Shown here piece after piece: positions 1-64,000 of a stretch of DNA of 64,000 nt; position 1 is the stretch's first letter, and the number at the start of each line of letters is the position of its first letter. A program made the translations under genes and the position numbers. The stretch is from Acholoe squamosa. Taxonomy: Eukaryota > Annelida > Polychaeta > Phyllodocida > Polynoidae. The stretch covers positions 55,445,339-55,509,338 of the forward strand of contig OX439043.1 in the NCBI GenBank assembly GCA_949317995.1. The letters run 5' to 3'. The notes below the pieces were generated by a model. It was not told the origin of the DNA and did not search any database. It worked only from the letters and a program-made list of their open reading frames with translations.

Positions 1-1599
1 CTCAAAGCACATGGCTATAATTAGCTGCATAGGTGCCAAGCTGCCAGCTCACCACTGAGGTTACACTGGGGCCCTTGATGGGGGGTCCCAATGTCATACA
101 TAGGATTTTAACAAATACACATGTCCCATATCAAGAGCAATTCCCAGTGTCATCAGCATAGCTAATCCAAAAAGAGTACCAGTATGATGATGTGGATTCC
201 CTTTTTTGTCTAGATCATGGCCCTATCCAGTGAAATACCGATTTTCATTATAAACTAAGTACTCTATATTTTGAGTAAACTTATTCTGACAAAATCTGTA
301 ATACATCTGCTACCATAAAGGCAGGCATTCATCTTATATACCCCAAAAACTTCTTTTGGTGACCTCTCTTTGTATAAAAAAAGACATCTCCCCTTTCCTT
401 TATACCCCCTAATAAAATAAGTAATATGCCCTATGTTTTGTCACTAAGTCCCATTTCACATGTCAAATTCAAAAAATGGCCCGGCCACATGTCACTAGCA
501 AGGCCATGTCCCATGCCAGTTTTAAGAAATGGCCATGTCAACATGTCAATTTTAGTGGTGTAGGGCCACAACACTAGTTTGGCAGGCACTGGCAGTAGTC
601 AATTGGACTTAAGGCAGCACCCACAGAGGGTGCAGTGTTGGAAATTGGTTTAGAATAAATGGAAGCTGTAAAATTATGAAAGCCTTACAAATAATTCCCA
701 TAAATCAGAATACTTGCATATAAAAATTTCTGATATATTTTAGAGACCGGAAGATTTTATTCATTAGACAAGGCAGAAAATAATTTACTAGAGTTCTAAT
801 CGATGGCAGCAATAGGAAAATGACTAGTGTCACACACTGGGCTCTCTACACCACCTCTCAGCTTGCGCGTGGGATTTAGCGACGGGGTCGCTAGTTTCCC
901 CCCCTGCCCCGATTCCGACACCCCGTCCTCTTTCAATCCTCATGGTACTCTCAAATAAAAAAGAAAAAGAGACACACAAAATGAACAATGATCCAATTTT
1001 GGTGAATGTAGGTTTGACCCCTATGCACTAGACCTATATTGTAGGCCTATGACATATTTTCATTCTGACATCGACCCATGATCACAGTGCCAGGTAAATG
1101 CCCTAAATGCAACCACACCCATCGGGGCACAATACTAATAGGTGCAACGCCCACAATCCTAACTACATATTTTAGTGTTTCATTTGCTGATACCTATCCA
1201 TTCAATAGTTACACAGTTTTGCAATACGCTACAAGTATGACCCTCTTTACCGCCGTGCTGCAAGATTACTCTGCTGGGTAATAGTTTATAACATCCATGT
1301 CTCATGCTCTTCGGATAGGTTTGATACATTTTTGAGTTCTTGGGGGTCAGCAAGATGCACCATTATCATACAGTGAGTGGCTCACCAGAGACATTCAAAT
1401 TTCTAGTTTTCTTTAAAAGAGTACCGTCCTTTTTTTCTCTTAACTTTAATGAAATTAGAGTTGTGCACACCTATCTATAAACTAGCTGGCCAAATCAGCA
1501 CCACACACTATGCACTGGCATTGGTATTATCCTCTCTGATGAGAATAATGGGGAAAAGAGGAATCCGTCCACAATTATGTCAGCAGGGTATTGCAGATA
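1..1599. other. Intergenic host DNA, nothing recognised
   Basis: I see no protein family, RNA gene or clear transposon end here. The stretch is A+T-rich, with a loose run of 'ATGTCCCA/ATGTCA'-type words around 430-560 and a C-rich patch at 895-925. The short open frames have no recognisable composition. Confidence 0.5.
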
Positions 1600-1696
1600 A
1601 GCTAAAGAGAGCACTAAGTAGGTATGCACTCACTTTAAATACCCACGCCCTGTTTCACCCTTCAACTTCCACTCACCACATTAGAGTGAAAAGCCA
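1600..1696 (+). repeat. Dispersed repeat, copy 1 (partner at 31150-31247)
   Basis: About 95 bp match 31150-31247 in the same orientation, including the shared string 'ACTCACCACATTAG' and a common 'GTAGGTA' block. It looks like a fragment of an unidentified dispersed element. The translated frames also resemble each other, but this may only reflect the nucleotide similarity. Confidence 0.55.
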
Positions 1697-1919
1697 CTTT
1701 ATTTGATAATAATCTTTATCACAAGTTGAATACGAGAGCCCCATATATAGGCTTATCCAAGAAACTCCATATCACACATCCCAGTGTGATAACCCTTTCC
1801 CATATCACACTCCCAGGGAAAACATCCAAAATGGGCAAATAACTGATGATAAAATCATTTCTAATGCCAAATAAATGGAATTTTGTACATATCTGACTAA
1901 ATTAACTTGAGATAAATAC
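1697..1919. other. Short intergenic stretch with a small AGTGTGAT hairpin
   Basis: The sequence contains a small hairpin near 1777-1805 (AGTGTGAT ... ATCACACT), close to the larger inverted repeat at 1920-2014. It may belong to the same palindromic element. No gene is seen. Confidence 0.4.
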
Positions 1920-2014
1920 AAAGGAGCACTCGAATTGGTCAGCATTGAGGATTATCACACGAGGTGATGTCGAGTGTGATAAACCTTAGTGCTGACCAAT
2001 TCTCGTGCACCTTT
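1920..2014. repeat. Inverted repeat (foldback), arms about 41 bp
   Basis: Left arm 1920-1960 and right arm 1974-2014 are near-perfect reverse complements (AATTGGTCAGCA ... TGCTGACCAATT; ATTATCACAC ... GTGTGATAAA) around a 13-bp spacer. It could be a foldback or MITE core. Confidence 0.75.
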
Positions 2015-2052
2015 GTCTATGTATTACACAAAGAGGTGACTTCCTGTCTGAC

Positions 2053-2155
2053 TACCTTGTCCCTGGTTAACACCCACTTCCAGGGACATGCTGGATCTTA
2101 TCAGTGTGTGTTGCGAGAACCAGCTCCAGACCAGCTAGTGGCCAATAGTAGGTAC
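2053..2155 (+). repeat. Dispersed repeat (inverted partner at 33150-33254)
   Basis: About 100 bp (CCTTGTCCCTGGTTAACACC ... ACCAGCTAGTGGCC) recur on the opposite strand at 33150-33254. The copy directly follows the inverted repeat, so both may be parts of one palindromic mobile element. Confidence 0.7.
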
Positions 2156-2165
2156 TGTAGGTGAA

Positions 2166-3235
2166 GCACGTCTTAGACAAAATGGCCGACAAAACTACCT
2201 AATCCCTTACCGGGTATGTGTACGACCCTGCTGAAATGGTAGGGAAAGTGTTATTCCTTATTCAATGGTGAAAGAAATGGGCCTATTCTATCTTTTTTCT
2301 AAACATTTTACATGTGCTTAGGAGGATAATGCTTACAAAACATTGCAAGATTATGTTTAGAATTGTGTTTAGGATTTAAACACTATTTTCGCAGTGATGA
2401 GAAACAACCTGTTTTTCCAATCTTTCCTGATGGGTCTTAACAGTTTTGTGAAACAAATCCCAGTACTTTAAACCTGAAGATGTGGACATGGAATTTATAG
2501 CCTGAATTCTCTAATGATCGTGTGTCTCATGAACTAAGGTGCGCAAATCGGATTAAGGACTTATTCAACCAGATTTCCTAGGCAATAGTGTTCGGTTTAG
2601 AAGATTAAAGCACAGAAATAGGTATGTAATCTGTCGTTTAATTATGTAGCTCAATCAAGAAGCTTCAATAGATACTATTCTTGGCTCAATGGCAATGTAT
2701 CAATTAGTTGGTACTCGTTGAAAGTGTAAGGGAATGGATTTATTACACAAAGAGCTTTCTTGTCAAAACATTCTCATAATATATTTCCATCAAGTTGTGA
2801 CAACCAACACAACATCTCCAACTCCAGGTTGGGCACCATTCAATAGCTATAAGTTTTATCCAATCTGATAAAACCAGCTTAAATGACGATTGCTTACCAC
2901 AATACATGATTCTACTTTATCTCTTCAATGACAGGCTGTTGTCAAACGGTTATCACTATACAAGGCTTTATCTATGAATGACCCATTATCCTGTCATCAT
3001 GGCATGGGGAAGGGGAGCCAAACAGTGCTAAATGGCTATTTGAGTTGGCTTTCTGCAGCTGTGCACATTTAGGTAGATCTATAATGACTGTGAGGCTGCA
3101 AGCTGCTTTCTTTTTACATCCTAAAGGGCGCAATCAGGAAACAATCAGAGAACAATAAATAGAAGGGGTCAGCTCATGCCAGATGTACTGACAATGTATA
3201 CCCATCCAGAGGTAGATGGATGCTAAGAATGTCAG
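2166..3235. other. Intergenic, nothing recognised
   Basis: AT-rich sequence with no recognisable gene, RNA or repeat end. Confidence 0.45.
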
Positions 3236-3312
3236 GCACAGGCATTGAGTGTAGTGGTTGCACATTCTCCTTGAAGTTAAAAGACTCGGGTTCGAATCCC
3301 TGAGTTCCTTGA
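3236..3312 (+). repeat. tRNA-like sequence, probably a SINE head or tRNA relic
   Basis: An A-box-like 'TGTAGTGGTTG' at about 3250 is followed at normal tRNA spacing by a strong B box, 'GGTTCGAATCC', near 3288-3300. The T-arm nearly pairs (CTCGGG / CCCTGAG). The acceptor stem does not pair, so it is not a functional tRNA. A tRNA-derived SINE fragment is the best reading. Confidence 0.35.
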
Positions 3313-4139
3313 CGTTTTCGTAGGCCCTTAGAATTTCATATATTATATTAGTCGTTGGCATGGCTATTCAACACAAGACTGATTCATGCACAAATGACAG
3401 CCGGGACTCCAGGGATATTTGCGTTTACTGGGCAGATTTGGAAACTCACCATCAAATCTCGGCCATTAACTCATACAGGAGAATGGATCGTATAGGACTC
3501 CCTGTTATCATATCGAAAGGGATAGTGAATGTAAAATGGTACCCTCCTTACTATGGGAGATATACCTTAACCTATGTGGGAGACATGCCTTCAATTAGAA
3601 CTCCCTCTGCTTGAAGCTTGATCCTTATGACGTCACAACTGTCTTGTAGTAATTGTGTTGCTGTCGTGACCTTGGCTTCGTGCCAAAATTGAGACGGGGA
3701 AAATGACGTTTCATAGGTATAGTAACAGCACTACCATAATCCATTCGTAACTCAGACCCAAAATTAACGGAGAAAAGAAATACGTATTTCGACTATGAAC
3801 ATCGTGGACGTTTCAAACAGTGTATGACTTGCTGTAATCTCCTTTCCTTAACATAGGCTTATAATGTGGCAAAATAAGGTTGGGGGATGTTGCACGGTAT
3901 GGTCAAACTCGCAACAATTGACAACGATGGATGTCTGGATATCGCCTCACACCCACCCACAGAACATTGCTTGTATTAATTCAACCTGGATCCAAACCCG
4001 CAGGAGTTTATAGTCCCATAATTCCCCCTATCCCGCTGCAAGCTCAATGGAAGCTGGCGCGATTACGGGATTTCTGTATAATATACATGTAGATGAATGT
4101 TTTAATCCTGCATGTGCATAATGGGCATTATGGAAGTAA
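3313..4139. other. Intergenic, nothing recognised
   Basis: No gene, RNA or transposon ends recognised. Confidence 0.4.
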
Positions 4140-4257
4140 TATATAATGCATAGACTTGCACGAGTTGGCTTCAGGGGGTGATAGAAGCATGAGCCGTAGG
4201 CGAATGCTTCTATTAAACCCCATGAAGCCAACGAGTGCAAGTCTATGCATTATATAT
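4140..4257. repeat. Long palindrome, arms about 50 bp
   Basis: Left arm 4140-4190 (ATATAATGCATAGACTTGCA...) and right arm 4204-4257 (...TGCAAGTCTATGCATTATAT) are nearly perfect reverse complements around a 13-bp spacer. This is a typical foldback or MITE hairpin. Confidence 0.8.
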
Positions 4258-4258
4258 C

Positions 4259-4400
4259 GCCCTTATAACACGGTTTCCACCATTAATTCTAAGTATTTAC
4301 CTCAAAAAATGATATAATCCATTCATTTCTTATGCGAGTCGACAAAACGGGCCTCCGCCATTTTGGTTTCATGTTGTCGTATGGTTAGGCTGGCGAACTC
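4259..4400 (+). repeat. Dispersed repeat (partner at 41045-41180)
   Basis: 'GGTTTCCACCATTAA' and the following 'GCGAGTCG ... CCGCCATNTTGGTTTC' block match 41060-41165 in the same order. The 41-kb copy lies within a MITE with its own TIRs, so this is probably a fragment of that family. Confidence 0.55.
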
Positions 4401-4930
4401 CTCAAAGTGCAACTCTCAAAGACCTACTACTGCGAACACGTCGAGACAGAGATGTGCCAGCCTAAAATATAATCCATTCTGTACACACCAGGCGGCAGCA
4501 CCTGTAGTGTTGACAGAATGGCGAAGACGCACGGCAAGTTGCTCGATTCGAAAGTTTAATAATTTTTTTATGTTAAATTCAGCCTTAATATCAAGTAATC
4601 TACCCGACAGGGAGTTAGAATGAGGTTTCAACTATGTTATGTCCAAAGCATTTCGCTATATTTGGTCTATAAGCTTCAAAAATGGAGAATTTACTTTCGT
4701 GTCAAGGTAGGTTTCAACATGTCCACCCCGCTGTCTGCTCGCCGTGAATTTTGAGTGCTTCATCGCGAGATATAGGAACTGATATTATCCATTTTCGGCA
4801 CTGAAAACTCTCTAACCGTGTTATAATTATAGATACAGTATTATTCATAGCTATAATCCCAGGTACCAAGGATACATTGGGCCAATGTCAGCTTATATTG
4901 GGCCAATCATGGACAAGCATGGTCCAATGT
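4401..4930. other. Intergenic, nothing recognised
   Basis: No recognisable gene. It ends just before a 'GGGCCAAT' direct-repeat patch (4880-4930) and the MITE. Confidence 0.4.
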
Positions 4931-4932
4931 TA

Positions 4933-5833
4933 CACTGCAAAAATGGTGTTTAGATCCTAAACACAATTCTAAACATATTCTTGCAACGTTTTTGTAATCA
5001 CATTAATTTCCTAAACATGTTTAGCCAAACAATGTGCTTAGCTCAAGTGTTTAGAAATGTAGGTGTTTAGTTTAAACTTTGTGTTTAGATATATGAATTT
5101 TTGTGTTTAGGTGTTTATGACTTTTTTTGTTTAGATGTTTAAATGATTTGATGGAGAGTTAAGGTTTGCAGACATGCATGCATTAAAAAACAGAAATATA
5201 TTTTGTTTGTTTTCTCATTTACTGGAGGGGGGGCATCAGCAGGTATTTACTTGTCAAAGTCTCCAAAGATGTCAGCCACAGCTATATACATGTACATGTA
5301 TTACACACTGCATCAGAATGAGAGACTTGAATGAGAGACTTGAGCTTGGCAGGAAGGACATTGCCTTATCTATTCCAGAATAACATCAAATAGGTGTCAG
5401 TCATGGAGCTTATTGATTATGTTATGCTAATGGTGGTGGCATAAGGTGAATCTAGTCAATTTTCTATTGCCCTTTCTATTCACATGCCATTCTATGAAAT
5501 GAAACCATGATACACATGGGATTTGGGGACATTTGTCACAAGAATTGATTATAACTGTGTGCAGATAGTCCATTCAAAGGTAGTGCTGCTACCTGGTGTG
5601 GATTCAACATCAACATATCTAAACATATTGATGTTTAAATCTAAACACCTATTATTCAGCTGTCTCAACTCTAAACATCTAAACATGTTTAGCATAAATG
5701 TTTATGTAGTTAGAATAAAAGTGTTCATTTCCTAAATGTGTAGTCGATGAGACACCTAACTGACCTATATGTTTAGGTTTTAAACGTGTTTAGACCTAAA
5801 CATGTTTAAAATCTAAACACCATTTTTGCAGTG
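4933..5833. mobile_element. Non-autonomous DNA transposon (CACTGCAAAAATGG family)
   Basis: The termini are CACTGCAAAAATGGTGTTTA and its reverse complement, each flanked by TA (4931-4932 and 5834-5835). That is the pattern of a Tc1/mariner-type target duplication. The interior has dozens of TGTTTAGA/TCTAAACA words in both orientations and no open frame of note. A second copy, split by a later insertion, lies at 25063-26345, and a diverged relative at 29155-29845. Confidence 0.8.
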
Positions 5834-5849
5834 TACATTGCTGATTGGG

Positions 5850-5852
<3 letters not shown>

Positions 5853-5899
<47 letters not shown>
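5853..5899. repeat. (AT)n microsatellite
   Basis: An uninterrupted AT dinucleotide run immediately outside the MITE. Long tyrosine/isoleucine open frames across it are artefacts. Confidence 0.98.
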
Positions 5900-5903
<4 letters not shown>

Positions 5904-6649
5904 CAATATCGTTCATATGCTTCTCCCAAAATCATTTCGAAAGGGAGAGAGCTAGAGACAGAAGGGGAGGGCAGAGAGTCTGTATAGTGACCATAATTGC
6001 AAAATGTAGCTTTGAGTGTAACATAAACGTTAAGATAAATGAGATGAGTAGGGACACTAAATTTTCCAACCAACGACTCCCATCCACTCACCAGGTCCTT
6101 GATCTCTACGGATGTATGACGTTGGATAAAGACAATGCCATTTGATGGCCACTTCTCTAGTCAAATGGATCTGGCATTTAAGAAAAAGTTCTAATCTGAC
6201 CTTTTTATTTACCAGGTGAACGTTATTTTTGTAAATAATCACTTGTGTGAACTTCAAATTAACTCAATAGATGACGATGAAAATCAGTATAGTAGAACGA
6301 GTTTAGGTTGAACCCCTTGAACATATATATAGGAGCGCTGCTGCTGTTTGTAGACATCTTTGTCAGTGCAGCAATTACATGAATACATACTCATTCAAAT
6401 AACGGAGAGACTAGTAAAACAATACATGTTACAGATAGAATGAGATATTAGATGTTATTACTTTCATAATGGGCAACATTCAATATATAGATTGATTGTT
6501 ATTAGGATTCATCAGTGGCACCTTCCTCAGCTGTATTTGTAGCACCACCAAAAACCAGGTGAATCATCAAGGGAAAATGGACTTTTTCAGTGCGTCTTCA
6601 CGCTTTTAGACATTTTAGTCATTAAATGTTGTCCCCCCCCAGTGGGCAC
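5900..6649. other. Intergenic, nothing recognised
   Basis: No gene or repeat family recognised. A C-run lies at 6632-6640. Confidence 0.4.
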
Positions 6650-7140
6650 AGATCATTGCATCAACATTGACAACCGTTTGATATTGTGTTGATAGTGTTG
6701 ATCAACCTGTTTTCATCACGTTTTCAATGATTCTATTTCAATGTTATTAAACATATACCATTTAAACATCCTATCAACAGTTGACACATCAGCGTTGAAA
6801 TATTGTTCCCAATTCAACATTAATTCAACATTGTTCTATCAATGTTGAATCATCAATATCAATTTCAATGTTGATTCAACGTTGACATGTCAACAAAGAA
6901 TCCCCTAACAACTATCAACATTGTTTCAACATTGACACAACATTGAATCAACATTGAATCAACATAGAGATACAAACATTGAATCAGCGCTGATGGCTAG
7001 ATGTTGAAACACAGTTAATTTTGATTATGTTGTGTCAACTTTCAAATTCAACTATATTTCAACCCTGAATCAACTGTTGATATGCAAACATTGCAAATGT
7101 TGTGTCAACGCTGAATCAACGTTGATGTGCCAAGTGGGCC
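6650..7140. mobile_element. Putative MITE rich in CAACATTGA words
   Basis: The left end CAGTGGGCAC and the right end (GTGCCAAGTGGGCC) are imperfect inverted repeats. The interior consists almost wholly of TCAACATTGA/TCAATGTTGA-like half-palindromes repeated in both orientations. The target duplication is unclear. No coding capacity is seen. Confidence 0.5.
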
Positions 7141-7299
7141 GTGGTGCATTAGCGTTTTGCTAGCATGAATAAACTTCAACCTCACCACTGCATTAGCTAA
7201 AACATTCAGAGTATAGGTACACTAGGAACTGGAGGCCGTTGCAAAGAGATTGGGAACACGATTCTCACTGTATAGCTAACACATGCACCTCCCAGTACC

Positions 7300-8720
7300 T
7301 CCCAATTGTCTACCATGAGAGACTGAATCCCACCTTATACTGTAACCAATTAAACCTCGAAAGTTCAAAACCTAAATCCACCAAGAGGAAATTGCAGAAT
7401 TTTGTTCAAAAATTAATACAAAGAAGCCATCCTGTATACCTGATATTGCTTCAATACATATCAAGGAAGCCCTAATTAGGTTACCTAGGCAAGTCACCCA
7501 CATGGTGAATTTGGTGTTAATGAGTGGTAAAATTCCTGACTCTTGGAAGAAGGGACAACTTACACCAATACCCAAAGGGGGTGATAGAAATAGTGTTACT
7601 AATCTTATGCCAATAACCCTACTACCTATTCAGGCAAAACTTATACACAAAAAAACTGGAAAAAACCCATCTAAATGACAATAATGTGATTGCCGAAAAT
7701 CAAGGGGGGTACCGTTCAGGCCTTTCCACAATAGATACTATCTCAAAATTTACAGATGATATTTTAATAAACAGGAATAGGGGTCTGCTGTTTATCCTGA
7801 TTTCTCAAAGGCTTTTGATACTGTAGATCACTCCATTATGTGCAAAAAACTAAAAAATATGCTATTTCCAGCAATTTCTTGAAATTAATGTCCAATTATC
7901 TAGAAGATAGATCACAATGTACTAGGGTTAATGGGTTGGTATCTAGTTATACCAATAATAATAGAGAAGTCCCTCATTGCTCTCTTTTGGGGCCGACCCA
8001 GTAATGTACTGTTCAGGCGAGGATATGGTAGATATTAAGAGAAAAATGCAAAGAGATTTGGATCATTTTAGCAGGTGGTGTAAAGAGAACAAATTAAGTC
8101 TGAATGTTAAAAAAACCAAATGTACTTTGTTCATACCAGCTTTTGTTAACAAGGATCATCTTAGACCAAGTCTGTTTATTAATAACCAACAATTAGAATA
8201 TGTGTCACAGTACAAATACCTTAGTATAATTTTGGATTCAAAATTGACATATAAAGCTCACATAAAACAAGTTTCTAAGAATGCTACCTTCAGAGCTTAC
8301 ACTATGACAAAGGTTAAGGATTACTTCCCTAATTATGCCCTATTGCAAATTTATAAGTCATATATCCTGCCTATTTTTGATCAAGGTGATATCCTATATG
8401 ATGGACACTGTATTGAATATCTAAAAAAAAAACTACAGAGGTTACAAAATAGATGCTTAAAAATCTCTCAGAAGTTACGAGTAAAAACATCAACACTTGA
8501 GATTCACAAAACGACAAAAGTTCCCTATCTCAGTTTCAGAAGAGAATCACATATCAGAAACATGGCTTTCAAAAGAACAAAGGTTCAGAAATATGTAGAA
8601 GCTAGACCAAGAGCCACAAGGTTGGCAAATTACCCTGTCCTGAAAAAACTGTTTGAAAACTGTAAAGCATATTCCTTGAGTGTCCACAAGAAAACAGTGT
8701 TAGAATGCCTTAAATGCTGA
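7300..8720 (+). pseudogene. LINE (non-LTR retrotransposon) reverse-transcriptase remnant
   Basis: Between about 7490 and 7640 a frame encodes IPDSWKKGQLTPIPKGGD followed by 'MPITLLPIQAK', the classic finger/palm start of LINE reverse transcriptases. The 247-codon frame at 7977-8720 is the RT thumb and C-terminal region (RDLDHFSRWCKENKLSLNVK; YKYLSIILDSKLTY; ILPIFDQGDILYDG). The catalytic Y/F-ADD box should precede 'CSGEDMV', but the frame reads 'GADPVMYC', so the active site is lost. The upstream part is spread over several frames. The endonuclease domain is not seen, so the copy is 5'-truncated and dead. The exact clade cannot be called by eye. Confidence 0.85.
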
Positions 8721-8861
8721 AACTAAAAACATCTCTGAATTGGTTGAATTTAAGTCAAGAACAAAAAAAAAGGATTTGTTAATAGAGATCAAAGAAGGTG
8801 TATGCTAGGTCTTAAACCACTCACTAGTATGAGCAGCTGTACACCTGCTCTGGTTCTATCT

Positions 8862-8866
<5 letters not shown>

Positions 8867-8949
<83 letters not shown>
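8867..8949. repeat. (AT)n microsatellite
   Basis: AT dinucleotide run shortly after the LINE 3' end. Confidence 0.98.
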
Positions 8950-8952
<3 letters not shown>

Positions 8953-9700
8953 TAGGAGAGGAATGTCATATTTAGAAAATACTGTGTGTATCCAGGCCCA
9001 TAGTGCATTAAGATCCTACACTAATCTCTGATTAACATCAGCACAGATACTGCATTATCACCAGCAGTTTGTGAAAGATGTAAACGTGTTATAAGCATAT
9101 CTATGTATATACAGTATTACTTTGATACAAAATTGTATAAAAGTTTTAGAAAATGAGAACATCTTTTCAACAAAATAGTTTAATTCCATTAGTTCATAAT
9201 TACAGCCGTCTCCCTAACTATAATTAAGTCACTCAACTATTATCACTGGGGGGGTGGGGGTTAAACCAGTTACCTTTAAACTGTACCTCTCCAGCTTTGT
9301 TGTAGTAATTATTGTATATATTATACACCTGGAAATGGAAATGAATGTAATCTGAATTACTGCAATAAAGATAATCACGTACTCAAAAAAAAATGCAAAT
9401 TAAAGTTGAAAATTCAACTTTGAATAACTTTCCTTCGACATCATCCCCTAGCAATTTATCATTTCAGAAAAGGTCTATTTGGTATAGAATTAAAGCTAAT
9501 CAGGATTGCATTCAATGAATGCATCATCTGCATTCTATATCTTCTTTTTTCCATCCTCCGTCCTGAAGTATTTTTCTTTTGAGTGCCTGGCACCCAAAGG
9601 AAAAAAGTGTCGCCTTACTCTAAAACTGCTTCTCTTTTGAAAGTTCAAAAAGAATGAGTGCGGGAAAACCTTGTCAAAAATAACTTAATATCACAAGCTT
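8950..9700. other. Intergenic or possible intron, nothing recognised
   Basis: No gene or RNA recognised. If the exon at 9708-9788 is real, this would be the start of its first intron on the minus strand. Confidence 0.4.
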
Positions 9701-9707
9701 CACCTAC

Positions 9708-9788
9708 CCTGACCCTGAAGGCATCACCGATGGCGGCAAGTCCCAGAACCCCAATAAGGAGACAGACTTTGGCGGCAGAATACTCCAT
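9708..9788 (-). CDS. Possible first coding exon of a secreted protein (signal peptide)
   Basis: On the minus strand, an ATG at 9788 opens a 27-codon frame (MEYSAAKVCLLIGVLGLAAI, then GDAFRVR). It ends exactly at a good splice-donor consensus (AGG|GTAGGTG at 9708/9707). The peptide has a short polar start, a 14-residue hydrophobic core and a plausible signal-peptidase site (IGDA|F). Everything but length fits a eukaryotic secretory first exon, with phase-0 splicing. I could not find the next exon to the left, so the protein is unknown. Chance is possible at this length. It is the only hint of a host gene in the window. Confidence 0.4.
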
Positions 9789-10685
9789 CATTCACCTGGG
9801 ACAAAACCCCACTTCTTCTACTGACAATTGCCTGTAGATTCAAAACCAGCCCCTGAATAACCTCGGTGAGTCGAAAGTCCTCAACTATATGCTTTGAACA
9901 CCCTGGATGATCTTTTGCTTCAGGATATGTCTCTTCTTGGAATTTCTGTACAGATCCAGGTTAGAGATAGAGATGCCTCTACTAGTCACGATTCCTATAG
10001 TCCCTCTCCTCCTGCTGGCCGGTCCGACTGGTCCCAAAGCTGCTAGGGCTGTGCGCGCAGATCGAATCAGGTCCCGATTTTCCCGATCAATGTGTAATCT
10101 GCAGCGTTTACTGCGCTACCTGTCGGCGGTAAATACGAGCTTAACTGGCTTTAGTAAAACGGTGCGTGGGTGGCCGCTCAAATTGCCCCCAAGTCAGCGT
10201 GGCCGCCAACGCGGATAGAGGTTCAGATGACTCCAGTGCGGGGGATGAAGCAATTAATTTGATGGCTGTTGGCTGCTGGTGCTATACTGTAACATACTCT
10301 GGTTGTATGCACGGAATGACATAAGTGCATGTGCTTTAAGTAACACCACGAAACTAATTTGGCGGGGATGGTGGCGGAGTGTGGGGAGGTTGGTTGGTTT
10401 GAGAAAGCCAGTAAAAAAGTGTAGATTGAAATCGGTATCTAGTGTAAAGAAAAGTGCCCCTGTCTGTTCCAATTGTTCAGCCTGCCACTTGGTAACCGTT
10501 GAAACTACATAAAAAAAGATTTAAAAAAAACCCCAGAAAAAACAGAAAAAAATAACAAAAAACAAACCCAACAGAAATCTATAAGTAGAAGGTGATTAGA
10601 CAATGGCACATTTGAAAGCTCTAGGTGCAGGGTGATGTTTAGACGTGCTCAAGTCTATAGATTCTAATTCAAGAGAGATAAAATA
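9789..10685. other. Intergenic, nothing recognised
   Basis: It holds some G+C-richer sequence at 9960-10220 with a modest open frame of arbitrary composition, but no recognisable gene. If the signal-peptide exon is real, its 5' UTR and promoter would be at the left edge. Confidence 0.4.
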
Positions 10686-10760
10686 ATTCACTGATGAAGC
10701 CCAACTAGTGGCGAAACGTTGTGATCCTTGATTATTATAAAATAAATAATTGTTGTAGTT
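10686..10760 (+). repeat. Retroelement 3'-end-like motif with hammerhead-like core
   Basis: 'CTGATGAAGCCCAACTAGTG' followed by 'GCGAAACG' and an A/T-rich ATAAATAA tail resembles the CUGAUGA ... GAAAC core seen at the ends of Penelope-like elements and other retroelements. Stem II would be GCC/GGC with one extra A, which is not canonical. Similarity to a family end is likely; ribozyme activity is doubtful. Confidence 0.35.
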
Positions 10761-11807
10761 GTGTTGATCATGTTGATATAATGACACACCTTCAGAAATG
10801 AAATAATGAAGACAATCAAGTGGAAGACTTCTATTGAACTGGAGGGATACTGGAGGAGACAGACAAGACCAAGTTATACGTAATAAAGACCAGTCTACAA
10901 GATTTGTTACATGCATACAGTGCACTCTTCCTTATTGGCCTCTTTTTTCAACATTGAAAGCTCAAAACTAAAGAAATTTCCGATGGAATGATGCAAAACA
11001 GCATTTTCTAAACATCTGCCTGAACAACAAGGGGAAGAAATACATTATACTGGACCATAGACTGTCCTTATTTTTTATAGTGCAGAGCCAACCCAACCCA
11101 AAAAGGAGCCCAGGACTTTCAGGCGACCTAACCCATGTGTATTCCTCATAGGGTAGTTTTACCCTGAATATGGATACCTACCTAGAGTGGGAGTCTTGAA
11201 ATTGTGAACTTAATCCCTGACCTGGAGTGGTTCTGCATTGGCATATTTTAGATGGCTTGCGCGGGGGCGCCCCCCCCCCCCTCCATCCTGTTAGCCAGTA
11301 CTTAATAAAGAGGATGCTTTCCGAAATCCTGGATCCGCCACTGGTTCTAGGCCTGTGGATTCATAGATGGGAATCTTGGTGATTCTAAAAAGAAAATCAG
11401 AGATCCTCAAGCTTGTCTTATAAGTAAACTTTAGGGTCTTCTGATAGTCAACATAATTAGAAAACGAGTTAAGGCTTGTAATTGTGATGGCCTGCTTGGT
11501 TGGTTAAGCTCCTGCAAGGTGACACTAGGCCTGTCAGAGTTGTCAAACCTCTGTGGGAAATATTAGGGTTGTCTAGGTTTGTCTGCCATACAGGTGTGGT
11601 CAGCTCTCAGATTGCAAGTTTCAATTTGTCAATTATCTTTTGTGTGTAAAACAATATCATTTTGACATGCTCTCGCCCTTGAAGTAGTGCCTACTCCTCT
11701 GAAGTTCTTATGCACCTGTACTATAAATAGAAAATAGTGTGGAAAGATAAACATTAGGAAAACTTAGAATCTAGTCTTTAATATATGACACTCTGTCCTA
11801 CTTTAAT
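10761..11807. other. Intergenic, nothing recognised
   Basis: No gene recognised. A C-run lies at 11270-11281, followed by a 'GGATCCGCCACTGG' motif that recurs as a repeat end elsewhere (24608, 26425). Confidence 0.4.
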
Positions 11808-11813
11808 AGTGTC
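11808..11813. repeat. 6-bp target-site duplication of element A (left)
   Basis: AGTGTC immediately before the terminal repeat is repeated exactly at 19664-19669 after the right end. A 6-bp duplication is the hallmark of Polinton/Maverick integration. Confidence 0.93.
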
Positions 11814-11895
11814 AGTAGTATATAGTGTATTGGAATGGGACTATAGCTAACTACAGGATATTACTCATCCGACATGCAGCCAATCAGAGGCCTCC
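11814..11895 (+). repeat. Element A left terminal repeat (homologous to element B termini)
   Basis: The first 49 bp are inverted at 19615-19663. The full 82 bp, including GACTATAGCTAACTA and GCAGCCAATCAGAGGCCTCC, also match both ends of element B with only a few mismatches. This shows the two insertions belong to one family and could be recognised by the same integrase. Confidence 0.92.
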
Positions 11896-12140
11896 ATTTG
11901 GTCATGTGACCCATTGCCATGGCAATATAACCTACTTAGGGGATTAGGGACCACCTCTCAGCCAATCATAGGCCAGCATTCTGTAACCAAGGTAACGTGA
12001 CCTACATAGGGGATTAGCAACCACCGCTTAGCCAATCAGAGGCCAGCATTCTGGTAACCATGGTAACATGACCTAATTAGGGGATAATGCACCTGTCACG
12101 TGACCCCTTGTTTGTAAACAAAGGGGCAGGGCTAATTATG
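11875..12140. promoter_or_regulatory. Subterminal array of CCAAT and CATGTGAC/CACGTGAC boxes
   Basis: AGCCAATCAGAGG or its near-variants occur three times (about 11879, 11960, 12031) within an imperfect tandem unit of about 75 bp (CTAnnTAGGGGATTA...GCCAGCATTCTGTAACC). TCATGTGACC/TCACGTGACC E-box-like palindromes and ATGCAAAT follow. These resemble binding sites for NF-Y, bHLH and octamer factors. Element B's termini carry the same boxes. A role as promoter, enhancer or origin is inferred. Confidence 0.6.
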
Positions 12141-12409
12141 CAAATGAGATACTCCTTAATTCTTTGTGCGTGATGATAATGATAACTTCATTAATCATCT
12201 TTTTTTTTTATCATTTTTAATCAATCATTTTTTCTTTTGTCCGAACAGACCGCAAAGTCTCACTTTGCCAGTGTCACAGTCACTGACTCTCTCCATCATA
12301 CATTGCACTAGTTCGGTTAAATCCAATACTATTTCGGCCAGATATAGGACCTTTGTCTGCATGAATTGTAGATGCTTGAAGCATCCCATTTCCTCTTTTC
12401 CCAAATTCT
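12141..12409. other. Element A, between left end and protease
   Basis: A T-rich tract (12198-12240) and a downstream spacer that includes the 3' flank of the minus-strand protease. No further gene is seen. Confidence 0.5.
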
Positions 12410-12844
12410 TCACATCATCATCATTTCTAGCCTCTCCGACTGGTCACTCAGTTTTGGGTTTTTGCTCATCCGCATGGGGTTTCTTGTTCGACATGCTTTA
12501 ATCAGGAAATGTACGCAATGAGGGCCACAGGTGTCAGCATTAGTGTCTTGGAGTTGAACACGGTTTCTTTTCCACTTGAACGGAGCAGAACACTCCAGGA
12601 AAGCTAAGAACTCTGTGCTCAGCGGAGGTAAGCCGAATGAATTAAAGTAGTACACCTCTTCTGTCCTCGACACGTAAAACGCCACCCAATGATGACCTGG
12701 GAAATGTTGAGGATCCATGTTACTCCCGAAACAAGTGTTCTTGATAGGGTGCTCGGGGATAGTGTCACAAGACAAAACACCTGGGAAATGGTGTTTTGTG
12801 TGAATGTTATCCTTCAACACTTTGTCTATTTCAAGTGTGTTCAT
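12410..12844 (-). CDS. Adenain-like cysteine protease (Polinton PRO)
   Basis: A 144-residue open frame starting MNTLEIDKVL, the usual start of Polinton maturation proteases related to adenovirus adenain (C5 family). These cleave capsid precursors. The catalytic His is in PGHHWVAF (residue 52) and the nucleophile Cys106 is in ADTCGPHC. Gln99 sits seven residues before it, as in adenain. The residue usually Asp in 'FDSYG' is Asn68 here (YFNSFG), an oddity that could weaken the triad. Length is close to normal and no break is seen until a Met-rich tail from (ATC)n. It is the most 3' gene of element A, 14 bp after the capsid remnant. Confidence 0.88.
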   Translation of the reverse strand: MNTLEIDKVLKDNIHTKHHFPGVLSCDTIPEHPIKNTCFGSNMDPQHFPGHHWVAFYVSRTEEVYYFNSFGLPPLSTEFLAFLECSAPFKWKRNRVQLQDTNADTCGPHCVHFLIKACRTRNPMRMSKNPKLSDQSERLEMMMM

Positions 12845-12858
12845 GCACTTTCTTGTCT

Positions 12859-13466
12859 TCAGTTCATGTGGTAGTCTGTGTTGGGATGTCGATCTCGGGT
12901 CAGCTCGATGACGTTGTCGTATACCAAGTAGAGCAGTACCGTTGTGGTCTCCGTCAGCGCCACGCCAAAACTGAGCTCCACCCTCAGCTGGACCGCCTTT
13001 ATAAGGTTCACTCTACACCCGTCATGCGATCTGTCCGGAGTTAAATACAGGGGGAACAGCGTGTAACCGTTCAGGAAATCATTGTAGGAAATGTCGCAGG
13101 AGCGTGAACCCTCGTACATCCCTGTTTCCGTGTGTAGTGCTAGGTACTCACTCACCGCTTCCCTTTTGGTAAGGTTGGGGACGTAGGCGTCGTTCGGCAC
13201 CTAATGGTCATTCACTATCACTTTAAGCGAGTTGACGTTGCAATGTTTCAGCACCTTGCATTCCAGATGAAGGTAACTTTCGTTCAGGTCTGTGTACTCT
13301 TGGGACTTACTGATGGTGAAGTTGATGTTACTCCCATGTACCAAAGAGTTTTTCATTTCTAGCCCGACAAAGGTTTCTTTAGGATAGTAGTTTGAGTTGG
13401 CGCTATGGCATGCAGGTCGGGCTCAGAGAGCGCGCCCTCGCTGCTGTTTTCATGTACGTAAGCTAT
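12859..13466 (-). pseudogene. Major capsid protein (double jelly-roll) remnant, internally deleted
   Basis: Three pieces match the Polinton/adintovirus hexon-like capsid protein. The N-terminal piece (AYVHENSSEGALSEPDL..., then PTQTT) occupies 13360-13466. A first-barrel strand (INFTISKSQEYTDL...) lies at about 13270-13345. The C-terminal barrel (NGYTLFPLYLTPDRS; VYDNVIEL) lies at 12859-13200. Family members run to some 450-500 residues; here there is room for about 200. The middle of the protein is therefore missing, with the first-barrel strand joined almost directly to the second barrel. In addition, the start codon position reads ATA (13464-13466), the first piece ends at a TAG with a frame change (13359-13361), and an in-frame TAG lies at 13201-13203. 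It cannot make a working capsid. Confidence 0.82.
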
Positions 13467-13538
13467 TGTGTTCCCTCTTCACGTTGGTGGAAGACTGACG
13501 CCGGTGACTTCTAGTCCTTTTATTCATAGGTCGCCTCC

Positions 13539-13925
13539 CTAGCGATCGAAAATGTCCCCCCGGCATCTCTTGCAAGAACCGCTTCCCTTTTGAGGAGCTC
13601 GCCTCCGACGTTTGGCCCCCACTTTCTTGGGTGCCGTTTTTTTCCCCGGAGAGATCACTTTACCCACCAGACTCTTTAGAGCACCTACTCCTCTGTTTTT
13701 CACGCTGTTCTTGAAAGTACCTCCCTCCATCATATCCTTGGCCACATCAAAGCGGAACAGAGTTTTCCCCACCTTCTTCAAAAGGGGTGTGGCTGAGCGT
13801 ATGAGTCCTAAGAGGGCGCCACCGAAACCGTGACCATTCTGGAAAGATCCTGCTGTACACGTTGATTCCGTTACTGAACTGAGCGTTGTAGTAATCGGGG
13901 GTCTTCTCAGATGAAGTGTCAACGT
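13539..13925 (-). pseudogene. Virion core/pX-like basic protein
   Basis: The frame contains NGHGFGGALLGLIRSATPLL, an amphipathic or hydrophobic region, then a long Lys/Arg-rich tail (AKRRRRAPQKG). This is the pattern of Polinton 'PX' / adenovirus core-like proteins that condense DNA inside the particle. A typical N-terminus (YYNAQFSNGINVYS) lies just upstream but in another frame, so a one-base frameshift falls near 13852-13865. As it stands, the frame runs on from the penton C-terminus without a stop. It lies between penton and capsid genes. Confidence 0.7.
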
Positions 13926-14724
13926 CACCTCTCCTCTCATGAATGGTACGGAACGGCCAGTTCTGTCTCTTAAGTAGATGCCGACCTTGTCCAACCATTT
14001 GGACTTCAAGGGAAAATAATCCAAATGTTGAAAACTGATAGCTTGCATTTCCCCTTTCCGCTTCTGTCTAGCATAACAGAGGGACGTGCATGTTGCCCAC
14101 TCGTCTGTCTTGAATGGCGTCAGTGTATACGTACACAGAGTACACGTCTCCGAAGGGGTCCATTATGATGAAGCCAGTGGTCGTCGTCACGAAATGGCGC
14201 ACGTTTTTCTCTCCATGTCTTGAACCAACCTCATTTTTCGCCTCTTGTTGGAAGTCATCAGTTATTGCTTGTACAGGGCAGAATTGTGTCAACGTGACGT
14301 ACTTTGACTTCTTCCCAGGTTTCAATATCTGCACCTCCAACTCTTTTTCTAACAGCTCCGGTGTCATTTCGTCGACTAAGTTCTCCTCCGTCCTAGTCAG
14401 AGAATTACTGCTTCTGATGATCTTCTGCAGGTTGATCACTCTGTCCACCTTCTTCCAGTCCACCTCGGGATTTTTCTTGAAGGTTTTTCTCTCGTTGAAA
14501 ACTCTTTTCGCCTCAGCCAGCGAGTTCTTTGTGAGCAGAGGAACGATCTTGATCAAGTCGTCGTCTCACATGTTGCTCCATTCTGTCGGGAGGATGATTT
14601 CACTGAGAACCGCTTCGTGGTCCTCTGATAGGAGGAGGGGTGAGTCGAAGTGGGTTCGAAAAGAGGTCAGAGTGTTCTGAGGGAAATAGTCCATAGAACT
14701 GTTGCTAGGCAGGGTGATGTTCAT
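13899..14724 (-). pseudogene. Penton / minor capsid protein (single jelly-roll), interrupted
   Basis: The N-terminus, ATG at 14724, reads MNITLPSNSSMDYFPQNT and then 'VLSEIILPTEW', the signature start of Polinton minor capsid (penton) proteins. The C-terminus reads YFPLKSKWLDKVGIYLRDRT and then 'TLTLHLRRP', the matching end. Together these span about 275 codons. It is broken by an in-frame TGA (14566-14568), a stop at 14068 and a frame change before 14048. The middle part (14068-14556) is less recognisable. The penton caps the five-fold vertices. The gene follows the integrase by a few bases. Confidence 0.75.
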
Positions 14725-14730
14725 AGCGTC

Positions 14731-15838
14731 CTATGAGATTTTCTTGACAGGAATCCACTCGTTGAACTTGTTGCCATAACCTAGCCAACGTACAAAAGCT
14801 AAGCGTTTGCCCTTGACGGTTTTGTAGTGCAGCACCTTGTCTAGCAGGTAAGTCTTGCCGTAACGACTCTTGGAGACCTCCTCCGGATAAAACACGCCCT
14901 TTATCTCCTCCACGGTGTTGTCTTTCAGCTCGAACCCTCTGCTACCCAAAGTTTTAGCGACGTTGAAAACTTCCTCCTTTCATTTTCCCTTTGTCGAAGG
15001 GTCCTTTAGCCCTCAAAATTCTCACTCTGTCGCCTGGAACGATGACGTTGGTGTTGGAGTGTCGAGGGTCCGTCTTTTTCCATATTTCCTCGATTTGTTT
15101 CTTAGTAGGGAGGTTGTGTCTGTAGAAAACAGTTTAGCTGTTTTCCAGGCTGACGTCAGCAGGCGATATTTTCAACATCTTGTGGTGAGTGCGATTGTTA
15201 GAAGACACCATCTCATTCTGTACGTCTAGGTAGCGATATGTACGCTGGTGTGTGAAATAGCGCCACAGCTTCTCCTTCAGACTTCGATTCAAACGCTTCA
15301 CTAGACTAGCTTTAATGTCGTAGTTTTCGCTGGTGAAAAACTTTATTTCTTTGCTCTTTAGGTGATCTTGGAAGGTCTTGTTGAGAAATTCTTTCCCCTT
15401 GTCTATTTGAACGGAGTGCGGGTGTCTCTCAGCAGTCATTTCCTCGAACGCCTCAGTGACAGCTGGGCCGCCTTTGGATTTGAGGGGAGCCGCCCACACA
15501 TACCTGGAGAAAATGGCGACGGCCATGACCATGTACCGGAACCCGTCGTTGTGAGACGCTAAAGCTTGCATGTCCATCAGATCTAACAGCCACTGTTGAT
15601 CGATTCTCCCGGTTATCGTCTTGTTCCTTGCGAATTTTCTCTGGATGGGTTTATGTTTAGTGTAGGCGTCCACAGATCCCAAGGCGTCTTGGATGAAAGC
15701 CGAGTTTCGGTTGTGGAAATGATGTTTCTGGAGTTTGGTGATGCTGGTGAAACTAGAGGGTGCTTTGACGTCGGTGTACTTAGCCACCAATCGTCTCTTT
15801 TCTTTTTCCTTCTTGGACAGTTTCTTCGGCCTCGCCAT
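14731..15838 (-). pseudogene. Retrovirus-like integrase with C-terminal chromodomain (Polinton INT)
   Basis: The main frame (15134-15838) is the RNase-H-fold core. Asp86 (LLDLMDM) and Asp146 (VQIDKGKEF) are present, but the third catalytic acid, expected 35 residues later, is Lys181 (ASLVKRLNRS). After an in-frame TAA (15134-15136) the reading continues through an SH3-like stretch (VPGDRVRILRAKGPFDKGK). A frame change near 14970-15000 then leads to a chromodomain (FVRWLGYGNKFNEWIP; 14731-14949). The order core, SH3-like, chromodomain is typical for Polinton integrases. The enzyme would insert linear element DNA with 6-bp duplications. This copy is dead by at least three lesions. Confidence 0.9.
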
Positions 15839-15868
15839 CTTGGTGGGTCGGATTTGGAGTACACTTGG

Positions 15869-16089
15869 TCACTTGGGATCTCTTGCTGGAAGTGGTTGTT
15901 TTGTAAACGTTTTCAAAGTGGGGTCATTCAACACTAGATCCAAGTCCCTGTAGATAAACTGTAGCACCTGGTGTAATGCGGCGTTGGGATGAAGACCTTG
16001 TTTTGCCTGTCTGTAGTAATAAGTCATATTGGAGGGTGGGGATACGGCAGTGGCGAAAGAGGAGGGGTTCCTGTTTTCACACTCAACAG

Positions 16090-16139
<50 letters not shown>

Positions 16140-16216
16140 TTAGCTGTGGGGACATCAGGTGGTCCTCGTAATTTCGCGAGCAAGCTCTTGTACTGTTGCT
16201 CCTCGGGGTCCGTCAT
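15869..16216 (-). CDS. Unknown element A protein with polyalanine tract
   Basis: A 115-residue frame: acidic start (MTDPEEQQYKSLLAKL), a polyalanine run of about 20 residues encoded by a GCA/GCT repeat (16081-16139), and a mixed C-terminus (YYYRQAKQGLHPNAALHQVL) that looks like a folded helical domain. I do not recognise the family. It lies between integrase and the membrane-active protein in the virion-gene row, so a capsid-associated role is possible. The trinucleotide repeat is probably variable in length. Confidence 0.55.
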
Positions 16217-16254
16217 CGAGGCAGCTGTGGTGGTGAGGTGTCGAATGAGGAGCT

Positions 16255-16587
16255 CTATATACGGAGAATGCTTTTTATAAGGGGTAAGGCCATGCCTATC
16301 AGAGCCGGAATGAGGAAACTGCCCCTTTGAACCAAGACGTTTCTCTTTCTTTTGATGGTGGTAGCTTTTTTGCTCACCGTCCTCAACATGTCAGCAGATT
16401 CTCGAAGACTTTCCAGTTGGTTCTCGGTGAGCGGTATGTTTCCCTCCAGTAAATTCTGACAGATTTCGCTCAACGTCGTGATCAAATCGTCGCTTCCAGA
16501 GCCTATTAAATGCTCACAATCCTCCGGCAAACACTTTGCCAAGTGTTTAAGGGTGCCGTAATGTCTTCTGAGTCGATGAGTAGCCAT
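16255..16587 (-). CDS. Small basic protein with hydrophobic C-terminus (Polinton late protein)
   Basis: I choose MATHRLRRHYGTLKHL at 16587 as the start, because the earlier in-frame Met adds only a Lys-rich stretch lying within the ATPase gene. The 110 residues read: basic start; two helices around 'LIGSGSDDLITTLSEICQNL' and 'IPLTENQLESL'; basic linker (TIKRKRNVL); and a glycine/leucine-rich hydrophobic end (GSFLIPALIGMALPLI). This is a widespread Polinton/adintovirus protein pattern of unproven function, perhaps membrane-active. It overlaps the 3' end of the ATPase gene by about 40 bp in a different frame and has no breaks. Confidence 0.75.
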   Translation of the reverse strand: MATHRLRRHYGTLKHLAKCLPEDCEHLIGSGSDDLITTLSEICQNLLEGNIPLTENQLESLRESADMLRTVSKKATTIKRKRNVLVQRGSFLIPALIGMALPLIKSILRI

Positions 16588-17299
16588 TACTTTCTCTTTC
16601 TCTTTTTTTGTCTGGCAGAACAAACACGATCTGATCGTCTATGGTCGTCAGGGAGGAGTGTATTCTCAGGTCGTTCGGTGTTGTCTGCTTGAAGTCCAGA
16701 AGCAGGTAAGAGTGAGGACGCTTGAGTTCATGGGTAAATATACTGGAGAGGGCCGACGCCTTGGAGGGAAACACCTGACGAGACAGAGCGCCTATTTGTC
16801 CCATGTCGCGAGGGTTCTTAAAAATGATCATGTAGTGAGCGTTCAGACTCATAGTTCGAAATTCGGGTGATTTCTGGAATAGGTTCTGAGTGATATATAT
16901 GACGCTCATGTTCCAGTGATAGGAATATTTGGTGAAGATGTCGGCTACCACTTGTTGATTGGAAGTGCTCATCAGATCGTCCAATATCAGTAGTGTGTGT
17001 GGTCGAGGGGTGGTCGATTCTTCTTCTTCTTCTCCCGCTATGTCTTCTTTGCTGGAAAGACCTCTGAATTCCACTCCGTAGTCTTTTTGCATTTTTTCAA
17101 AGAGGGGCTGCCACTCGCCGTAATGGTAAAAGATCTTTTCCACCGGCGGTGTGAACAAATTGTTAACGTCGCTCAGAAATTGATTCACCAAGCGTGATTT
17201 TCCACAACCAGACGGACCGCTGATGATGCAACTGAAGGGTCCTTGTAGTCGGGGATCAAAATCTATTTCGGTGAAGGTCGTGACTTTACCACTCAACAT
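16547..17299 (-). CDS. DNA-packaging ATPase (FtsK/HerA superfamily, Polinton ATP)
   Basis: An intact 250-residue frame. Walker A is GPSGCGKS (residues 28-35); Walker B is LLILDDL (about 103-109); 'VIYITQN' follows with the sensor-type Gln-Asn. These features and the size match the A32-like packaging ATPases of Polintons, adintoviruses and large DNA viruses, which pump genomes into capsids. The start MLSGKV lies after a spacer with palindromic hairpins. The C-terminus overlaps the next gene. A stretch of Glu at about 90-95 is encoded by a GAA run. No disablement is visible, unlike most neighbours. Confidence 0.93.
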   Translation of the reverse strand: MLSGKVTTFTEIDFDPRLQGPFSCIISGPSGCGKSRLVNQFLSDVNNLFTPPVEKIFYHYGEWQPLFEKMQKDYGVEFRGLSSKEDIAGEEEEESTTPRPHTLLILDDLMSTSNQQVVADIFTKYSYHWNMSVIYITQNLFQKSPEFRTMSLNAHYMIIFKNPRDMGQIGALSRQVFPSKASALSSIFTHELKRPHSYLLLDFKQTTPNDLRIHSSLTTIDDQIVFVLPDKKRERESNGYSSTQKTLRHP

Positions 17300-17520
17300 T
17301 TTTCAGCGGTCATTATGGGTATAGTAGGAGTAGTAGTAGTAGTAGAAGTAGTAGAAGAAGTGGTGGTGGTAACTACAGTCGTGGTGACGGTGAGGTTTTT
17401 CTCAGTCGAACGCTTGGTGACGAGTGGTTGTCTGGAAAGAGTCGTAGCGAGTTTTATTCTAACTTGTTAAAAAAAAAAAAAATAAAAAAATAAAGGGAGG
17501 TAATCTTTTTTTCCTCTTTG

Positions 17521-17580
17521 GGCAAAGCTTGTCGCTTTGCCTTTTTCTTTACCTATTTGGGCAAAGCTTGTTGCTTTGCC
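17521..17580. terminator. Two tandem GGCAAAGC hairpins followed by T/A tracts
   Basis: GGCAAAGCTTGTCGCTTTGC (17521-17540, C at 17541) and its near copy at 17560-17580 both fold into 8-bp-stem hairpins with 5-nt loops, next to homopolymer runs. They lie between the ATPase and the upstream gene. Element B has a related hairpin (GGCAAGC...GCTTGCC) followed by T9 in its terminal repeat. A transcript-end or polyadenylation hairpin is a reasonable guess. Confidence 0.5.
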
Positions 17581-17857
17581 TTCCTCTCCTCTTTAACATA
17601 ACTGTATCCAAAAAGGTATCAGGGGTAACAACACAGTGGTAACAAATACAAACTGGAATGTAATCTTTAAAGTAGTACGTCCCCTTCTTCAATTCGGTCT
17701 CATTGTAAAAGGCCGGATAACAGGTGACGACTTCGAAACGATTCCAGATCGTGTTCACGTCGGCAACCACGCGCACCCACTGAGTGGGAGCAGCGATTAC
17801 CCCCAAATAACCTTGTCGAATCTTTTCATACTGCTTATTCTCACCATATTTGAACAC
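17549..17857 (-). CDS. Unknown protein with Y-x-GVIAA domain, shared with element B
   Basis: A 102-residue frame, ending inside the hairpin region. The segment QGYLGVIAAPTQWVRVV ... IWNRFEVVTC lines up, with one gap, with the C-terminal part of the element B protein at 42648-43235 (YPGVIAAQ ... TWYRSSVDFTC). The shared core is Y-x-GVIAA, W-x-R, V, T-C. I do not recognise the family. The true N-terminus may lie further upstream, because the next frame (17936-18406) ends 78 bp before. This is one of the few protein-level links between elements A and B. Confidence 0.45.
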   Translation of the reverse strand: MFKYGENKQYEKIRQGYLGVIAAPTQWVRVVADVNTIWNRFEVVTCYPAFYNETELKKGTYYFKDYIPVCICYHCVVTPDTFLDTVMLKRRGRQSNKLCPNR

Positions 17858-17935
17858 CCTTTATTTTCATGAAATGCCCAACGAGTGGGTGCACTGAGGA
17901 TGGTTATCAAACAGTAATGGAGTAAATTCTTTTCT

Positions 17936-18406
17936 TTAAAGACAGCTTTCGGCCATACCCCTATTTTTTCTTTTTTTTACTACTTCTTCTACTGTTTCTA
18001 CTCCTTTTGCTGCTGCAACTGCTGCTGCTTCTACTGCAGCTGCTACTGCTGCTGCTGCCGAAGAAGAGCCGCTACTTCTTCTATTACTACTACTACTACT
18101 ACTACTACTTCTACTACTACTCCTTTCCCTGGTGATGCTACTTCTTCTTCTTGTGCTCTTGCTATTTCTATCACTACCATTACTTTTGGTACTACTGCTG
18201 CTGATACTGGCGCTGCTACTAAATTCCTCACCTTCGCTTTTCATTAAATTATTCATCACCTTAAAAGAGACGTGAGACTGAAATATGTGCTGATCTCTAT
18301 GTTTAGGTAAGAAAATAGATGGGGTTTCCCTAATTGTTCTTTTAAAATCTCGCTCCATCTCAAGTGGAATATTTAAAAAAAGAGTGAAAATAAAATAAAA
18401 GCTCAA
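17936..18406 (-). CDS. Ser/Arg/Ala low-complexity protein
   Basis: The frame carries a folded-looking start from an internal Met at about 18358 (MERDFKRTIRETPSIFLPKH), then a long Ser-rich and Arg/Ser-rich tract, a polyalanine tract and a basic end (VVKKRKNRG). The low-complexity parts are coded by TAC/TGC trinucleotide repeats (17990-18125), so the frame is easily shifted and its length variable. The family is not recognised. The basic SR-like middle suggests nucleic-acid binding. It may be the upstream part of the gene that ends at 17549. Confidence 0.4.
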   Translation of the reverse strand: MSFYFIFTLFLNIPLEMERDFKRTIRETPSIFLPKHRDQHIFQSHVSFKVMNNLMKSEGEEFSSSASISSSSTKSNGSDRNSKSTRRRSSITRERSSSRSSSSSSSSNRRSSGSSSAAAAVAAAVEAAAVAAAKGVETVEEVVKKRKNRGMAESCL

Positions 18407-18603
18407 AAAGAAAATAATAAAGAGAGTGATGGACTCAGTTCAAATTTCCTCCTAGATTGTAGGTGGTAAACAGGTGGCGAGGTATCTACAGCGACGGTGG
18501 TGGTGATGGTGGTGGTGGCAGCAGCAACAGCAGCAGCAGCAGCAGCAGTGGTAGAAGTGGTGGTGGTGTCAAAGGAGACAGCGAACGTGTTCTGCCTTTC
18601 CAA
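18403..18603 (-). CDS. Thr/Ala-rich leader protein, possibly a first exon or N-terminus
   Basis: Begins MERQNTFAVSFDTTTTSTTA, only about 15 bp downstream of a TATA box, and is made mostly of Thr and Ala from a GCT/ACC repeat. It ends by overlapping the next frame by 4 bp. It may be the N-terminus of the same product as 17936-18406 after a frame change. Element B's polymerase-side leader protein is similarly Ala/Thr-rich. Confidence 0.4.
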   Translation of the reverse strand: MERQNTFAVSFDTTTTSTTAAAAAAVAAATTTITTTVAVDTSPPVYHLQSRRKFELSPSLSLLFSF

Positions 18604-18617
18604 GAAAAATCAGGGCT

Positions 18618-18647
18618 CTTTATATAGTTGAGAGAATGATCTAATCC
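18618..18647 (-). promoter_or_regulatory. Element A leftward promoter: GGATTA + TATATAAAG
   Basis: On the minus strand, CTATATAAAG (18618-18627) is preceded by AACAGGATTAGATC (GGATTA at 18642-18647). The same pairing, GGATTAAA about 14-20 bp before TATATAAAG, occurs twice in element B. It would drive the leftward virion genes. Confidence 0.65.
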
Positions 18648-19434
18648 TGTTTTCACCTAGATCCTTTCACCCCACATCAAGGGGATAAAATGCTTTTGGA
18701 ATAAGGGTATCAGGTGGGATAAACAGGTGTAACAACTGTGATAATTACCTTGATGCGACTTGCATGTATAAGGGATTATGGATCTTTAAAAAAACTTACA
18801 AAAACTACGGGGGGTGGTTAACAGTAGGGGGAAAATATAATCTTGTAACAGAGAAGTCAAAGTGTTTTAATTGGATCACTCACTAGACAAGGTGTGGGGT
18901 GCGCAGCAGCAGCAGCGCGCGTGTCACCAAAAATGGTGGACACGTGCACACCTCCCCGCCTACCTACCTACCTACCTACCTACCTACCTACCTACCGTAG
19001 TACCGTGCTTATAAGGCACGCCCCCCAACTTGAGGGAATGCTATAAAGTGTATCTGCAAGCTTTATTTTTTGGACATTTCAGTAGTGATTTATAGTAACC
19101 CCTACCTATAAGGTACACTCCTAAACTTCAGGGGTCGCACCTAGCCTATAATACACGAGGTACTATGGCGCCTACCTACCTACCTGTCTATGCGTCACAG
19201 GAAAATATCCCAGGGTGCGTATCTGCCACTCTGTCTGTGACTACAAAGGCGCATGTGCGGTAAGTAGATTAAGTCTAACGAAATTAACAAGTTAATCCCC
19301 CTTCCTCCTGCTCCTCTTGTTGCCATGAGGAAGAATCTCTGTGACTATGTGAATCAGATCCTTTAAGTCTTTTATCTTTTCCCTCTGGGACTGACCACAC
19401 TTAATGATCTTAGGGATCCGTGCCTACAGCAAAC
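18648..19434. promoter_or_regulatory. Element A central non-coding region with (CCTA)n tract
   Basis: No gene. It contains a (CCTA)n tetranucleotide run (18959-18996; again at 19172-19186), a CAG run (18905-18915), and two loosely similar blocks (TATAAGGCACG / TATAAGGTACA). AAGGTAATTATCACA, seen on the minus strand near 18735-18755, resembles AAGATAATTATCACA at 48332 in element B. The (CCTA)/(CCTG)n tracts of element B sit in its rightward leaders, so this may be the relic of a rightward gene's leader. Confidence 0.5.
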
Positions 19435-19500
19435 GGCAGGTGAAAATCAAAACAGACAGATACCCTACCGAGTGAAGGTCTCTGTGAAAATGGGATTAAA
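19435..19500. promoter_or_regulatory. Shared 66-bp box (also twice in element B)
   Basis: The block running from GGCAGGTGAAAATCA to GGGATTAAA, with CTACCGAGT and the CTCTGTGA core, matches 48088-48152 and, less well, 47882-47948 in element B after reversal. By eye roughly three quarters of positions agree over its full length. It lies at the same place relative to the polymerase-arm leader in both elements. It may be an enhancer, origin or packaging signal. Confidence 0.7.
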
Positions 19501-19555
19501 TCTCTTTTAAATCTTTGATCTATTTAAAACCACAGAGAGGCTTATCTCGGAAGGG

Positions 19556-19612
19556 TACATAAGGGAGAGTGAAATTTTGTTCCCTCACACCTTCTCTGCC
19601 ACCTTCATCATG
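19556..19612 (+). promoter_or_regulatory. Relic of polymerase-arm promoter and leader, ending at an ATG 3 bp from the TIR
   Basis: TACATAA (19556-19562), AAGGGAGAGTGAAATTTTGT and CTTCTCTGCC...ATG (19610-19612) align with the element B leader on its minus strand (TTATATAA at 47816-47823 through ATG at 47765-47767). In B this leads into the acidic protein/polymerase arm. In A only six codons remain before a TAG inside the terminal repeat. The coding arm is therefore absent from the start codon on. Confidence 0.7.
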
Positions 19613-19614
19613 GA

Positions 19615-19663
19615 AATATCCTGTAGTTAGCTATAGTCCCGTTCCGATACAATATATACTACT
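19615..19663 (-). repeat. Element A right terminal repeat (49 bp)
   Basis: Reverse complement of the first 49 bp of the element (CTGTAGTTAGCTATAGTCCC ... ATACTACT). Similarity to the left end stops abruptly at 19615, whereas element B's repeats run for more than 600 bp. The junction therefore looks like a deletion endpoint. Confidence 0.92.
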
Positions 19664-19669
19664 AGTGTC
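19664..19669. repeat. 6-bp target-site duplication of element A (right)
   Basis: AGTGTC, identical to 11808-11813. Confidence 0.93.
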
Positions 19670-20778
19670 ATCCAGAGGCCTTAAGATAGGGGCCCAGAAG
19701 CTCTATTTACTTTTGGGAAGGCTCCGGTGGGGTTTCTAGGCAAACGCCAGTATTTTTAGATGTTTCCTAGACCAGCAACGCTTTAATTTCAATAAGAAAG
19801 CATAGCATTAACCCATTAAAAAAAATTCGAAGAGCTACCTCTGTAGGACTATACCTCGGTTTGTGTCGTCAAAACAACGTGTTTGCCATCAGAAATATCA
19901 CAACGGATTTGGAAAAACAAAACAAAAAGAAATAAAAAGAAACAAACCAAAAAACAAATCAAAATAAAAACAACTTATCATTCAAGAGCTCAAACTGAAG
20001 TCACTCTGTCCGACTCTAAAGCATTCAAGCTCACTCCTTGCAGCAAGTGTGTTCCCACCTGCTCTTTTATCAACACATCTCTGTCTCCTTGGGGCTCCCT
20101 CTATGTCCCTTGATATTGACCCAGTACAGATGGTGGGACTCAATAGGGAAAGGTAAAACCACATGCTACAGCCATTTACATATGCATCAGCTGCTCTTCT
20201 CTACATTTCTGTCATTTTCCATTGACCACATACACACACTTCAAGCATCCCAACCCGCCAAAGGCAGCCCCCTCTCCACTCCTCCTCCCATTCACCAGCT
20301 CCACCCCTTGCCCCACCCCTTTCACACTATAAATGTACACCCACCTGATCAGGGTCTGCCCCCAGGCTACATCGTAGGTAGAGTTGTAGGGCTGACCCTC
20401 TTCCCTCAGGAGGTCGTCTAAAATTGGATAGGAAGCCCGCCAAGTGGGAGTTTTCTTCAATGAGTGACATCAGTTATACTGTCTTAAGTCCTAAATAGGC
20501 TTAACTTCATTTGTGCATACTGGCATGCTCTCTAAATACATGTACATGTACTAAAAGGTTTAGGATGACAATTTTCAGTAGCATTTTCTAGGATTAAAGT
20601 AGCCAATAGAAATGGTTGTGTTTTTATACAATTGAGTCGTTAAGTGCACTGCACACGCCTAATAGCATATAATATCAATTATAAATTAGCACCACAGTTA
20701 AATCCTTTTCATCGATTTAAAGTCTCCTTAATAGATACATGATTATTGCCACGGAGACAAGTTGGCAAAAATGAAATT
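19670..20778. other. Intergenic, nothing recognised
   Basis: Host DNA with an A-rich AAACAAAA tract at 19915-19970 and a C/T-rich patch (20260-20330). No gene or transposon end recognised. Confidence 0.4.
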
Positions 20779-20852
20779 TGGATTCTGCAGGGCTTGAAGC
20801 TAGAAACTGCCCAACTTTCAAGTGAATGCCCTCACAACTGAGCTAAGAATCC
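20779..20852 (-). pseudogene. tRNA-Phe-like pseudogene or tRNA-derived SINE head
   Basis: Reading the minus strand, the acceptor arms GGATTCT / AGAATCC pair perfectly over 7 bp. The A box TAGCTCAGTTGTGAGGGC and the D stem are normal. The anticodon loop TTGAAAG gives GAA (Phe). The length is that of a tRNA. The B box (GCTTCAAGCCC) is recognisable, but the T-stem pairs poorly, as does one anticodon-stem pair. It is likely a decayed tRNA gene or the head of a tRNA-derived SINE. Confidence 0.6.
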
Positions 20853-22796
20853 ATTGCTTCCATCTTCACCATCCACCTTATGCCTGGATTCGTATGGTGC
20901 ACAGGTATGACCCTCCCATCCGACATGGGGCAGATGGCCTGCCATGGACTAACAGCCAGAGCCGACTCCTACATATTAGTAACACATTCTTAGCTATGAT
21001 AAAATAGTAAACTATAGATTACCTTTCATTATCAAATACACATATACATGTACCAATCCTGAGAATTCACAAAAGGAAAAAAAGCAAACAAAACCCCCCA
21101 ATAAACCTAGGACATTACATGACCATAGGGTTCATTAACAAAGTACACACTCAGAGATTATGGCAATATAATGATCATATTGAGAAAAAAACCTTCCTGT
21201 CTAGTCATGTTTTATCTGTGTATGACAGCATATCTATGATCAAATACCTCTTTGTCAAAGTCAGTTTACCTTGCCCTCTGTTGTAGAGCCTCGTGTCAAT
21301 GTTAGAACAATGAAGGAGTATCACCATATCACCAAGCAGTCAATCAGAGATACAGATATATCACTCTTACAGATAGAGTCCCTCTTTATGTCTACATGGT
21401 GCCTATCTAAATGGTCAATCGGGCATTGTATTCTTGGAATAAGGTTGATGGTTCATTTCATTTTGTTACTTTGAAACAGAAAAGTCTGAAGTGGTTATTG
21501 TTTGAGATAAAAATCTTTTCATTTTTGTCTAATTCAGCTCTTACCAGACACAATTCTTATGTCACAAAGAGGTAGCTCCTAACCTTTCTTTGATATGAGA
21601 GAACCTCTCATGAACTAGAGCAAGGCCAAGGGCACTGCTTCATATCATAGTCACGTACAATATCACTCCTAGTGTTGATCAATAAGAGTACCTGTGATGT
21701 ACTGACCTCTGTGATATCACCAGACACTGTTTTCAGCTATCTGATACCAGACATTTTATCTGCTCTGTCACGTACAATGTGAGATACCTTAGTCGTATTG
21801 ATTGATTCAGACTCAAAGTTCCACGTACACTGTAATAATGTTTCCTACCCGTCCATCATCGTACAAACCTACTTACAAACCTTATGGCTAAGCCTCATTA
21901 TTGATTTACATGTCAGCCACAAAGAGAACATGCTAAAACAAATGATACAGTCTGCAGCCATAGCTTAATTTGGATATCTATAGGGTTGACCCAGGATGCA
22001 TTATTAGCCAATCAGAAAATTCCCTGTATTCACTGCAGACTTTTTTCGGTACTAGGTGACAGATCAAGCAATGGCTGATCCACTAGGCCTCCATACTGAG
22101 CCCTATATCCTGATAACAATAATCTAATAATAGGATAGAAGGGCTAGATCTGATATAGGGGTTCGACTCCAGTCTTATGATATGATAAAGTGGGGATGTT
22201 TCTCTCTGCTTGAAGCAAATATAATTTATAAAGAACCCTGATTTAAAGAAGGGGGGGGGGTAGTTTTTACAATATGGGGGTCCATATTTGAATACCACCT
22301 GCTCTATGACCCCTTCCACTACCATCCCCTCCCTATTAAAGCGTGGAGCCGCTTATTCGAAATGCGCACCTCCATTTCTGAAATCCATGCAACATGTTTC
22401 TACATGAAAGAAATATGGAGAAACGCCTCCCAGCTGATAAGGTGTTACCAAGTCTAAACTGCTAAATGCATGCGATGATCTAACGATATGCAAGTATTAT
22501 TGTTTAAGTACAGTGAGGTCAGGTATACATGGCGTGTATACACATCAAACTCTGGGGTATGTTTAAGAATGATTGACGATTTGGGGCTAATTGTAAATCT
22601 AGACGACCACCTAATATTCCGACCTAGCGGGATACATTTAGACCCATCAGAAAATTACCTTTATTCACTTCTGACTTTTTAGGGTGCATTACATAGTACA
22701 GCTGGTACCGATTATGCTGGCTCTATATCAGTCCTTATCTCGCAAGGTACCAGCCCCAGTCCCCGCACTCTCTATTGGAGAATGACACCATCCATG
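20853..22796. other. Intergenic, nothing recognised
   Basis: No gene recognised. 'CCACTAGGCCTCCA...ACTGAG' at 22079-22103 recurs at 33316-33345 and may be a dispersed repeat edge. A G-run lies at 22251-22260. Confidence 0.4.
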
Positions 22797-23215
22797 TTAT
22801 GGGTTTTTAAAATGAACCCCTTTTCCACAAATCTTGGCTCTAAAATACCCCCTTTTTCCATGAAAAGCACAAACTTTTAGGGTATTAACAACACCCCTTT
22901 TTTCTGTTAAATCATCTTATGCAGGGTTTCCCATATCTGGAACATGAGATAAAGGCATTCCCCATATAATAGAATAATGTATGAAATTGTATGTGCATGA
23001 AGGTATTCATTGCAAAAAAGCTTCTTTGTAATCACATAAAACACCTGAGGTTGTGCATTGGATGAACCAGGCAGATAGTGGCCCCTTTTTACAATAAATG
23101 CAGAGTCACTGCTAAAAATAGACCCCCTTTTTTTACTTTTCACGAACATGTTCTGAAAAAAAACACCCCTTTTTCCAGTATTCACAAACATGCAAAGTTA
23201 GAGGAAATCGGCCCT
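22797..23215. repeat. Degenerate ACCCCTTTTT-type low-complexity stretch
   Basis: The motif 'ACCCC(C)TTTTTC' recurs about eight times at irregular spacing (22813, 22849, 22890, 23082, 23125, 23163). A similar run occurs at 28846-29055 and 29895-30000. It is probably an old diverged repeat family; no coding is seen. Confidence 0.5.
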
Positions 23216-23556
23216 TTCCTCTGCGTTTCCATAACATATGGATGCTGTCAATTCTACCATGGAAGTGCGGGGACCGGGGTAGCAGCTTAAGCAGGGGTCA
23301 CCCCACTATTATATTAAGGATCCTGCTACCTGGGAATACAATTTTGTGAACCATAATTGTGTGTCTATGGTTAAAATCAGTATACATATCCCGGTAGTAC
23401 ATATATGGGTTATGAACTCGTCTCTACGATGTTATTTGTCTATAGGTATAATAGATTGACCTATCAAAATGATTGACATCTATAGATACATGTCCATATC
23501 GGTGATCGTCTAGAGCTATTTGGTGATTGTCAACTCTTCTATAACATACTCTATAA

Positions 23557-23694
23557 GGGCATTAGCACATTAGGCTATGGAGGCTGCCATTAGACCCCGA
23601 CTGCACTATGACTAACACCTTCAGCCCCCGTCTCCGCAGTAAATGCCTGGGATGCTTCCCATTGGTCAATAATACAATAGCCATGTGCCGTATA
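23557..23694 (+). repeat. 138-bp dispersed repeat, copy 1
   Basis: Nearly identical (about two differences) to 30355-30492 over its full 138 bp, from GGGCATTAGCACATTAGG to CCATGTGCCGTATA, in the same orientation. High identity suggests recent spread. Not a recognised family. Confidence 0.9.
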
Positions 23695-24097
23695 GGCTAC
23701 ATACCGTATACCATATTTAGACTCTCTCCAAGGTGTTCCAGGGCGTTTTAGCATATTTTAGATATTTCATCATAAGCATGTACCCTTCCACTCAAAGTGC
23801 AGATGGTGCAATCAGACAGTGCATGGGCTCATTGGCCCAAATATATGTGAGTTCATCTGGGAATCACTGCTCAAAGAAGGAAGGGGGAGGGTGCAAATTG
23901 AAGTTAATTGCAGGACCTACCAGCCTGTGGGGAAGAGGAAGGAATTATAATGTGAATTAGCAGATGGATCGTATCACCAGCCTGTGAGCAATATGTTAAT
24001 AAACAGATCGAACATGTCTAAGGTTTGCTTTTAGAGGATAAAATCAGTACTTTCATGCACCATCCGCATGGAGTCGTACATCTATTTTACCTAATGC
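23695..24097. other. Intergenic, nothing recognised
   Basis: No gene or repeat end recognised. Confidence 0.4.
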
Positions 24098-24430
24098 TAA
24101 AAAAAAGGTTTGTTTCCAGTAACCCGACCGACCCTAGCGAAACAGGGGCAAAAAAACTTTTTTTCTCATTTTTTTCATATTTTAAAGAAAATTTTCATTA
24201 CTTTTTGGGGATTTTTTCCTGTACCCTTTTCTTGTTCTTCCCCTCTCTCACAGCTGCCATTTTCCCATCATTATTTTACAATGAAATCAAAGAATTTGAT
24301 ACATCCATTGATATTTGCCCTAACATTTCCTATATAAATGTAAAAAAAAAAAATTTAAAAAAAATCCGACCTACCGACCCTAGCTCTTTGAGCTATGTTA
24401 CTGGAAACACACCTTTTATTTTTTTTGGCC
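24098..24430. mobile_element. MITE, AAAAGGTTTGTTTCCAGTAAC family, copy 1
   Basis: The ends AAAAAAGGTTTGTTTCCAGT and ACTGGAAACACACCTTTTAT...GGCC are inverted. An inner CCGACCGACCCTAG / CTACCGACCCTAG pair is also present. There is no coding capacity. Related copies lie at 26673-26929, 51668-52029 and around the 37.3-40.8 kb minisatellite. Confidence 0.75.
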
Positions 24431-25062
24431 TAATAAATATCCCTTCTAGCAAACCTTCCAACTGAATTGGAAGATATTCACTTGCAATACACTTTCAATA
24501 CTCAATTTTCATTGCCAATTAGCACGGAATCAGCTAATGGGTTTTCAGTCCATAGGTTTGTCTGAAATGCCTGGTTATTACGTGTTATCATTAACACGTA
24601 ATATCAGTGGCGGATCCAGGATTCTCTAGAGGGGGGGGGGCAAGACCTCGTAAAATTGGTGAAGTACTACACGCCCCAGAGCACAGCAAGCAGAGCAAGT
24701 TAAACGGGGGGGGCATTGGGGGAATGTCCCCCAAGAAAATTTGGCATGTACTCTCATACCCCACCCCCACCAAGAAGCTTATACTGTACAATCCTTGCCC
24801 CAATCCCAAACTTGTGAATCTCAATACAATTCATTTTGATTGCATTTTACATTTACACTACAATACCCACTGAACAAAGTAAAACATTTTCTGTGGAAAA
24901 ATCCTGATAGTATGTAGGGGTTTCCCCAGAGGAAAATTTTGGAATCTTTGAAGTCAAATGGTGCATTCTAGTGCTTTCTGAGGTTAGATTTGAAATCAGT
25001 GTGAAATCAGTCAGAAAGAAGTGTGCATCAGAAGTTTCATTTCATTAGGATCTTTCACAGTA
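24431..25062. other. Intergenic with a 24-bp palindrome
   Basis: A perfect palindrome TTACGTGTTATCATTAACAC (first 20 of 24 bp, 24578-24601) precedes 'GTGGCGGATCCAG' and a G-run, a combination typical of a repeat end. The rest is featureless. Confidence 0.4.
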
Positions 25063-25088
25063 TACACTGTAAAAATGGTGTTTAGATC

Positions 25089-26033
25089 CCCAGCAAATTG
25101 TCGTGACTCCTCGTCAACCTATGTGAAGTGGCTCACACATGTCGCTAGATGGAACACGACGTCGCTATAGCACAAGGTCACCAGGAATAGCAATGGTGGT
25201 GATCACATGGCCACACCTCAGATGGCAAGGATGGTGATCACTCAGACTCACCAGGGATGGCGATGCTGGTGATCAGTCACCTCGCTAGATGAAACACGCA
25301 CCTCGTCGTAGCGCATGTTCACCAGGGATGACGAGGATCGTGATCACTCATCCTCACCAGGGATGGGGACATGAGTGAGCACTCACTTCGCTAGATGAGA
25401 CACACACCATGTCATAACGCATGTTCACCATGGATGGCAAGGATCATCACACTCACGGGGGATGGTCACTCGGGTGATCACTCACCTCACTAGATGAAAT
25501 GCACACCATGCCATAGCGCACATTCAGCATGGTTGGCGAGGATCGTGATGACTCACACTCACCAGGGATGGCAAGGCAGGTTGATCACTCACCTCGCTAA
25601 TTGAAATGTGCACCACGTCATAGCGCAGGTTCACCATGGATGGCAAGAGTGGTGATCACTCAGACTCACCAGTGATGGCGACACTGGTGATCACTCACCT
25701 TGTTAGATGAAAAGCTTATGATCATCGACATTGGTAATCATGCAGCTTCACATGTGCCAGATCAAAGTATGTTTTGCCAGAGAAGGTATTGCTATATGTA
25801 TCTTCCCTCTAACCACAGACAAGTTGTTCACGTAGATATTTCCCTATGTATTTTTCCTGTAACCAGAGAAAAGGTGTTTATGGAAAGTTGCTTTCATATT
25901 AGAGATACCTCTATCTTAATTCAATTCATATTTTCTTTATATAATCTTGTTTGATTCAACTCTGAAGTATTACATTGAAATCAGTGTGAAAAAAGCACAT
26001 TTGATACGTATGGGACTTATACAATTTGCTGGG
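25089..26033. mobile_element. Nested insertion with CCCAGCAAATTGT terminal inverted repeats
   Basis: The ends CCCAGCAAATTGT and ACAATTTGCTGGG are perfect 13-bp inverted repeats. The insert sits in a site known uninterrupted from the 4.9-kb copy. It is flanked by TC on both sides (25087-25088, 26034-26035), consistent with a 2-bp duplication. The interior holds a tandem repeat (25134-25710) and no protein frame. The superfamily is not clear. Confidence 0.8.
25134..25710. repeat. Tandem repeat, unit about 106 bp, about 5 copies
   Basis: The phrase 'CACCTCGCTAGATGAAA' recurs at about 25278, 25384, 25483, 25589 and 25696, and an earlier variant at 25136. Each is followed by '..CGT..TAGCGCATGTTCACC' and '..GGTGATCACTCA'. 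TCACCAGGGATGGCGA subunits occur inside. It lies wholly within the CCCAGCAAATTGT element. Confidence 0.85.
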
Positions 26034-26345
26034 TCCTGAACACAATTCTAAACATATTCTTGCAACGTTTTTGTAAACACATTAGGTTACTAAACATGTT
26101 TAGCGCAACAATGTGCTTAGCTCAACTGTTTAAATATCTAGGTGTTTAGTTTCAAAATTTTTCTGATACGAAATTTTGTGTTTAGATATCTAACTGATTA
26201 GATGGAACCTGAGGTTTAACAAATGTATGCTTTAAGTGAATAATGGATTGACTTTTATCATTTGTTTCTCTTTTAATTTACTTTCTGGTGATATGAGAAT
26301 GTATTTACGAACCCCCAAAAGGCATCAGCCACAGGTTTATACACA

Positions 26346-26672
26346 CATGTTTTTTTTGTTTTTTTTTTGTTTTTTTTTTTGGGGGGGGGGTGGTGGGGTC
26401 GGGCAGGCCCCCCGCGCCTCCCCCTGGATCCGCCAATGCGTAGAATTCTGTTAAATTTATGTCGATCTCAGTTACTTGTTCATCATCCATTGATTTTTAC
26501 TCTAACATTTTCTATATAAATGTGAAAAAACTACTTTTTTCTTGTCGCATTTTCTCATTATTAACCTGAGACACACGGTTATTTTAGAATATCAGTAGCG
26601 GATCAAAACCGTTCAGGCCATACTATCCGCCTTTAATGCTGGATATGGTATAGCGACCTTCCCCTTGAGTTA
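26346..26672. other. Homopolymer patch and short spacer
   Basis: T- and G-runs (26350-26392) followed by 'GGATCCGCCA', the same repeat-end motif as at 11328 and 24608. No gene. Confidence 0.4.
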
Positions 26673-26929
26673 GGCAAAAAAAAATTGTTTGTTTCAGGTA
26701 ACCCGATCCTACCTAGCAAAACAGGGCCGACCCTAAATTTCTCCTTCAATTTAGAAGAAATTACATCTTTTTGAGTCAATTTTTGGATTATCTTAGTGAT
26801 CTGAATGCCACAGTTGTCCTCTGGGCCTCGCCTCTTTGTGTCATTTAAATATTTAAAAAAAAAAATCAGACCTACCCTACCTAATATTTTTCAACAAGTT
26901 ACCTGAAATACACAACTTTTTTTCGGCCT
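26673..26929. mobile_element. MITE, GGTTTGTTTCCAGTAAC family, copy 2
   Basis: The ends GGCAAAAAAAAATTGTTTGT...CAGGTAACCCGA and GTTACCTGAAATACACAAC...CGGCC are inverted. The internal layout matches copy 1. Confidence 0.7.
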
Positions 26930-29154
26930 TAGGGGTTCACCCCAAACTTGTGACCTTTGCCCTTACTCTAACCACAAACTAGTCCATCCGTGTACAAAGT
27001 TGTACTATCAAACTCACTGACCGCGTTTTGGCGCGCTTTTCTCACCTTGTCTGGGTCAACGCCCGAATGTCGTCTGCTCGTTTGGAGGTCACGGGGAGGT
27101 TAAAGGCCAACTTATGGTCACACCTCCTGTGAGGGACGCGCGTGTCGGGGGTGATCAGTGACTGTACCGGCAGGTGGCTGTTGCGAAAAGAATTCATGTA
27201 AGATTCTCACTGTAGCTATTCCGCTCTTCCCCACCCTGAGAATCGACTTCCCCGGATAATTGGTTCCTACTTGAGAATTACACCCTGACTCTAGACCACA
27301 CCTATACCACTCCTCTGACCAATTCTCTTTTCACAACATACTAGGGCATCAATTCCCTGAGGTGAGTGAGTTCCATTTTGGGAATAGTACCTCTGACAAA
27401 ACCAATTTCGAATCTTTTCGCAATGGCCTCTAGGCCAAAGAGGAGGCATTGGAGGCAATCCACCTCGTTTCTCCCAAAGAGGCTGTACAACCTCCCTGGT
27501 TCTACTCAGCAAGAGAAATTAAACTAGTATTACTAAGTATAAAAACATTTGCTGACACCTTTTTCAAGAGGCATGGTGTTTGCTCAATGTTTAAGCTCAT
27601 AAAATCGAAGAAGAAAATAACAGTATGGAAATCAGTATAGCATTTCAGGTTTGGCAATTTTCAAGGAAGAATGCCAAATTCTATACCCTATATAAGTCAA
27701 GGGTGACAGTATACCCCCACCCTAGCTACCCATAGAAAACACCGCTTTATCCTATGAAAATGCCACAAGGATGGTATTTTAGAAAGGGAGGAAATGCCAC
27801 AATAAAATGTACTTAAAATTAGTCTATACTACATTTGGGATCTCGTCATGTGCATTAATACAGCGTTACAATAATGTAGGAGCAACACTCAGACACACCG
27901 ATCCTACTGGGTTGAGACACTTCGAAAGCGCCAGCATGATGGTTACTCGCAAGTGATGGCGGCGGGCAAGGCAAATCTACCAGAGGTTCATTGAGGAATC
28001 ATGGTTTAAATGCATTAATTTTATCCTTTCAACTATGCCTAAGTCTTATCAGTTCTATCATTGTCATGAGCTGATGGCAGGAATAATACCACTTCCTGTT
28101 TGATAATCATTATATCCCTCTTCATCATTGATAAGCACTCCCTCCCCGTGACGGCGATGTAGATAAGATACATGCTATCAGTACATGTATGTCATGACGA
28201 GGGGAAAGGTGAAGGGCAGGTCACCAAACTATACACGTAGATCTATCTATTGGAATGAAGTACGTACCCCCCCCCCCCAGCATGCACGTATACATCGATA
28301 TTCAAATCGCATTAACAAAAAGCAAAGTTAATTTACCCAAGATTTATTTCGTAGCTCGTAGCTTACTTTAATAGTAGACGACATTGTTGAAGCTAAAAAA
28401 AGAAAAGAAAAAAAGTAAAAAGAAACAAAACAACAACGCATATCGGATGAATAATTCTAACAGTTTATATTTTCCCTTCTGTGCACACTTATACGGTATC
28501 TAGGCCTACATTTGAGGGTAGTGCCGCGGTAATTCGAGCCAGATCGAAGCCTAGATGTGCTTTGAGGCGAGGTTTCCGGGATGTGTGGGTGGGTAATAGG
28601 TGCAAATTGCGTGGCGATACCTGGCGTGGGCATCACACCATCACTGCCATTACCCTGACCACAAATGGCGGCATTCCTGACACACTCACACCATCCAACT
28701 ATCAATGCTGCTGCTCACCATCCTGTATATATTGTAAGCCTGTAAGAGCCACATAGGTTATAGTGCTCTGAAGGCCCTTCAAGTCGTAACCATGTGCGTA
28801 CAGAGCATTTAACTTGCTACCACTTTTAGCGTGGGGACATTTGACCAAAATATACCCCTTTTGACGGGAAGTCGCTTGGAAAAATACCCCTATCACTGCT
28901 GTTAGAGTGCAAAAGGACAAACTCTAATTTTGGCACCCTTTCAGTGGAATATTTTCATTAAATGTACCCCTTTCCTGACCATATTCTGAGATTATTCTGA
29001 AAAAGGTACTCCTTTCCCGGTCAGAAAATTGATAATTTCATTGGAAATGGGACCCCTTTCCGGGCCAAAATTTTAGAATTTGCTTGAAAAAAAAAAGAGT
29101 CGGCAATTTGGTAAAACTAATCACCTCTTGATATCAAACCCTAACTTTGGTTCT
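26930..29154. other. Intergenic, nothing recognised
   Basis: No gene or RNA recognised. It holds a C-run (28267-28278) and ACCCCTTTT-type low complexity from about 28846. Confidence 0.4.
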
Positions 29155-29845
29155 CCACTGTAAAAACAGTGTTTAGATTGTAAACGCCCAATGTTTAGCA
29201 GCTAAACGCTTTTCTAAACGCTACCCTGTCCCACATTTTGAGACACTTTTTTCCATGTAAACATGTTTGATTTCCAAACATGTTTAGAGAAAGTGTGTTT
29301 AGATACCAATGTGTTTAGATATAGCAAGTGTTTAAACAATCTCCTTGTGTTGAACTTGGGAAATGTTTAGTCCTATGAATAGCTTTGGTGTTTCCTGCTG
29401 TAATGTTATATTTTATTGAAATAATTCAATGATGTTTTTGAGTGGCATTTCTTTGGAAGTATACATAATGTCAGCTGGTGGGATAAATTACAATTGTTTG
29501 ATGCCTAAACACATGTGTTTAGATATTAAACACTAAAACATGTTTAGCTCACTTGTTTAGAAAACATGTGTTTAAAGGTTAAACACACAAGAAATGAGTG
29601 TTTAAAGTCTAAACACTCATAATCATAGGTGTTTAAAAGCTAAATACTCATACTCATTAGTGTTTAAAGAATAAACACTCTTAATCATGGTGTTTAAATG
29701 ATAAACCTAAACATCTTTACTATTTAGATGTTTAGAAATCATGTGTTTAGCACACCTGAAATCCATTTAGATCTCATAGATGTGTAGCCTCTAAACATGT
29801 TTAGCATTTTGAGCGTTTAAAAATAAACACTGTTTTAAAGTGTAG
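29155..29845. mobile_element. Diverged TGTTTAGA-rich MITE
   Basis: The ends CCACTGTAAAAACAGTGTTT and AAACACTGTTTTAAAGTGTA are inverted and related to the 4.9-kb family. The interior repeats GTGTTTAAAG(N)TAAACAC palindromes about ten times. Non-coding. Confidence 0.7.
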
Positions 29846-30147
29846 TTGGAATATTTCAAAAATTCTTTCACCATTTGAAAGCCCTTCAAAAGGGTACCCC
29901 TTTTGAGCCAAATTGTTGCCATAAGAACCCCTTTTAATGGGTCCAGGCGGATCCGCTCATGGGGACCAAATTAGGTACCCCCTTTCCCGCTAGTTTGTAT
30001 ACGCACATGGTATCTATAATTCCATAAGTGCCCCCCCGGGAATTGTCCATACAGATACCATATGAGATTTTAAGTCATACACCGACAATACAAACTGTAT
30101 AGGCCTCTAGGAAGTTGTATAATACTGTTGAAGACTTCCATGTTCTT
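29846..30147. other. Intergenic with ACCCCTTTT-type low complexity
   Basis: Continuation of the degenerate C/T-rich family seen at 22.8-23.2 kb; contains GGCGGATCCGC at 29946. No gene. Confidence 0.4.
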
Positions 30148-30180
30148 GACCCAAGGTGATCATCATGATCACCTTGGGTC
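30148..30180. repeat. Perfect palindrome, 16-bp arms with 1-bp centre
   Basis: GACCCAAGGTGATCAT, C, ATGATCACCTTGGGTC: both arms match perfectly. It is followed 13 bp later by another perfect palindrome. Confidence 0.95.
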
Positions 30181-30193
30181 ATCACATTGATGT

Positions 30194-30215
30194 CATGTCA
30201 TGATATCATGACATG
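30194..30215. repeat. Perfect 22-bp palindrome
   Basis: CATGTCATGAT/ATCATGACATG is self-complementary and made of TCATGA units. The adjacent 30148-30180 palindrome makes this a cluster of cruciform-prone DNA. Confidence 0.95.
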
Positions 30216-30354
30216 ATGTCATGAAGAGGTCCTTGCAATCCACGTTTGTTAAAAAAAAAAGAATCTTTTTAGCTTGGATGCGACGCTTTGCTTTTAAAAT
30301 TTTGCATGTAGGTCTCAGCATCCAGCTTACTTCAAAGGTAGATATCTTGGTATA

Positions 30355-30492
30355 GGGCATTAGCACATTAGGCTATGGAGGCCGCCATTAGACCCCGACT
30401 GCACTATGACTAACACCTTCAGCCCCCGTCTCCGCAGTAAATGCCAGGGATGCTTCCCATTGGTCAATAATACAATAGCCATGTGCCGTATA
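30355..30492 (+). repeat. 138-bp dispersed repeat, copy 2
   Basis: Same sequence as 23557-23694 with about two substitutions; see that entry. Confidence 0.9.
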
Positions 30493-31149
30493 GAGGCGAC
30501 AGGGAAGCTTCTCCTAAAACTTACGTACCCTTACCGCTGGTGAGTCTTTTTTTTAAATTGTCCCAAGGCTCATCAAAAATCCCTTCCTTACACCACTTAA
30601 AAAAATCAGGTTTGCGGATACATTTCTGAATAAAATGGTGCGGGAGGGATGCTTTTTTTTTTTTTTTTTTATTTGGATTTAGAGTGATGAGGGAGGGCCT
30701 TTTTTTTATTTTTATTTACTAAATAAATTTGTAAAATACTATTTCTAGGTTCTATCATCAATAAATTGATCATTAGCCCCATGTAAACAACACACTCACA
30801 TTGTAGATGGATAAATAGGGATCGATATGCTTTTTAAATTGAGTTTCTACTCAAAATAATTGCTGAGATATGAACTTTTTGTTATGAGAAGAATACTATT
30901 CAGTCGATGCGGGATTTTTACATGTTTTTTTTAAGGAAATTTGAAATAAAAAGCTACAATGAGGCCATTTCTATATGGTGCAGGTGGATCTGTAAAGCTG
31001 ATAATCTTTTTTAAGTGGCCTTATACAAATGTATTTGGCATCTTAGGTACCCTACCCCATTTCGGTGCACCCCCTCTACCACCTCATACCTAAAAATAAC
31101 CATCACGGTCTACCTAACATGAAAGCATCCCTGGAGCGTGTTGCTCCTA
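30493..31149. other. Intergenic, T-rich, nothing recognised
   Basis: Long T runs (30652-30671) and AT-rich sequence; no gene. Confidence 0.4.
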
Positions 31150-31247
31150 TGGTAAAAAGAGCTGTCAGTAGGTACCCTCTTCTCAAAAGAAGTCATGCTC
31201 TGCTTCACCATTCAACTTGCACTCACCACATTAGTCTGAAAAGTCAC
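31150..31247 (+). repeat. Dispersed repeat, copy 2 (partner at 1600-1696)
   Basis: Shares ACTCACCACATTAG and the preceding GTAGGTAC block with 1600-1696. Confidence 0.55.
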
Positions 31248-33149
31248 CTGCCTTGTTCAAAACAGAGAGAGCTGCACTATCAGTTACCTACTCATGTCAC
31301 ACACTCTATAGTATATTATACTGACTGACTTCTCCCAACTAGGTACCTACTCAAACCCCCCTTTTTTAGCATCATACTTGAATAACCACTTGTGAGCAAC
31401 AAAAGGGACAAGTTATATCTACATGAAAAGAAAGGACTGGAAATGAGGGCATTTTTTTTAGCCAGCTCTTCCTTTGACTATAGGAGCAACACCCTCCTGG
31501 GCCCTGTCATGCGTAATACCCCGCCTCTACCCAGACCACGACGTAACCTTTCCACCCCAGATCCGACCACCGTCTAGACGCTGCGGTCAGGAAGAAAACC
31601 CCCCTGATGACGTCACTGTTTTCTTGGAGACGCAGGTTAATTTGTCGTCTGGAGGTAGTAGTCGAGGGGATTCCCCCTCATTAATACACGTGTAAACCCT
31701 GTCTAAACAAGATGCTGCGGAACTCCTTCCTGGTTTCTCAAAGTTAAAAAGAGCAAAGAAAACACAACACACTATCCTAAATCAGTGCCATACTACAGGA
31801 TATTTAGCTCGGTATTTGTGTAATCCTGCAGTATCATCGATTAGTGATCTTTTATTCTAAAGTACTAAGGGGGATGGTATTGACATATAGTAGATCTAGA
31901 TCTTCCTTAGTTGAACCTTGAATCTATTTTCATTGGCCCTGTAGTGTTGCAATGTGGCTATTGCGAAAGACAGTCTGAGAAAAATGCAAATGAATTAATG
32001 CCCTAGGGCATTTCCTCTCTGTCAGTTCAAAGAAATGACCTCATATATACAATTTACTTTTAGTGTGATCTCTTCTATATCAAAGTGTGAGATGTACATG
32101 AAAAGAAAATATAAGAGACACTTCTGATAATTATATAAAAAACTTATAATATCAGGCTTGTTTGAGAGCAATTATGTATGCAACGCTTTTTCTACTGATC
32201 TACCAATATCTACTTTATAATTATCATTATATAACAATGTATTAGTATGACATTCTTAATATCTACCATATCATTTTTAATCTTGTTTGATCTTTATAAC
32301 AATGAATAAAACTCGTGCACTCTGTGCCCTTACTACCCTAACCCTATCTATGTGACTCATCCTTTGCATCAACTTGTCCTTCATTAAGTGAAGCAAAATG
32401 GGTGGAGATTTCGACGCTATGGCAGTCAAAATATTCTGCGCCTCCTCCCCCCCCCCGCTGGAGGCACGGAGAATTTCCGGACCCCTCTTTGATCTATAGT
32501 AGTGTGCTTTTTTGTTGTTTTTCTTTTTTGCTAAAAAGAGGGCCAAATTTTAACGCCCCTCAAAGGTTTACACCCCCTCCCCCCAGGAGGAGTGAAAGGT
32601 TTTTGCATAAATAATTGATAAATAATGACCACTCCTATTTAAGTGGAGAAAATGCATCCACTGTCTCAGTACAACATAGCCAACCGTTGAACTTGAAGCA
32701 TTGAGCAGTGGAGAATGTCTGCTGAGCAGTTGAGAATATCTGCCGAGCAGTGTAGAATATCTACCAGGCATAATGTCGCTCGATCCTTGATTACAAATTT
32801 AGATTCAATAAAAGGCCTATTATTCAGGATTCACTTACTTCATGTTGGCCTCTTTAGTCAAAAGAAATCCTTGGAGGAGTGGAAAGAAATGATATAAGGT
32901 GCAGCCGGGGTTTAATTTTTTAATAGAAATTTGGCCCTTAGAAAGAGGAATATTTTGAAATTTAACAAGGCTATTGGCAAAACCCATACATTTTCAGCTT
33001 CACCGAAAGGCTGAGGTAACAAAGAAAATGCATAATGCTCAGTAGGTGTACAATGTAATTCAATGGCATTATCATACCGGTACGCAAGACAGGAGCCAAC
33101 ATATTGCTAAAGGCATGGGTGTGGACTGTGAAGGTGTTATCTGTTATAG
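31248..33149. other. Intergenic, nothing recognised
   Basis: No gene recognised. A small direct repeat, GAGCAGT(G/T)(G/T)AGAATATCTGC-like, occurs three times at 32703-32765. C/T-rich patches lie at 32440-32590. Confidence 0.4.
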
Positions 33150-33254
33150 GCCACTAGCTGGTTTGGAGCTAGCTCCGGCAACACACATTGATAAGAGCTG
33201 ATAAAATGGGACCGGTATGTCCCTGGAAGAGGGTGTTAACCAGGGACAAGGTAC
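33150..33254 (-). repeat. Dispersed repeat (inverted partner of 2053-2155)
   Basis: The reverse complement reads CCTTGTCCCTGGTTAACACC ... ACCAGCTAGTGGCC, closely matching 2053-2155. Confidence 0.7.
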
Positions 33255-33348
33255 CCATCATGATATGTGTTATCAGTGGGGTTTACCTCAACCAGCGAAA
33301 TTCACAATGGCGGCTCCACTAGGCCTCCAAACTGAGTCCTATATCATA

Positions 33349-33540
33349 AGAAAGATGAGAAAGTAAAGGACCTTTGCTGCTTTCTGCCAGATCCCTGTGG
33401 ACTATGTCCTATACTTAGACCTTGATTACAGGGGTGAAGGAGGACTTTGGCAAAGTCCTCCCTCAGCTCCATAATCAAGGTCTATGCATAGCAAATAGAA
33501 CCAACAAGGGGCAGCAAAGGTCCTCTACTGTTTCACTCTT
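33349..33540. repeat. Large imperfect palindrome, arms about 80 bp
   Basis: GTAAAGGACCTTTGCTGC...AGACCTTGATTA on the left is mirrored by TAATCAAGGTCTA...GCAGCAAAGGTCCTCTAC on the right. The centre is itself palindromic (GGAGGACTTTGGCAAAGTCC). Likely a foldback element. Confidence 0.75.
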
Positions 33541-36500
33541 ATTATATATATAGTATATGGATAATACCTTTGCAGACTGAACCTGACTACCAGTCCACGC
33601 CCGTGGCTAAAGGCCATCATTTATAAGTAACCCTGATGTAGACTGATGGTACATTTTGCCAAGTGTAATGTTAGATTGAAATTTGAAAGCCTCAAATACA
33701 TGTCATTTCTGAAAAATCATCATAATTTTGACATCCATGGAGCTATTAATTGTACCGACCCACCAGAAAAATCCTGTTTAAAACCACGCTGCCATCTGGT
33801 GTGTAAAGGTAACACCATGTGTCTATCCCTTAGTCAAATTTACTAACGGACCTTGGTCAAAATTACTAAGATCTCTTAGTGAAAGTGTCTAAGATATGTT
33901 AGCTTGCCTGAAACTCCCAGCAGATACTCTGTTCAAGATAGTACTCGGAGAGTGAAACTGATCTGGATAGTCAATATGACTAAGAAAACCTAGACCACCT
34001 TGGTCATTTGTTAGTCATAAGTACTAAGTAAGAATAATAAGTCACTTTGACTAAGTTTTCTTAGGTACATTTTTGTGTGTGCATTCATTCAATGAATATA
34101 ATACACATTGAAAGAGGAATAAACGAAACAATGTTTTCCAAACTAAGTCTTGTCCTTGTTTGTAAGACTGTATAAATTCCTGCACAATGCTGACTCTTCA
34201 GGTGTGTATTCATCGCATAGTCATAGGGTCGGCATGATGCATGAATGCCCAATTGGTGAGTTACTAGACAGGGATGTAAAGCCGGATGTATAGGCCTTAC
34301 CTTATGCATTATAGCGACCAATGGGCAGAGAGTATCAATATACAATGCAGGGTTAGGTGTGACCTCACTATTGATAATATGAATCTCATGTTCAACACAT
34401 AATGGTATATCAGATCTGTGTTAATAACTAATCTTCTGTAAGGGTAAAATGATTGCAGCAGATGCCTCCTTCCTTTAAACCTTTAAAGAACGACAGAGGC
34501 CTCCATGCCCATGCGCCTAAGTCATCATGGTGCAGAGTAAACTCACAAGCACTGTATTTGGCATACAGGGGGGTCTTACCAAAAATAAAAAAGAAACGTG
34601 ACCTAAAAAGAGAAAACATGCACGTTTTTGCATTGCTAAATGATTGTTTAGATAACCATGTTGATGAAACGTGCACGTTTTTATAGAGAGTTTTCCATGC
34701 GTTCTGCTGTCATTGTTTTGTTAATACTATGATAATGATGGCCATACACGTTTTCCTCAGTACTCTCTGAAAATGAAATTACAGAGGCTCTTCCTCGTTA
34801 TCTTTTGGCAAAACCTTCCTGGCCCTCTAGGAGTGTATCAACCCTATACAGTGCTCATGATGCATGGTACATTAAAAATACACTGTGTAGTCTTTCAAGG
34901 GTTAACACTTCTTATACAGCACGATGTCTTCAAAATGTATAGGGTAGGTTCACCTAAAGACGCCCTTGTCGCCCATCTGTTACTTCCCCATGTATTCTAT
35001 GAGTCTTAACGCCTAGTAGATCAAAAGTCACAGTACCACACTTACCACATGGAATAATACCTTTTGCTATCAATACCAGAAGCATTGGTCATTGCATAAT
35101 GATGTGTGTAAGTCATCATTATCAACTGGCCATTTTGTCAGAAGCATCTTTCATTGAAAGTCATTTATCAGTATATGTAGGCATACACTGTCCTCATATA
35201 GCAAACATTGTATCTAGGCTTAGATAGACCTACGTTTTAGCTTTTATATATGACTCAATTGTTGGCACATACTGACGGTATTCTCCCTTGTTGAGTCAAG
35301 TATATCAAGTCTGGTTGTTTAAACAATCATAGGTGATTTGATATTTACCAAGCCTGAGTACCTACTGCTTTCAGAGCTATCAATAGCCACGAAATATATC
35401 CCATGGAAGACATGCACAGGAGCGGGATTCTTCAGGTGAAGCTACCCAAATGCATAGCGACAAAAATCTCACAAAAGATCAAAACACTATGCTATCCACA
35501 AAGTTGTAGCGCAATTGTACCGCAACTGACTTTACTGGCAGTAAAATGTAACTTCCTTGATCCCAATTCAACCCACGCCTCCTTACTTCTAAAGTAGCAA
35601 AGTGTGGCTTCTTGAGCTGCTGGTACTATCAGTGGACCTCGAGTGTTGGTGGCTGAGGGTGAGAGGGGATTCCTATATCTTTATTACGATGTGTGTCCTC
35701 CAGCTTGCCTCCCACGCCCAACAAATATTACCCTTTCCTCACACGCCTCCGCATTCCAATAATCCCCTACGCTTTAGCTAATGGTGGCTTACCGGAAATT
35801 TATTGTACCCACAGGTATTGTCTTCTTAATAGTAGGCTTTTGAGGCATGGCTGTATCCTGTCTTCCATTGAGGTATTTCTATAGAAACATTGATTAATAT
35901 CGTGGAGAATGTATATGAACCAGGCGCTGCTGAATAAGTGTTTTCCAGTTCCTTTGGGGCAGATGAGAATGCCACGAATACGCTTAATTCCCCAGGCACG
36001 CTACATACTGCGGATAATTGAGTTGCAAACTACAAAGATCATTATACATTAGTCATTTCATAACTTTTTTCAATGCCACTTCTTGTGTAAAAGACGATTA
36101 TATATAGGCCACTAAAATGAAAGAGAAAACAAACTTGTTTCATATAACGAGGAAGGATTTTCATTTTGCATCATAACCATTTTTGCGACTGTCTGCCGAT
36201 AAGAAAAAGCTTGTATTTCAAAAGATCAGCATAAGTTTTGGTATGGCAGTCGTAGCAGTGGAAGCATATATACTGACCACACCCTTGAAATGCTGCCTGT
36301 TAACGGATTAGTGGGTAACTGAAGTGGAACTAGGTCCTTCCTCCTGTCATTTAGTCAATTTGATAGAGATACCTACTGCTAAAAGATCCGATCTGTAAGG
36401 TATTAGAGAGTAAGACTCTCCACCCACTCCAAACTCTTGAAACTGACACCACTAGGGACAACCTAATCAGACAAATCAGGCAAATTAACCAGGCAAGGAG

Positions 36501-36708
36501 AGAGACTTGTGCTCGGGGTAGGCTTGTATTTCTCTATTCGACAAAGTAAAGACCTTGCATGTTCTCATGATTTCGAAGTAAAATTTGCCATTCTGACACA
36601 TATATGTCAATATTTCCTTTTTTCTTGTCAATTAATGATTGCTTTGTAGATATTTTGTGGATATTCCAGTTAGAATTCAGTTAAGTTTTAGCCTTAAAGG
36701 TTATCTTG

Positions 36709-36710
<2 letters not shown>
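33541..36710. other. Intergenic, nothing recognised
   Basis: About 3.2 kb without a recognisable gene, RNA or transposon end. It has an ACTAAG/CTTAGT-rich patch at 33835-34060. Short open frames have no family signal. Confidence 0.4.

Positions 36711-36781
<71 letters not shown>
36711..36781. repeat. (AT)n microsatellite
   Basis: Uninterrupted TA dinucleotides. Confidence 0.98.
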
Positions 36782-36785
<4 letters not shown>

Positions 36786-37315
36786 CCCCCGGACTTATAC
36801 TCGGGGCAGGCTTATACGAAGATAAGAAGCCATTTCCCTGGGCTTCTACACTGTCCCAGCTTATACACGAGGAAATACTATATATACGTTGAATACTAGT
36901 AGGACATGTAGGTTGCAAGCCACTGGACATTAAGGGTGCAGGGACGCATAGGGTACAGCGACAGGATATTCAGGGTGCAAAATAAAACTGGTTTAGATTT
37001 ATAAACTTTTAACATAATTCTCGGCCCATGCCATGGGCCATGGGGACACTGACTCCTTACTGTGGACAGTTGTAGAGTGGTTTGCTATTTTAAAGGCTAA
37101 ATTACGTATACAGCACATAACCATCTTTTTTTCTAAGTCTTATTTTAACACTTAAAATGAATAATGCAATGGTTTTCCATCCCGGGTTTTCCATATACCA
37201 TGTCCTTTTATGGGAGGTTATCCATATTAAAACCATTCACTTGAAGCCAACCGCCAACAGACTGATTCAGTCATCTGACTGGATCAGAAAGACCAAATAA
37301 AAGAAAACAAGAAGA
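36782..37315. other. Intergenic, nothing recognised
   Basis: Begins with CCCGGACTTATACTCGGGGC, partly repeated around 36786-36860 (GCTTATAC), possibly a repeat fragment. No gene. Confidence 0.4.
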
Positions 37316-40300
37316 AGTTTTGTTTCCAGTCGCCCGACCGATTATTACAGTACTACGGAGCCCCTAAGAGGACATACCAAAAATACGTTTGTCATCAGAA
37401 AAAATATTCTTGCAGGTACTGAACAATTCCTGCGGGTACAGAGAAAATTCTTGTGGATACTGAACAATTCTTGCGGATACTGAGCAATTCTTGCAGCTTC
37501 TGAACAATTCTTGCGGGTACTGAACAATTCTTGCGGGTACTGAACAATTCTTGTGGATATAAGGACAATTCTTCCCTAAAGCGTTGGTTCCACAGCCATA
37601 CAATCGGTCGGAATAGCTCTAATCCGACGATTTATAATATATCAAAAGTATAGAAAAAAATCTTATGCCTGTGGAAGAGCGCTTAATAGGACATACCAAA
37701 ATCTTTTTTTCCTGCAAAAAAATAATATTCTGGCGGGAAGAGGGACATTCTTGCAGATACAGGGGAATTCTTGCAGGTGCAAAAAGAATTCTTGCAGGTG
37801 CACGAAAAATAAGTGCAAGTGCTAGAATTATGCTTTTATCTGCCAAAAAAAACGATTTTCTTTGCTCCCACAAAATCGGCAAGAAATGTTCCTGTACTTA
37901 CAAGAATTGTTCCTGTATCCACAAAAAGTTCTAATCTCCCAGTATCCGCAGGAATGTCCCAGTTTCCGCCAGAATCTCCCCGTTTCTGCAGGAATGTCCC
38001 AGTATCCCCATGAAGGTCCCAGTTTCTGCAGGAATGTCCCAGTTTCCGCAGGAATGTCCCCGTTTCCGCTGGAATATATTTTGCTTGAAAAATATTATTT
38101 TTGGTATGTCCCCTTAGGGGCTCAGTACTACGCCCCAAATAGGACATCCCAGAAATAAAATTTTCTTCAGAAAATATATTCTTGCGGGTACTGAACAATT
38201 CTTGTGGGTACTGAACAATTCTTGCGGGTACTGAACAATTCTTGCAGATACTAAACAATTCTTGCAGACACAGAAACAATTCTTGCAGGTACAGTGATAT
38301 TCTTGAGGGTACAGGGTACGGAGCCCCTAATAGGACATACCAAAAAGATTATTTTTGATGCAAAAAATATTCCTGCGGGTACTGGAACATTCCTGCGGGT
38401 ACTGAAAGATTCCTGCGGATACTGGAACATTCCTGCGAATACTGGAACATTCCTGCAGATACAGGAGAATTCCTGTGGGTACAGGAACATTCCTGCAGAA
38501 ACAGGAACATACCAAAAAGATTTTTTTCATGCAAAATATATTCCTGCATGTACAGGAGAATTATACTGCGGGTACAGGAAGATTCCTGCAGGTACTGGAA
38601 TATTCCTGTAGGTACTGGAGAATTCCTGTGGCTACAGAAAGATTCTTGTGGATACAAAAATGTTCCTGCGGAGAAAGTACCACTCTTACATTTTGAGGGT
38701 TAAACCTTCTTCCCCCCCCCCCTCCCACAAACCCCTCGCTCGCTCGCTCGCTCGGAGTAGAGAATGGGGAGAGGGTTAAAACATGTAAACAATTTTTTTT
38801 CTCAACAACAACTATTCTTGCGGATACAGAAGCTATTCTTGTGGGTGAGAAATACTTTTGCGCATACAGAAAATATTCCTGTTGGTACCGAAACGATTCT
38901 TGCGGGTACAGAAACATTCATGTTGGGGGCTTGAAGAGTTTATCATTATCATCATCCAAAGAATATCAGTGTCCTTGCAAGAATTACACTGTAAACATGC
39001 AAGAATGTTCCTGTACCTTCAAGAATGTTCCTGTATCCACAGGAATATTTTTTGAAGGGGAAAAATCTTTTTGGGATGTTCTATTAGGGGCTCCATATAT
39101 CTGTACCCACAAGAATGTTTCTGTCCCACAAGAATTGTTCCTGTGCCGGTAAGAATAGTTCAGTTTCCACAAGAATAGTTGAGTATCCGCAATAATTGTT
39201 CAGTTTCAGCAAGAATTATTCAGTATCCGCAAGAATTGTTCAGTATCTGCAAGAATTGTTCAGTATCTGCAAGAATATTTTTTCTGTGGAAATTTTATTT
39301 TTGGTATGTCCCATTAGGGGCTCCGTAACAGGGACATTCTTACATATACAGTAATATTTTCTAGATTAATAAAAGAAAATACCCCCAGGCCCAGTCCTGC
39401 ATCAGAGGTAGGCCTACTATAATGTCCCCTTAGGCCATAGATGGTAGGCCATAAGTGCATAGAAAGGCCTATAACAGGCTGGGGGGGGGTGTCAGGATCA
39501 TTTTTTTCTGCACCTCAAAGAATTTGTTTTCAGACAGGGAAAAAAATTGTGCAGCCACATAAAATGTTTCTGCACCTGTAAGAATTGTCTGCATATATAA
39601 GAATGCTCCTGTTTCTGCAGGAATGTTCCTGTTTCAAGAGGAATGTTCCTGTTTCCCCAGGAATATTCCTGTTTCCGCAGAAATCTTTCTGTATCTACAG
39701 GAATCTTCCTGTGCCCGCAGGAATGTTTTGTTTTCATGAAAAAATTTTTTTTGGTATAGTTCAGTATCCACAAGAATTGTTCAGTATCCGCAAGAATATT
39801 TTTTTCTGGTGAAAAATTATTTTTGGTGTGTCCTATTAGCTTTTACATGTTTAAACCCTCAAAATGTAAGAATGGTACTGTGTCCGCAGGAACATTCTTG
39901 TATCTACAAGAATCTTTCTATAGCCACAGGAATCCTCCAGTACCCACTGGAATATTCCAGTACCTGCAGGAATCTTCCTGTACCCGCAGTAATTCTCATG
40001 TACATGCAGGAATATATTTTGCATGAAAAAAAAATTCTTTTTAGTATGTTCCTGTACCCGCAGGAATATAATTTTTAATGAAAAAAAATATTTTTAGTAT
40101 GTCCTATTAGGGGCTCCGTAGTACCTAGCAAAACAGGGCCTACCTACACTTTTCTTTTTTTTAATTTAGAGATTTTTTCAGCGTGTACTCATGGTCAAGA
40201 ATGAGATAGATCTGACAATTCATTTTTATACAAAATTAAAAAGGAAAATTCCGAACTACTGACCTTAGGTCTCTAGATCATGTTGCTGAAAAAGCATGAT

Positions 40301-40820
40301 ATTTTACATGTTTAAACCCTCAAAATGTAAGAATGGTACTGTGTCCGCAGGAACATTCTTGTATCTACAAGAATCTTTCTATAGCCACAGGAATCCTCCA
40401 GTACCCACTGGAATATTCCAGTACCTGCAGGAATCTTCCTGTACCCGCAGTAATTCTCATGTACATGCAGGAATATATTTTGCATGAAAAAAAATTCTTT
40501 TTAGTATGTTCCTGTTTTCGCAGGAATGTTCCTGTACCCGCAGGAATGTTCCTGTACCCACAGGAATATAATTTTTAATGAAAAAAAAATTTTTAGTATG
40601 TCCTATTAGGGGCTCCGTAGTACCTAGCAAAATAGGGCCTACCTACACTTTTCTTTTTTTTAATTTAGAGATTTTTTCTGTGTTTTCAGGGTCAAGAATG
40701 AGATAGATCTGTCGATTCATTTTTATACAAAATTAAAAAGGAAAATTCTGAACTACTGACCTTAGGTCTCTAGATCATGTTGCTGAAAAAGCATGATATT
40801 TTTTTTTTTTTTGGGGGGGG
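37316..40820. mobile_element. GGTTTGTTTCCAGT-family MITE enlarged by a 20-bp minisatellite array
   Basis: The left edge GTTTTGTTTCCAGTCGCCCG and the right edge (CATGTTGCTGAAAAAGCATG...T15G) match the MITE family ends. Between them lie about twelve blocks of a 20-bp unit (such as CTGAACAATTCTTGCGGGTA or its relative CAGGAATGTTCCTGTACCCG) in alternating orientation. The blocks are separated by a recurring spacer with ACGGAGCCCCTAATAGGACA and CCAAAAAT or its reverse complement. Because 20 is not a multiple of 3, each block reads through all three frames. The many open frames here are therefore not genes. Confidence 0.85.
39841..40793. repeat. Tandem segmental duplication inside the minisatellite array
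   Basis: 39841-40301 and 40302-40793 start with the same TTTTACATGTTTAAACCCTC and run nearly identically through CAGGAATATATTTTGCATGA to AAAGCATGAT. The second copy has about 40 bp more 20-bp units. Confidence 0.9.
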
Positions 40821-41054
40821 GGCTAGTCAAGGAAATGTCGGTGGGAACGTTCATCTGATCGGTCTTAAGAACTTGACAATTCCTGAAATTTGGGGAGACC
40901 CTAGAGACTTCCATCCCGGGGAAGTGGGTAGGAAGCACTGTATTTCAACTTCACAAGGAAGTTCTGTTAGTAAGGGCATATATAACAAATAGAGAGTGCC
41001 TTCTTATCTAGCTGCTAGAATCACCGAGTGCACCTCTATTTGTTATTTATGGCG
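40821..41054. other. Intergenic spacer
   Basis: Nothing recognised. Confidence 0.4.
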
Positions 41055-41640
41055 TTTATACCATGGTTTCCACCATTAAATTAAATATATTTACCTTATA
41101 AAGCCATGAAAATCAATGTTATTTGTTGCGAGTCGGCGTAATCCGTCTTCCGCCATCTTGGTTTCTCGACGAGACGACAAGACTGCCTGGACGCAAAGTG
41201 TTACATCGGCGTGTGTCCTACAGGCATTTTCATAGGGCTACCACTGGTAAGGAGTGCGCGTGACGGCCAGAATACCCTTAGAGCATATGCCAATGTAACA
41301 ACTTGTGTCTCGCTGCGGTAAACAATCCGTCCGTTATGCAGTCAACACGATGGCGAAAATTTCGCTCAATTCCATTTTTCTATCATCAATCCTGTTAAAT
41401 ATACATGTCAAATCATGGCAAATTAAAGGTAGGTGATAGAATATAATGTCTAGATTCATCTTCTATATACATTAAGTTCCTATTGCTATAGTTTTTTTAA
41501 AATCAAATTAAATTATTTGATGTCAACTTGCTGTCATGTCGTCTCGTCTCAAGTGTCAACATGGGTTCATACTATTCGAACTTTATTCTCCCCTCAGGGC
41601 ATCATAAAATCGTTCAACAATGTGATAACCATGGTATAAT
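41055..41640. mobile_element. Putative MITE with TTTATACCATGGTT termini
   Basis: TTTATACCATGGTT at 41055 and AACCATGGTATAAT at 41627 are inverted. The left part matches 4259-4400. 'GACGAGACGAC' and 'GTCGTCTCGTC' inside are also inverted. Non-coding; it ends about 70 bp before element B. Confidence 0.6.
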
Positions 41641-41707
41641 CAGACCTACAGTGGCCCCCGTAGTGGTGGCTCTGTAATTGTGGTGCATGAGGGATGTGTG
41701 CAAGCTA

Positions 41708-41713
41708 ATCACC
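41708..41713. repeat. 6-bp target-site duplication of element B (left)
   Basis: ATCACC, repeated exactly at 50453-50458. It differs from element A's AGTGTC, so B integrated independently. Confidence 0.93.
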
Positions 41714-42160
41714 AGTAGTATATAGTGTGTTGGAACGGGACTATAGCTAACTATAGTATATTACTCACCCGAGATGCAGCCAATCAGAGGCCTCCCTTTT
41801 GGCGGGAAATTCAAATGAGGGCTCACGTAACCTAGACCGCCCGTGGTGTGGTGCTAAAATGGACCAATCAGAACCTTCCCTTTTGGTGGGAAATTCAAAA
41901 TGGTCACGTGACCCTTACCCCCTGTGGTTTGCCGCCAAAATGGTGCCCTCTGATTGGCTGGCTGTTTAGGTCATGTGACCTCTATTATGCAAATAAGGTC
42001 ACATGACCCTAATTTGAATGGTTCAATCAGAGGTTGGCATTTTGGTGGGAAATTTGAAATTTGGTGACGTGACTTTATTTATTTCAAATTTTCTACCAAA
42101 ATGGAGACCTCTAATTGGTTAGCTGTCCATCCACACGTCATACCATCAGCTGTATGCAGC

Positions 42161-42208
<48 letters not shown>

Positions 42209-42441
42209 AAGTAGTTTAGCATAAAGAGGTATGGTGATTTATTATGTAGATGATAGTGTGACTTATAGTGAGATATTTTTTTATAAATAAAAAAAAAGGC
42301 AACTGACAGCTTGCAAAAAAAAAAAATTGGGGAAAAACCCTTGGGGTGGGGGGCCTTGGGGGGCCCTTTTTTAGTTTTTTCTTTCTTTTAGGGGGTTAAC
42401 TATTTTAACCAAAGACCCACCCCTTGGGGTAGGGGCGGGTC
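41714..42441 (+). repeat. Element B left terminal inverted repeat (728 bp)
   Basis: It pairs with 49815-50452. From the outer end: the AGTAGTATATAGTGT terminus, several CCAATCAGA / TCTGATTGG and TCACGTGACC boxes, an (AGT)n tract (42162-42208), a poly-A/G/C patch and an inner GGGGTAGGGGCGGGTC edge. The left copy has an extra block of about 90 bp (about 41905-41995) absent on the right. These boxes resemble NF-Y and bHLH sites. The inner C/G-rich part may form structure. Confidence 0.93.
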
Positions 42442-42647
42442 ACACATTTCCACTTTTTTATTTGTTATACATGTCATATTTATGTACACAGTTCACTTTA
42501 TTTGTTATTTTCATATTTTTCATTTCGTTCAATTATATTTACAAGTCAGTGAATACAAGTCGACATTGTCTACATAACATAGTTGAATATCGGAGAGGAA
42601 CATGACAAAACTCGCACATTGAGATGTGTACATTCAACTTTTGTTTC
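42442..42647. other. Element B spacer downstream of the unknown gene
   Basis: T-rich 3' flank between the terminal repeat and the 42.6-kb gene. Nothing else seen. Confidence 0.5.
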
Positions 42648-43235
42648 TCATAATTCAGACTCTATATGGTAATTTTGGTGTACAACTTTGGAGCAAGTGT
42701 CCTCTTGAAATGAGGGACAGTTGTAAGCCATATTTCCCATCCACATCTCATCGATATTACAAGTAAAATCCACTGAAGACCTATACCAAGTACTCCATTC
42801 AGTTTGTCTGGACATGATACTTCTCAGTTGAGCAGCTATTACACCAGGGTAAGGAACTTCACTACACAACATTCGTTAGACACACTCTTGACAAAAGGAG
42901 TTGAATGTTTCTTTTGAGCAATGACACAACTTTCTAAAGAAGTCTGAGTTCTCTTCTAGAAGAGAAAGCAAGGCGCTGACCGACTCTAACGTATACCGCC
43001 TTTTGATGAAAGTACTTGTGTTCTCGATATGAAATTGATATACTGCTATAGCTCTATCTGTGATTGTACCAACCACTCTTTGAAATACATTTTCGAAACA
43101 CACACTTAATGAATCAAATACACCATTAGAAGTGAACACTTTATGAACACCTTGGTTTAACAACTGTGCCATAAAGAACAACACATCTGATGCATCTATC
43201 AATTCCCAAGTGAAAATGGGACCGCAAGTACACAT
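42648..43235 (-). pseudogene. Unknown element B protein with C-terminal Y-x-GVIAA domain, one stop
   Basis: I take ATG at 43235 (MCTCGPIFTWELIDASDV) as start; the frame also extends upstream without a Met. It is continuous for about 195 codons except a TAA at 42876-42878. The C-terminal part (PYPGVIAAQL ... TWYRSSVDFTC) resembles the element A frame at 17549-17857. The protein is rich in Cys and aromatic residues; the family is not recognised. It lies downstream of the polymerase in the same orientation. Confidence 0.5.
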
Positions 43236-43259
43236 TGTCTTGTTATTTTTTTTCAACAC

Positions 43260-43397
43260 TGATACACGAGGGATGTAGTAAGCCGGTGGACGTAGTAGAT
43301 GAAGTTAATACAACAACAAAAGGGTATTATCTCACCGGCTTGTCTACATTTTTTTTTTTTTAAGTTATTTAATTTTTTTTTCATTTTTTTTTCATTT
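43260..43397. other. T-rich spacer
   Basis: Poly-T tracts between polymerase and the downstream gene; nothing else seen. Confidence 0.5.
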
Positions 43398-46300
43398 TCA
43401 TAATTTTAATGGACTCGTCATCACACCATCAGAATGTAAGCGACGCTTCACATATAAGTAACTCAGTCCCTTTTTCTCTATTGTGTAAGTGTGCATTTTG
43501 TTTTCTATTACTTTGAAATTTGTATTAACAGTATGGATAGTTTTTCGATTTAAAAGAACATCCAAGAAGTCTATGGGTTCTTGAACATTTTGTTTTTTCA
43601 TGAGACCCTGTGCACTCCATTTTTTTTTTTATTTTCTTTCACCTATTGAGTCTTTATCGTAGCAAATGTAAGTCTTTGAGTTGAGACTTAGAATTCCATC
43701 ACCCTCCAACTCGGATTTGAAAAGACCGGGAGTTCTTTGATCATGAACATAATGACTCTGACAACAAGCAAGGGGGACCCATTCTTGCACACCTTCGGTT
43801 TTTACGAAAGCGTCTCAGGTCGGGTTTCACGAGTTTGTCCAATGTTTTCCCGCTGTAAAGACTGTCAGTGTCAATTTGACGAAGAGCGTAATCGCACCGA
43901 TCGATAAATTTATCCAAAAAGTCGAACGTGAACTCTAACATTTTCAACTTGGGGTACTGGTACACCATGAACCCTTTTTGAATAGGGAGGTTGTTCTTGA
44001 CTGTTTTCGGTTGCAGTTCGACTTCAAAGAGATCTGGGGTCAACTCTGCACCCTTCTTGTATCGCCATGAATTGGTCAATAATTCAAAGGTTCGACCACT
44101 AGTGTATTTCACTGTGGTGTGTTTTTCTTTGTTGCAAATTGTTTTACCATACGTGCTGTTTCCCATTAACTTGTAACAGTCTGAGAGAATTTGCTCCTCT
44201 GCGTTTACATCACCATGTCTTCACGCCGCGGTTACTTCGTCTGCGAAACCGGCGAAGGATCTTTTAGGAAAGTATTCTATGAACATCTGCACTTTGGTGA
44301 CTATTAAACCGTGATCCAAATACCACTTAAGGAGAGGTGTCCCCAAGAGAAATGTTTTTTCCATGGTAACTACCTATCAAGGATCTCTGAGGAGCATTCA
44401 ACAGGTTTTTGTTGTTTGCAAAGTCTGACATGTGAGTTCCTATGTCAGATTTCGAAATGGTCACGTTCTTAAAAATAGAAGTCATTTCCTCGAAGTATTT
44501 ACTGAGTGAGGACGGGTGGTAATGTCCACCTGAATCTATGGAAAATTATGGAAGGTCCCCCGACTAGATTTTTTTGAATCAAAGAGTGGAGGTGAGAGTC
44601 GAACTGGTTGAAAGGTTACGAACGGTGTCTCTGTGCTCTGAAAAAGGAACCGTAAAGTTATACCTGGAAGGGAAATTCCGTCTTTGAACATGTCGATGTT
44701 GTGATCCCTGAAAAATTTAGCGTGATTATTCAGCGCCTCTATGAAGGGTTTCACATCTTTGTTGTTGTAGTAGATCAAGTAATCTCTAACCAAACTTTTT
44801 CACATTTGGCATAGTCAGATTCAGACATCTTGGTGCCAGTCAGTTTGCTGTCAAATGCAGATCTTGGTGGAAGTGTTCTGTTTTCCAGTTTCCTGGTAGA
44901 CGTCATCCATTCGTAAGGAAAGTGACCTTTGTGCTGAATTCTGGTGAAAGCTAGTAAATAATTCGCGTAGTTATAACCAGGTGCCAAATAGTTTACTATG
45001 TCCAAGAAAACAGTGTGCTGAGTGTAAATCGCCAAGTATTGGTTACTAATCTTTATGATGCTGAATTCTTCGTTCTTTCAGTCTTTGGAGGGAAGAACTC
45101 GTAAAGCTGTACTTTGATCAGATTTAAGTCATAACGCCCCGAATTGAATCCTACGACCGGAACTTGGCGGAGATATCTCAAAAGTATCTTCTTCAGTTCA
45201 ACTAAAGGGGGTCTTTTCCGAGTTTCAGTGAAGTCGCTGCTGGGAGGACAGAACGCCTCCTCTAGGCGGAGAGCTTCATCTATCGTCTCGTCTAACTTCA
45301 CTAATGTCGGCCAGTAAAGTTTTAGCGTTGCTTCCCCGATGACCTTGGCGGTGTCATTTATGTAATTCAAAACTCTACCCAACAAGGGGTCGGAATTTGC
45401 GTCAGATTGTCTCACAAAGCACACCGGACCTTTGTGTCCTGGAAAGTCGGATGCGACGCTAGCTGACAGAGGTGCATGTTCCCACAGGACTGTCACATGT
45501 TCGGTCGACGGCTGTTTGGCCGGTCTAAAGAAAGCTTCGAAACCGAGGGCGATTTTGTAAGGGTACATTTTCGAATTTCCGTCAGAGGAAAAATGGAAAA
45601 ATCTGCTAGCGCTTCCAAAATCGTTTTTGAATTTTGGTAGATCCCATCTATGTACTTTAAGGCGACTTTTCTGCAATCGGAAAGCTGGTTCCTGTGTCTT
45701 TTCAGTAAGAACTTAGTCGTGAAAGCCGACTTACACTCGGGACATTCATAGACATTTGGTTTTTCAGATTCTGACCTCACTTTACGGGTGGTGTAGACCG
45801 CTATTTGTATATCGAACAAGCTCTCTAACGTCGGTAAGTCACTAATGATCACGCCTGGAAAGGATTCGGGTTTCGCAGTGGAATCGAACTGACGTAACAA
45901 TTTTGAAGCGTGTTTGCCGGTCTTGTATAAGTGAAAGGATATGCAGCAAAAGACGCATAACTTGTCCTTGTCGGGAAAATCTAACACACCCACTCTTTTT
46001 TTAGCTGACCCGATTGGGTAACCCTGCCCCCTGTGGGGAATTCTCTGGGCCCCATGTAAATGCAAACGTTCAAATTGGTGGGAAAAAGAACTTTCTACTT
46101 GGTGTCAGAGTCGCAAAGTTTCTGTACTTCTTCGGAAGTGTTTTTCATGAGAGAGAGGAAGTCTTCCAAAGTTTCTGAATTAGTTATGGTGGGGAGGGGC
46201 TGTAAAAGAGTTGCGTTGTTTTGGGAGGCGTGAAAGTAGCGTAGTTTGTCTCTGTTTTCCCTGTGTTGTAATATTAACCCTACTGACAATCCCACTTTGT

Positions 46301-46643
46301 ATCTGAATCTTTGCGCGATGTGAATCTGACGCATGGTATCTACAGCGTCACCGGTTGGTAGTCTTAAGTTTGTCACACCCAAGTGAGCCCCGTGAGCCCT
46401 GACTCCTGTTTGAATTGCGGGCCAATTTTTCGTGAACATTTCCTCACCCTGCGGTATAGTGCGTATTATCAGAGGAATAGTCACTCCGAGCAGAGATTCA
46501 TGTCGACAGGTAATTTTTTTGCAATTTCCTTCGCCGCATAGAGGACAAAATCTAGGGATCGCATTACATCTTTCCACGTGCCTCTCGTAATTGTACACCC
46601 TTTTAAAATTCTTGAAACACTTTTCACACATATATTGAGCCAT
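43398..46643 (-). pseudogene. Protein-primed family B DNA polymerase (Polinton PolB), broken
   Basis: Pieces in order: an N-terminal C2H2-like finger (CEKCFKNFKRVYNYERHVERC without its last residue, 46095-46643); a second finger (YECPECKSAF...HRNQLSDC, about 45660-45760); the exonuclease region with VPVVGFNSGRYDLNLIK (about 45110-45160); FLDIVNYLAPGYNYANYL (about 44940-45010); 'RDYLIYYNNKDVKPF' (44750-44790); a palm part (SIFKNVTISKSDIG; LLNAPQRSLIGS; about 44270-44480); motif B MGNSTYGKT; motif C QIDTDSLY (43741-44166); and the typical C-terminus (RRLHSDGVMTSPLKL, 43398-43601). The frame changes at least five times. The stretch that should hold palm motif A (D-x-x-SLY/ALYL type) and a neighbouring insert, expected between about 44540 and 44480, is missing. 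The enzyme would have replicated linear DNA from a terminal protein; this copy cannot. Confidence 0.9.
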
Positions 46644-47376
46644 TTTTACTGAGTTTCCGTACCTCCTCTTGGACGTCAGCGATGTTCGCTATTAGCTTGA
46701 GTAGTGCGTTAGGGCTGAACCTTACTTCCCTGGTCGGTGTTGAGGTGCCCTTTATGGCGCTGTAGCATTCCTTGGACAACCTAACCCTGTCAAGCCAGAC
46801 CTCTAGCTTCAAACTATCGATGAAGAACTCCAATCTGGGGACTGTGGAAGGTAATGGTGGTAATGGTGGTGGTGGTGGTAGTTCACATTTCACTACCGAT
46901 TCTTTCTTCTTGGACGCCTGACCGTTGCCACTCTTGCTAAACCTCCTCTTGATACCCATAGAGGGTTTCAAAGGAGGAAGAGAAGGACCATCAGTGAGAG
47001 CTGAATCAATAGCAGAACCAGCAACAGGAGGAGCGCCCGCGTCGCTATCTCGTGACTTCTTGGAAGAGGATAACCACACGCCGTCAGCCGTGGAAGTCGA
47101 GGGGAGAAGAAAAAACTCGCTCCGACTCTGCTCGACATCGGTGATCGCTGGTGGATAGCAGTACCAATTGGTTGTTAGAGAGTTCACGATAGCGGTGGTG
47201 AGTAGATCTGGTGATCTTTGAGCAACCGCTGGAGAAATCATCAACTCCTCCTCTGTTTCCTCCTGCTCCTCATCATCCTGCTCCTCTTCTTCCTCTATTC
47301 CTACCACGTGCTGGGTCTGCTCATCTTTATGAGTCTCCAGATGATGTGTGTCACTGTAACCGTCAGTGTTTGCGCA
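46624..47376 (-). pseudogene. Acidic protein with nuclear-localisation-like motif, upstream of PolB
   Basis: The open frame overlaps the polymerase start by 20 bp. From its N-terminus it has a His/Gln patch, a Glu/Asp run (EEEEEQDDEEQEETEEE), a Ser/Pro-rich middle, a basic motif (GIKRRFSKSGNGQASKKK), a proline run (PPPPPLPPLP) and a folded-looking end (FFIDSLKLEVWLDRVRLS; LLKLIANIADVQEEV). No ATG opens the frame, so its start probably lies in the low-complexity region upstream after a frame change. The family is not recognised. Its position just before PolB makes a replication role (for example a terminal protein) conceivable but unproven. Confidence 0.5.
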
Positions 47377-47767
47377 TTAGCAGTAGCAGCACCAGCACGA
47401 CCAACCGCAGCACCAGCACCAGCACCAGCGGTAGTAGTAGTAGTAGCACTTACATCGGCAGTGGTAGCACTAGTTGTAGCAGCAGGAGCGGGGGTATAAA
47501 ACAGTGGTGGCTAGTAAGGAGACTGTCCGTCAACAGTAGTGACGTTGTTATCAGCAGCAGTAGCAACAGGGGTAGTAGCAGCAGCAGCAGCACCCATAGC
47601 AGCAGCAGCACCCTAGTAGCAGCAGCACGTTGGTCGTAAACAGGAGCAGCTGCGGTATCATCTTTAGCAGCAGCAGCAGCAGCAGCATTAGGAGAAGATA
47701 AAGAACTCTTGGTTCTACTTGTCATCTTCCTTCAGAGCTACAGCTTAGTCAGTGTTCGTCTACTCAT
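47377..47767 (-). pseudogene. Ala/Ser/Thr-rich N-terminal region made of trinucleotide repeats
   Basis: From ATG at 47725 the frame reads MTSRTKSSLSSPNAAAAAAA and then slips into Leu runs. A parallel frame reads Ala/Thr (TTPVATAADNNVTT). GCT, ACT and GGT repeats dominate 47370-47700. It is probably the start of the 46624-47376 protein, broken by slippage. A separate upstream ATG (47765-47767) opens only nine codons. Confidence 0.4.
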
Positions 47768-47815
47768 GGTGAGGGAAGCAGAGAAAGTGTGAGTGAATGA
47801 AATTTTCTCCCTTCC

Positions 47816-47823
47816 TTATATAA
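47816..47823 (-). promoter_or_regulatory. TATA box of the leftward polymerase arm
   Basis: TTATATAA lies about 50 bp before the first ATG on the minus strand. The sequence from here to the ATG is matched by 19556-19612 of element A. Confidence 0.65.
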
Positions 47824-47881
47824 GCCTCTGGAGATAAGCTTCTTACTGCAGTTTTAATAGATGAAAGGGAAAATTGACATC

Positions 47882-47948
47882 TCTAATCCTGTAGTCACAG
47901 AGTCCCTTACTCAAAGAAAGGAGACCTATACATCTAATTTCACCTGTC
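47882..47948. promoter_or_regulatory. Shared regulatory box, element B copy 1
   Basis: CTAATCCTGTAGTCACAGAG ... ATTTCACCTGTCC, a diverged copy of 48088-48152 and of element A 19435-19500. A GGGAAGATAAACAATAGGAG / GGTGAAACAAACCATAGGGG tail follows both B copies, so B carries a tandem duplication of about 205 bp. Confidence 0.6.
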
Positions 47949-48087
47949 CTCCACAGGGAAGATAAACAATAGGAGCATCCAGATGAAAACTTCACTCCAC
48001 TCTTAGGTCGTCAAAGGGAAGGTGGTCCAGATCAAAAAGAGTTCCAGCTGGATCAAAGTCGGCTTTTGATATCTTTTAGAAAAGAAC

Positions 48088-48152
48088 TTTAATCCTATGA
48101 TCACAGAGATCCTTACTCGGTAGGATATCTATAAATCTGATTTTCACCTGCC
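48088..48152. promoter_or_regulatory. Shared regulatory box, element B copy 2
   Basis: TTTAATCCTATGATCACAGA ... TTACTCGGTAGGATATCT ... TTTTCACCTGCC closely matches the reverse complement of element A 19435-19500 over its full length. Confidence 0.7.
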
Positions 48153-48516
48153 CTCCACAGGTGAAACAAACCATAGGGGGATCCAGATGAAAGTTCGTCT
48201 AAATAGGATAAGAAAACTTCAAAGAGTAGATGATCTCATTTACACACCCCCTGTTAAAGGGAGGGTGTAAAAATTAAGAAATCTCATAACACCTTAATGA
48301 GTGACCACGCCTTACACCTGTAAAGCGGATTAAGATAATTATCACAACTCCTTTTCACTTGTTTAATGATATTTTAAAGTAATCACCCATAATCTGACTA
48401 AATACACTTGTCACAGTGTCTTTTCCTCCAGTTTGATGTCAACAGATCCAAAGGCTCACGCTGATAAGACGCTAATCAAAAAAGGTAAAGGTGGTGGGAG
48501 TATCCAGCTGGAAATA
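48153..48516. promoter_or_regulatory. Element B central non-coding region
   Basis: No gene. It holds ATCCAGATGAAA repeats and AAGATAATTATCACA (48332-48346), which is like element A near 18740. It lies between the divergent arms. Confidence 0.45.
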
Positions 48517-48539
48517 GGATTAAATCACCCTATATAAAG
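48517..48539 (+). promoter_or_regulatory. Rightward promoter 1: GGATTAAA + TATATAAAG
   Basis: CCAGCTGGAAATAGGATTAA then TATATAAAG (48531-48539), about 140 bp before the death-domain gene ATG. The same module is at 49474-49506 and, inverted, in element A at 18618-18647. Confidence 0.75.
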
Positions 48540-48610
48540 AAGCCCAATTTCTCTTGAAAGGACATATCACTGCTGACCACTTCGACTACCGCGCCTACCA
48601 CCTGCCACTG

Positions 48611-48611
48611 T

Positions 48612-48645
<34 letters not shown>

Positions 48646-48647
48646 AC
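48611..48647 (+). repeat. (CCTG)n tetranucleotide tract in the leader
   Basis: TGCC repeated about nine times between promoter 1 and the death-domain ATG. The second rightward gene has (CCTA)n at 49596-49614 in the same position, and element A has (CCTA)n at 18959. Confidence 0.9.
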
Positions 48648-48676
48648 CGACCCCCTTTGAAGATTTTGCAGACAAG

Positions 48677-49372
48677 ATGAGTCTTGAAACTCAACCTCCC
48701 TCCCCGTCGTCTCCCTCTCTTGACGTATGTGAAGTGAGTGTACGGGATGACAACTGTATACCGTGCGAGATCAATTTGAGATATAATGATCGTTTGCTTC
48801 ATGAAATAGGAAGGCAGTTATTTGGAACTTAGAAGAAATTGGGAGTCTATTTGGAGATTCCCTATGATCGTCTGGAGTCGATGGTCGTTATCAAGACGCC
48901 GCAGGGCATGCATATGGAGATGTTCAAAGCTTGGTAGTCTAAAACTTCGCCTCATGCCAGATGGGGACAACTCCACCATGCCTACGTCAGTGTTCGTCAA
49001 GCAGACCTGTTTTATGAGACGCAGAACTTTTTCGAGAAGTACAAGCTGGATTACAACAAACCTGACCCGCTTTTAATGGAAAGGTACTTTATCACTATGT
49101 CTGAATCTCTATCCAGGGAGTGGAGAGATATGGGAGTGTATTTAGAATTGACGACTGATAAGCTAGCTAGCATTGTTCAACAACCGGAACAAGATCTCTC
49201 TCTCCAAGCCTTCAAAGTATTGAAAATGTGGGAAGCTGAACCCACCAGTACACATCATCAGCTCATTCGAGTGCTAATGGATGACATGATGAGGGCTGAC
49301 GTGGCCAGATATATATTGCGTTACTTTGAAAACAAAGACAGAGAGAGGAAAGGTGGAGGGCACTCTCTATAG
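48677..49372 (+). pseudogene. Tandem death-domain protein, two in-frame amber stops
   Basis: One frame from MSLETQPPSPSSPSLDV to HSL-stop (231 codons) with TAG at codons 52 (48830-48832) and 87 (48935-48937). The first death domain starts at about residue 42 (RLLHEIGRQLFG, KKLGVYLEIPYDRLESM, FKAW, WGQLHHAYVSV). The second is at about 139-212 (SLSREWRDMGVYLELTTDKL, QAFKVLKMWE, LIRVLMDDMMRADVARYIL). The heptad hydrophobics and Trp positions fit the six-helix death-domain fold. Such viral proteins usually block or divert host apoptosis or Toll/NF-kB signalling; which one is not shown by the sequence. It has its own TATA promoter and a (CCTG)n leader. It was probably captured from a host and is now a pseudogene. 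Confidence 0.75.
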
Positions 49373-49483
49373 TTTAAGGTAAGCTTACATGAAGGAGGTG
49401 TGCACCACGGGGGTCTAAATCTTAAGTCGCTACACAGGAACGTGGTGGTCGTGATGAAAACGGGGAGTAAGCAGCTGGAAAGC

Positions 49484-49506
49484 GGATTAAACACCACTAT
49501 ATAAAG
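49484..49506 (+). promoter_or_regulatory. Rightward promoter 2: GGATTAAA + TATATAAAG
   Basis: GCAGCTGGAAAGCGGATTAA followed by TATATAAAG (49498-49506), a close copy of promoter 1; it drives the small terminal gene. Confidence 0.75.
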
Positions 49507-49630
49507 CACTCACGTCACGTCTGTGGTGTCTCATTTACCACCCTGCCTGGCACTGGTACGTGCACAACCGACACACAGTTATCACCACTGTCGTCACCTA
49601 CCTACCTACCTACCAAGGTGCTACAAGAAA

Positions 49631-49867
49631 ATGGTGCCCAAGTACATACTTTTCACCGATTTATCCAAGAGACTCAACACAAATTTTTGTGGACTAAACC
49701 CCGTGCTTTGGCAGAGAAACTCGCTAACATTTATAACAAATAAAAAGTGGAAATGTGTGATGCAGTTTCTATTGTATTTCTTACCTTATTATGTAAGTTT
49801 TATTTTTTCCAGTAGACCCGCCCCTACCCCAAGGGGCGGGTCTTTGGTTAAAATAGTTAACCCCTAA
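49631..49867 (+). CDS. Small unknown protein at the element B right end
   Basis: ATG at 49631 follows the promoter 2 TATA and a (CCTA)n leader. The frame (MVPKYILFTDLSKRLNTNFC ... FLLYFLPYYVSFIFSS) has a hydrophobic, possibly membrane, segment and runs into the terminal repeat. An overlapping frame with a more protein-like helix (RFIQETQHKFLWTKPRALAE) ends at 49743 at an AATAAA, so a frameshift just after the start is possible. The family is not recognised. Confidence 0.4.
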   Translation: MVPKYILFTDLSKRLNTNFCGLNPVLWQRNSLTFITNKKWKCVMQFLLYFLPYYVSFIFSSRPAPTPRGGSLVKIVNP

Positions 49868-50452
49868 AAAAAAACAACCTAAAAAAGGGCCCCCCCAAGG
49901 CCCCCCACCCCAAAGGGCCCCCCACCCCAAGGGTTTTCTCCAATTTTTTTCTTTTTTGGCAAGCTTTCAGCTTGCCTTTTTTTTTATTCATAAAAAAATA
50001 TCTCACTATAAGTCACACTCTCATCTACATAATAAACCATCACACCTCTTTATGCTAATAAGATCGTGCAACTACTTCTACTACTACTACTACTACTACT
50101 TGCTGCATACAGCTGATTGTATGACGTGTGGATGGACAGCTAACCAACCAGAGGTCTCCATTTTCGTAGAAAATTTGAAATAAATAAAGTCACGTCACCA
50201 AATTTCAAATTTCCCACCAAAATGCCAACCTCTGATTGGACCATTCAAATTAGGGTCACGTGACCATTTTGAATTTCCTGCCAAAAGGGAAGGTTCTGAT
50301 TGGTCCATTTTGGCGCCACACCATGGGGGTCTAGGACACGTGACCCCCCATTTGAATTTCCCACCAAAAGGGAGGCCTCTGATTGGCTGCATCTCGGATG
50401 AGTAATATCCTGTAGTTAGCTATAGTCCTGTTCCGTTACACTATATACTACT
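49815..50452 (-). repeat. Element B right terminal inverted repeat (638 bp)
   Basis: Reverse complement of 41714-42441 with indels; see that entry. It contains a (TAC)n tract, CCAAT and CACGTGAC boxes, and the terminal ATATACTACT. Confidence 0.93.
49958..49976. terminator. GGCAAGC hairpin followed by T9
   Basis: GGCAAGC-TTTCA-GCTTGCC is a perfect 7-bp stem followed directly by TTTTTTTTT. The left repeat has a degraded copy (42298-42315). It resembles the GGCAAAGC hairpins at 17521-17580 and may mark transcript ends of the rightward genes. Confidence 0.5.
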
Positions 50453-50458
50453 ATCACC
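50453..50458. repeat. 6-bp target-site duplication of element B (right)
   Basis: ATCACC, identical to 41708-41713. Confidence 0.93.
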
Positions 50459-50876
<418 letters not shown>

Positions 50877-51667
50877 ACTAATATGTCCATTAAGTTATGA
50901 ACATATGACGTGACGTGTGCTGACCTATATAGCAATGGTTATTGTTCTGCACTACCTCTATGTGGATACAGCAAGGTGTGAACTGAAGGTGTATAGAAGA
51001 AGGTGTTATAAGTGGATGCTGGTAGGGCAGGTGTTACTCTGAACGCAAAATGGTTTTCTGAAATGGATGTAAATAACTGTCTCGGACCTATAGAATTATA
51101 ATCTCCATTTAATCCGGGGCACAGAGGTATTTTTCTTGTCTTCTTATAACAACCCAAAGTACTTTTGGTCTATAGCTCTTGGTTACTCAAAAAAAACAAA
51201 AAACAACGGATGTCAAATTTGTGGCATGTGTGCAATTTAATGTACAGGATGTCTATGTGCCAGTTAATCCAAAGAAGTGTTTATGTGACTTAAAATCATT
51301 GTATCTAATATAGAAGCATTCAATCTTAAAACATGCAAGGGCAAAAGATCCCCGGGAAAAGGGGTTTCACTATGGTGACCATAATTTTAGAAATAAGGGC
51401 TTGGCAAATTTTCGGGTTACATGCTACTTAAACTTTCAAGTACTTATATGCGACCTAAAACAGTAGTAGGCTGAAGCTGAGTTTGCAACAAATATATGTG
51501 AAAAAATCGTAAAAAGTAAATTTGTCTTTCCTGATTATTTATCAATTCCAAAGGAAAATATATGTCTTCAGGACCATACTCATAAAATTTCGTGCTATAG
51601 CTCCGATTCTTTCTTGGAAAACGATCATCATGAAAAGACCACATCAAATCACATGTTTTTCTCATTG
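50877..51667. other. Intergenic, nothing recognised
   Basis: No gene, RNA or repeat end recognised. Confidence 0.4.
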
Positions 51668-52029
51668 GGCCATAAAAAAAGGTTTGTTTTTCGGTCACCC
51701 GACCGACCTCAGCCAAACAGGGCCGACCTCAGACTTTTTAAAGAAATTTTTGATATTTTTTTCATATTTTTAGGCATTTTATTCATATTTGAGGCATTTT
51801 TAGGGTAAGAAATGTATGCCTATATTTTCCTGTTTGTTTAATGCATTTTTTCTTGCAAAATACATCGTAAGCATGATGACCAAAGGAAAGAGTGATATGG
51901 CACACTTATGGGATCCACAATTCAATACAATCATGCCTAGATAAGATCTCAGATCTAAAAAAAAAAAAAAAAACCTACGGACCTCACCTTTTTTTACCAT
52001 GTTACCGAAAACAAACCTTTTTTTTGGCC
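51668..52029. mobile_element. MITE, GGTTTGTTTCCAGTAAC family, copy 3
   Basis: GGCCATAAAAAAAGGTTTGT ... CCGACCGACC at the left and GTTACCGAAAACAAACC...GGCC at the right are inverted. Non-coding. Confidence 0.75.
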
Positions 52030-52515
52030 TTGCCACTAGTGGCCACTAAGCTTGGTACATATTCAAATAAAGTTAAGCAACCAGTTGGAATAGAACAAAA
52101 TGAATAGCACCATTGGATTCCTTGGTATCGATTTAGTTTAGGGGGGTAGGTAACCTTAGAATCTTCATATGATGATTACTATCGAAACTAGAGCCTGCCA
52201 AATATTGAAATTTCCTCAGCTCCACATGGCCCCATAGGACCCCATTTGGCCCCTTTTGACCCCATTTGACCCCATATGGTGTAACGGACGTTCTTAAAAT
52301 GGTTGTTTTGTGACATTGACTTTAAAAGGTTATAGAAATGCAGATATTACATATTTCCAAGTACTTAAAGTGTCTATTTACATCTACAGAAAATTCCTTT
52401 GTATTTTTAAAAAAATTTCTTGGAATAAAAGTAACAAATATTTGCTTAATTCTAATTTGCAAGGTTTTTTTTCTGGAAAACACAAAGATTAGCAAAACAT
52501 CATAAAAATGCTTTG
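52030..52515. other. Intergenic with a short GACCCCATTTG tandem
   Basis: Four to five imperfect copies of GGACCCCATTTGGCC-like units at 52227-52277; otherwise nothing recognised. Confidence 0.5.
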
Positions 52516-52519
52516 ATTA
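52516..52519. repeat. 4-bp target-site duplication of the LTR element (left)
   Basis: ATTA before the left LTR; the same at 61732-61735. Confidence 0.75.
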
Positions 52520-52886
52520 TGTAATGGTTCGAGTTCTTATATAACAGTTCAGTTCGAGATATATCAATATCAAGTAAAACCAGACAAGTTAGCTCAGGTT
52601 AGTGCAACCAGCACATGTTTATTCCGTATTTACATAGGTTCGAAGTGGTGCTATGAATATAGCTCAGTGCTCTGCAGGTGTTGCTCTGGCCGTAGCCAGG
52701 AGCCGACTGAACTCCCTACGTGGTCCCAGGTTGGGACTGGTGCAGCGACGACCAGTGCTGCCACCACCTCATAGTGGCCAGAGATTGAAGCGAACTCTGG
52801 TACTACCAGTGGTAACCACACCGACTGACCTGCCCTCGCGAATAGGGAGCTAAAACTATATATACGACGCTCTATGAGCCCCTACA
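52520..52886 (-). repeat. 3' LTR (left copy)
   Basis: It matches 61364-61731 with scattered substitutions and small indels, so the insertion is not very recent. In the element's sense a purine-rich GATGGGGGTAG tract lies immediately upstream (52887-52897), the likely polypurine tract. Confidence 0.93.
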
Positions 52887-52897
52887 CTACCCCCATC

Positions 52898-53692
52898 GGC
52901 TATGATTAGGGTAGAAAACACGTAGGAAATAGTCTACAATAGGGCTCGAGGTAAGTATTTACACAATGATATAGTGGAGCGAAATATATATAAATTATGT
53001 AACACTATGAAATTAACAGACCTTAGTACTAAATATACTACTTTGAAGTGAGATACAATTTCAACTTCGAGGGTAGGTATAGCTAAATTATACAACAGTA
53101 GTTGGAAGAACAACTATTATATTAAACATGTTACAAGTACCTGGTTTTAAATGAGCATTATGTGTTAACAAAACCTATATACACTTAGAGAGATTATAAC
53201 ATAGTACCATTTAGAGATACCAACTTCTTGAAGTGGTTTACAGATCAAAGGTACATAATACTATAGTTTGATATTATACACATATATCATATTATGAGAT
53301 CAACCCATTTATGCGTAGTTAAACAGTAGTAGTCACTTTTTATGGAGTAACTAAACATAGGAATATAGATATAATAAAATGTGGGCAAGTTCGAACCCAT
53401 CTCCTAAATAGTAACTATATAATAATATATCTGTACAATAATGATTAGACTTAGTGTCTTCGTATTTATATCACTGCTTGTCTGCAAATCCATTCGGCGA
53501 GTAGGTCAAACTTGGCGGTGGCAAACCGTGTCGCTGTTATGTTGTGCCCTGATGAGGATGGGAAGATGTAGATCATCAAAGGTGATTTGAGGCTGCATCC
53601 GTCCAGTCATCAAGGCCTTCACCGCATCCGTTGTGGGTATGAGTATCCTAGAAAAGGGTTTGGGTCTCTAGGTTGGATCGGTGGAAAATCGG
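52898..53692. other. LTR element non-coding 3' region
   Basis: AT-rich, between the polypurine tract and the last ORF. No gene seen. Confidence 0.5.
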
Positions 53693-54799
53693 TTACTTGT
53701 CTGAAGTCTCCATTGCACAGGCCTGGTCGGACTTCAGACTTTCCGATTTATCAGGTGAGGCAGAGGGGGCAGAGCCGGCCGCTGCGCTGGGACCTGACCT
53801 GGAGTTCATTGATGGCGATGGTCTGTTCTTCGCTTGCTGTTTCATCAACAGTTGGAAGGCAGACTCGGGTGTGCCATCCCATTCAGAGAAAAGGCACCCG
53901 AAAGCCCCCATGAATTTGGCATCCATGGAGTCTATCTCTTCCCTTAGTTTCCTAAGTTTCAAGTTGCACATGCCCTTCGTGTTGGCAGCGTCTTTCAGGT
54001 TCCTCTCTGTGGTCCTGCGATCCTCATCAACCTTAGCAGTTGCTTCAGTTGTGATTCGCTTGGTCACTCTTCGCTGTATCTCGTGAAGGCATTCGAACAC
54101 GCCTTCAGTCATACTGCGAAGATAAGTCACACTCTGATTCAGGTGGCGTTCTTGCCAGGCTTCGAACACCTCCTTCTGGATGTTGATGGACTGCTTACAT
54201 CCTTCTTTGATATATTCATCTGGATCCTTAACATCCAGGTTGGAAGCAGTTCGGACCCTATGAAGAATGGGTCGCCAGTACATTCCGGCAGATGACGGTG
54301 GTGGAGGTGTAGGAGAACCCTCTCCACCACTTACATCGACGGACTGTGCGAAGCTCGTTGTTACAGTGCTCGAAGTTGGGCTGGCACAGGTGGCAGCTGG
54401 CATAGCACCTTCCCCACCTTGAACAGGCAGTGGCTGGTTCGGATTTTTCATGGCTACCTCCCGTCCAGGACCGGGACGCCTGCCTTTAGCGGTTGCTGCT
54501 GGGTTCGAAAGTGGGCCCATCGATCCTTGAACCTTCCCTCCAGCAGACAGTACCTGTGACTCCTTACCAGGGGTCGCGACTGTTTGAAGGGCTGGGAAAT
54601 CATCCTTTCTCTTATCTCCTCTTACGATTTGTGCGATGGTGTGCACGTTCGAAGTCGTATCGGTTGCTGTTGGAGGTATCTGAGGTTGAATTACCCGACC
54701 CCGAATCCAATCGTCGTATGTATACTGGGTCCCTGAGCGGAGCCAGGTCAGGAAATCGCCAGCATTCGATTGTTGCATCAGGGGGGAGACTTGTTCCAT
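53693..54799 (-). CDS. Extra 3' ORF of the LTR element (368 aa, unknown)
   Basis: A long intact frame: N-terminal MEQVSPLMQQSNAGDFLTWL, a Pro/Gly/Ser-rich disordered middle (SGGEGSPTPPPPSSAGMYW), a charged helical region likely to form coiled coil (RRVTKRITTEATAKVDEDRR; LKLRKLREEIDSMDAKFMGA), and a Ser/Pro/Ala-rich tail. No membrane segment or signal peptide argues against an envelope. It occupies the place where the integrase core should be. Its intact frame next to broken pol frames is noteworthy. It could be a second Gag-like structural gene. Confidence 0.6.
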   Translation of the reverse strand: MEQVSPLMQQSNAGDFLTWLRSGTQYTYDDWIRGRVIQPQIPPTATDTTSNVHTIAQIVRGDKRKDDFPALQTVATPGKESQVLSAGGKVQGSMGPLSNPAATAKGRRPGPGREVAMKNPNQPLPVQGGEGAMPAATCASPTSSTVTTSFAQSVDVSGGEGSPTPPPPSSAGMYWRPILHRVRTASNLDVKDPDEYIKEGCKQSINIQKEVFEAWQERHLNQSVTYLRSMTEGVFECLHEIQRRVTKRITTEATAKVDEDRRTTERNLKDAANTKGMCNLKLRKLREEIDSMDAKFMGAFGCLFSEWDGTPESAFQLLMKQQAKNRPSPSMNSRSGPSAAAGSAPSASPDKSESLKSDQACAMETSDK

Positions 54800-54829
54800 A
54801 CCTCGGGGACCTGTGATCGGATTTTAGAT

Positions 54830-55515
54830 TCACATCAATTCTCTTAGCTTTTTCCTTCGCCTGATTTCTCGTTCCAGTCTTCTTAGACTTCTTTTTTTCA
54901 GCTTTGTCACTCCAGGTTTTACCACATTTAGGGCATGTTGCAACCCATCTGGGTTGTGACATGCCCTGATATCACTACTCATTCCAGGCCAGTAATAGCA
55001 TCTCGAAAGGCGTTCGAGCGACCTTCTCTGCCCACTTGTTTTGTGGCCATGACAAAAGTACAAGATGTTGCGTCTCATTGCCAAAGGGATCACTATCTGC
55101 AAAATCTTGTGCTTTGTGGGACAAGTCTTCCAACGACAAAGCAGCCCTTCTACCATTTCCAGCTCGGTCCACTGAGCTAAAAACTTACAGGTTTCTTGGT
55201 CTTTAATAGAGATGGCTGGCCTTTCTGGCCTCTGGTCATTCTTAAGCAGCAGAATTACTCGTTTTATTGCAGGGTCATTCTGTTGGAACTGCTTGATGGT
55301 CTCGGGGGACCAATCAATAACGTTCTCCACACAGAGGTCGGCAATGGTTCGATCCTTCGAGGTTTTCCTTGGGTTCGAACCCCCGCTAGCACAGCATTGT
55401 GGGCCCCACAATCTTTACAATCAATTTTCTGACACTTTCGTATCGCTCTTCTCGACAGGGCGTCAGCATTTATATGCTTCGAGCCTGCCTGATGTTGGAT
55501 TTGGCTGTGCTCCAA
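54830..55515 (-). pseudogene. Integrase N-terminal zinc finger and RNase H/integrase linker
   Basis: Frame 55264-55515 has the conserved QHQAGSKHINADALSRR that ends the RNase H/connection region. Frame 54830-55411 has the integrase H2C2 start (CHGHKTSGQRRSLERLSRCY, YWPGMSSDIRAC). The expected second pair of cysteines (ATCPKCGKTW) is in a third frame at about 54910-54930. Instead of the D,D-35-E core, Lys/Arg-rich sequence follows (KKKSKKTGTRNQAKEKAKR) and then the next ORF. Confidence 0.75.
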
Positions 55516-55539
55516 TCCAAACTCAAATAAATGAGCTAA

Positions 55540-56220
55540 CTAGCGCCCAATCATCCCCTCAGCGTCCTTGAAGTTCAGGAGCCACTTTAAAGATGAGTGA
55601 TCAGTTCTCAACGTAAAGTCGAAACCCCATAGAAAGTGCCAAAATTTTTTAGTATACACCACCACAGCCAATAACTCCCATTTAGTGGTGCAATAGTTTG
55701 TCTGCGCTTTATTCAAAGTATTACTAGCAAAAGCTATAGGAACCTTGACTCCGTCTTGGACCTGAGACAGAGCTGCCCCTATGCTATCATTGCTGGCATC
55801 TGTATCGAGGACGAAATGCCCATCTGAAGTTGGGTATTTCAACACTGGCGTATTTGCAAACAAATCTTTTATAGCTTGAAAAGACTGTTCTTGTTCATCA
55901 CCCCATGGGAAACGTTCTTTAACCCGTCCCAATGCGCAAGTATCTGCAAGGGATAACTCACTTTGGAATAGTTCGGGATAAAGCCCAGGAAAGAATGAAT
56001 CTCCCTGGCATTCTCAGGCTTGGCCCATTCCGAAACTGATTGAAGTTTCTCAGGATCGGCAAGAATGCCATCAGGTGTTATAATTCGACCTAAGTAGGTA
56101 AAGGATGTTTTAAATAAGTTACACTTCTTAGGTTTAAGCTTCAATCCATTGGCTTGAATCCTTTTCAAGACCAATTCGAGGTTGATAGCACAATCCTCAA
56201 ACGTTTTTTCCAAATACGAC
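55540..56220 (-). pseudogene. Reverse transcriptase C-terminal half and RNase H
   Basis: 55869-56213 holds the RT thumb (INLELVLKRIQANGLKLKPK; FTYLGRIITPDGI; IHSFLGF). 55540-55932 holds RNase H (FVLDTDASNDSIGAALSQ; NTLNKAQTNYCTTKWELLAV; FTLRTDHSSLKWLLNF). The frames overlap and shift once near 55900. Confidence 0.88.
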
Positions 56221-56259
56221 TATGTCGTCAAGATACACCAGGCAACGTTCCCATAGTAG

Positions 56260-56467
56260 ATCACTTAGCATGGTCGGGCTTCCCTAGCCCACTTAAAAGG
56301 GTCTATATCTCCTCTTTCCTATCCCCTCAGGATGTGTGTGGTGCACATATGCGCGGGCACTGACACATTCCTCTGTTAAATTATCAACCTGTGAAGCACG
56401 GGATAGCCACTTAGTGCTGCTAAAGTGCTGTAAAACACAAATCAATCAATCAATCACTTAGCATGGT
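56260..56467. repeat. 15-bp target duplication flanking the SINE
   Basis: ATCACTTAGCATGGT at 56260-56274 and again at 56453-56467 bracket the insert at 56275-56452. The length is typical of LINE-mediated retroposition. Confidence 0.9.
56275..56452. mobile_element. SINE (178 bp) inserted in reverse transcriptase
   Basis: It ends in AGTGCTGTAAAACACAAATC plus (AATC)n, the form of a SINE that borrows a LINE tail, and has a 15-bp target duplication. On the plus strand it begins CGGGCTTCCCTAGCCC. No clear tRNA A/B boxes are visible, so the head type is undetermined. It interrupts the RT palm just after the LVYLDDIVV catalytic motif (about 56220-56250, minus strand). Confidence 0.8.
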
Positions 56468-56469
56468 TT

Positions 56470-57027
56470 CCATCATGGCTTCGAACGTAGCTGGTGCATT
56501 ACATAACCCGAAGGGTAATACGTTATATTGGAATAATCCCATATGGCTTGAAAAGGCCGTCTTTTCCATGTCTTCGGGTTTCATTCCAATTTGCAAAAAT
56601 ATTTGTTCCCCCAAAGGGAGTCCAAAGTTTCGTCAATCCGAGATAAAGGATAAAAATTCTTCTTGGTTAACCCGTTAAGCTTTCGGTAGTCCACACAGAA
56701 CCTTATGGTTGCGTCTTTCTTCGTAGTCATACAAACAGGACTAGACCAGGGACTGTTACTGGGTACAATAACCCTCTGCTTCAATTGATTGAGGAATTGC
56801 TTCTCTGCTTCAAGTTTCTTTTTCAGAGGTAAGCTCCGATATAGAATCTTAAAAGGTTTAGCATCCCCAGTGTCAATGCTGTGTAAAACTTTATCAGTCC
56901 TACCCACCGGACCTCCATCCTCACCAAAGGCAGGAAAGTAGTCTGTTAACAGGTTTCGAAGCCTCCTTTTCTCATCAGCATTGGTCAACGAAGAGTCATC
57001 AACCAGCTTGTCAAGTTCATCTGTCAA
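56470..57027 (-). pseudogene. Reverse transcriptase fingers/palm
   Basis: Frame 56581-57027 holds RT domains 1-3 (QRVIVPSNSPWSSPVCMTTK; IRFCVDYRKLN; YPLSRIDETLDSLWG). The next block, with 'NVLPFGLCNAPATFE'-type residues, follows in another frame at 56470-56560, so there is a frameshift near 56585. Confidence 0.88.
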
Positions 57028-57032
57028 TTTCT

Positions 57033-57698
57033 TTACCGGTTTCGGGTTGACCTAACTTTCGAAGTGGTAAGGGACATTTGCCCTACCTGTTCATTCTTAT
57101 CCTTAGATAAATAAATAAGATCGAATCTGAACAACGAGTTCGAGGAGCACAGCACGTCGCAGGTAGTTCCAGGAGGAATCTTCACAGTCTTTACTACAGA
57201 GGACACATGTCTTAATACACAATGGATTTCGCAGTTGTATGGATGCCTAACCTTCAACAATCCGTGGCGCGGATCTAACACAGCGCCATACAAACTTGCG
57301 AAGTCCAGTGCAATTATTCCATCGTCGCTAATTTCGGCAATGGTAGGGCACATGAAGAAGTCATGTCTGCCCTTTCCGTACTGTATGAAGGTTTTACCAA
57401 AAGTCTGCATTCGGCTACCGTCCGCCGTGCAAGCATTTACACCCATTGGGAGTGCGTCAGGCTTACCCGACATCAGTTCGAAGAACTTCTTGGAGATACA
57501 CGAATGGCTGGCACCAGTATCTATCAAGAATTCCCCGACCTGTTCCTTCACCCATACAGTAACGTACCATCTTTTCCCTCCTAGTGGGGAAGGATTCTCA
57601 GCAAATTGAACCTGTTCCTCAGAATCACCAAGCTCACATCCAAAGTCTTTCAAAAAGACTAAACATGGATGGTCTGGGGGAAGGTGTGTCGCACTCAC
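57033..57698 (-). CDS. Retroviral-type aspartic protease of the LTR element
   Basis: A 221-codon frame with the active-site motif LIDTGASHSC (about residue 57) and downstream beta-rich sequence (GIIALDFASLYGAVLDP), the fold of retropepsins. A stop then separates it from RT by a few bases, so RT is translated after a frameshift, or the junction is decayed. It would cleave the Gag-Pol polyprotein. Confidence 0.82.
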   Translation of the reverse strand: MSATHLPPDHPCLVFLKDFGCELGDSEEQVQFAENPSPLGGKRWYVTVWVKEQVGEFLIDTGASHSCISKKFFELMSGKPDALPMGVNACTADGSRMQTFGKTFIQYGKGRHDFFMCPTIAEISDDGIIALDFASLYGAVLDPRHGLLKVRHPYNCEIHCVLRHVSSVVKTVKIPPGTTCDVLCSSNSLFRFDLIYLSKDKNEQVGQMSLTTSKVRSTRNR

Positions 57699-57937
57699 CT
57701 GGGCCAGCTCTCTGAGTCACCCTTCCTCGTCTTTGATGCAGGATTTCTCCCTCTGGCCTCGGATCCCCTGATCCACCATCACATCAAAGCTCCCGGCCCT
57801 GACTGGAGTGAGAGGATCCTTCTCACTTACCAGACTCCCAGGAGGAATTGGCTCGTTGGATATTTCGATCTTGCCGTTTTCGGTATTTTGGCAGTTCCTT
57901 TCAGGGATCACATCCTTTGCCCTTAATGTGACCCCCT

Positions 57938-59050
57938 CTAGTTTTCCTCATTCCCTACTTCGCCTTCACCTTCCTTAACAGCCGTAACACGGGCAAGTAT
58001 GGGCTTCGGAGCAGTACATTCGTGGGCATAATGACCCGTCTCCTGACATCTGTAGCATCTCAACCGATATCGGTCCACCCTCTGTCGGGGCCATCTGATG
58101 GTCATAGCTTCAGTAAAGGTTTTAATCATTTCTTCCATCATCTTAGTAACATCCATCTGTGTTGGGGTAGCTACAGAGGTAGTAGCATTGGATGTCGTCG
58201 AAGTGGGTATCGAGGAGGACCTCAGGCCTCGAGGATTCGTTCCCTCCATGGAAGTGGGTTCAGCCTTGGGTCTGACATCCCGACCAGGAGTTTTCTTATT
58301 AAACATTCGTCGAGGCATGTATTTCCTCTTCTTGGACTCGATCACGTCGACGTCGGAATCACCCCCATCAGCCTGGTGCATGGAGGAGACCGGACCCGTC
58401 GGGGCCATAGCGGTGGTGGCTGCCTTCATGGGGACTTTAACCGCCATTAAGGTTCGAACTTTGTTAAAGTCGTCTATTCCTTCAAAAAGGTCGGTCAGCC
58501 CTGCATTCTTCCCTTTCCAAGCTGCATGGGTGGCCTGTTGCTGTTCCTCGTCCCTGAGTCTTTGTATGAACTGAGGTAATAGGTCATTAATGAAATACTC
58601 CTCATTCAGACCAACATTAGGACGGGCCTTATGCAGTAAGGTCTGTAGCTCGAATCCGAAAGCCCTGAAAGTCTTGTGAGGATTTTGGGTTCGTTTCTTA
58701 AAAACCATCAAAGGGTCCTCGGTTACCAAGTTATACAGAAGTACACTTGCAAACTCTACCAAATCTGTGAATGTGCCACATTCGTTGTAGACTTCATTCC
58801 ATTTGACCACTGCAATTTTTCCCGGCCCAGCCTTCAAACATCTGACCAGGTGTGGCAGTGTTTCCTCAGGAGACCATGCGTTACGCATGTCATTGGTAAA
58901 ATTCGAAAACCATTCCTTTCATGTGGTAGTCCCGTCGTAGGACTTGGGAATGATGGCAACTCTTCGAGCAGCATTGCTGGTACATATCAGTTTACCCACT
59001 TGGCTAAGGCTCCAGTCCCGAATCGTTTCTTCATTATGAGCATACCCTGA
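57938..59050 (-). pseudogene. Gag capsid and nucleocapsid with zinc knuckle
   Basis: The frame 57938-58888 contains a retrotransposon Gag capsid region (NPHKTFRAFGFELQTLLHKA; FINDLLPQFIQRLRD), a basic linker and a CCHC zinc knuckle, CYRCQETGHYAHEC. Upstream the same reading continues through RVAIIPKSYDGTTT, an in-frame TGA (58920-58922) and KEWFSNFTNDM. The knuckle binds the RNA genome. Confidence 0.88.
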
Positions 59051-59071
59051 AGTGTTCGAAGATCGATTCAG

Positions 59072-59428
59072 TTAATTATTGAGAGTGGCTCGAGTTTGCC
59101 TCCTGTTTCCAGAAGATCCCCCAGCGGCACCTGTCGTTTCACTATTGGGCCTCGGAGCTCCCCCGGCATTGCCCGAAGTACCTCCTGTGGCGCCTCGGTT
59201 CTGATCGTTTCCTGCTCCTAAATCACGGGGAGAGGAGTCGTCTTCATACGAGATATCAAAAGATCTATCCTCCTTGGTACGAACTATGTCCGAACCCTGA
59301 TAGGACCCACCATTTTCACCAGTGTAGGCTCCCAAAGGAACATCTCCGACACTAAATCTCAGATTTTTACCTCCACCCCCATAAGATTTATGTCCAGGTT
59401 GATATACACCGTCACTGGTGACGTTCAC
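59072..59428 (-). CDS. Gly/Ser/Arg-rich N-terminal Gag region or separate ORF
   Basis: MNVTSDGVYQPGHKSYGGGG...GNRRQTRATLNN, low complexity and basic at its end. It lies just upstream of the capsid frame. No family recognised. Confidence 0.45.
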   Translation of the reverse strand: MNVTSDGVYQPGHKSYGGGGKNLRFSVGDVPLGAYTGENGGSYQGSDIVRTKEDRSFDISYEDDSSPRDLGAGNDQNRGATGGTSGNAGGAPRPNSETTGAAGGSSGNRRQTRATLNN

Positions 59429-59467
59429 CCTAGTATTATCGTTGATGAATGGGTTGTAATCAGGTAA

Positions 59468-59911
59468 TCATTGTCTCACTAGGGCCTCCGCAGGTGTCAA
59501 AGTTGTCATTGGTGCCACACCTTTGACAAAAGTCTGATCAGAAGGTATTTCCTTGTGTTCCTCAAACTCGTCTGGATCAGAATCGTCAGCCACATCACAA
59601 CACAAAGTTGTGGTACTATCTGTATGGAAAGAATTTTCCTCACTATCGATATGAACATTTTCAATGTTCGAATTATCATCATCTGTTAGTTGACATTTCG
59701 TGGTCAACTTCGGTGGTGGCACCATATTCTCTATACCTGTTATATAACAGTCTAGAGCATTCTTTTTCTTGGTTAGCTGAGCTATGTAGACACAGCTCCT
59801 GCTGGTGAGTTATTAAGTCATCATTGTTGTCTTTTATCTCCAGCATTAGTTGTTCATTGTCTTCGATCATTGCATTTCGGATCTGTACTAGTTTTTCATT
59901 TTCAGTTTTTC
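59468..59911 (-). pseudogene. Acidic and coiled-coil part of the Gag leader region
   Basis: 59679-59870 carries a coiled-coil-like segment (MIEDNEQLMLEIKDNNDDLI). 59468-59725 is acidic (DDDNSNIENVHIDSEENSF). It looks like a continuation of the coiled coil at 60518-60826, split by a non-coding stretch. Confidence 0.4.
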
Positions 59912-60517
59912 TAAGATGAATGTTTTTTTTTGGTTTGAATTTACTTTATTATCTCAAAGTTTCTATACATTTAGTTGATCATTTGGTTGCTTGGTACATT
60001 GATGAGAGAATGTTTACGTGCTTGTGTTACCAGTAATATATAATAGTATCATAAGCATAGGGTACATTGATGTGTGTGTAATAGGCTTATATTTAGGAGT
60101 CTCCGGGTAACATAGCATATATCAATGTGGTAATCAATGCCATCAGTAACCAAATAAATCATAGTATACGTAAATGGTGAATAATAAATCGAGATAACAA
60201 TGAAGGAAGAGAACCTCATCCCCACAGTAATCTGTGTAAGGGTTGATTCTTCTGGTTCATCCTTTCTTCGGTTCTATGGTATGCAAGACAGTTGACACAA
60301 TATATTAAATTAAAAAGGAGATGAGATGGGAGGGGAGGTTAGGGAGACTTATCTATATCTATTTAATACAGGGTCATTAATCAAATTCTAAATAAATAAC
60401 ATAGTTTTTAGTTCAGGTTCACAAGGTAATGCAAAGTAACATGTTGATAAATCAGAGAATTATTAAGTGATGATGTGCTATGGTCTGACATAAGGAAAGA
60501 TATCTGCCAGATAGTTT
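59912..60517. other. AT-rich non-coding stretch splitting the Gag leader
   Basis: About 600 bp without an open frame lie between two coiled-coil frames. A foreign insertion is possible, but I found no clear terminal repeats or target duplication. Confidence 0.4.
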
Positions 60518-61049
60518 CTAGAACTTTTCTTTGATCTTATTTTCTTCAGCTAGCAATTGGTTGCGTTTCTCTTCCAGATCGGCTTCCCATTGTTCATGTT
60601 CGATCTCCAGTTTTAGTTTCTCGTTTTCCGATTCGGCTCTAGTAAATTCCAGTTTATTTTGGATAACAAGGCGCTTCTTTTCAAGAGATCTGTTTCTAGC
60701 TTCCTTATTTTCTACATTTTGTTCAAGATTGTTCAAAGTAAAAAATAAGATCTTTTGTTCATTTTCATATTTCTCGCATTCGCAATGCCTTGTGTTCAGA
60801 GTTTTCCCAATTTTTTTGTTGGTCAAGTCTCATCATTTCGTCTCTTTTAATTGCTTGTTGTCTCAAGTATTCTTTAGCAGTTATTCCCTGGCTTTGACTT
60901 CCACCTATATCAAATATAAATGTGCTTAAGCCTTCCAAGGACTTTCTGTCTGTAATCAGTGTTGGTGTAGCAGTACTAGAGGTAGTAGCCACATGTCTTC
61001 GAAGCGAAGTATTCATCATCATGATGGGACTTTGAGTTCTTTGATCCAA
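60518..61049 (-). CDS. Coiled-coil protein at the 5' end of the LTR element
   Basis: Two frames, 60765-61049 (MDQRTQSPIMMMNTSLRRHV...) and 60518-60826 (heptad-rich, EQNVENKEARNRSLEKKRL; EKLKLEIEHEQWEADLEEKR), overlap by about 60 bp and are joined by a frame change. The long coiled coil may be a Gag assembly domain. Confidence 0.5.
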
Positions 61050-61363
61050 AGTAATCAGTTCTAATAAATGCGGTTTTCGGATTCAAAGTCATTTGTAAAT
61101 GGGTAGTTGTCACCTCAGGAGTTCGAACTACATTTTCTGTAAGGGAATCGACAAACGTTGTATAACTATCTTCGGTTTCAATAGTCAGGCTTCAGCCTGT
61201 ACCAACCGTAAATGGCGGTGCATTCGCTTCAGAACCTAAATTGCTGAAGTCAGATTCAGCAGACTCAGCACTGTCGGACCCCAAGTCTCCTTGGGTCGAT
61301 CTGTCATGATTCGGTTCGACCTCCAGGGTCGCGCACTAAAACCAAGACTGGTCACTGCACCAG
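61050..61363 (-). other. LTR element 5' untranslated region with primer-binding site
   Basis: In the element's sense the sequence directly after the 5' LTR is CTGGTGCAGTGACCAGTC (61346-61363), the position of the primer-binding site. I cannot assign the tRNA. The rest has no clear gene. Confidence 0.5.
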
Positions 61364-61731
61364 TGTAATGGTTCGAGTTCTTATATAACTTCGGTTCAGT
61401 TTGAGATATATTAATATCAAGTAAAACCAGACAAGTTAGCTCAGGTTAGTGCAATCGGCACATGTTTATTCCGTATTTACATAGGTTCGAAGTGGTGCTA
61501 TGAATATAGCTCAGTGCTCTGCAGGTGTTGCTCTGGCCGTAGCCAGAAGCCGACTGAAGTCCCTACGCGGTCCCAGGTAGGGACTGGAGCAGCGACGAGC
61601 AGTGCTTGCACCACCTCATAGTGGCCAGAGATCGAGGCGACCTCTGGTACTACCGGTGGTAACCGCACCGACTGACCTGCCCTATCGAATAGGGAGCTAA
61701 AATTATATACGACGCTCCACGAGCCCCTACA
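61364..61731 (-). repeat. 5' LTR (right copy)
   Basis: See the left LTR. It contains TATATAATTTTAGCTCC-type promoter sequence in the element's sense. Confidence 0.93.
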
Positions 61732-61735
61732 ATTA
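61732..61735. repeat. 4-bp target-site duplication of the LTR element (right)
   Basis: ATTA, as at 52516-52519. Confidence 0.75.
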
Positions 61736-62899
61736 TGTCTTCGGAATGTTAAAAAATAACTAAGTTTGTTATTAATTATGAATTCAATTTGTAATTACAT
61801 TTCTTCTAATTACGTTTTCAAAATGAAATTTCATTAGTGCTTTTGTGACATCCTTGTGAGGTTTACCCAGTATCTACAGTTTAAGTGAATGACCAGTATA
61901 CAAATTCTAAGATTCGCAGACGATGTGACCAAAAGACTTATATGTGGCAAGGCGATGTGGCCAAAACCATGGACAATGTGGCAATTCTTTTAGATTAATC
62001 TAATGATATCCCCTCTGTCCTTAATGATTCACTCTGATCCCTTAAGGACTATTCCTGTCCTGGTGGTTGATAGAAATGAATGAGCCACATTGCGCCACAT
62101 CGTCCATTATTATGTAATGCATGCAATAGGAACCATTATAATATCCCTCTCTTCTGACAGATATTGAAGAAACAACAACCCTAAGGATACTGTCCCTATA
62201 TGTAGAACTAAACATGTGGTAGACACTAGCTTTTTGGCCACATCGTACAGAAATTTGGCCACATCGTCTATCGTCCACCTACTTTTTTGGCCACATCGTC
62301 CATCCACCAACTGTGATTACATTTATAGCTAAGAAAAGCAAATGCAAAATAGAAAGAAGGGCCTGGGGGAGAGATGGTTTTCTTATTGGGAGAGCATATA
62401 ATATAGGTGCATGATATTTTGGGGGTATATAAAGGTATATAAAGGTAAATATTACTGAGCGACCTAATCAAATAAATAGATTAATGCGACTTAAATTTTT
62501 ATCCCATTTAGGCGATGCATTTTGCTGTTGTTACTTATCATAGATTTGGATATTAAGGGTTTAGTATCATCAGGGTCCAAGAATTTTACCTTTATTTCGG
62601 TAAAGACAAAAAAGAATAGGAGGTACCTGTTGCCCATACGTTCCATCCCACATCTGTTCATAAAAGTATTCAGTTTTAGTCCTTTACATCAAAATCAAAA
62701 TGTCCAAAGTGCCAGCTATCCAGACGTAATATCAGACTGATGCAGGTTCATTGGTTCATTTATAAATAGACCCATCGTTTATAGATAGATACAGGTTTTC
62801 ATTCTTCAAATATGACATCTATAGGTCTGCAGCCACATAATGAGCACCAGGTAAAGTCAATGTTCGATACATTTGTTTATCTCTTTTACAAATGCCTAG

Positions 62900-62902
<3 letters not shown>
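61736..62902. other. Intergenic with repeated GGCCACATCGTCCA motif
   Basis: 'GATGTGGCCAAAA' and its complement 'TTTTGGCCACATCGTCCA' occur about six times at 61920-61975 (one orientation) and 62230-62300 (the other), which suggests the arms of a decayed inverted repeat. No gene. Confidence 0.45.

Positions 62903-62955
<53 letters not shown>
62903..62955. repeat. (GA)n microsatellite
   Basis: GA dinucleotide run. Confidence 0.98.
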
Positions 62956-62956
<1 letters not shown>

Positions 62957-64000
62957 AGGCGAGCCCCGAAGCGAGCGAGCTTGTTCTCCTCGAATGCTGG
63001 AGCCTTAAATAGTAAAGCAAGTAGTATACCAAAAGTACAATATCTCTCAGGCATACCTCCCCCTGAGATATTTCACATTTCTCAGGTATGTTGATTAGCA
63101 CAGTGAAGAAATGATCTCCAGGTGGATGTCTAGTGGATTAATCCCCATAAACTTTACTGCATAACTTCCCTAAGTCTATAAACCGTACTTAATTGGGATA
63201 AACCACAGGGACTTTCGGCAGTAATCGGGAGCTATTATTATGCCAATTAAACCTGTTACATGTACCGGTATATCCAACAAGTTCCAAGAATAGACACCAG
63301 GAATTAGCCTAACTAATTCCACCACAGTCTATGACTAAAATAGACATGTACCCGTCAATAATTATCGCATTTTGCTCCGGAAGTCCACTGTAAGTTATTG
63401 ACTAGTGGGATTTCTGACGATCGATGCATCTAGTTTAAATACCTATACATAGAGGGAATCGATTTTGGTCATTCATCAAACTCTATCACTATGACAATCT
63501 TTTTTATAAAGTTTATACCTGCTAGAAGTAAAGATAATTATGATTAAAGAAAAAAAAACACTACTCTATTTCAAAGGTAACTTATTTGGGTGGTCTTTCC
63601 ATCAAATAAAAAGATTCTGCCTTGATTATTGAAATAGCAGAGGGGAGCAAGAGCTTTATCTGATGCATATGATGACGTCACGATTTCCAAAATGCACTGT
63701 AAGGGTGCAACCAGATACTCTTTGCAACTTCTTTTCTGGCATGCCTTGCTATTTCCCTCCACAAATGTCAATATGTAACCTAATCAAAGGTTCCTGTCAA
63801 GTATTATTATCCTCTACGAATTACTATTCTAGATATAGAACACATTTTGTAACACCCTCAATGCATGGACAATTCAACACCTGGTGATTTTGGGCAATCG
63901 TGACGTCATCAGATACATGTATCAGCTTATACCTGCTGATCTCCTCCACAGTTACACATATTTCAATCATGCCAGAATATGTTCATTTGATGGAAAGACC
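62956..64000. other. Intergenic, nothing recognised
   Basis: AT-rich sequence to the window edge with no recognisable gene or repeat end. Confidence 0.4.

What the first reader, a model, noticed from the sequence alone, without database searches (positions are those of the whole stretch)
11808..50458. Two Polinton-like insertions with complementary gene sets: a possible two-segment (bipartite) Polinton/adintovirus
Element A (11814-19663) has integrase, packaging ATPase, protease, capsid and penton genes but no polymerase. Element B (41714-50452) has the protein-primed PolB but no integrase, ATPase, protease or capsid gene. Both have the same termini and 6-bp target duplications, and together they make about 16.6 kb, the size of one Polinton. 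B must have been integrated in trans. A division of labour between co-packaged segments would be new for this group to my knowledge. The bipartite Bidnaviridae, whose polymerase derives from Polintons, are a conceptual precedent. The alternative is two independent internal-deletion derivatives.
Basis: partly seen in the sequence, partly recalled or inferred. Interest (0 to 1): 0.92.

Follow-up and report, generated by a model that had tools for sequence, protein, structure and literature searches.

The report
Polinton virus split into two elements
This genome carries many copies of two different virus-like elements with the same ends, one with the integration and shell genes and the other with the DNA polymerase, as if one virus kept its genes on two separate DNA pieces.

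Summary
Element A (11814-19663) has integrase, packaging ATPase, protease, penton and PW genes and a gutted major capsid gene, but no polymerase. Element B (41714-50452) has a broken family-B polymerase and a death-domain gene, but no integrase or capsid genes. Both have perfect 6-bp target duplications and nearly the same 86-bp ends. I first read A as a deletion copy of a complete element, because its right end is a private deletion. The host genome overturned that. Among sampled elements, 8 carry the capsid/integrase module and 11 carry PolB; none carries both. In capped lists of 150 PolB and 150 integrase loci, no pair lies within 12 kb; the one pair at 14.9 kb has an element end between the genes. 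A gene present in both types is about 50% identical between types and splits by type, while the ends do not sort as strongly. These are two old, complementary lineages. A bipartite Polinton or obligate mutual pair is the likeliest reading; a hidden complete helper is the main rival. The window copies are broken. No virion or replication evidence exists.

The parts
11808..11813 (.). target-site duplication of A, left (AGTGTC)
11814..11899 (+). left terminus of A, shared with B (79-80 of 86 bases)
12410..12844 (-). adenain-like protease, 144-aa open frame
   Evidence: Peptidase_C5 0.0012, below Pfam cut-off; 1.5e-18 to L002 protease
12859..13478 (-). major capsid protein remnants; about 235 of about 430 residues missing, in-frame stop
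   Evidence: name from gene order
13539..14730 (-). minor capsid (penton) and PW genes, frame broken
   Evidence: names from gene order
14731..15838 (-). rve integrase with chromodomain; stop, frameshift, conserved catalytic Glu column reads Lys
16255..16638 (-). PM gene
   Evidence: 1e-6 to L002 PM
16547..17299 (-). packaging ATPase, 251-aa open frame
   Evidence: Pox_A32 / Adeno_IVa2; 1.5e-41
19435..19612 (+). promoter/5'UTR/ATG remnant homologous to B 48152-47765
19615..19663 (+). right terminus of A (49 bp), fused to the promoter remnant by a private deletion
19664..19669 (.). target-site duplication of A, right (AGTGTC)
41708..41713 (.). target-site duplication of B, left (ATCACC)
41714..42441 (+). 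left inverted repeat of B
42648..43304 (-). gene here called Bacc3 (probe 42879-43304); the A-type lineage has its own version about 50% identical
43398..46688 (-). family B DNA polymerase of the protein-primed type, frame broken in several places
   Evidence: words in order; homologues P0045/P0046; L005 PolB matches other copies
46624..47767 (-). start of the leftward transcription unit upstream of PolB
47765..48192 (-). promoter region shared in kind with A-type elements
48938..49372 (+). death-domain gene
   Evidence: Pfam Death 3.5e-7
49815..50452 (+). right inverted repeat of B
50453..50458 (.). target-site duplication of B, right (ATCACC)

Best explanation
A and B are broken copies of two complementary element lineages of one Polinton/adintovirus-like family: the two segments of a bipartite virus, or an obligate mutual pair. 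Type A encodes integrase, ATPase, penton, PW, major capsid protein and protease. Type B encodes the polymerase and a death-domain protein. Both keep the same termini and a related promoter, and each has its own version of a further gene. Inferred working: B's polymerase copies both types from the common AGTAGT ends, A's ATPase and capsid package both, and A's integrase inserts both with 6-bp duplications. Shown: the two recurring gene sets, shared ends, target duplications, absence of joint elements among those examined, and type-specific divergence. Inferred: mutual use of proteins, packaging, and a virion stage. Not known: one particle or two.
For: Terminus sample, 18 elements in 20 stretches: 8 with capsid/integrase-module genes (7 of them with an integrase hit), 3 with PolB, 1 with B-type death gene and promoter only, 1 with only the A-type accessory gene, 5 with no core gene; 0 of 18 with both sets. 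Eight PolB loci taken down the ranking: 0 of 8 with any A-type gene, while B neighbours are present (Bacc3 6 of 8, promoter 5, death gene 4). No cross-type hit at E<=0.01 in 11 A and 12 B stretches. Lists: 0 of 150 PolB loci have a listed integrase within 12 kb; the only pair within 20 kb (14.9 kb) has an A-type right end between the genes. Copies with both ends: A-type window A; L034/35 13.9 kb, TSD TACATT; L022 7.4 kb, TSD 5 of 6; L029/28 17.1 kb, TSD 5 of 6. B-type window B; L038 8.9 kb, TSD ATTATC. Bacc3 splits by type with support 1.000; mean identity AA 0.81, BB 0.72, AB 0.50; median terminal mismatch AA 0.047, BB 0.093, AB 0.081. A-type copies that keep the promoter arm still lack PolB: L018 and L028 run promoter, Bacc3, terminus within 1.6 kb.
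Against: No virion, transcript, free DNA or replication data. The lists are capped (150 scored of 2143 and of 3687 first-look candidates) and favour copies like the window's; none of the integrases in my fetched A-type stretches is in the integrase list, so many more copies exist and the list test is modest: if every PolB locus had its integrase alongside and list membership were independent, about 6 pairs (150 x 150 / 3687) would be the least expected, against 0 seen. One unlisted close pair exists: PolB at C15:3483335 lies about 11.6 kb from L016's integrase, but outside L016's protease-side end, which lies between. The positive control (integrase with ATPase) did not complete. A complete helper with divergent proteins could exist: four integrase copies 47% identical with open frames, whose neighbours I could not fetch. 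Ends within A are closer to each other (0.047) than to B (0.081). Window A and B are broken.
Confidence: 0.62

Rival explanations
1. A and B are two non-autonomous satellite lineages, both mobilised by a third, complete Polinton with compatible ends that is rare, divergent or lost.
For: Complete Polintons with PolB and integrase on one DNA are the usual case: contigs L002 and L005 and vertebrate intact Mavericks (PMC8097293). A second integrase clade (47% identity, open frames) exists in this genome.
Against: Type A keeps a set of capsid, protease, ATPase and integrase genes and type B a polymerase gene; satellites need none. No element with both was seen among those examined.
Confidence: 0.25
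2. A and B are independent internal-deletion derivatives of a one-piece Polinton, with unrelated breakpoints.
For: Window A does carry a private deletion: promoter and ATG fused to the terminus, with a short shared word (ATGAGTA in B's start and in the terminus). Truncated copies occur: L026 2.9 kb with TSD. Degraded Mavericks are the norm in vertebrates (PMC8097293), and 9 of 72 Polintons lacked MCP, protease and ATPase together (PMC4028283).
Against: The same two gene sets recur, no parent with both was found, and Bacc3 is split by type with support 1.000. Other A-type copies without the window's deletion also lack PolB (L018, L022, L028).
Confidence: 0.07
3. Type A is self-sufficient, using a host or unrelated viral polymerase, and type B is its parasite or an unrelated PolB transposon sharing ends.
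For: [quoted passage not shown]
Against: The AGTAGT repeated ends fit protein-primed copying (end-motif argument in PMC8097293), which needs such a polymerase; the ends match type B's.
Confidence: 0.06

Closest known systems
Vertebrate Mavericks/Polintons (PMC8097293, Results part 1 read)
   Same: (AGT)2//(ACT)2 ends, 6-bp target duplications, inverted repeats of 46-1,447 bp, same core genes (ppolb, atp, pm, pz, int, mcp, pw, Mcp, pro)
   Different: there intact elements of 12.7-24.6 kb hold ppolb and int together; here PolB and the rest lie in different elements
Adintoviruses (definition in PMC11071296, passages read)
   Same: chromodomain integrase, PolB, hexon- and penton-type proteins
   Different: defined there as viruses encoding both PolB and hexon; here these are on separate elements
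Bidnaviridae
   Same: PolB of adintovirus/Polinton descent, some members with several segments (PMC11071296, passages)
   Different: parvovirus-type capsid and helicase, single-stranded DNA; no Polinton integrase (recalled)
Polintons lacking MCP, protease and ATPase (9 of 72, PMC4028283, section 4 read)
   Same: like type B, they lack the capsid set
   Different: that section does not report a partner element carrying the missing genes, nor loss of integrase
L002 and L005 (contigs binned in a Limnohabitans MAG)
   Same: gene order ATP-PM-PZ-INT-mcp-PW-MCP-PRO as in type A (PZ by position only)
   Different: PolB sits directly upstream of ATPase on the same contig (in L002 in two overlapping frames)

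Membership tests
Polinton/Maverick | terminal inverted repeats beginning AGTAGT and 6-bp target duplications | tested here: met
Polinton/Maverick | rve integrase with chromodomain | tested here: met
   type A only; (chromodomain 6e-4 in Pfam, below cut-off)
Polinton/Maverick | protein-primed PolB | tested here: met
   type B only: words in order; L005 PolB (DNA_pol_B_2 3.8e-46) matches 4 of 8 sampled PolB loci, best 1.5e-7. But the window's own B pieces gave no Pfam polymerase hit and no hit to L002/L005 PolB; protein priming itself not tested
Polinton/Maverick | jelly-roll major and minor capsid proteins | tested here: inconclusive
   type A pieces match L002/L005 proteins in the capsid positions, but those have no Pfam hit and no fold was tested
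Polinton/Maverick | PolB and integrase in one element | tested here: not met
   0 of 18 and 0 of 8 sampled elements; 0 of 150 in capped lists
Adintovirus | PolB and hexon-like capsid gene in one genome | tested here: not met
Adintovirus | N-terminal OTU-like domain of PolB | not tested
   the one fold attempt, on an exonuclease-region piece, had mean pLDDT 36
Bipartite virus | complementary gene sets on DNAs with common ends | tested here: met
Bipartite virus | both segments needed for, and found in, infectious particles | not testable with these tools
   integrated, broken copies only

The most novel reading that the evidence does not exclude
A bipartite Polinton: a double-stranded DNA virus/transposon whose polymerase segment and integrase-capsid segment have been inherited as separate, mutually dependent lineages long enough for a gene that both carry to diverge to about 50% identity, while both keep the same ends and have integrated independently in about 150 or more places each in one genome.
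Probability: 0.57. Interest if true: 0.92.

Novelty: new variant of a known kind. Interest (0 to 1): 0.82.

Why it matters
Polintons are thought of as self-synthesising, one-piece elements and as a source of several DNA virus families. A stable split into a polymerase element and an integrase-capsid element would show that a genome of this group can become divided, would give a parallel to the divided bidnaviruses that carry a PolB of this descent, and would make the evolution of divided genomes testable from hundreds of datable insertions in one genome.

Tried and rejected
My first conclusion, that A is just a PolB-deletion copy, was wrong. A's right end joins a promoter and start codon to the terminus, and in B that promoter leads to PolB. 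In other A-type copies the same promoter leads to Bacc3 and then the terminus, without PolB (L018, L022, L028; in L033 to Bacc3, its end there not fetched). The full junction was matched only by window A itself among the sampled stretches; a genome-wide junction search did not complete.

The pair at 14.9 kb (C8) as a full-length element: rejected, because an A-type Bacc3 and a right terminus lie between the genes. PolB at C15:3483335 as part of L016's element: rejected, because L016's protease-side end with the terminus lies between. An integrase-like hit in PolB stretch L041: a Ty3/Gypsy-like retroelement, judged by eye from its translated pieces. Structure of a PolB exonuclease-region piece: useless model, mean pLDDT 36. 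Profile comparison of the same pieces with L005 PolB: probability 4. PHROGs: nothing useful. Solved-structure searches: no useful hit. IMG/VR scans with integrase, integrase alignment, P0045, P0009, the terminus, ATPase and a PolB piece: no confirmed relative. Host species: not identified.
Full report
Observation. Two insertions lie 22 kb apart. A (11814-19663) is flanked by AGTGTC on both sides, B (41714-50452) by ATCACC, so they are separate insertions. Their ends are nearly the same: in the first 86 bp A-left differs from B-left at 7 and from B-right at 6 positions, and B's own ends differ at 7. Apart from short simple repeats, the only other DNA they share is a promoter-like stretch: A 19435-19612 matches B 48152-47765 on the other strand. 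Its score of 64.4 compares with at most 28.3 for 60 control segments.

Gene content of A. Names come from comparison with two contigs, L002 (13.4 kb) and L005 (12.7 kb), that were binned into a bacterial MAG and that each hold PolB-ATP-PM-PZ-INT-mcp-PW-MCP-PRO in one row, L002's PolB in two overlapping frames. Pfam supports PolB, ATPase, protease and integrase there; the L005 MCP, mcp and PW have no Pfam hit, so these names, like PM and PZ, rest on gene order as given in PMC8097293 and on recall. A has ATP, PM, INT with chromodomain, mcp, PW, remnants of MCP, and PRO. The copy is broken. Its integrase has a stop and a frameshift and differs at the conserved catalytic glutamate column (which residue is catalytic is recalled). 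Its MCP keeps only about residues 4-30 and 320-423 of 431-433, with a stop between the pieces.

Gene content of B. The polymerase is broken into several frames on the minus strand. ExoII-like, motif B-like and motif C-like words occur in the right order; the motif B word occurs once in six frames of the window, the motif C word twice and the ExoII word three times (patterns recalled). The window's own pieces gave no Pfam polymerase hit and no hit to L002/L005 PolB. In 4 of 8 sampled copies the L005 PolB, a clear DNA_pol_B_2 protein, matches inside the gene (best 1.5e-7). B also has a death-domain gene and the Bacc3 gene. No A-type gene probe hits B. B's two repeats agree at 599 of 655 aligned positions, with 189 further columns gapped in one arm, so the insertion is old.

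A false trail. Because A's promoter remnant ends in an ATG fused to the terminus, and B's version of that promoter leads to PolB, I first took A for a PolB-deletion copy. The host genome showed otherwise.

The genome. The window lies in an unnamed 1.48-Gb assembly of 63 contigs. The A terminus had 1805 candidate places, of which 40 were scored and listed. Of the 18 elements, 8 carry capsid/integrase-module genes (L016, L018, L020, L022, L027, L028/29, L033, L034/35; L027 without an integrase hit), 3 carry PolB (L021, L024, L026), 1 carries the B-type death gene and promoter without a PolB hit (L023), 1 carries only the A-type Bacc3 (L032), and 5 show no core gene (L017, L019, L025, L030, L031). 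None of 18 has both sets. Several stretches were cut at 10 kb before the far end was reached, so this is not a whole-element view for all. In A-type copies L018, L022 and L028 the promoter leads to Bacc3 and the terminus, in L033 to Bacc3 (its end there not fetched), so the absence of PolB is a property of the type. L034/35 and L028/29 have both ends and are longer, but show no PolB by any probe; the first has simple repeats between promoter and Bacc3, the second LINE-like open frames (by eye) and an unidentified 768-aa frame. The window's fusion of promoter and terminus was matched in full only by window A among the sampled stretches, and its capsid deletion is not general: other A-type copies (L016, L018, L029, L033) match much more of the capsid protein.

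PolB side. Of 150 listed PolB loci I took eight down the ranking (ranks 2, 20, 38, 56, 74, 92, 110, 126). None of 8 stretches holds any A-type gene. Bacc3 is found in 6, the B promoter in 5, the death gene in 4 and a terminus in 5. L038 is complete, 8.9 kb, with TSD ATTATC. At E<=0.01 there is no PolB hit in 11 A stretches and no capsid-module hit in 12 B stretches.

Linkage. Integrase gave 150 listed loci. No listed PolB locus has a listed integrase within 12 kb (random shifts give 0.40 on average), 1 has one within 20 kb (0.61; 140 of 300 shifts reach 1) and 4 within 60 kb (1.87; 36 of 300 shifts reach 4), the window pair being one of the four (some contig lengths were rounded or guessed for the shifts). 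The 14.9-kb pair on C8 was checked: an A-type Bacc3 and a right terminus lie between the genes. Limits: both lists are capped at the best 150 of 2143 and of 3687 candidates. None of the integrases in my fetched A-type stretches is in the list, so there are many more copies. If every PolB locus had its integrase alongside and list membership were independent, at least about 6 pairs would be expected (150 x 150 / 3687), against 0. One unlisted close pair exists: PolB at C15:3483335 lies about 7.5 kb outside L016's protease-side end and about 11.6 kb from its integrase; the end lies between. The planned positive control with ATPase did not complete (last try). The sampled stretches serve as a weaker control: neighbours that do belong to the same element are found.

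Two lineages. Bacc3 from 7 A-type and 9 B-type copies separates by type with support 1.000; mean identity is 0.81 within A (20 pairs), 0.72 within B (36) and 0.50 between (60). Of the seven A copies, L032 was typed by this gene alone; five lie in elements with an integrase in the fetched stretches, and L044's integrase is inferred from its listed place about 5 kb away. All nine B copies have PolB. By contrast the ends are not sorted by type to the same degree: median mismatch 0.047 within A, 0.093 within B, 0.081 between. This is what two long-separated segments that must be recognised by the same proteins would show. It is not what fresh deletions from one parent would show.

Mechanism (inferred). 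Type B supplies the polymerase for both, type A supplies packaging, capsid, maturation protease and integrase for both, and the common ends are the signals. The 6-bp duplications around B-type elements suggest that an integrase acted on them; none is encoded in B. Whether the two DNAs share a particle is unknown.

What is known. Intact vertebrate Mavericks keep the core genes in one element (PMC8097293, Results part 1 and Discussion part 1 read). Polintons lacking the capsid set are known (PMC4028283, section 4 read). Bidnaviruses are PolB-bearing and some have several segments (PMC11071296, passages). My searches of the open library for a bipartite, segmented, defective or non-autonomous Polinton or adintovirus (listings with abstract starts, plus passages of PMC11071308, and PMC11071296) showed no bipartite Polinton. 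The founding adintovirus paper was not held, so absence from print is not established.

Verdict. Observation confirmed with corrections; the bipartite idea is supported at the level of genome structure and unproven at the level of function.

Noticed in passing
54833-58918: Ty3/Gypsy-like retroelement on the minus strand: zinc knuckle, aspartic protease, RT, RNase H and H2C2 pieces in several frames.
   Followed up: partly
7977-8717: Reverse-transcriptase-like open frame of 247 aa (E 0.0015, below the Pfam cut-off).
   Followed up: no
37406-40601: Long region of degenerate 20-bp tandem repeats.
   Followed up: no
48938-49372: Death-domain gene carried by B-type copies (found in 4 of 8 sampled PolB loci): perhaps a cell-death modulator.
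   Followed up: partly
G000:C13:50440059, 50446008, 50451965: Three integrase copies with the same score at a regular spacing of about 5.95 kb, as in a tandem array.
   Followed up: no
G000: C10:56504134, C12:36839371, C17:20421907, C10:37306011: A second integrase clade, 47% identical to A's, with open frames; neighbours not obtained.
   Followed up: no
L028 1644-3947: Unidentified 768-aa open frame inside the 17.1-kb A-type element on C18, beside LINE-like frames.
   Followed up: no
L026 6970-9900; L021 4076-9900: Short elements with matching 6-bp target duplications (2.9 kb and 5.8 kb) holding PolB pieces: probably internal-deletion derivatives of type B.
   Followed up: partly
L002, L005: One-piece Polinton-like genomes sitting in a bacterial MAG (Limnohabitans MAG20), presumably eukaryotic or viral contamination.
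   Followed up: partly
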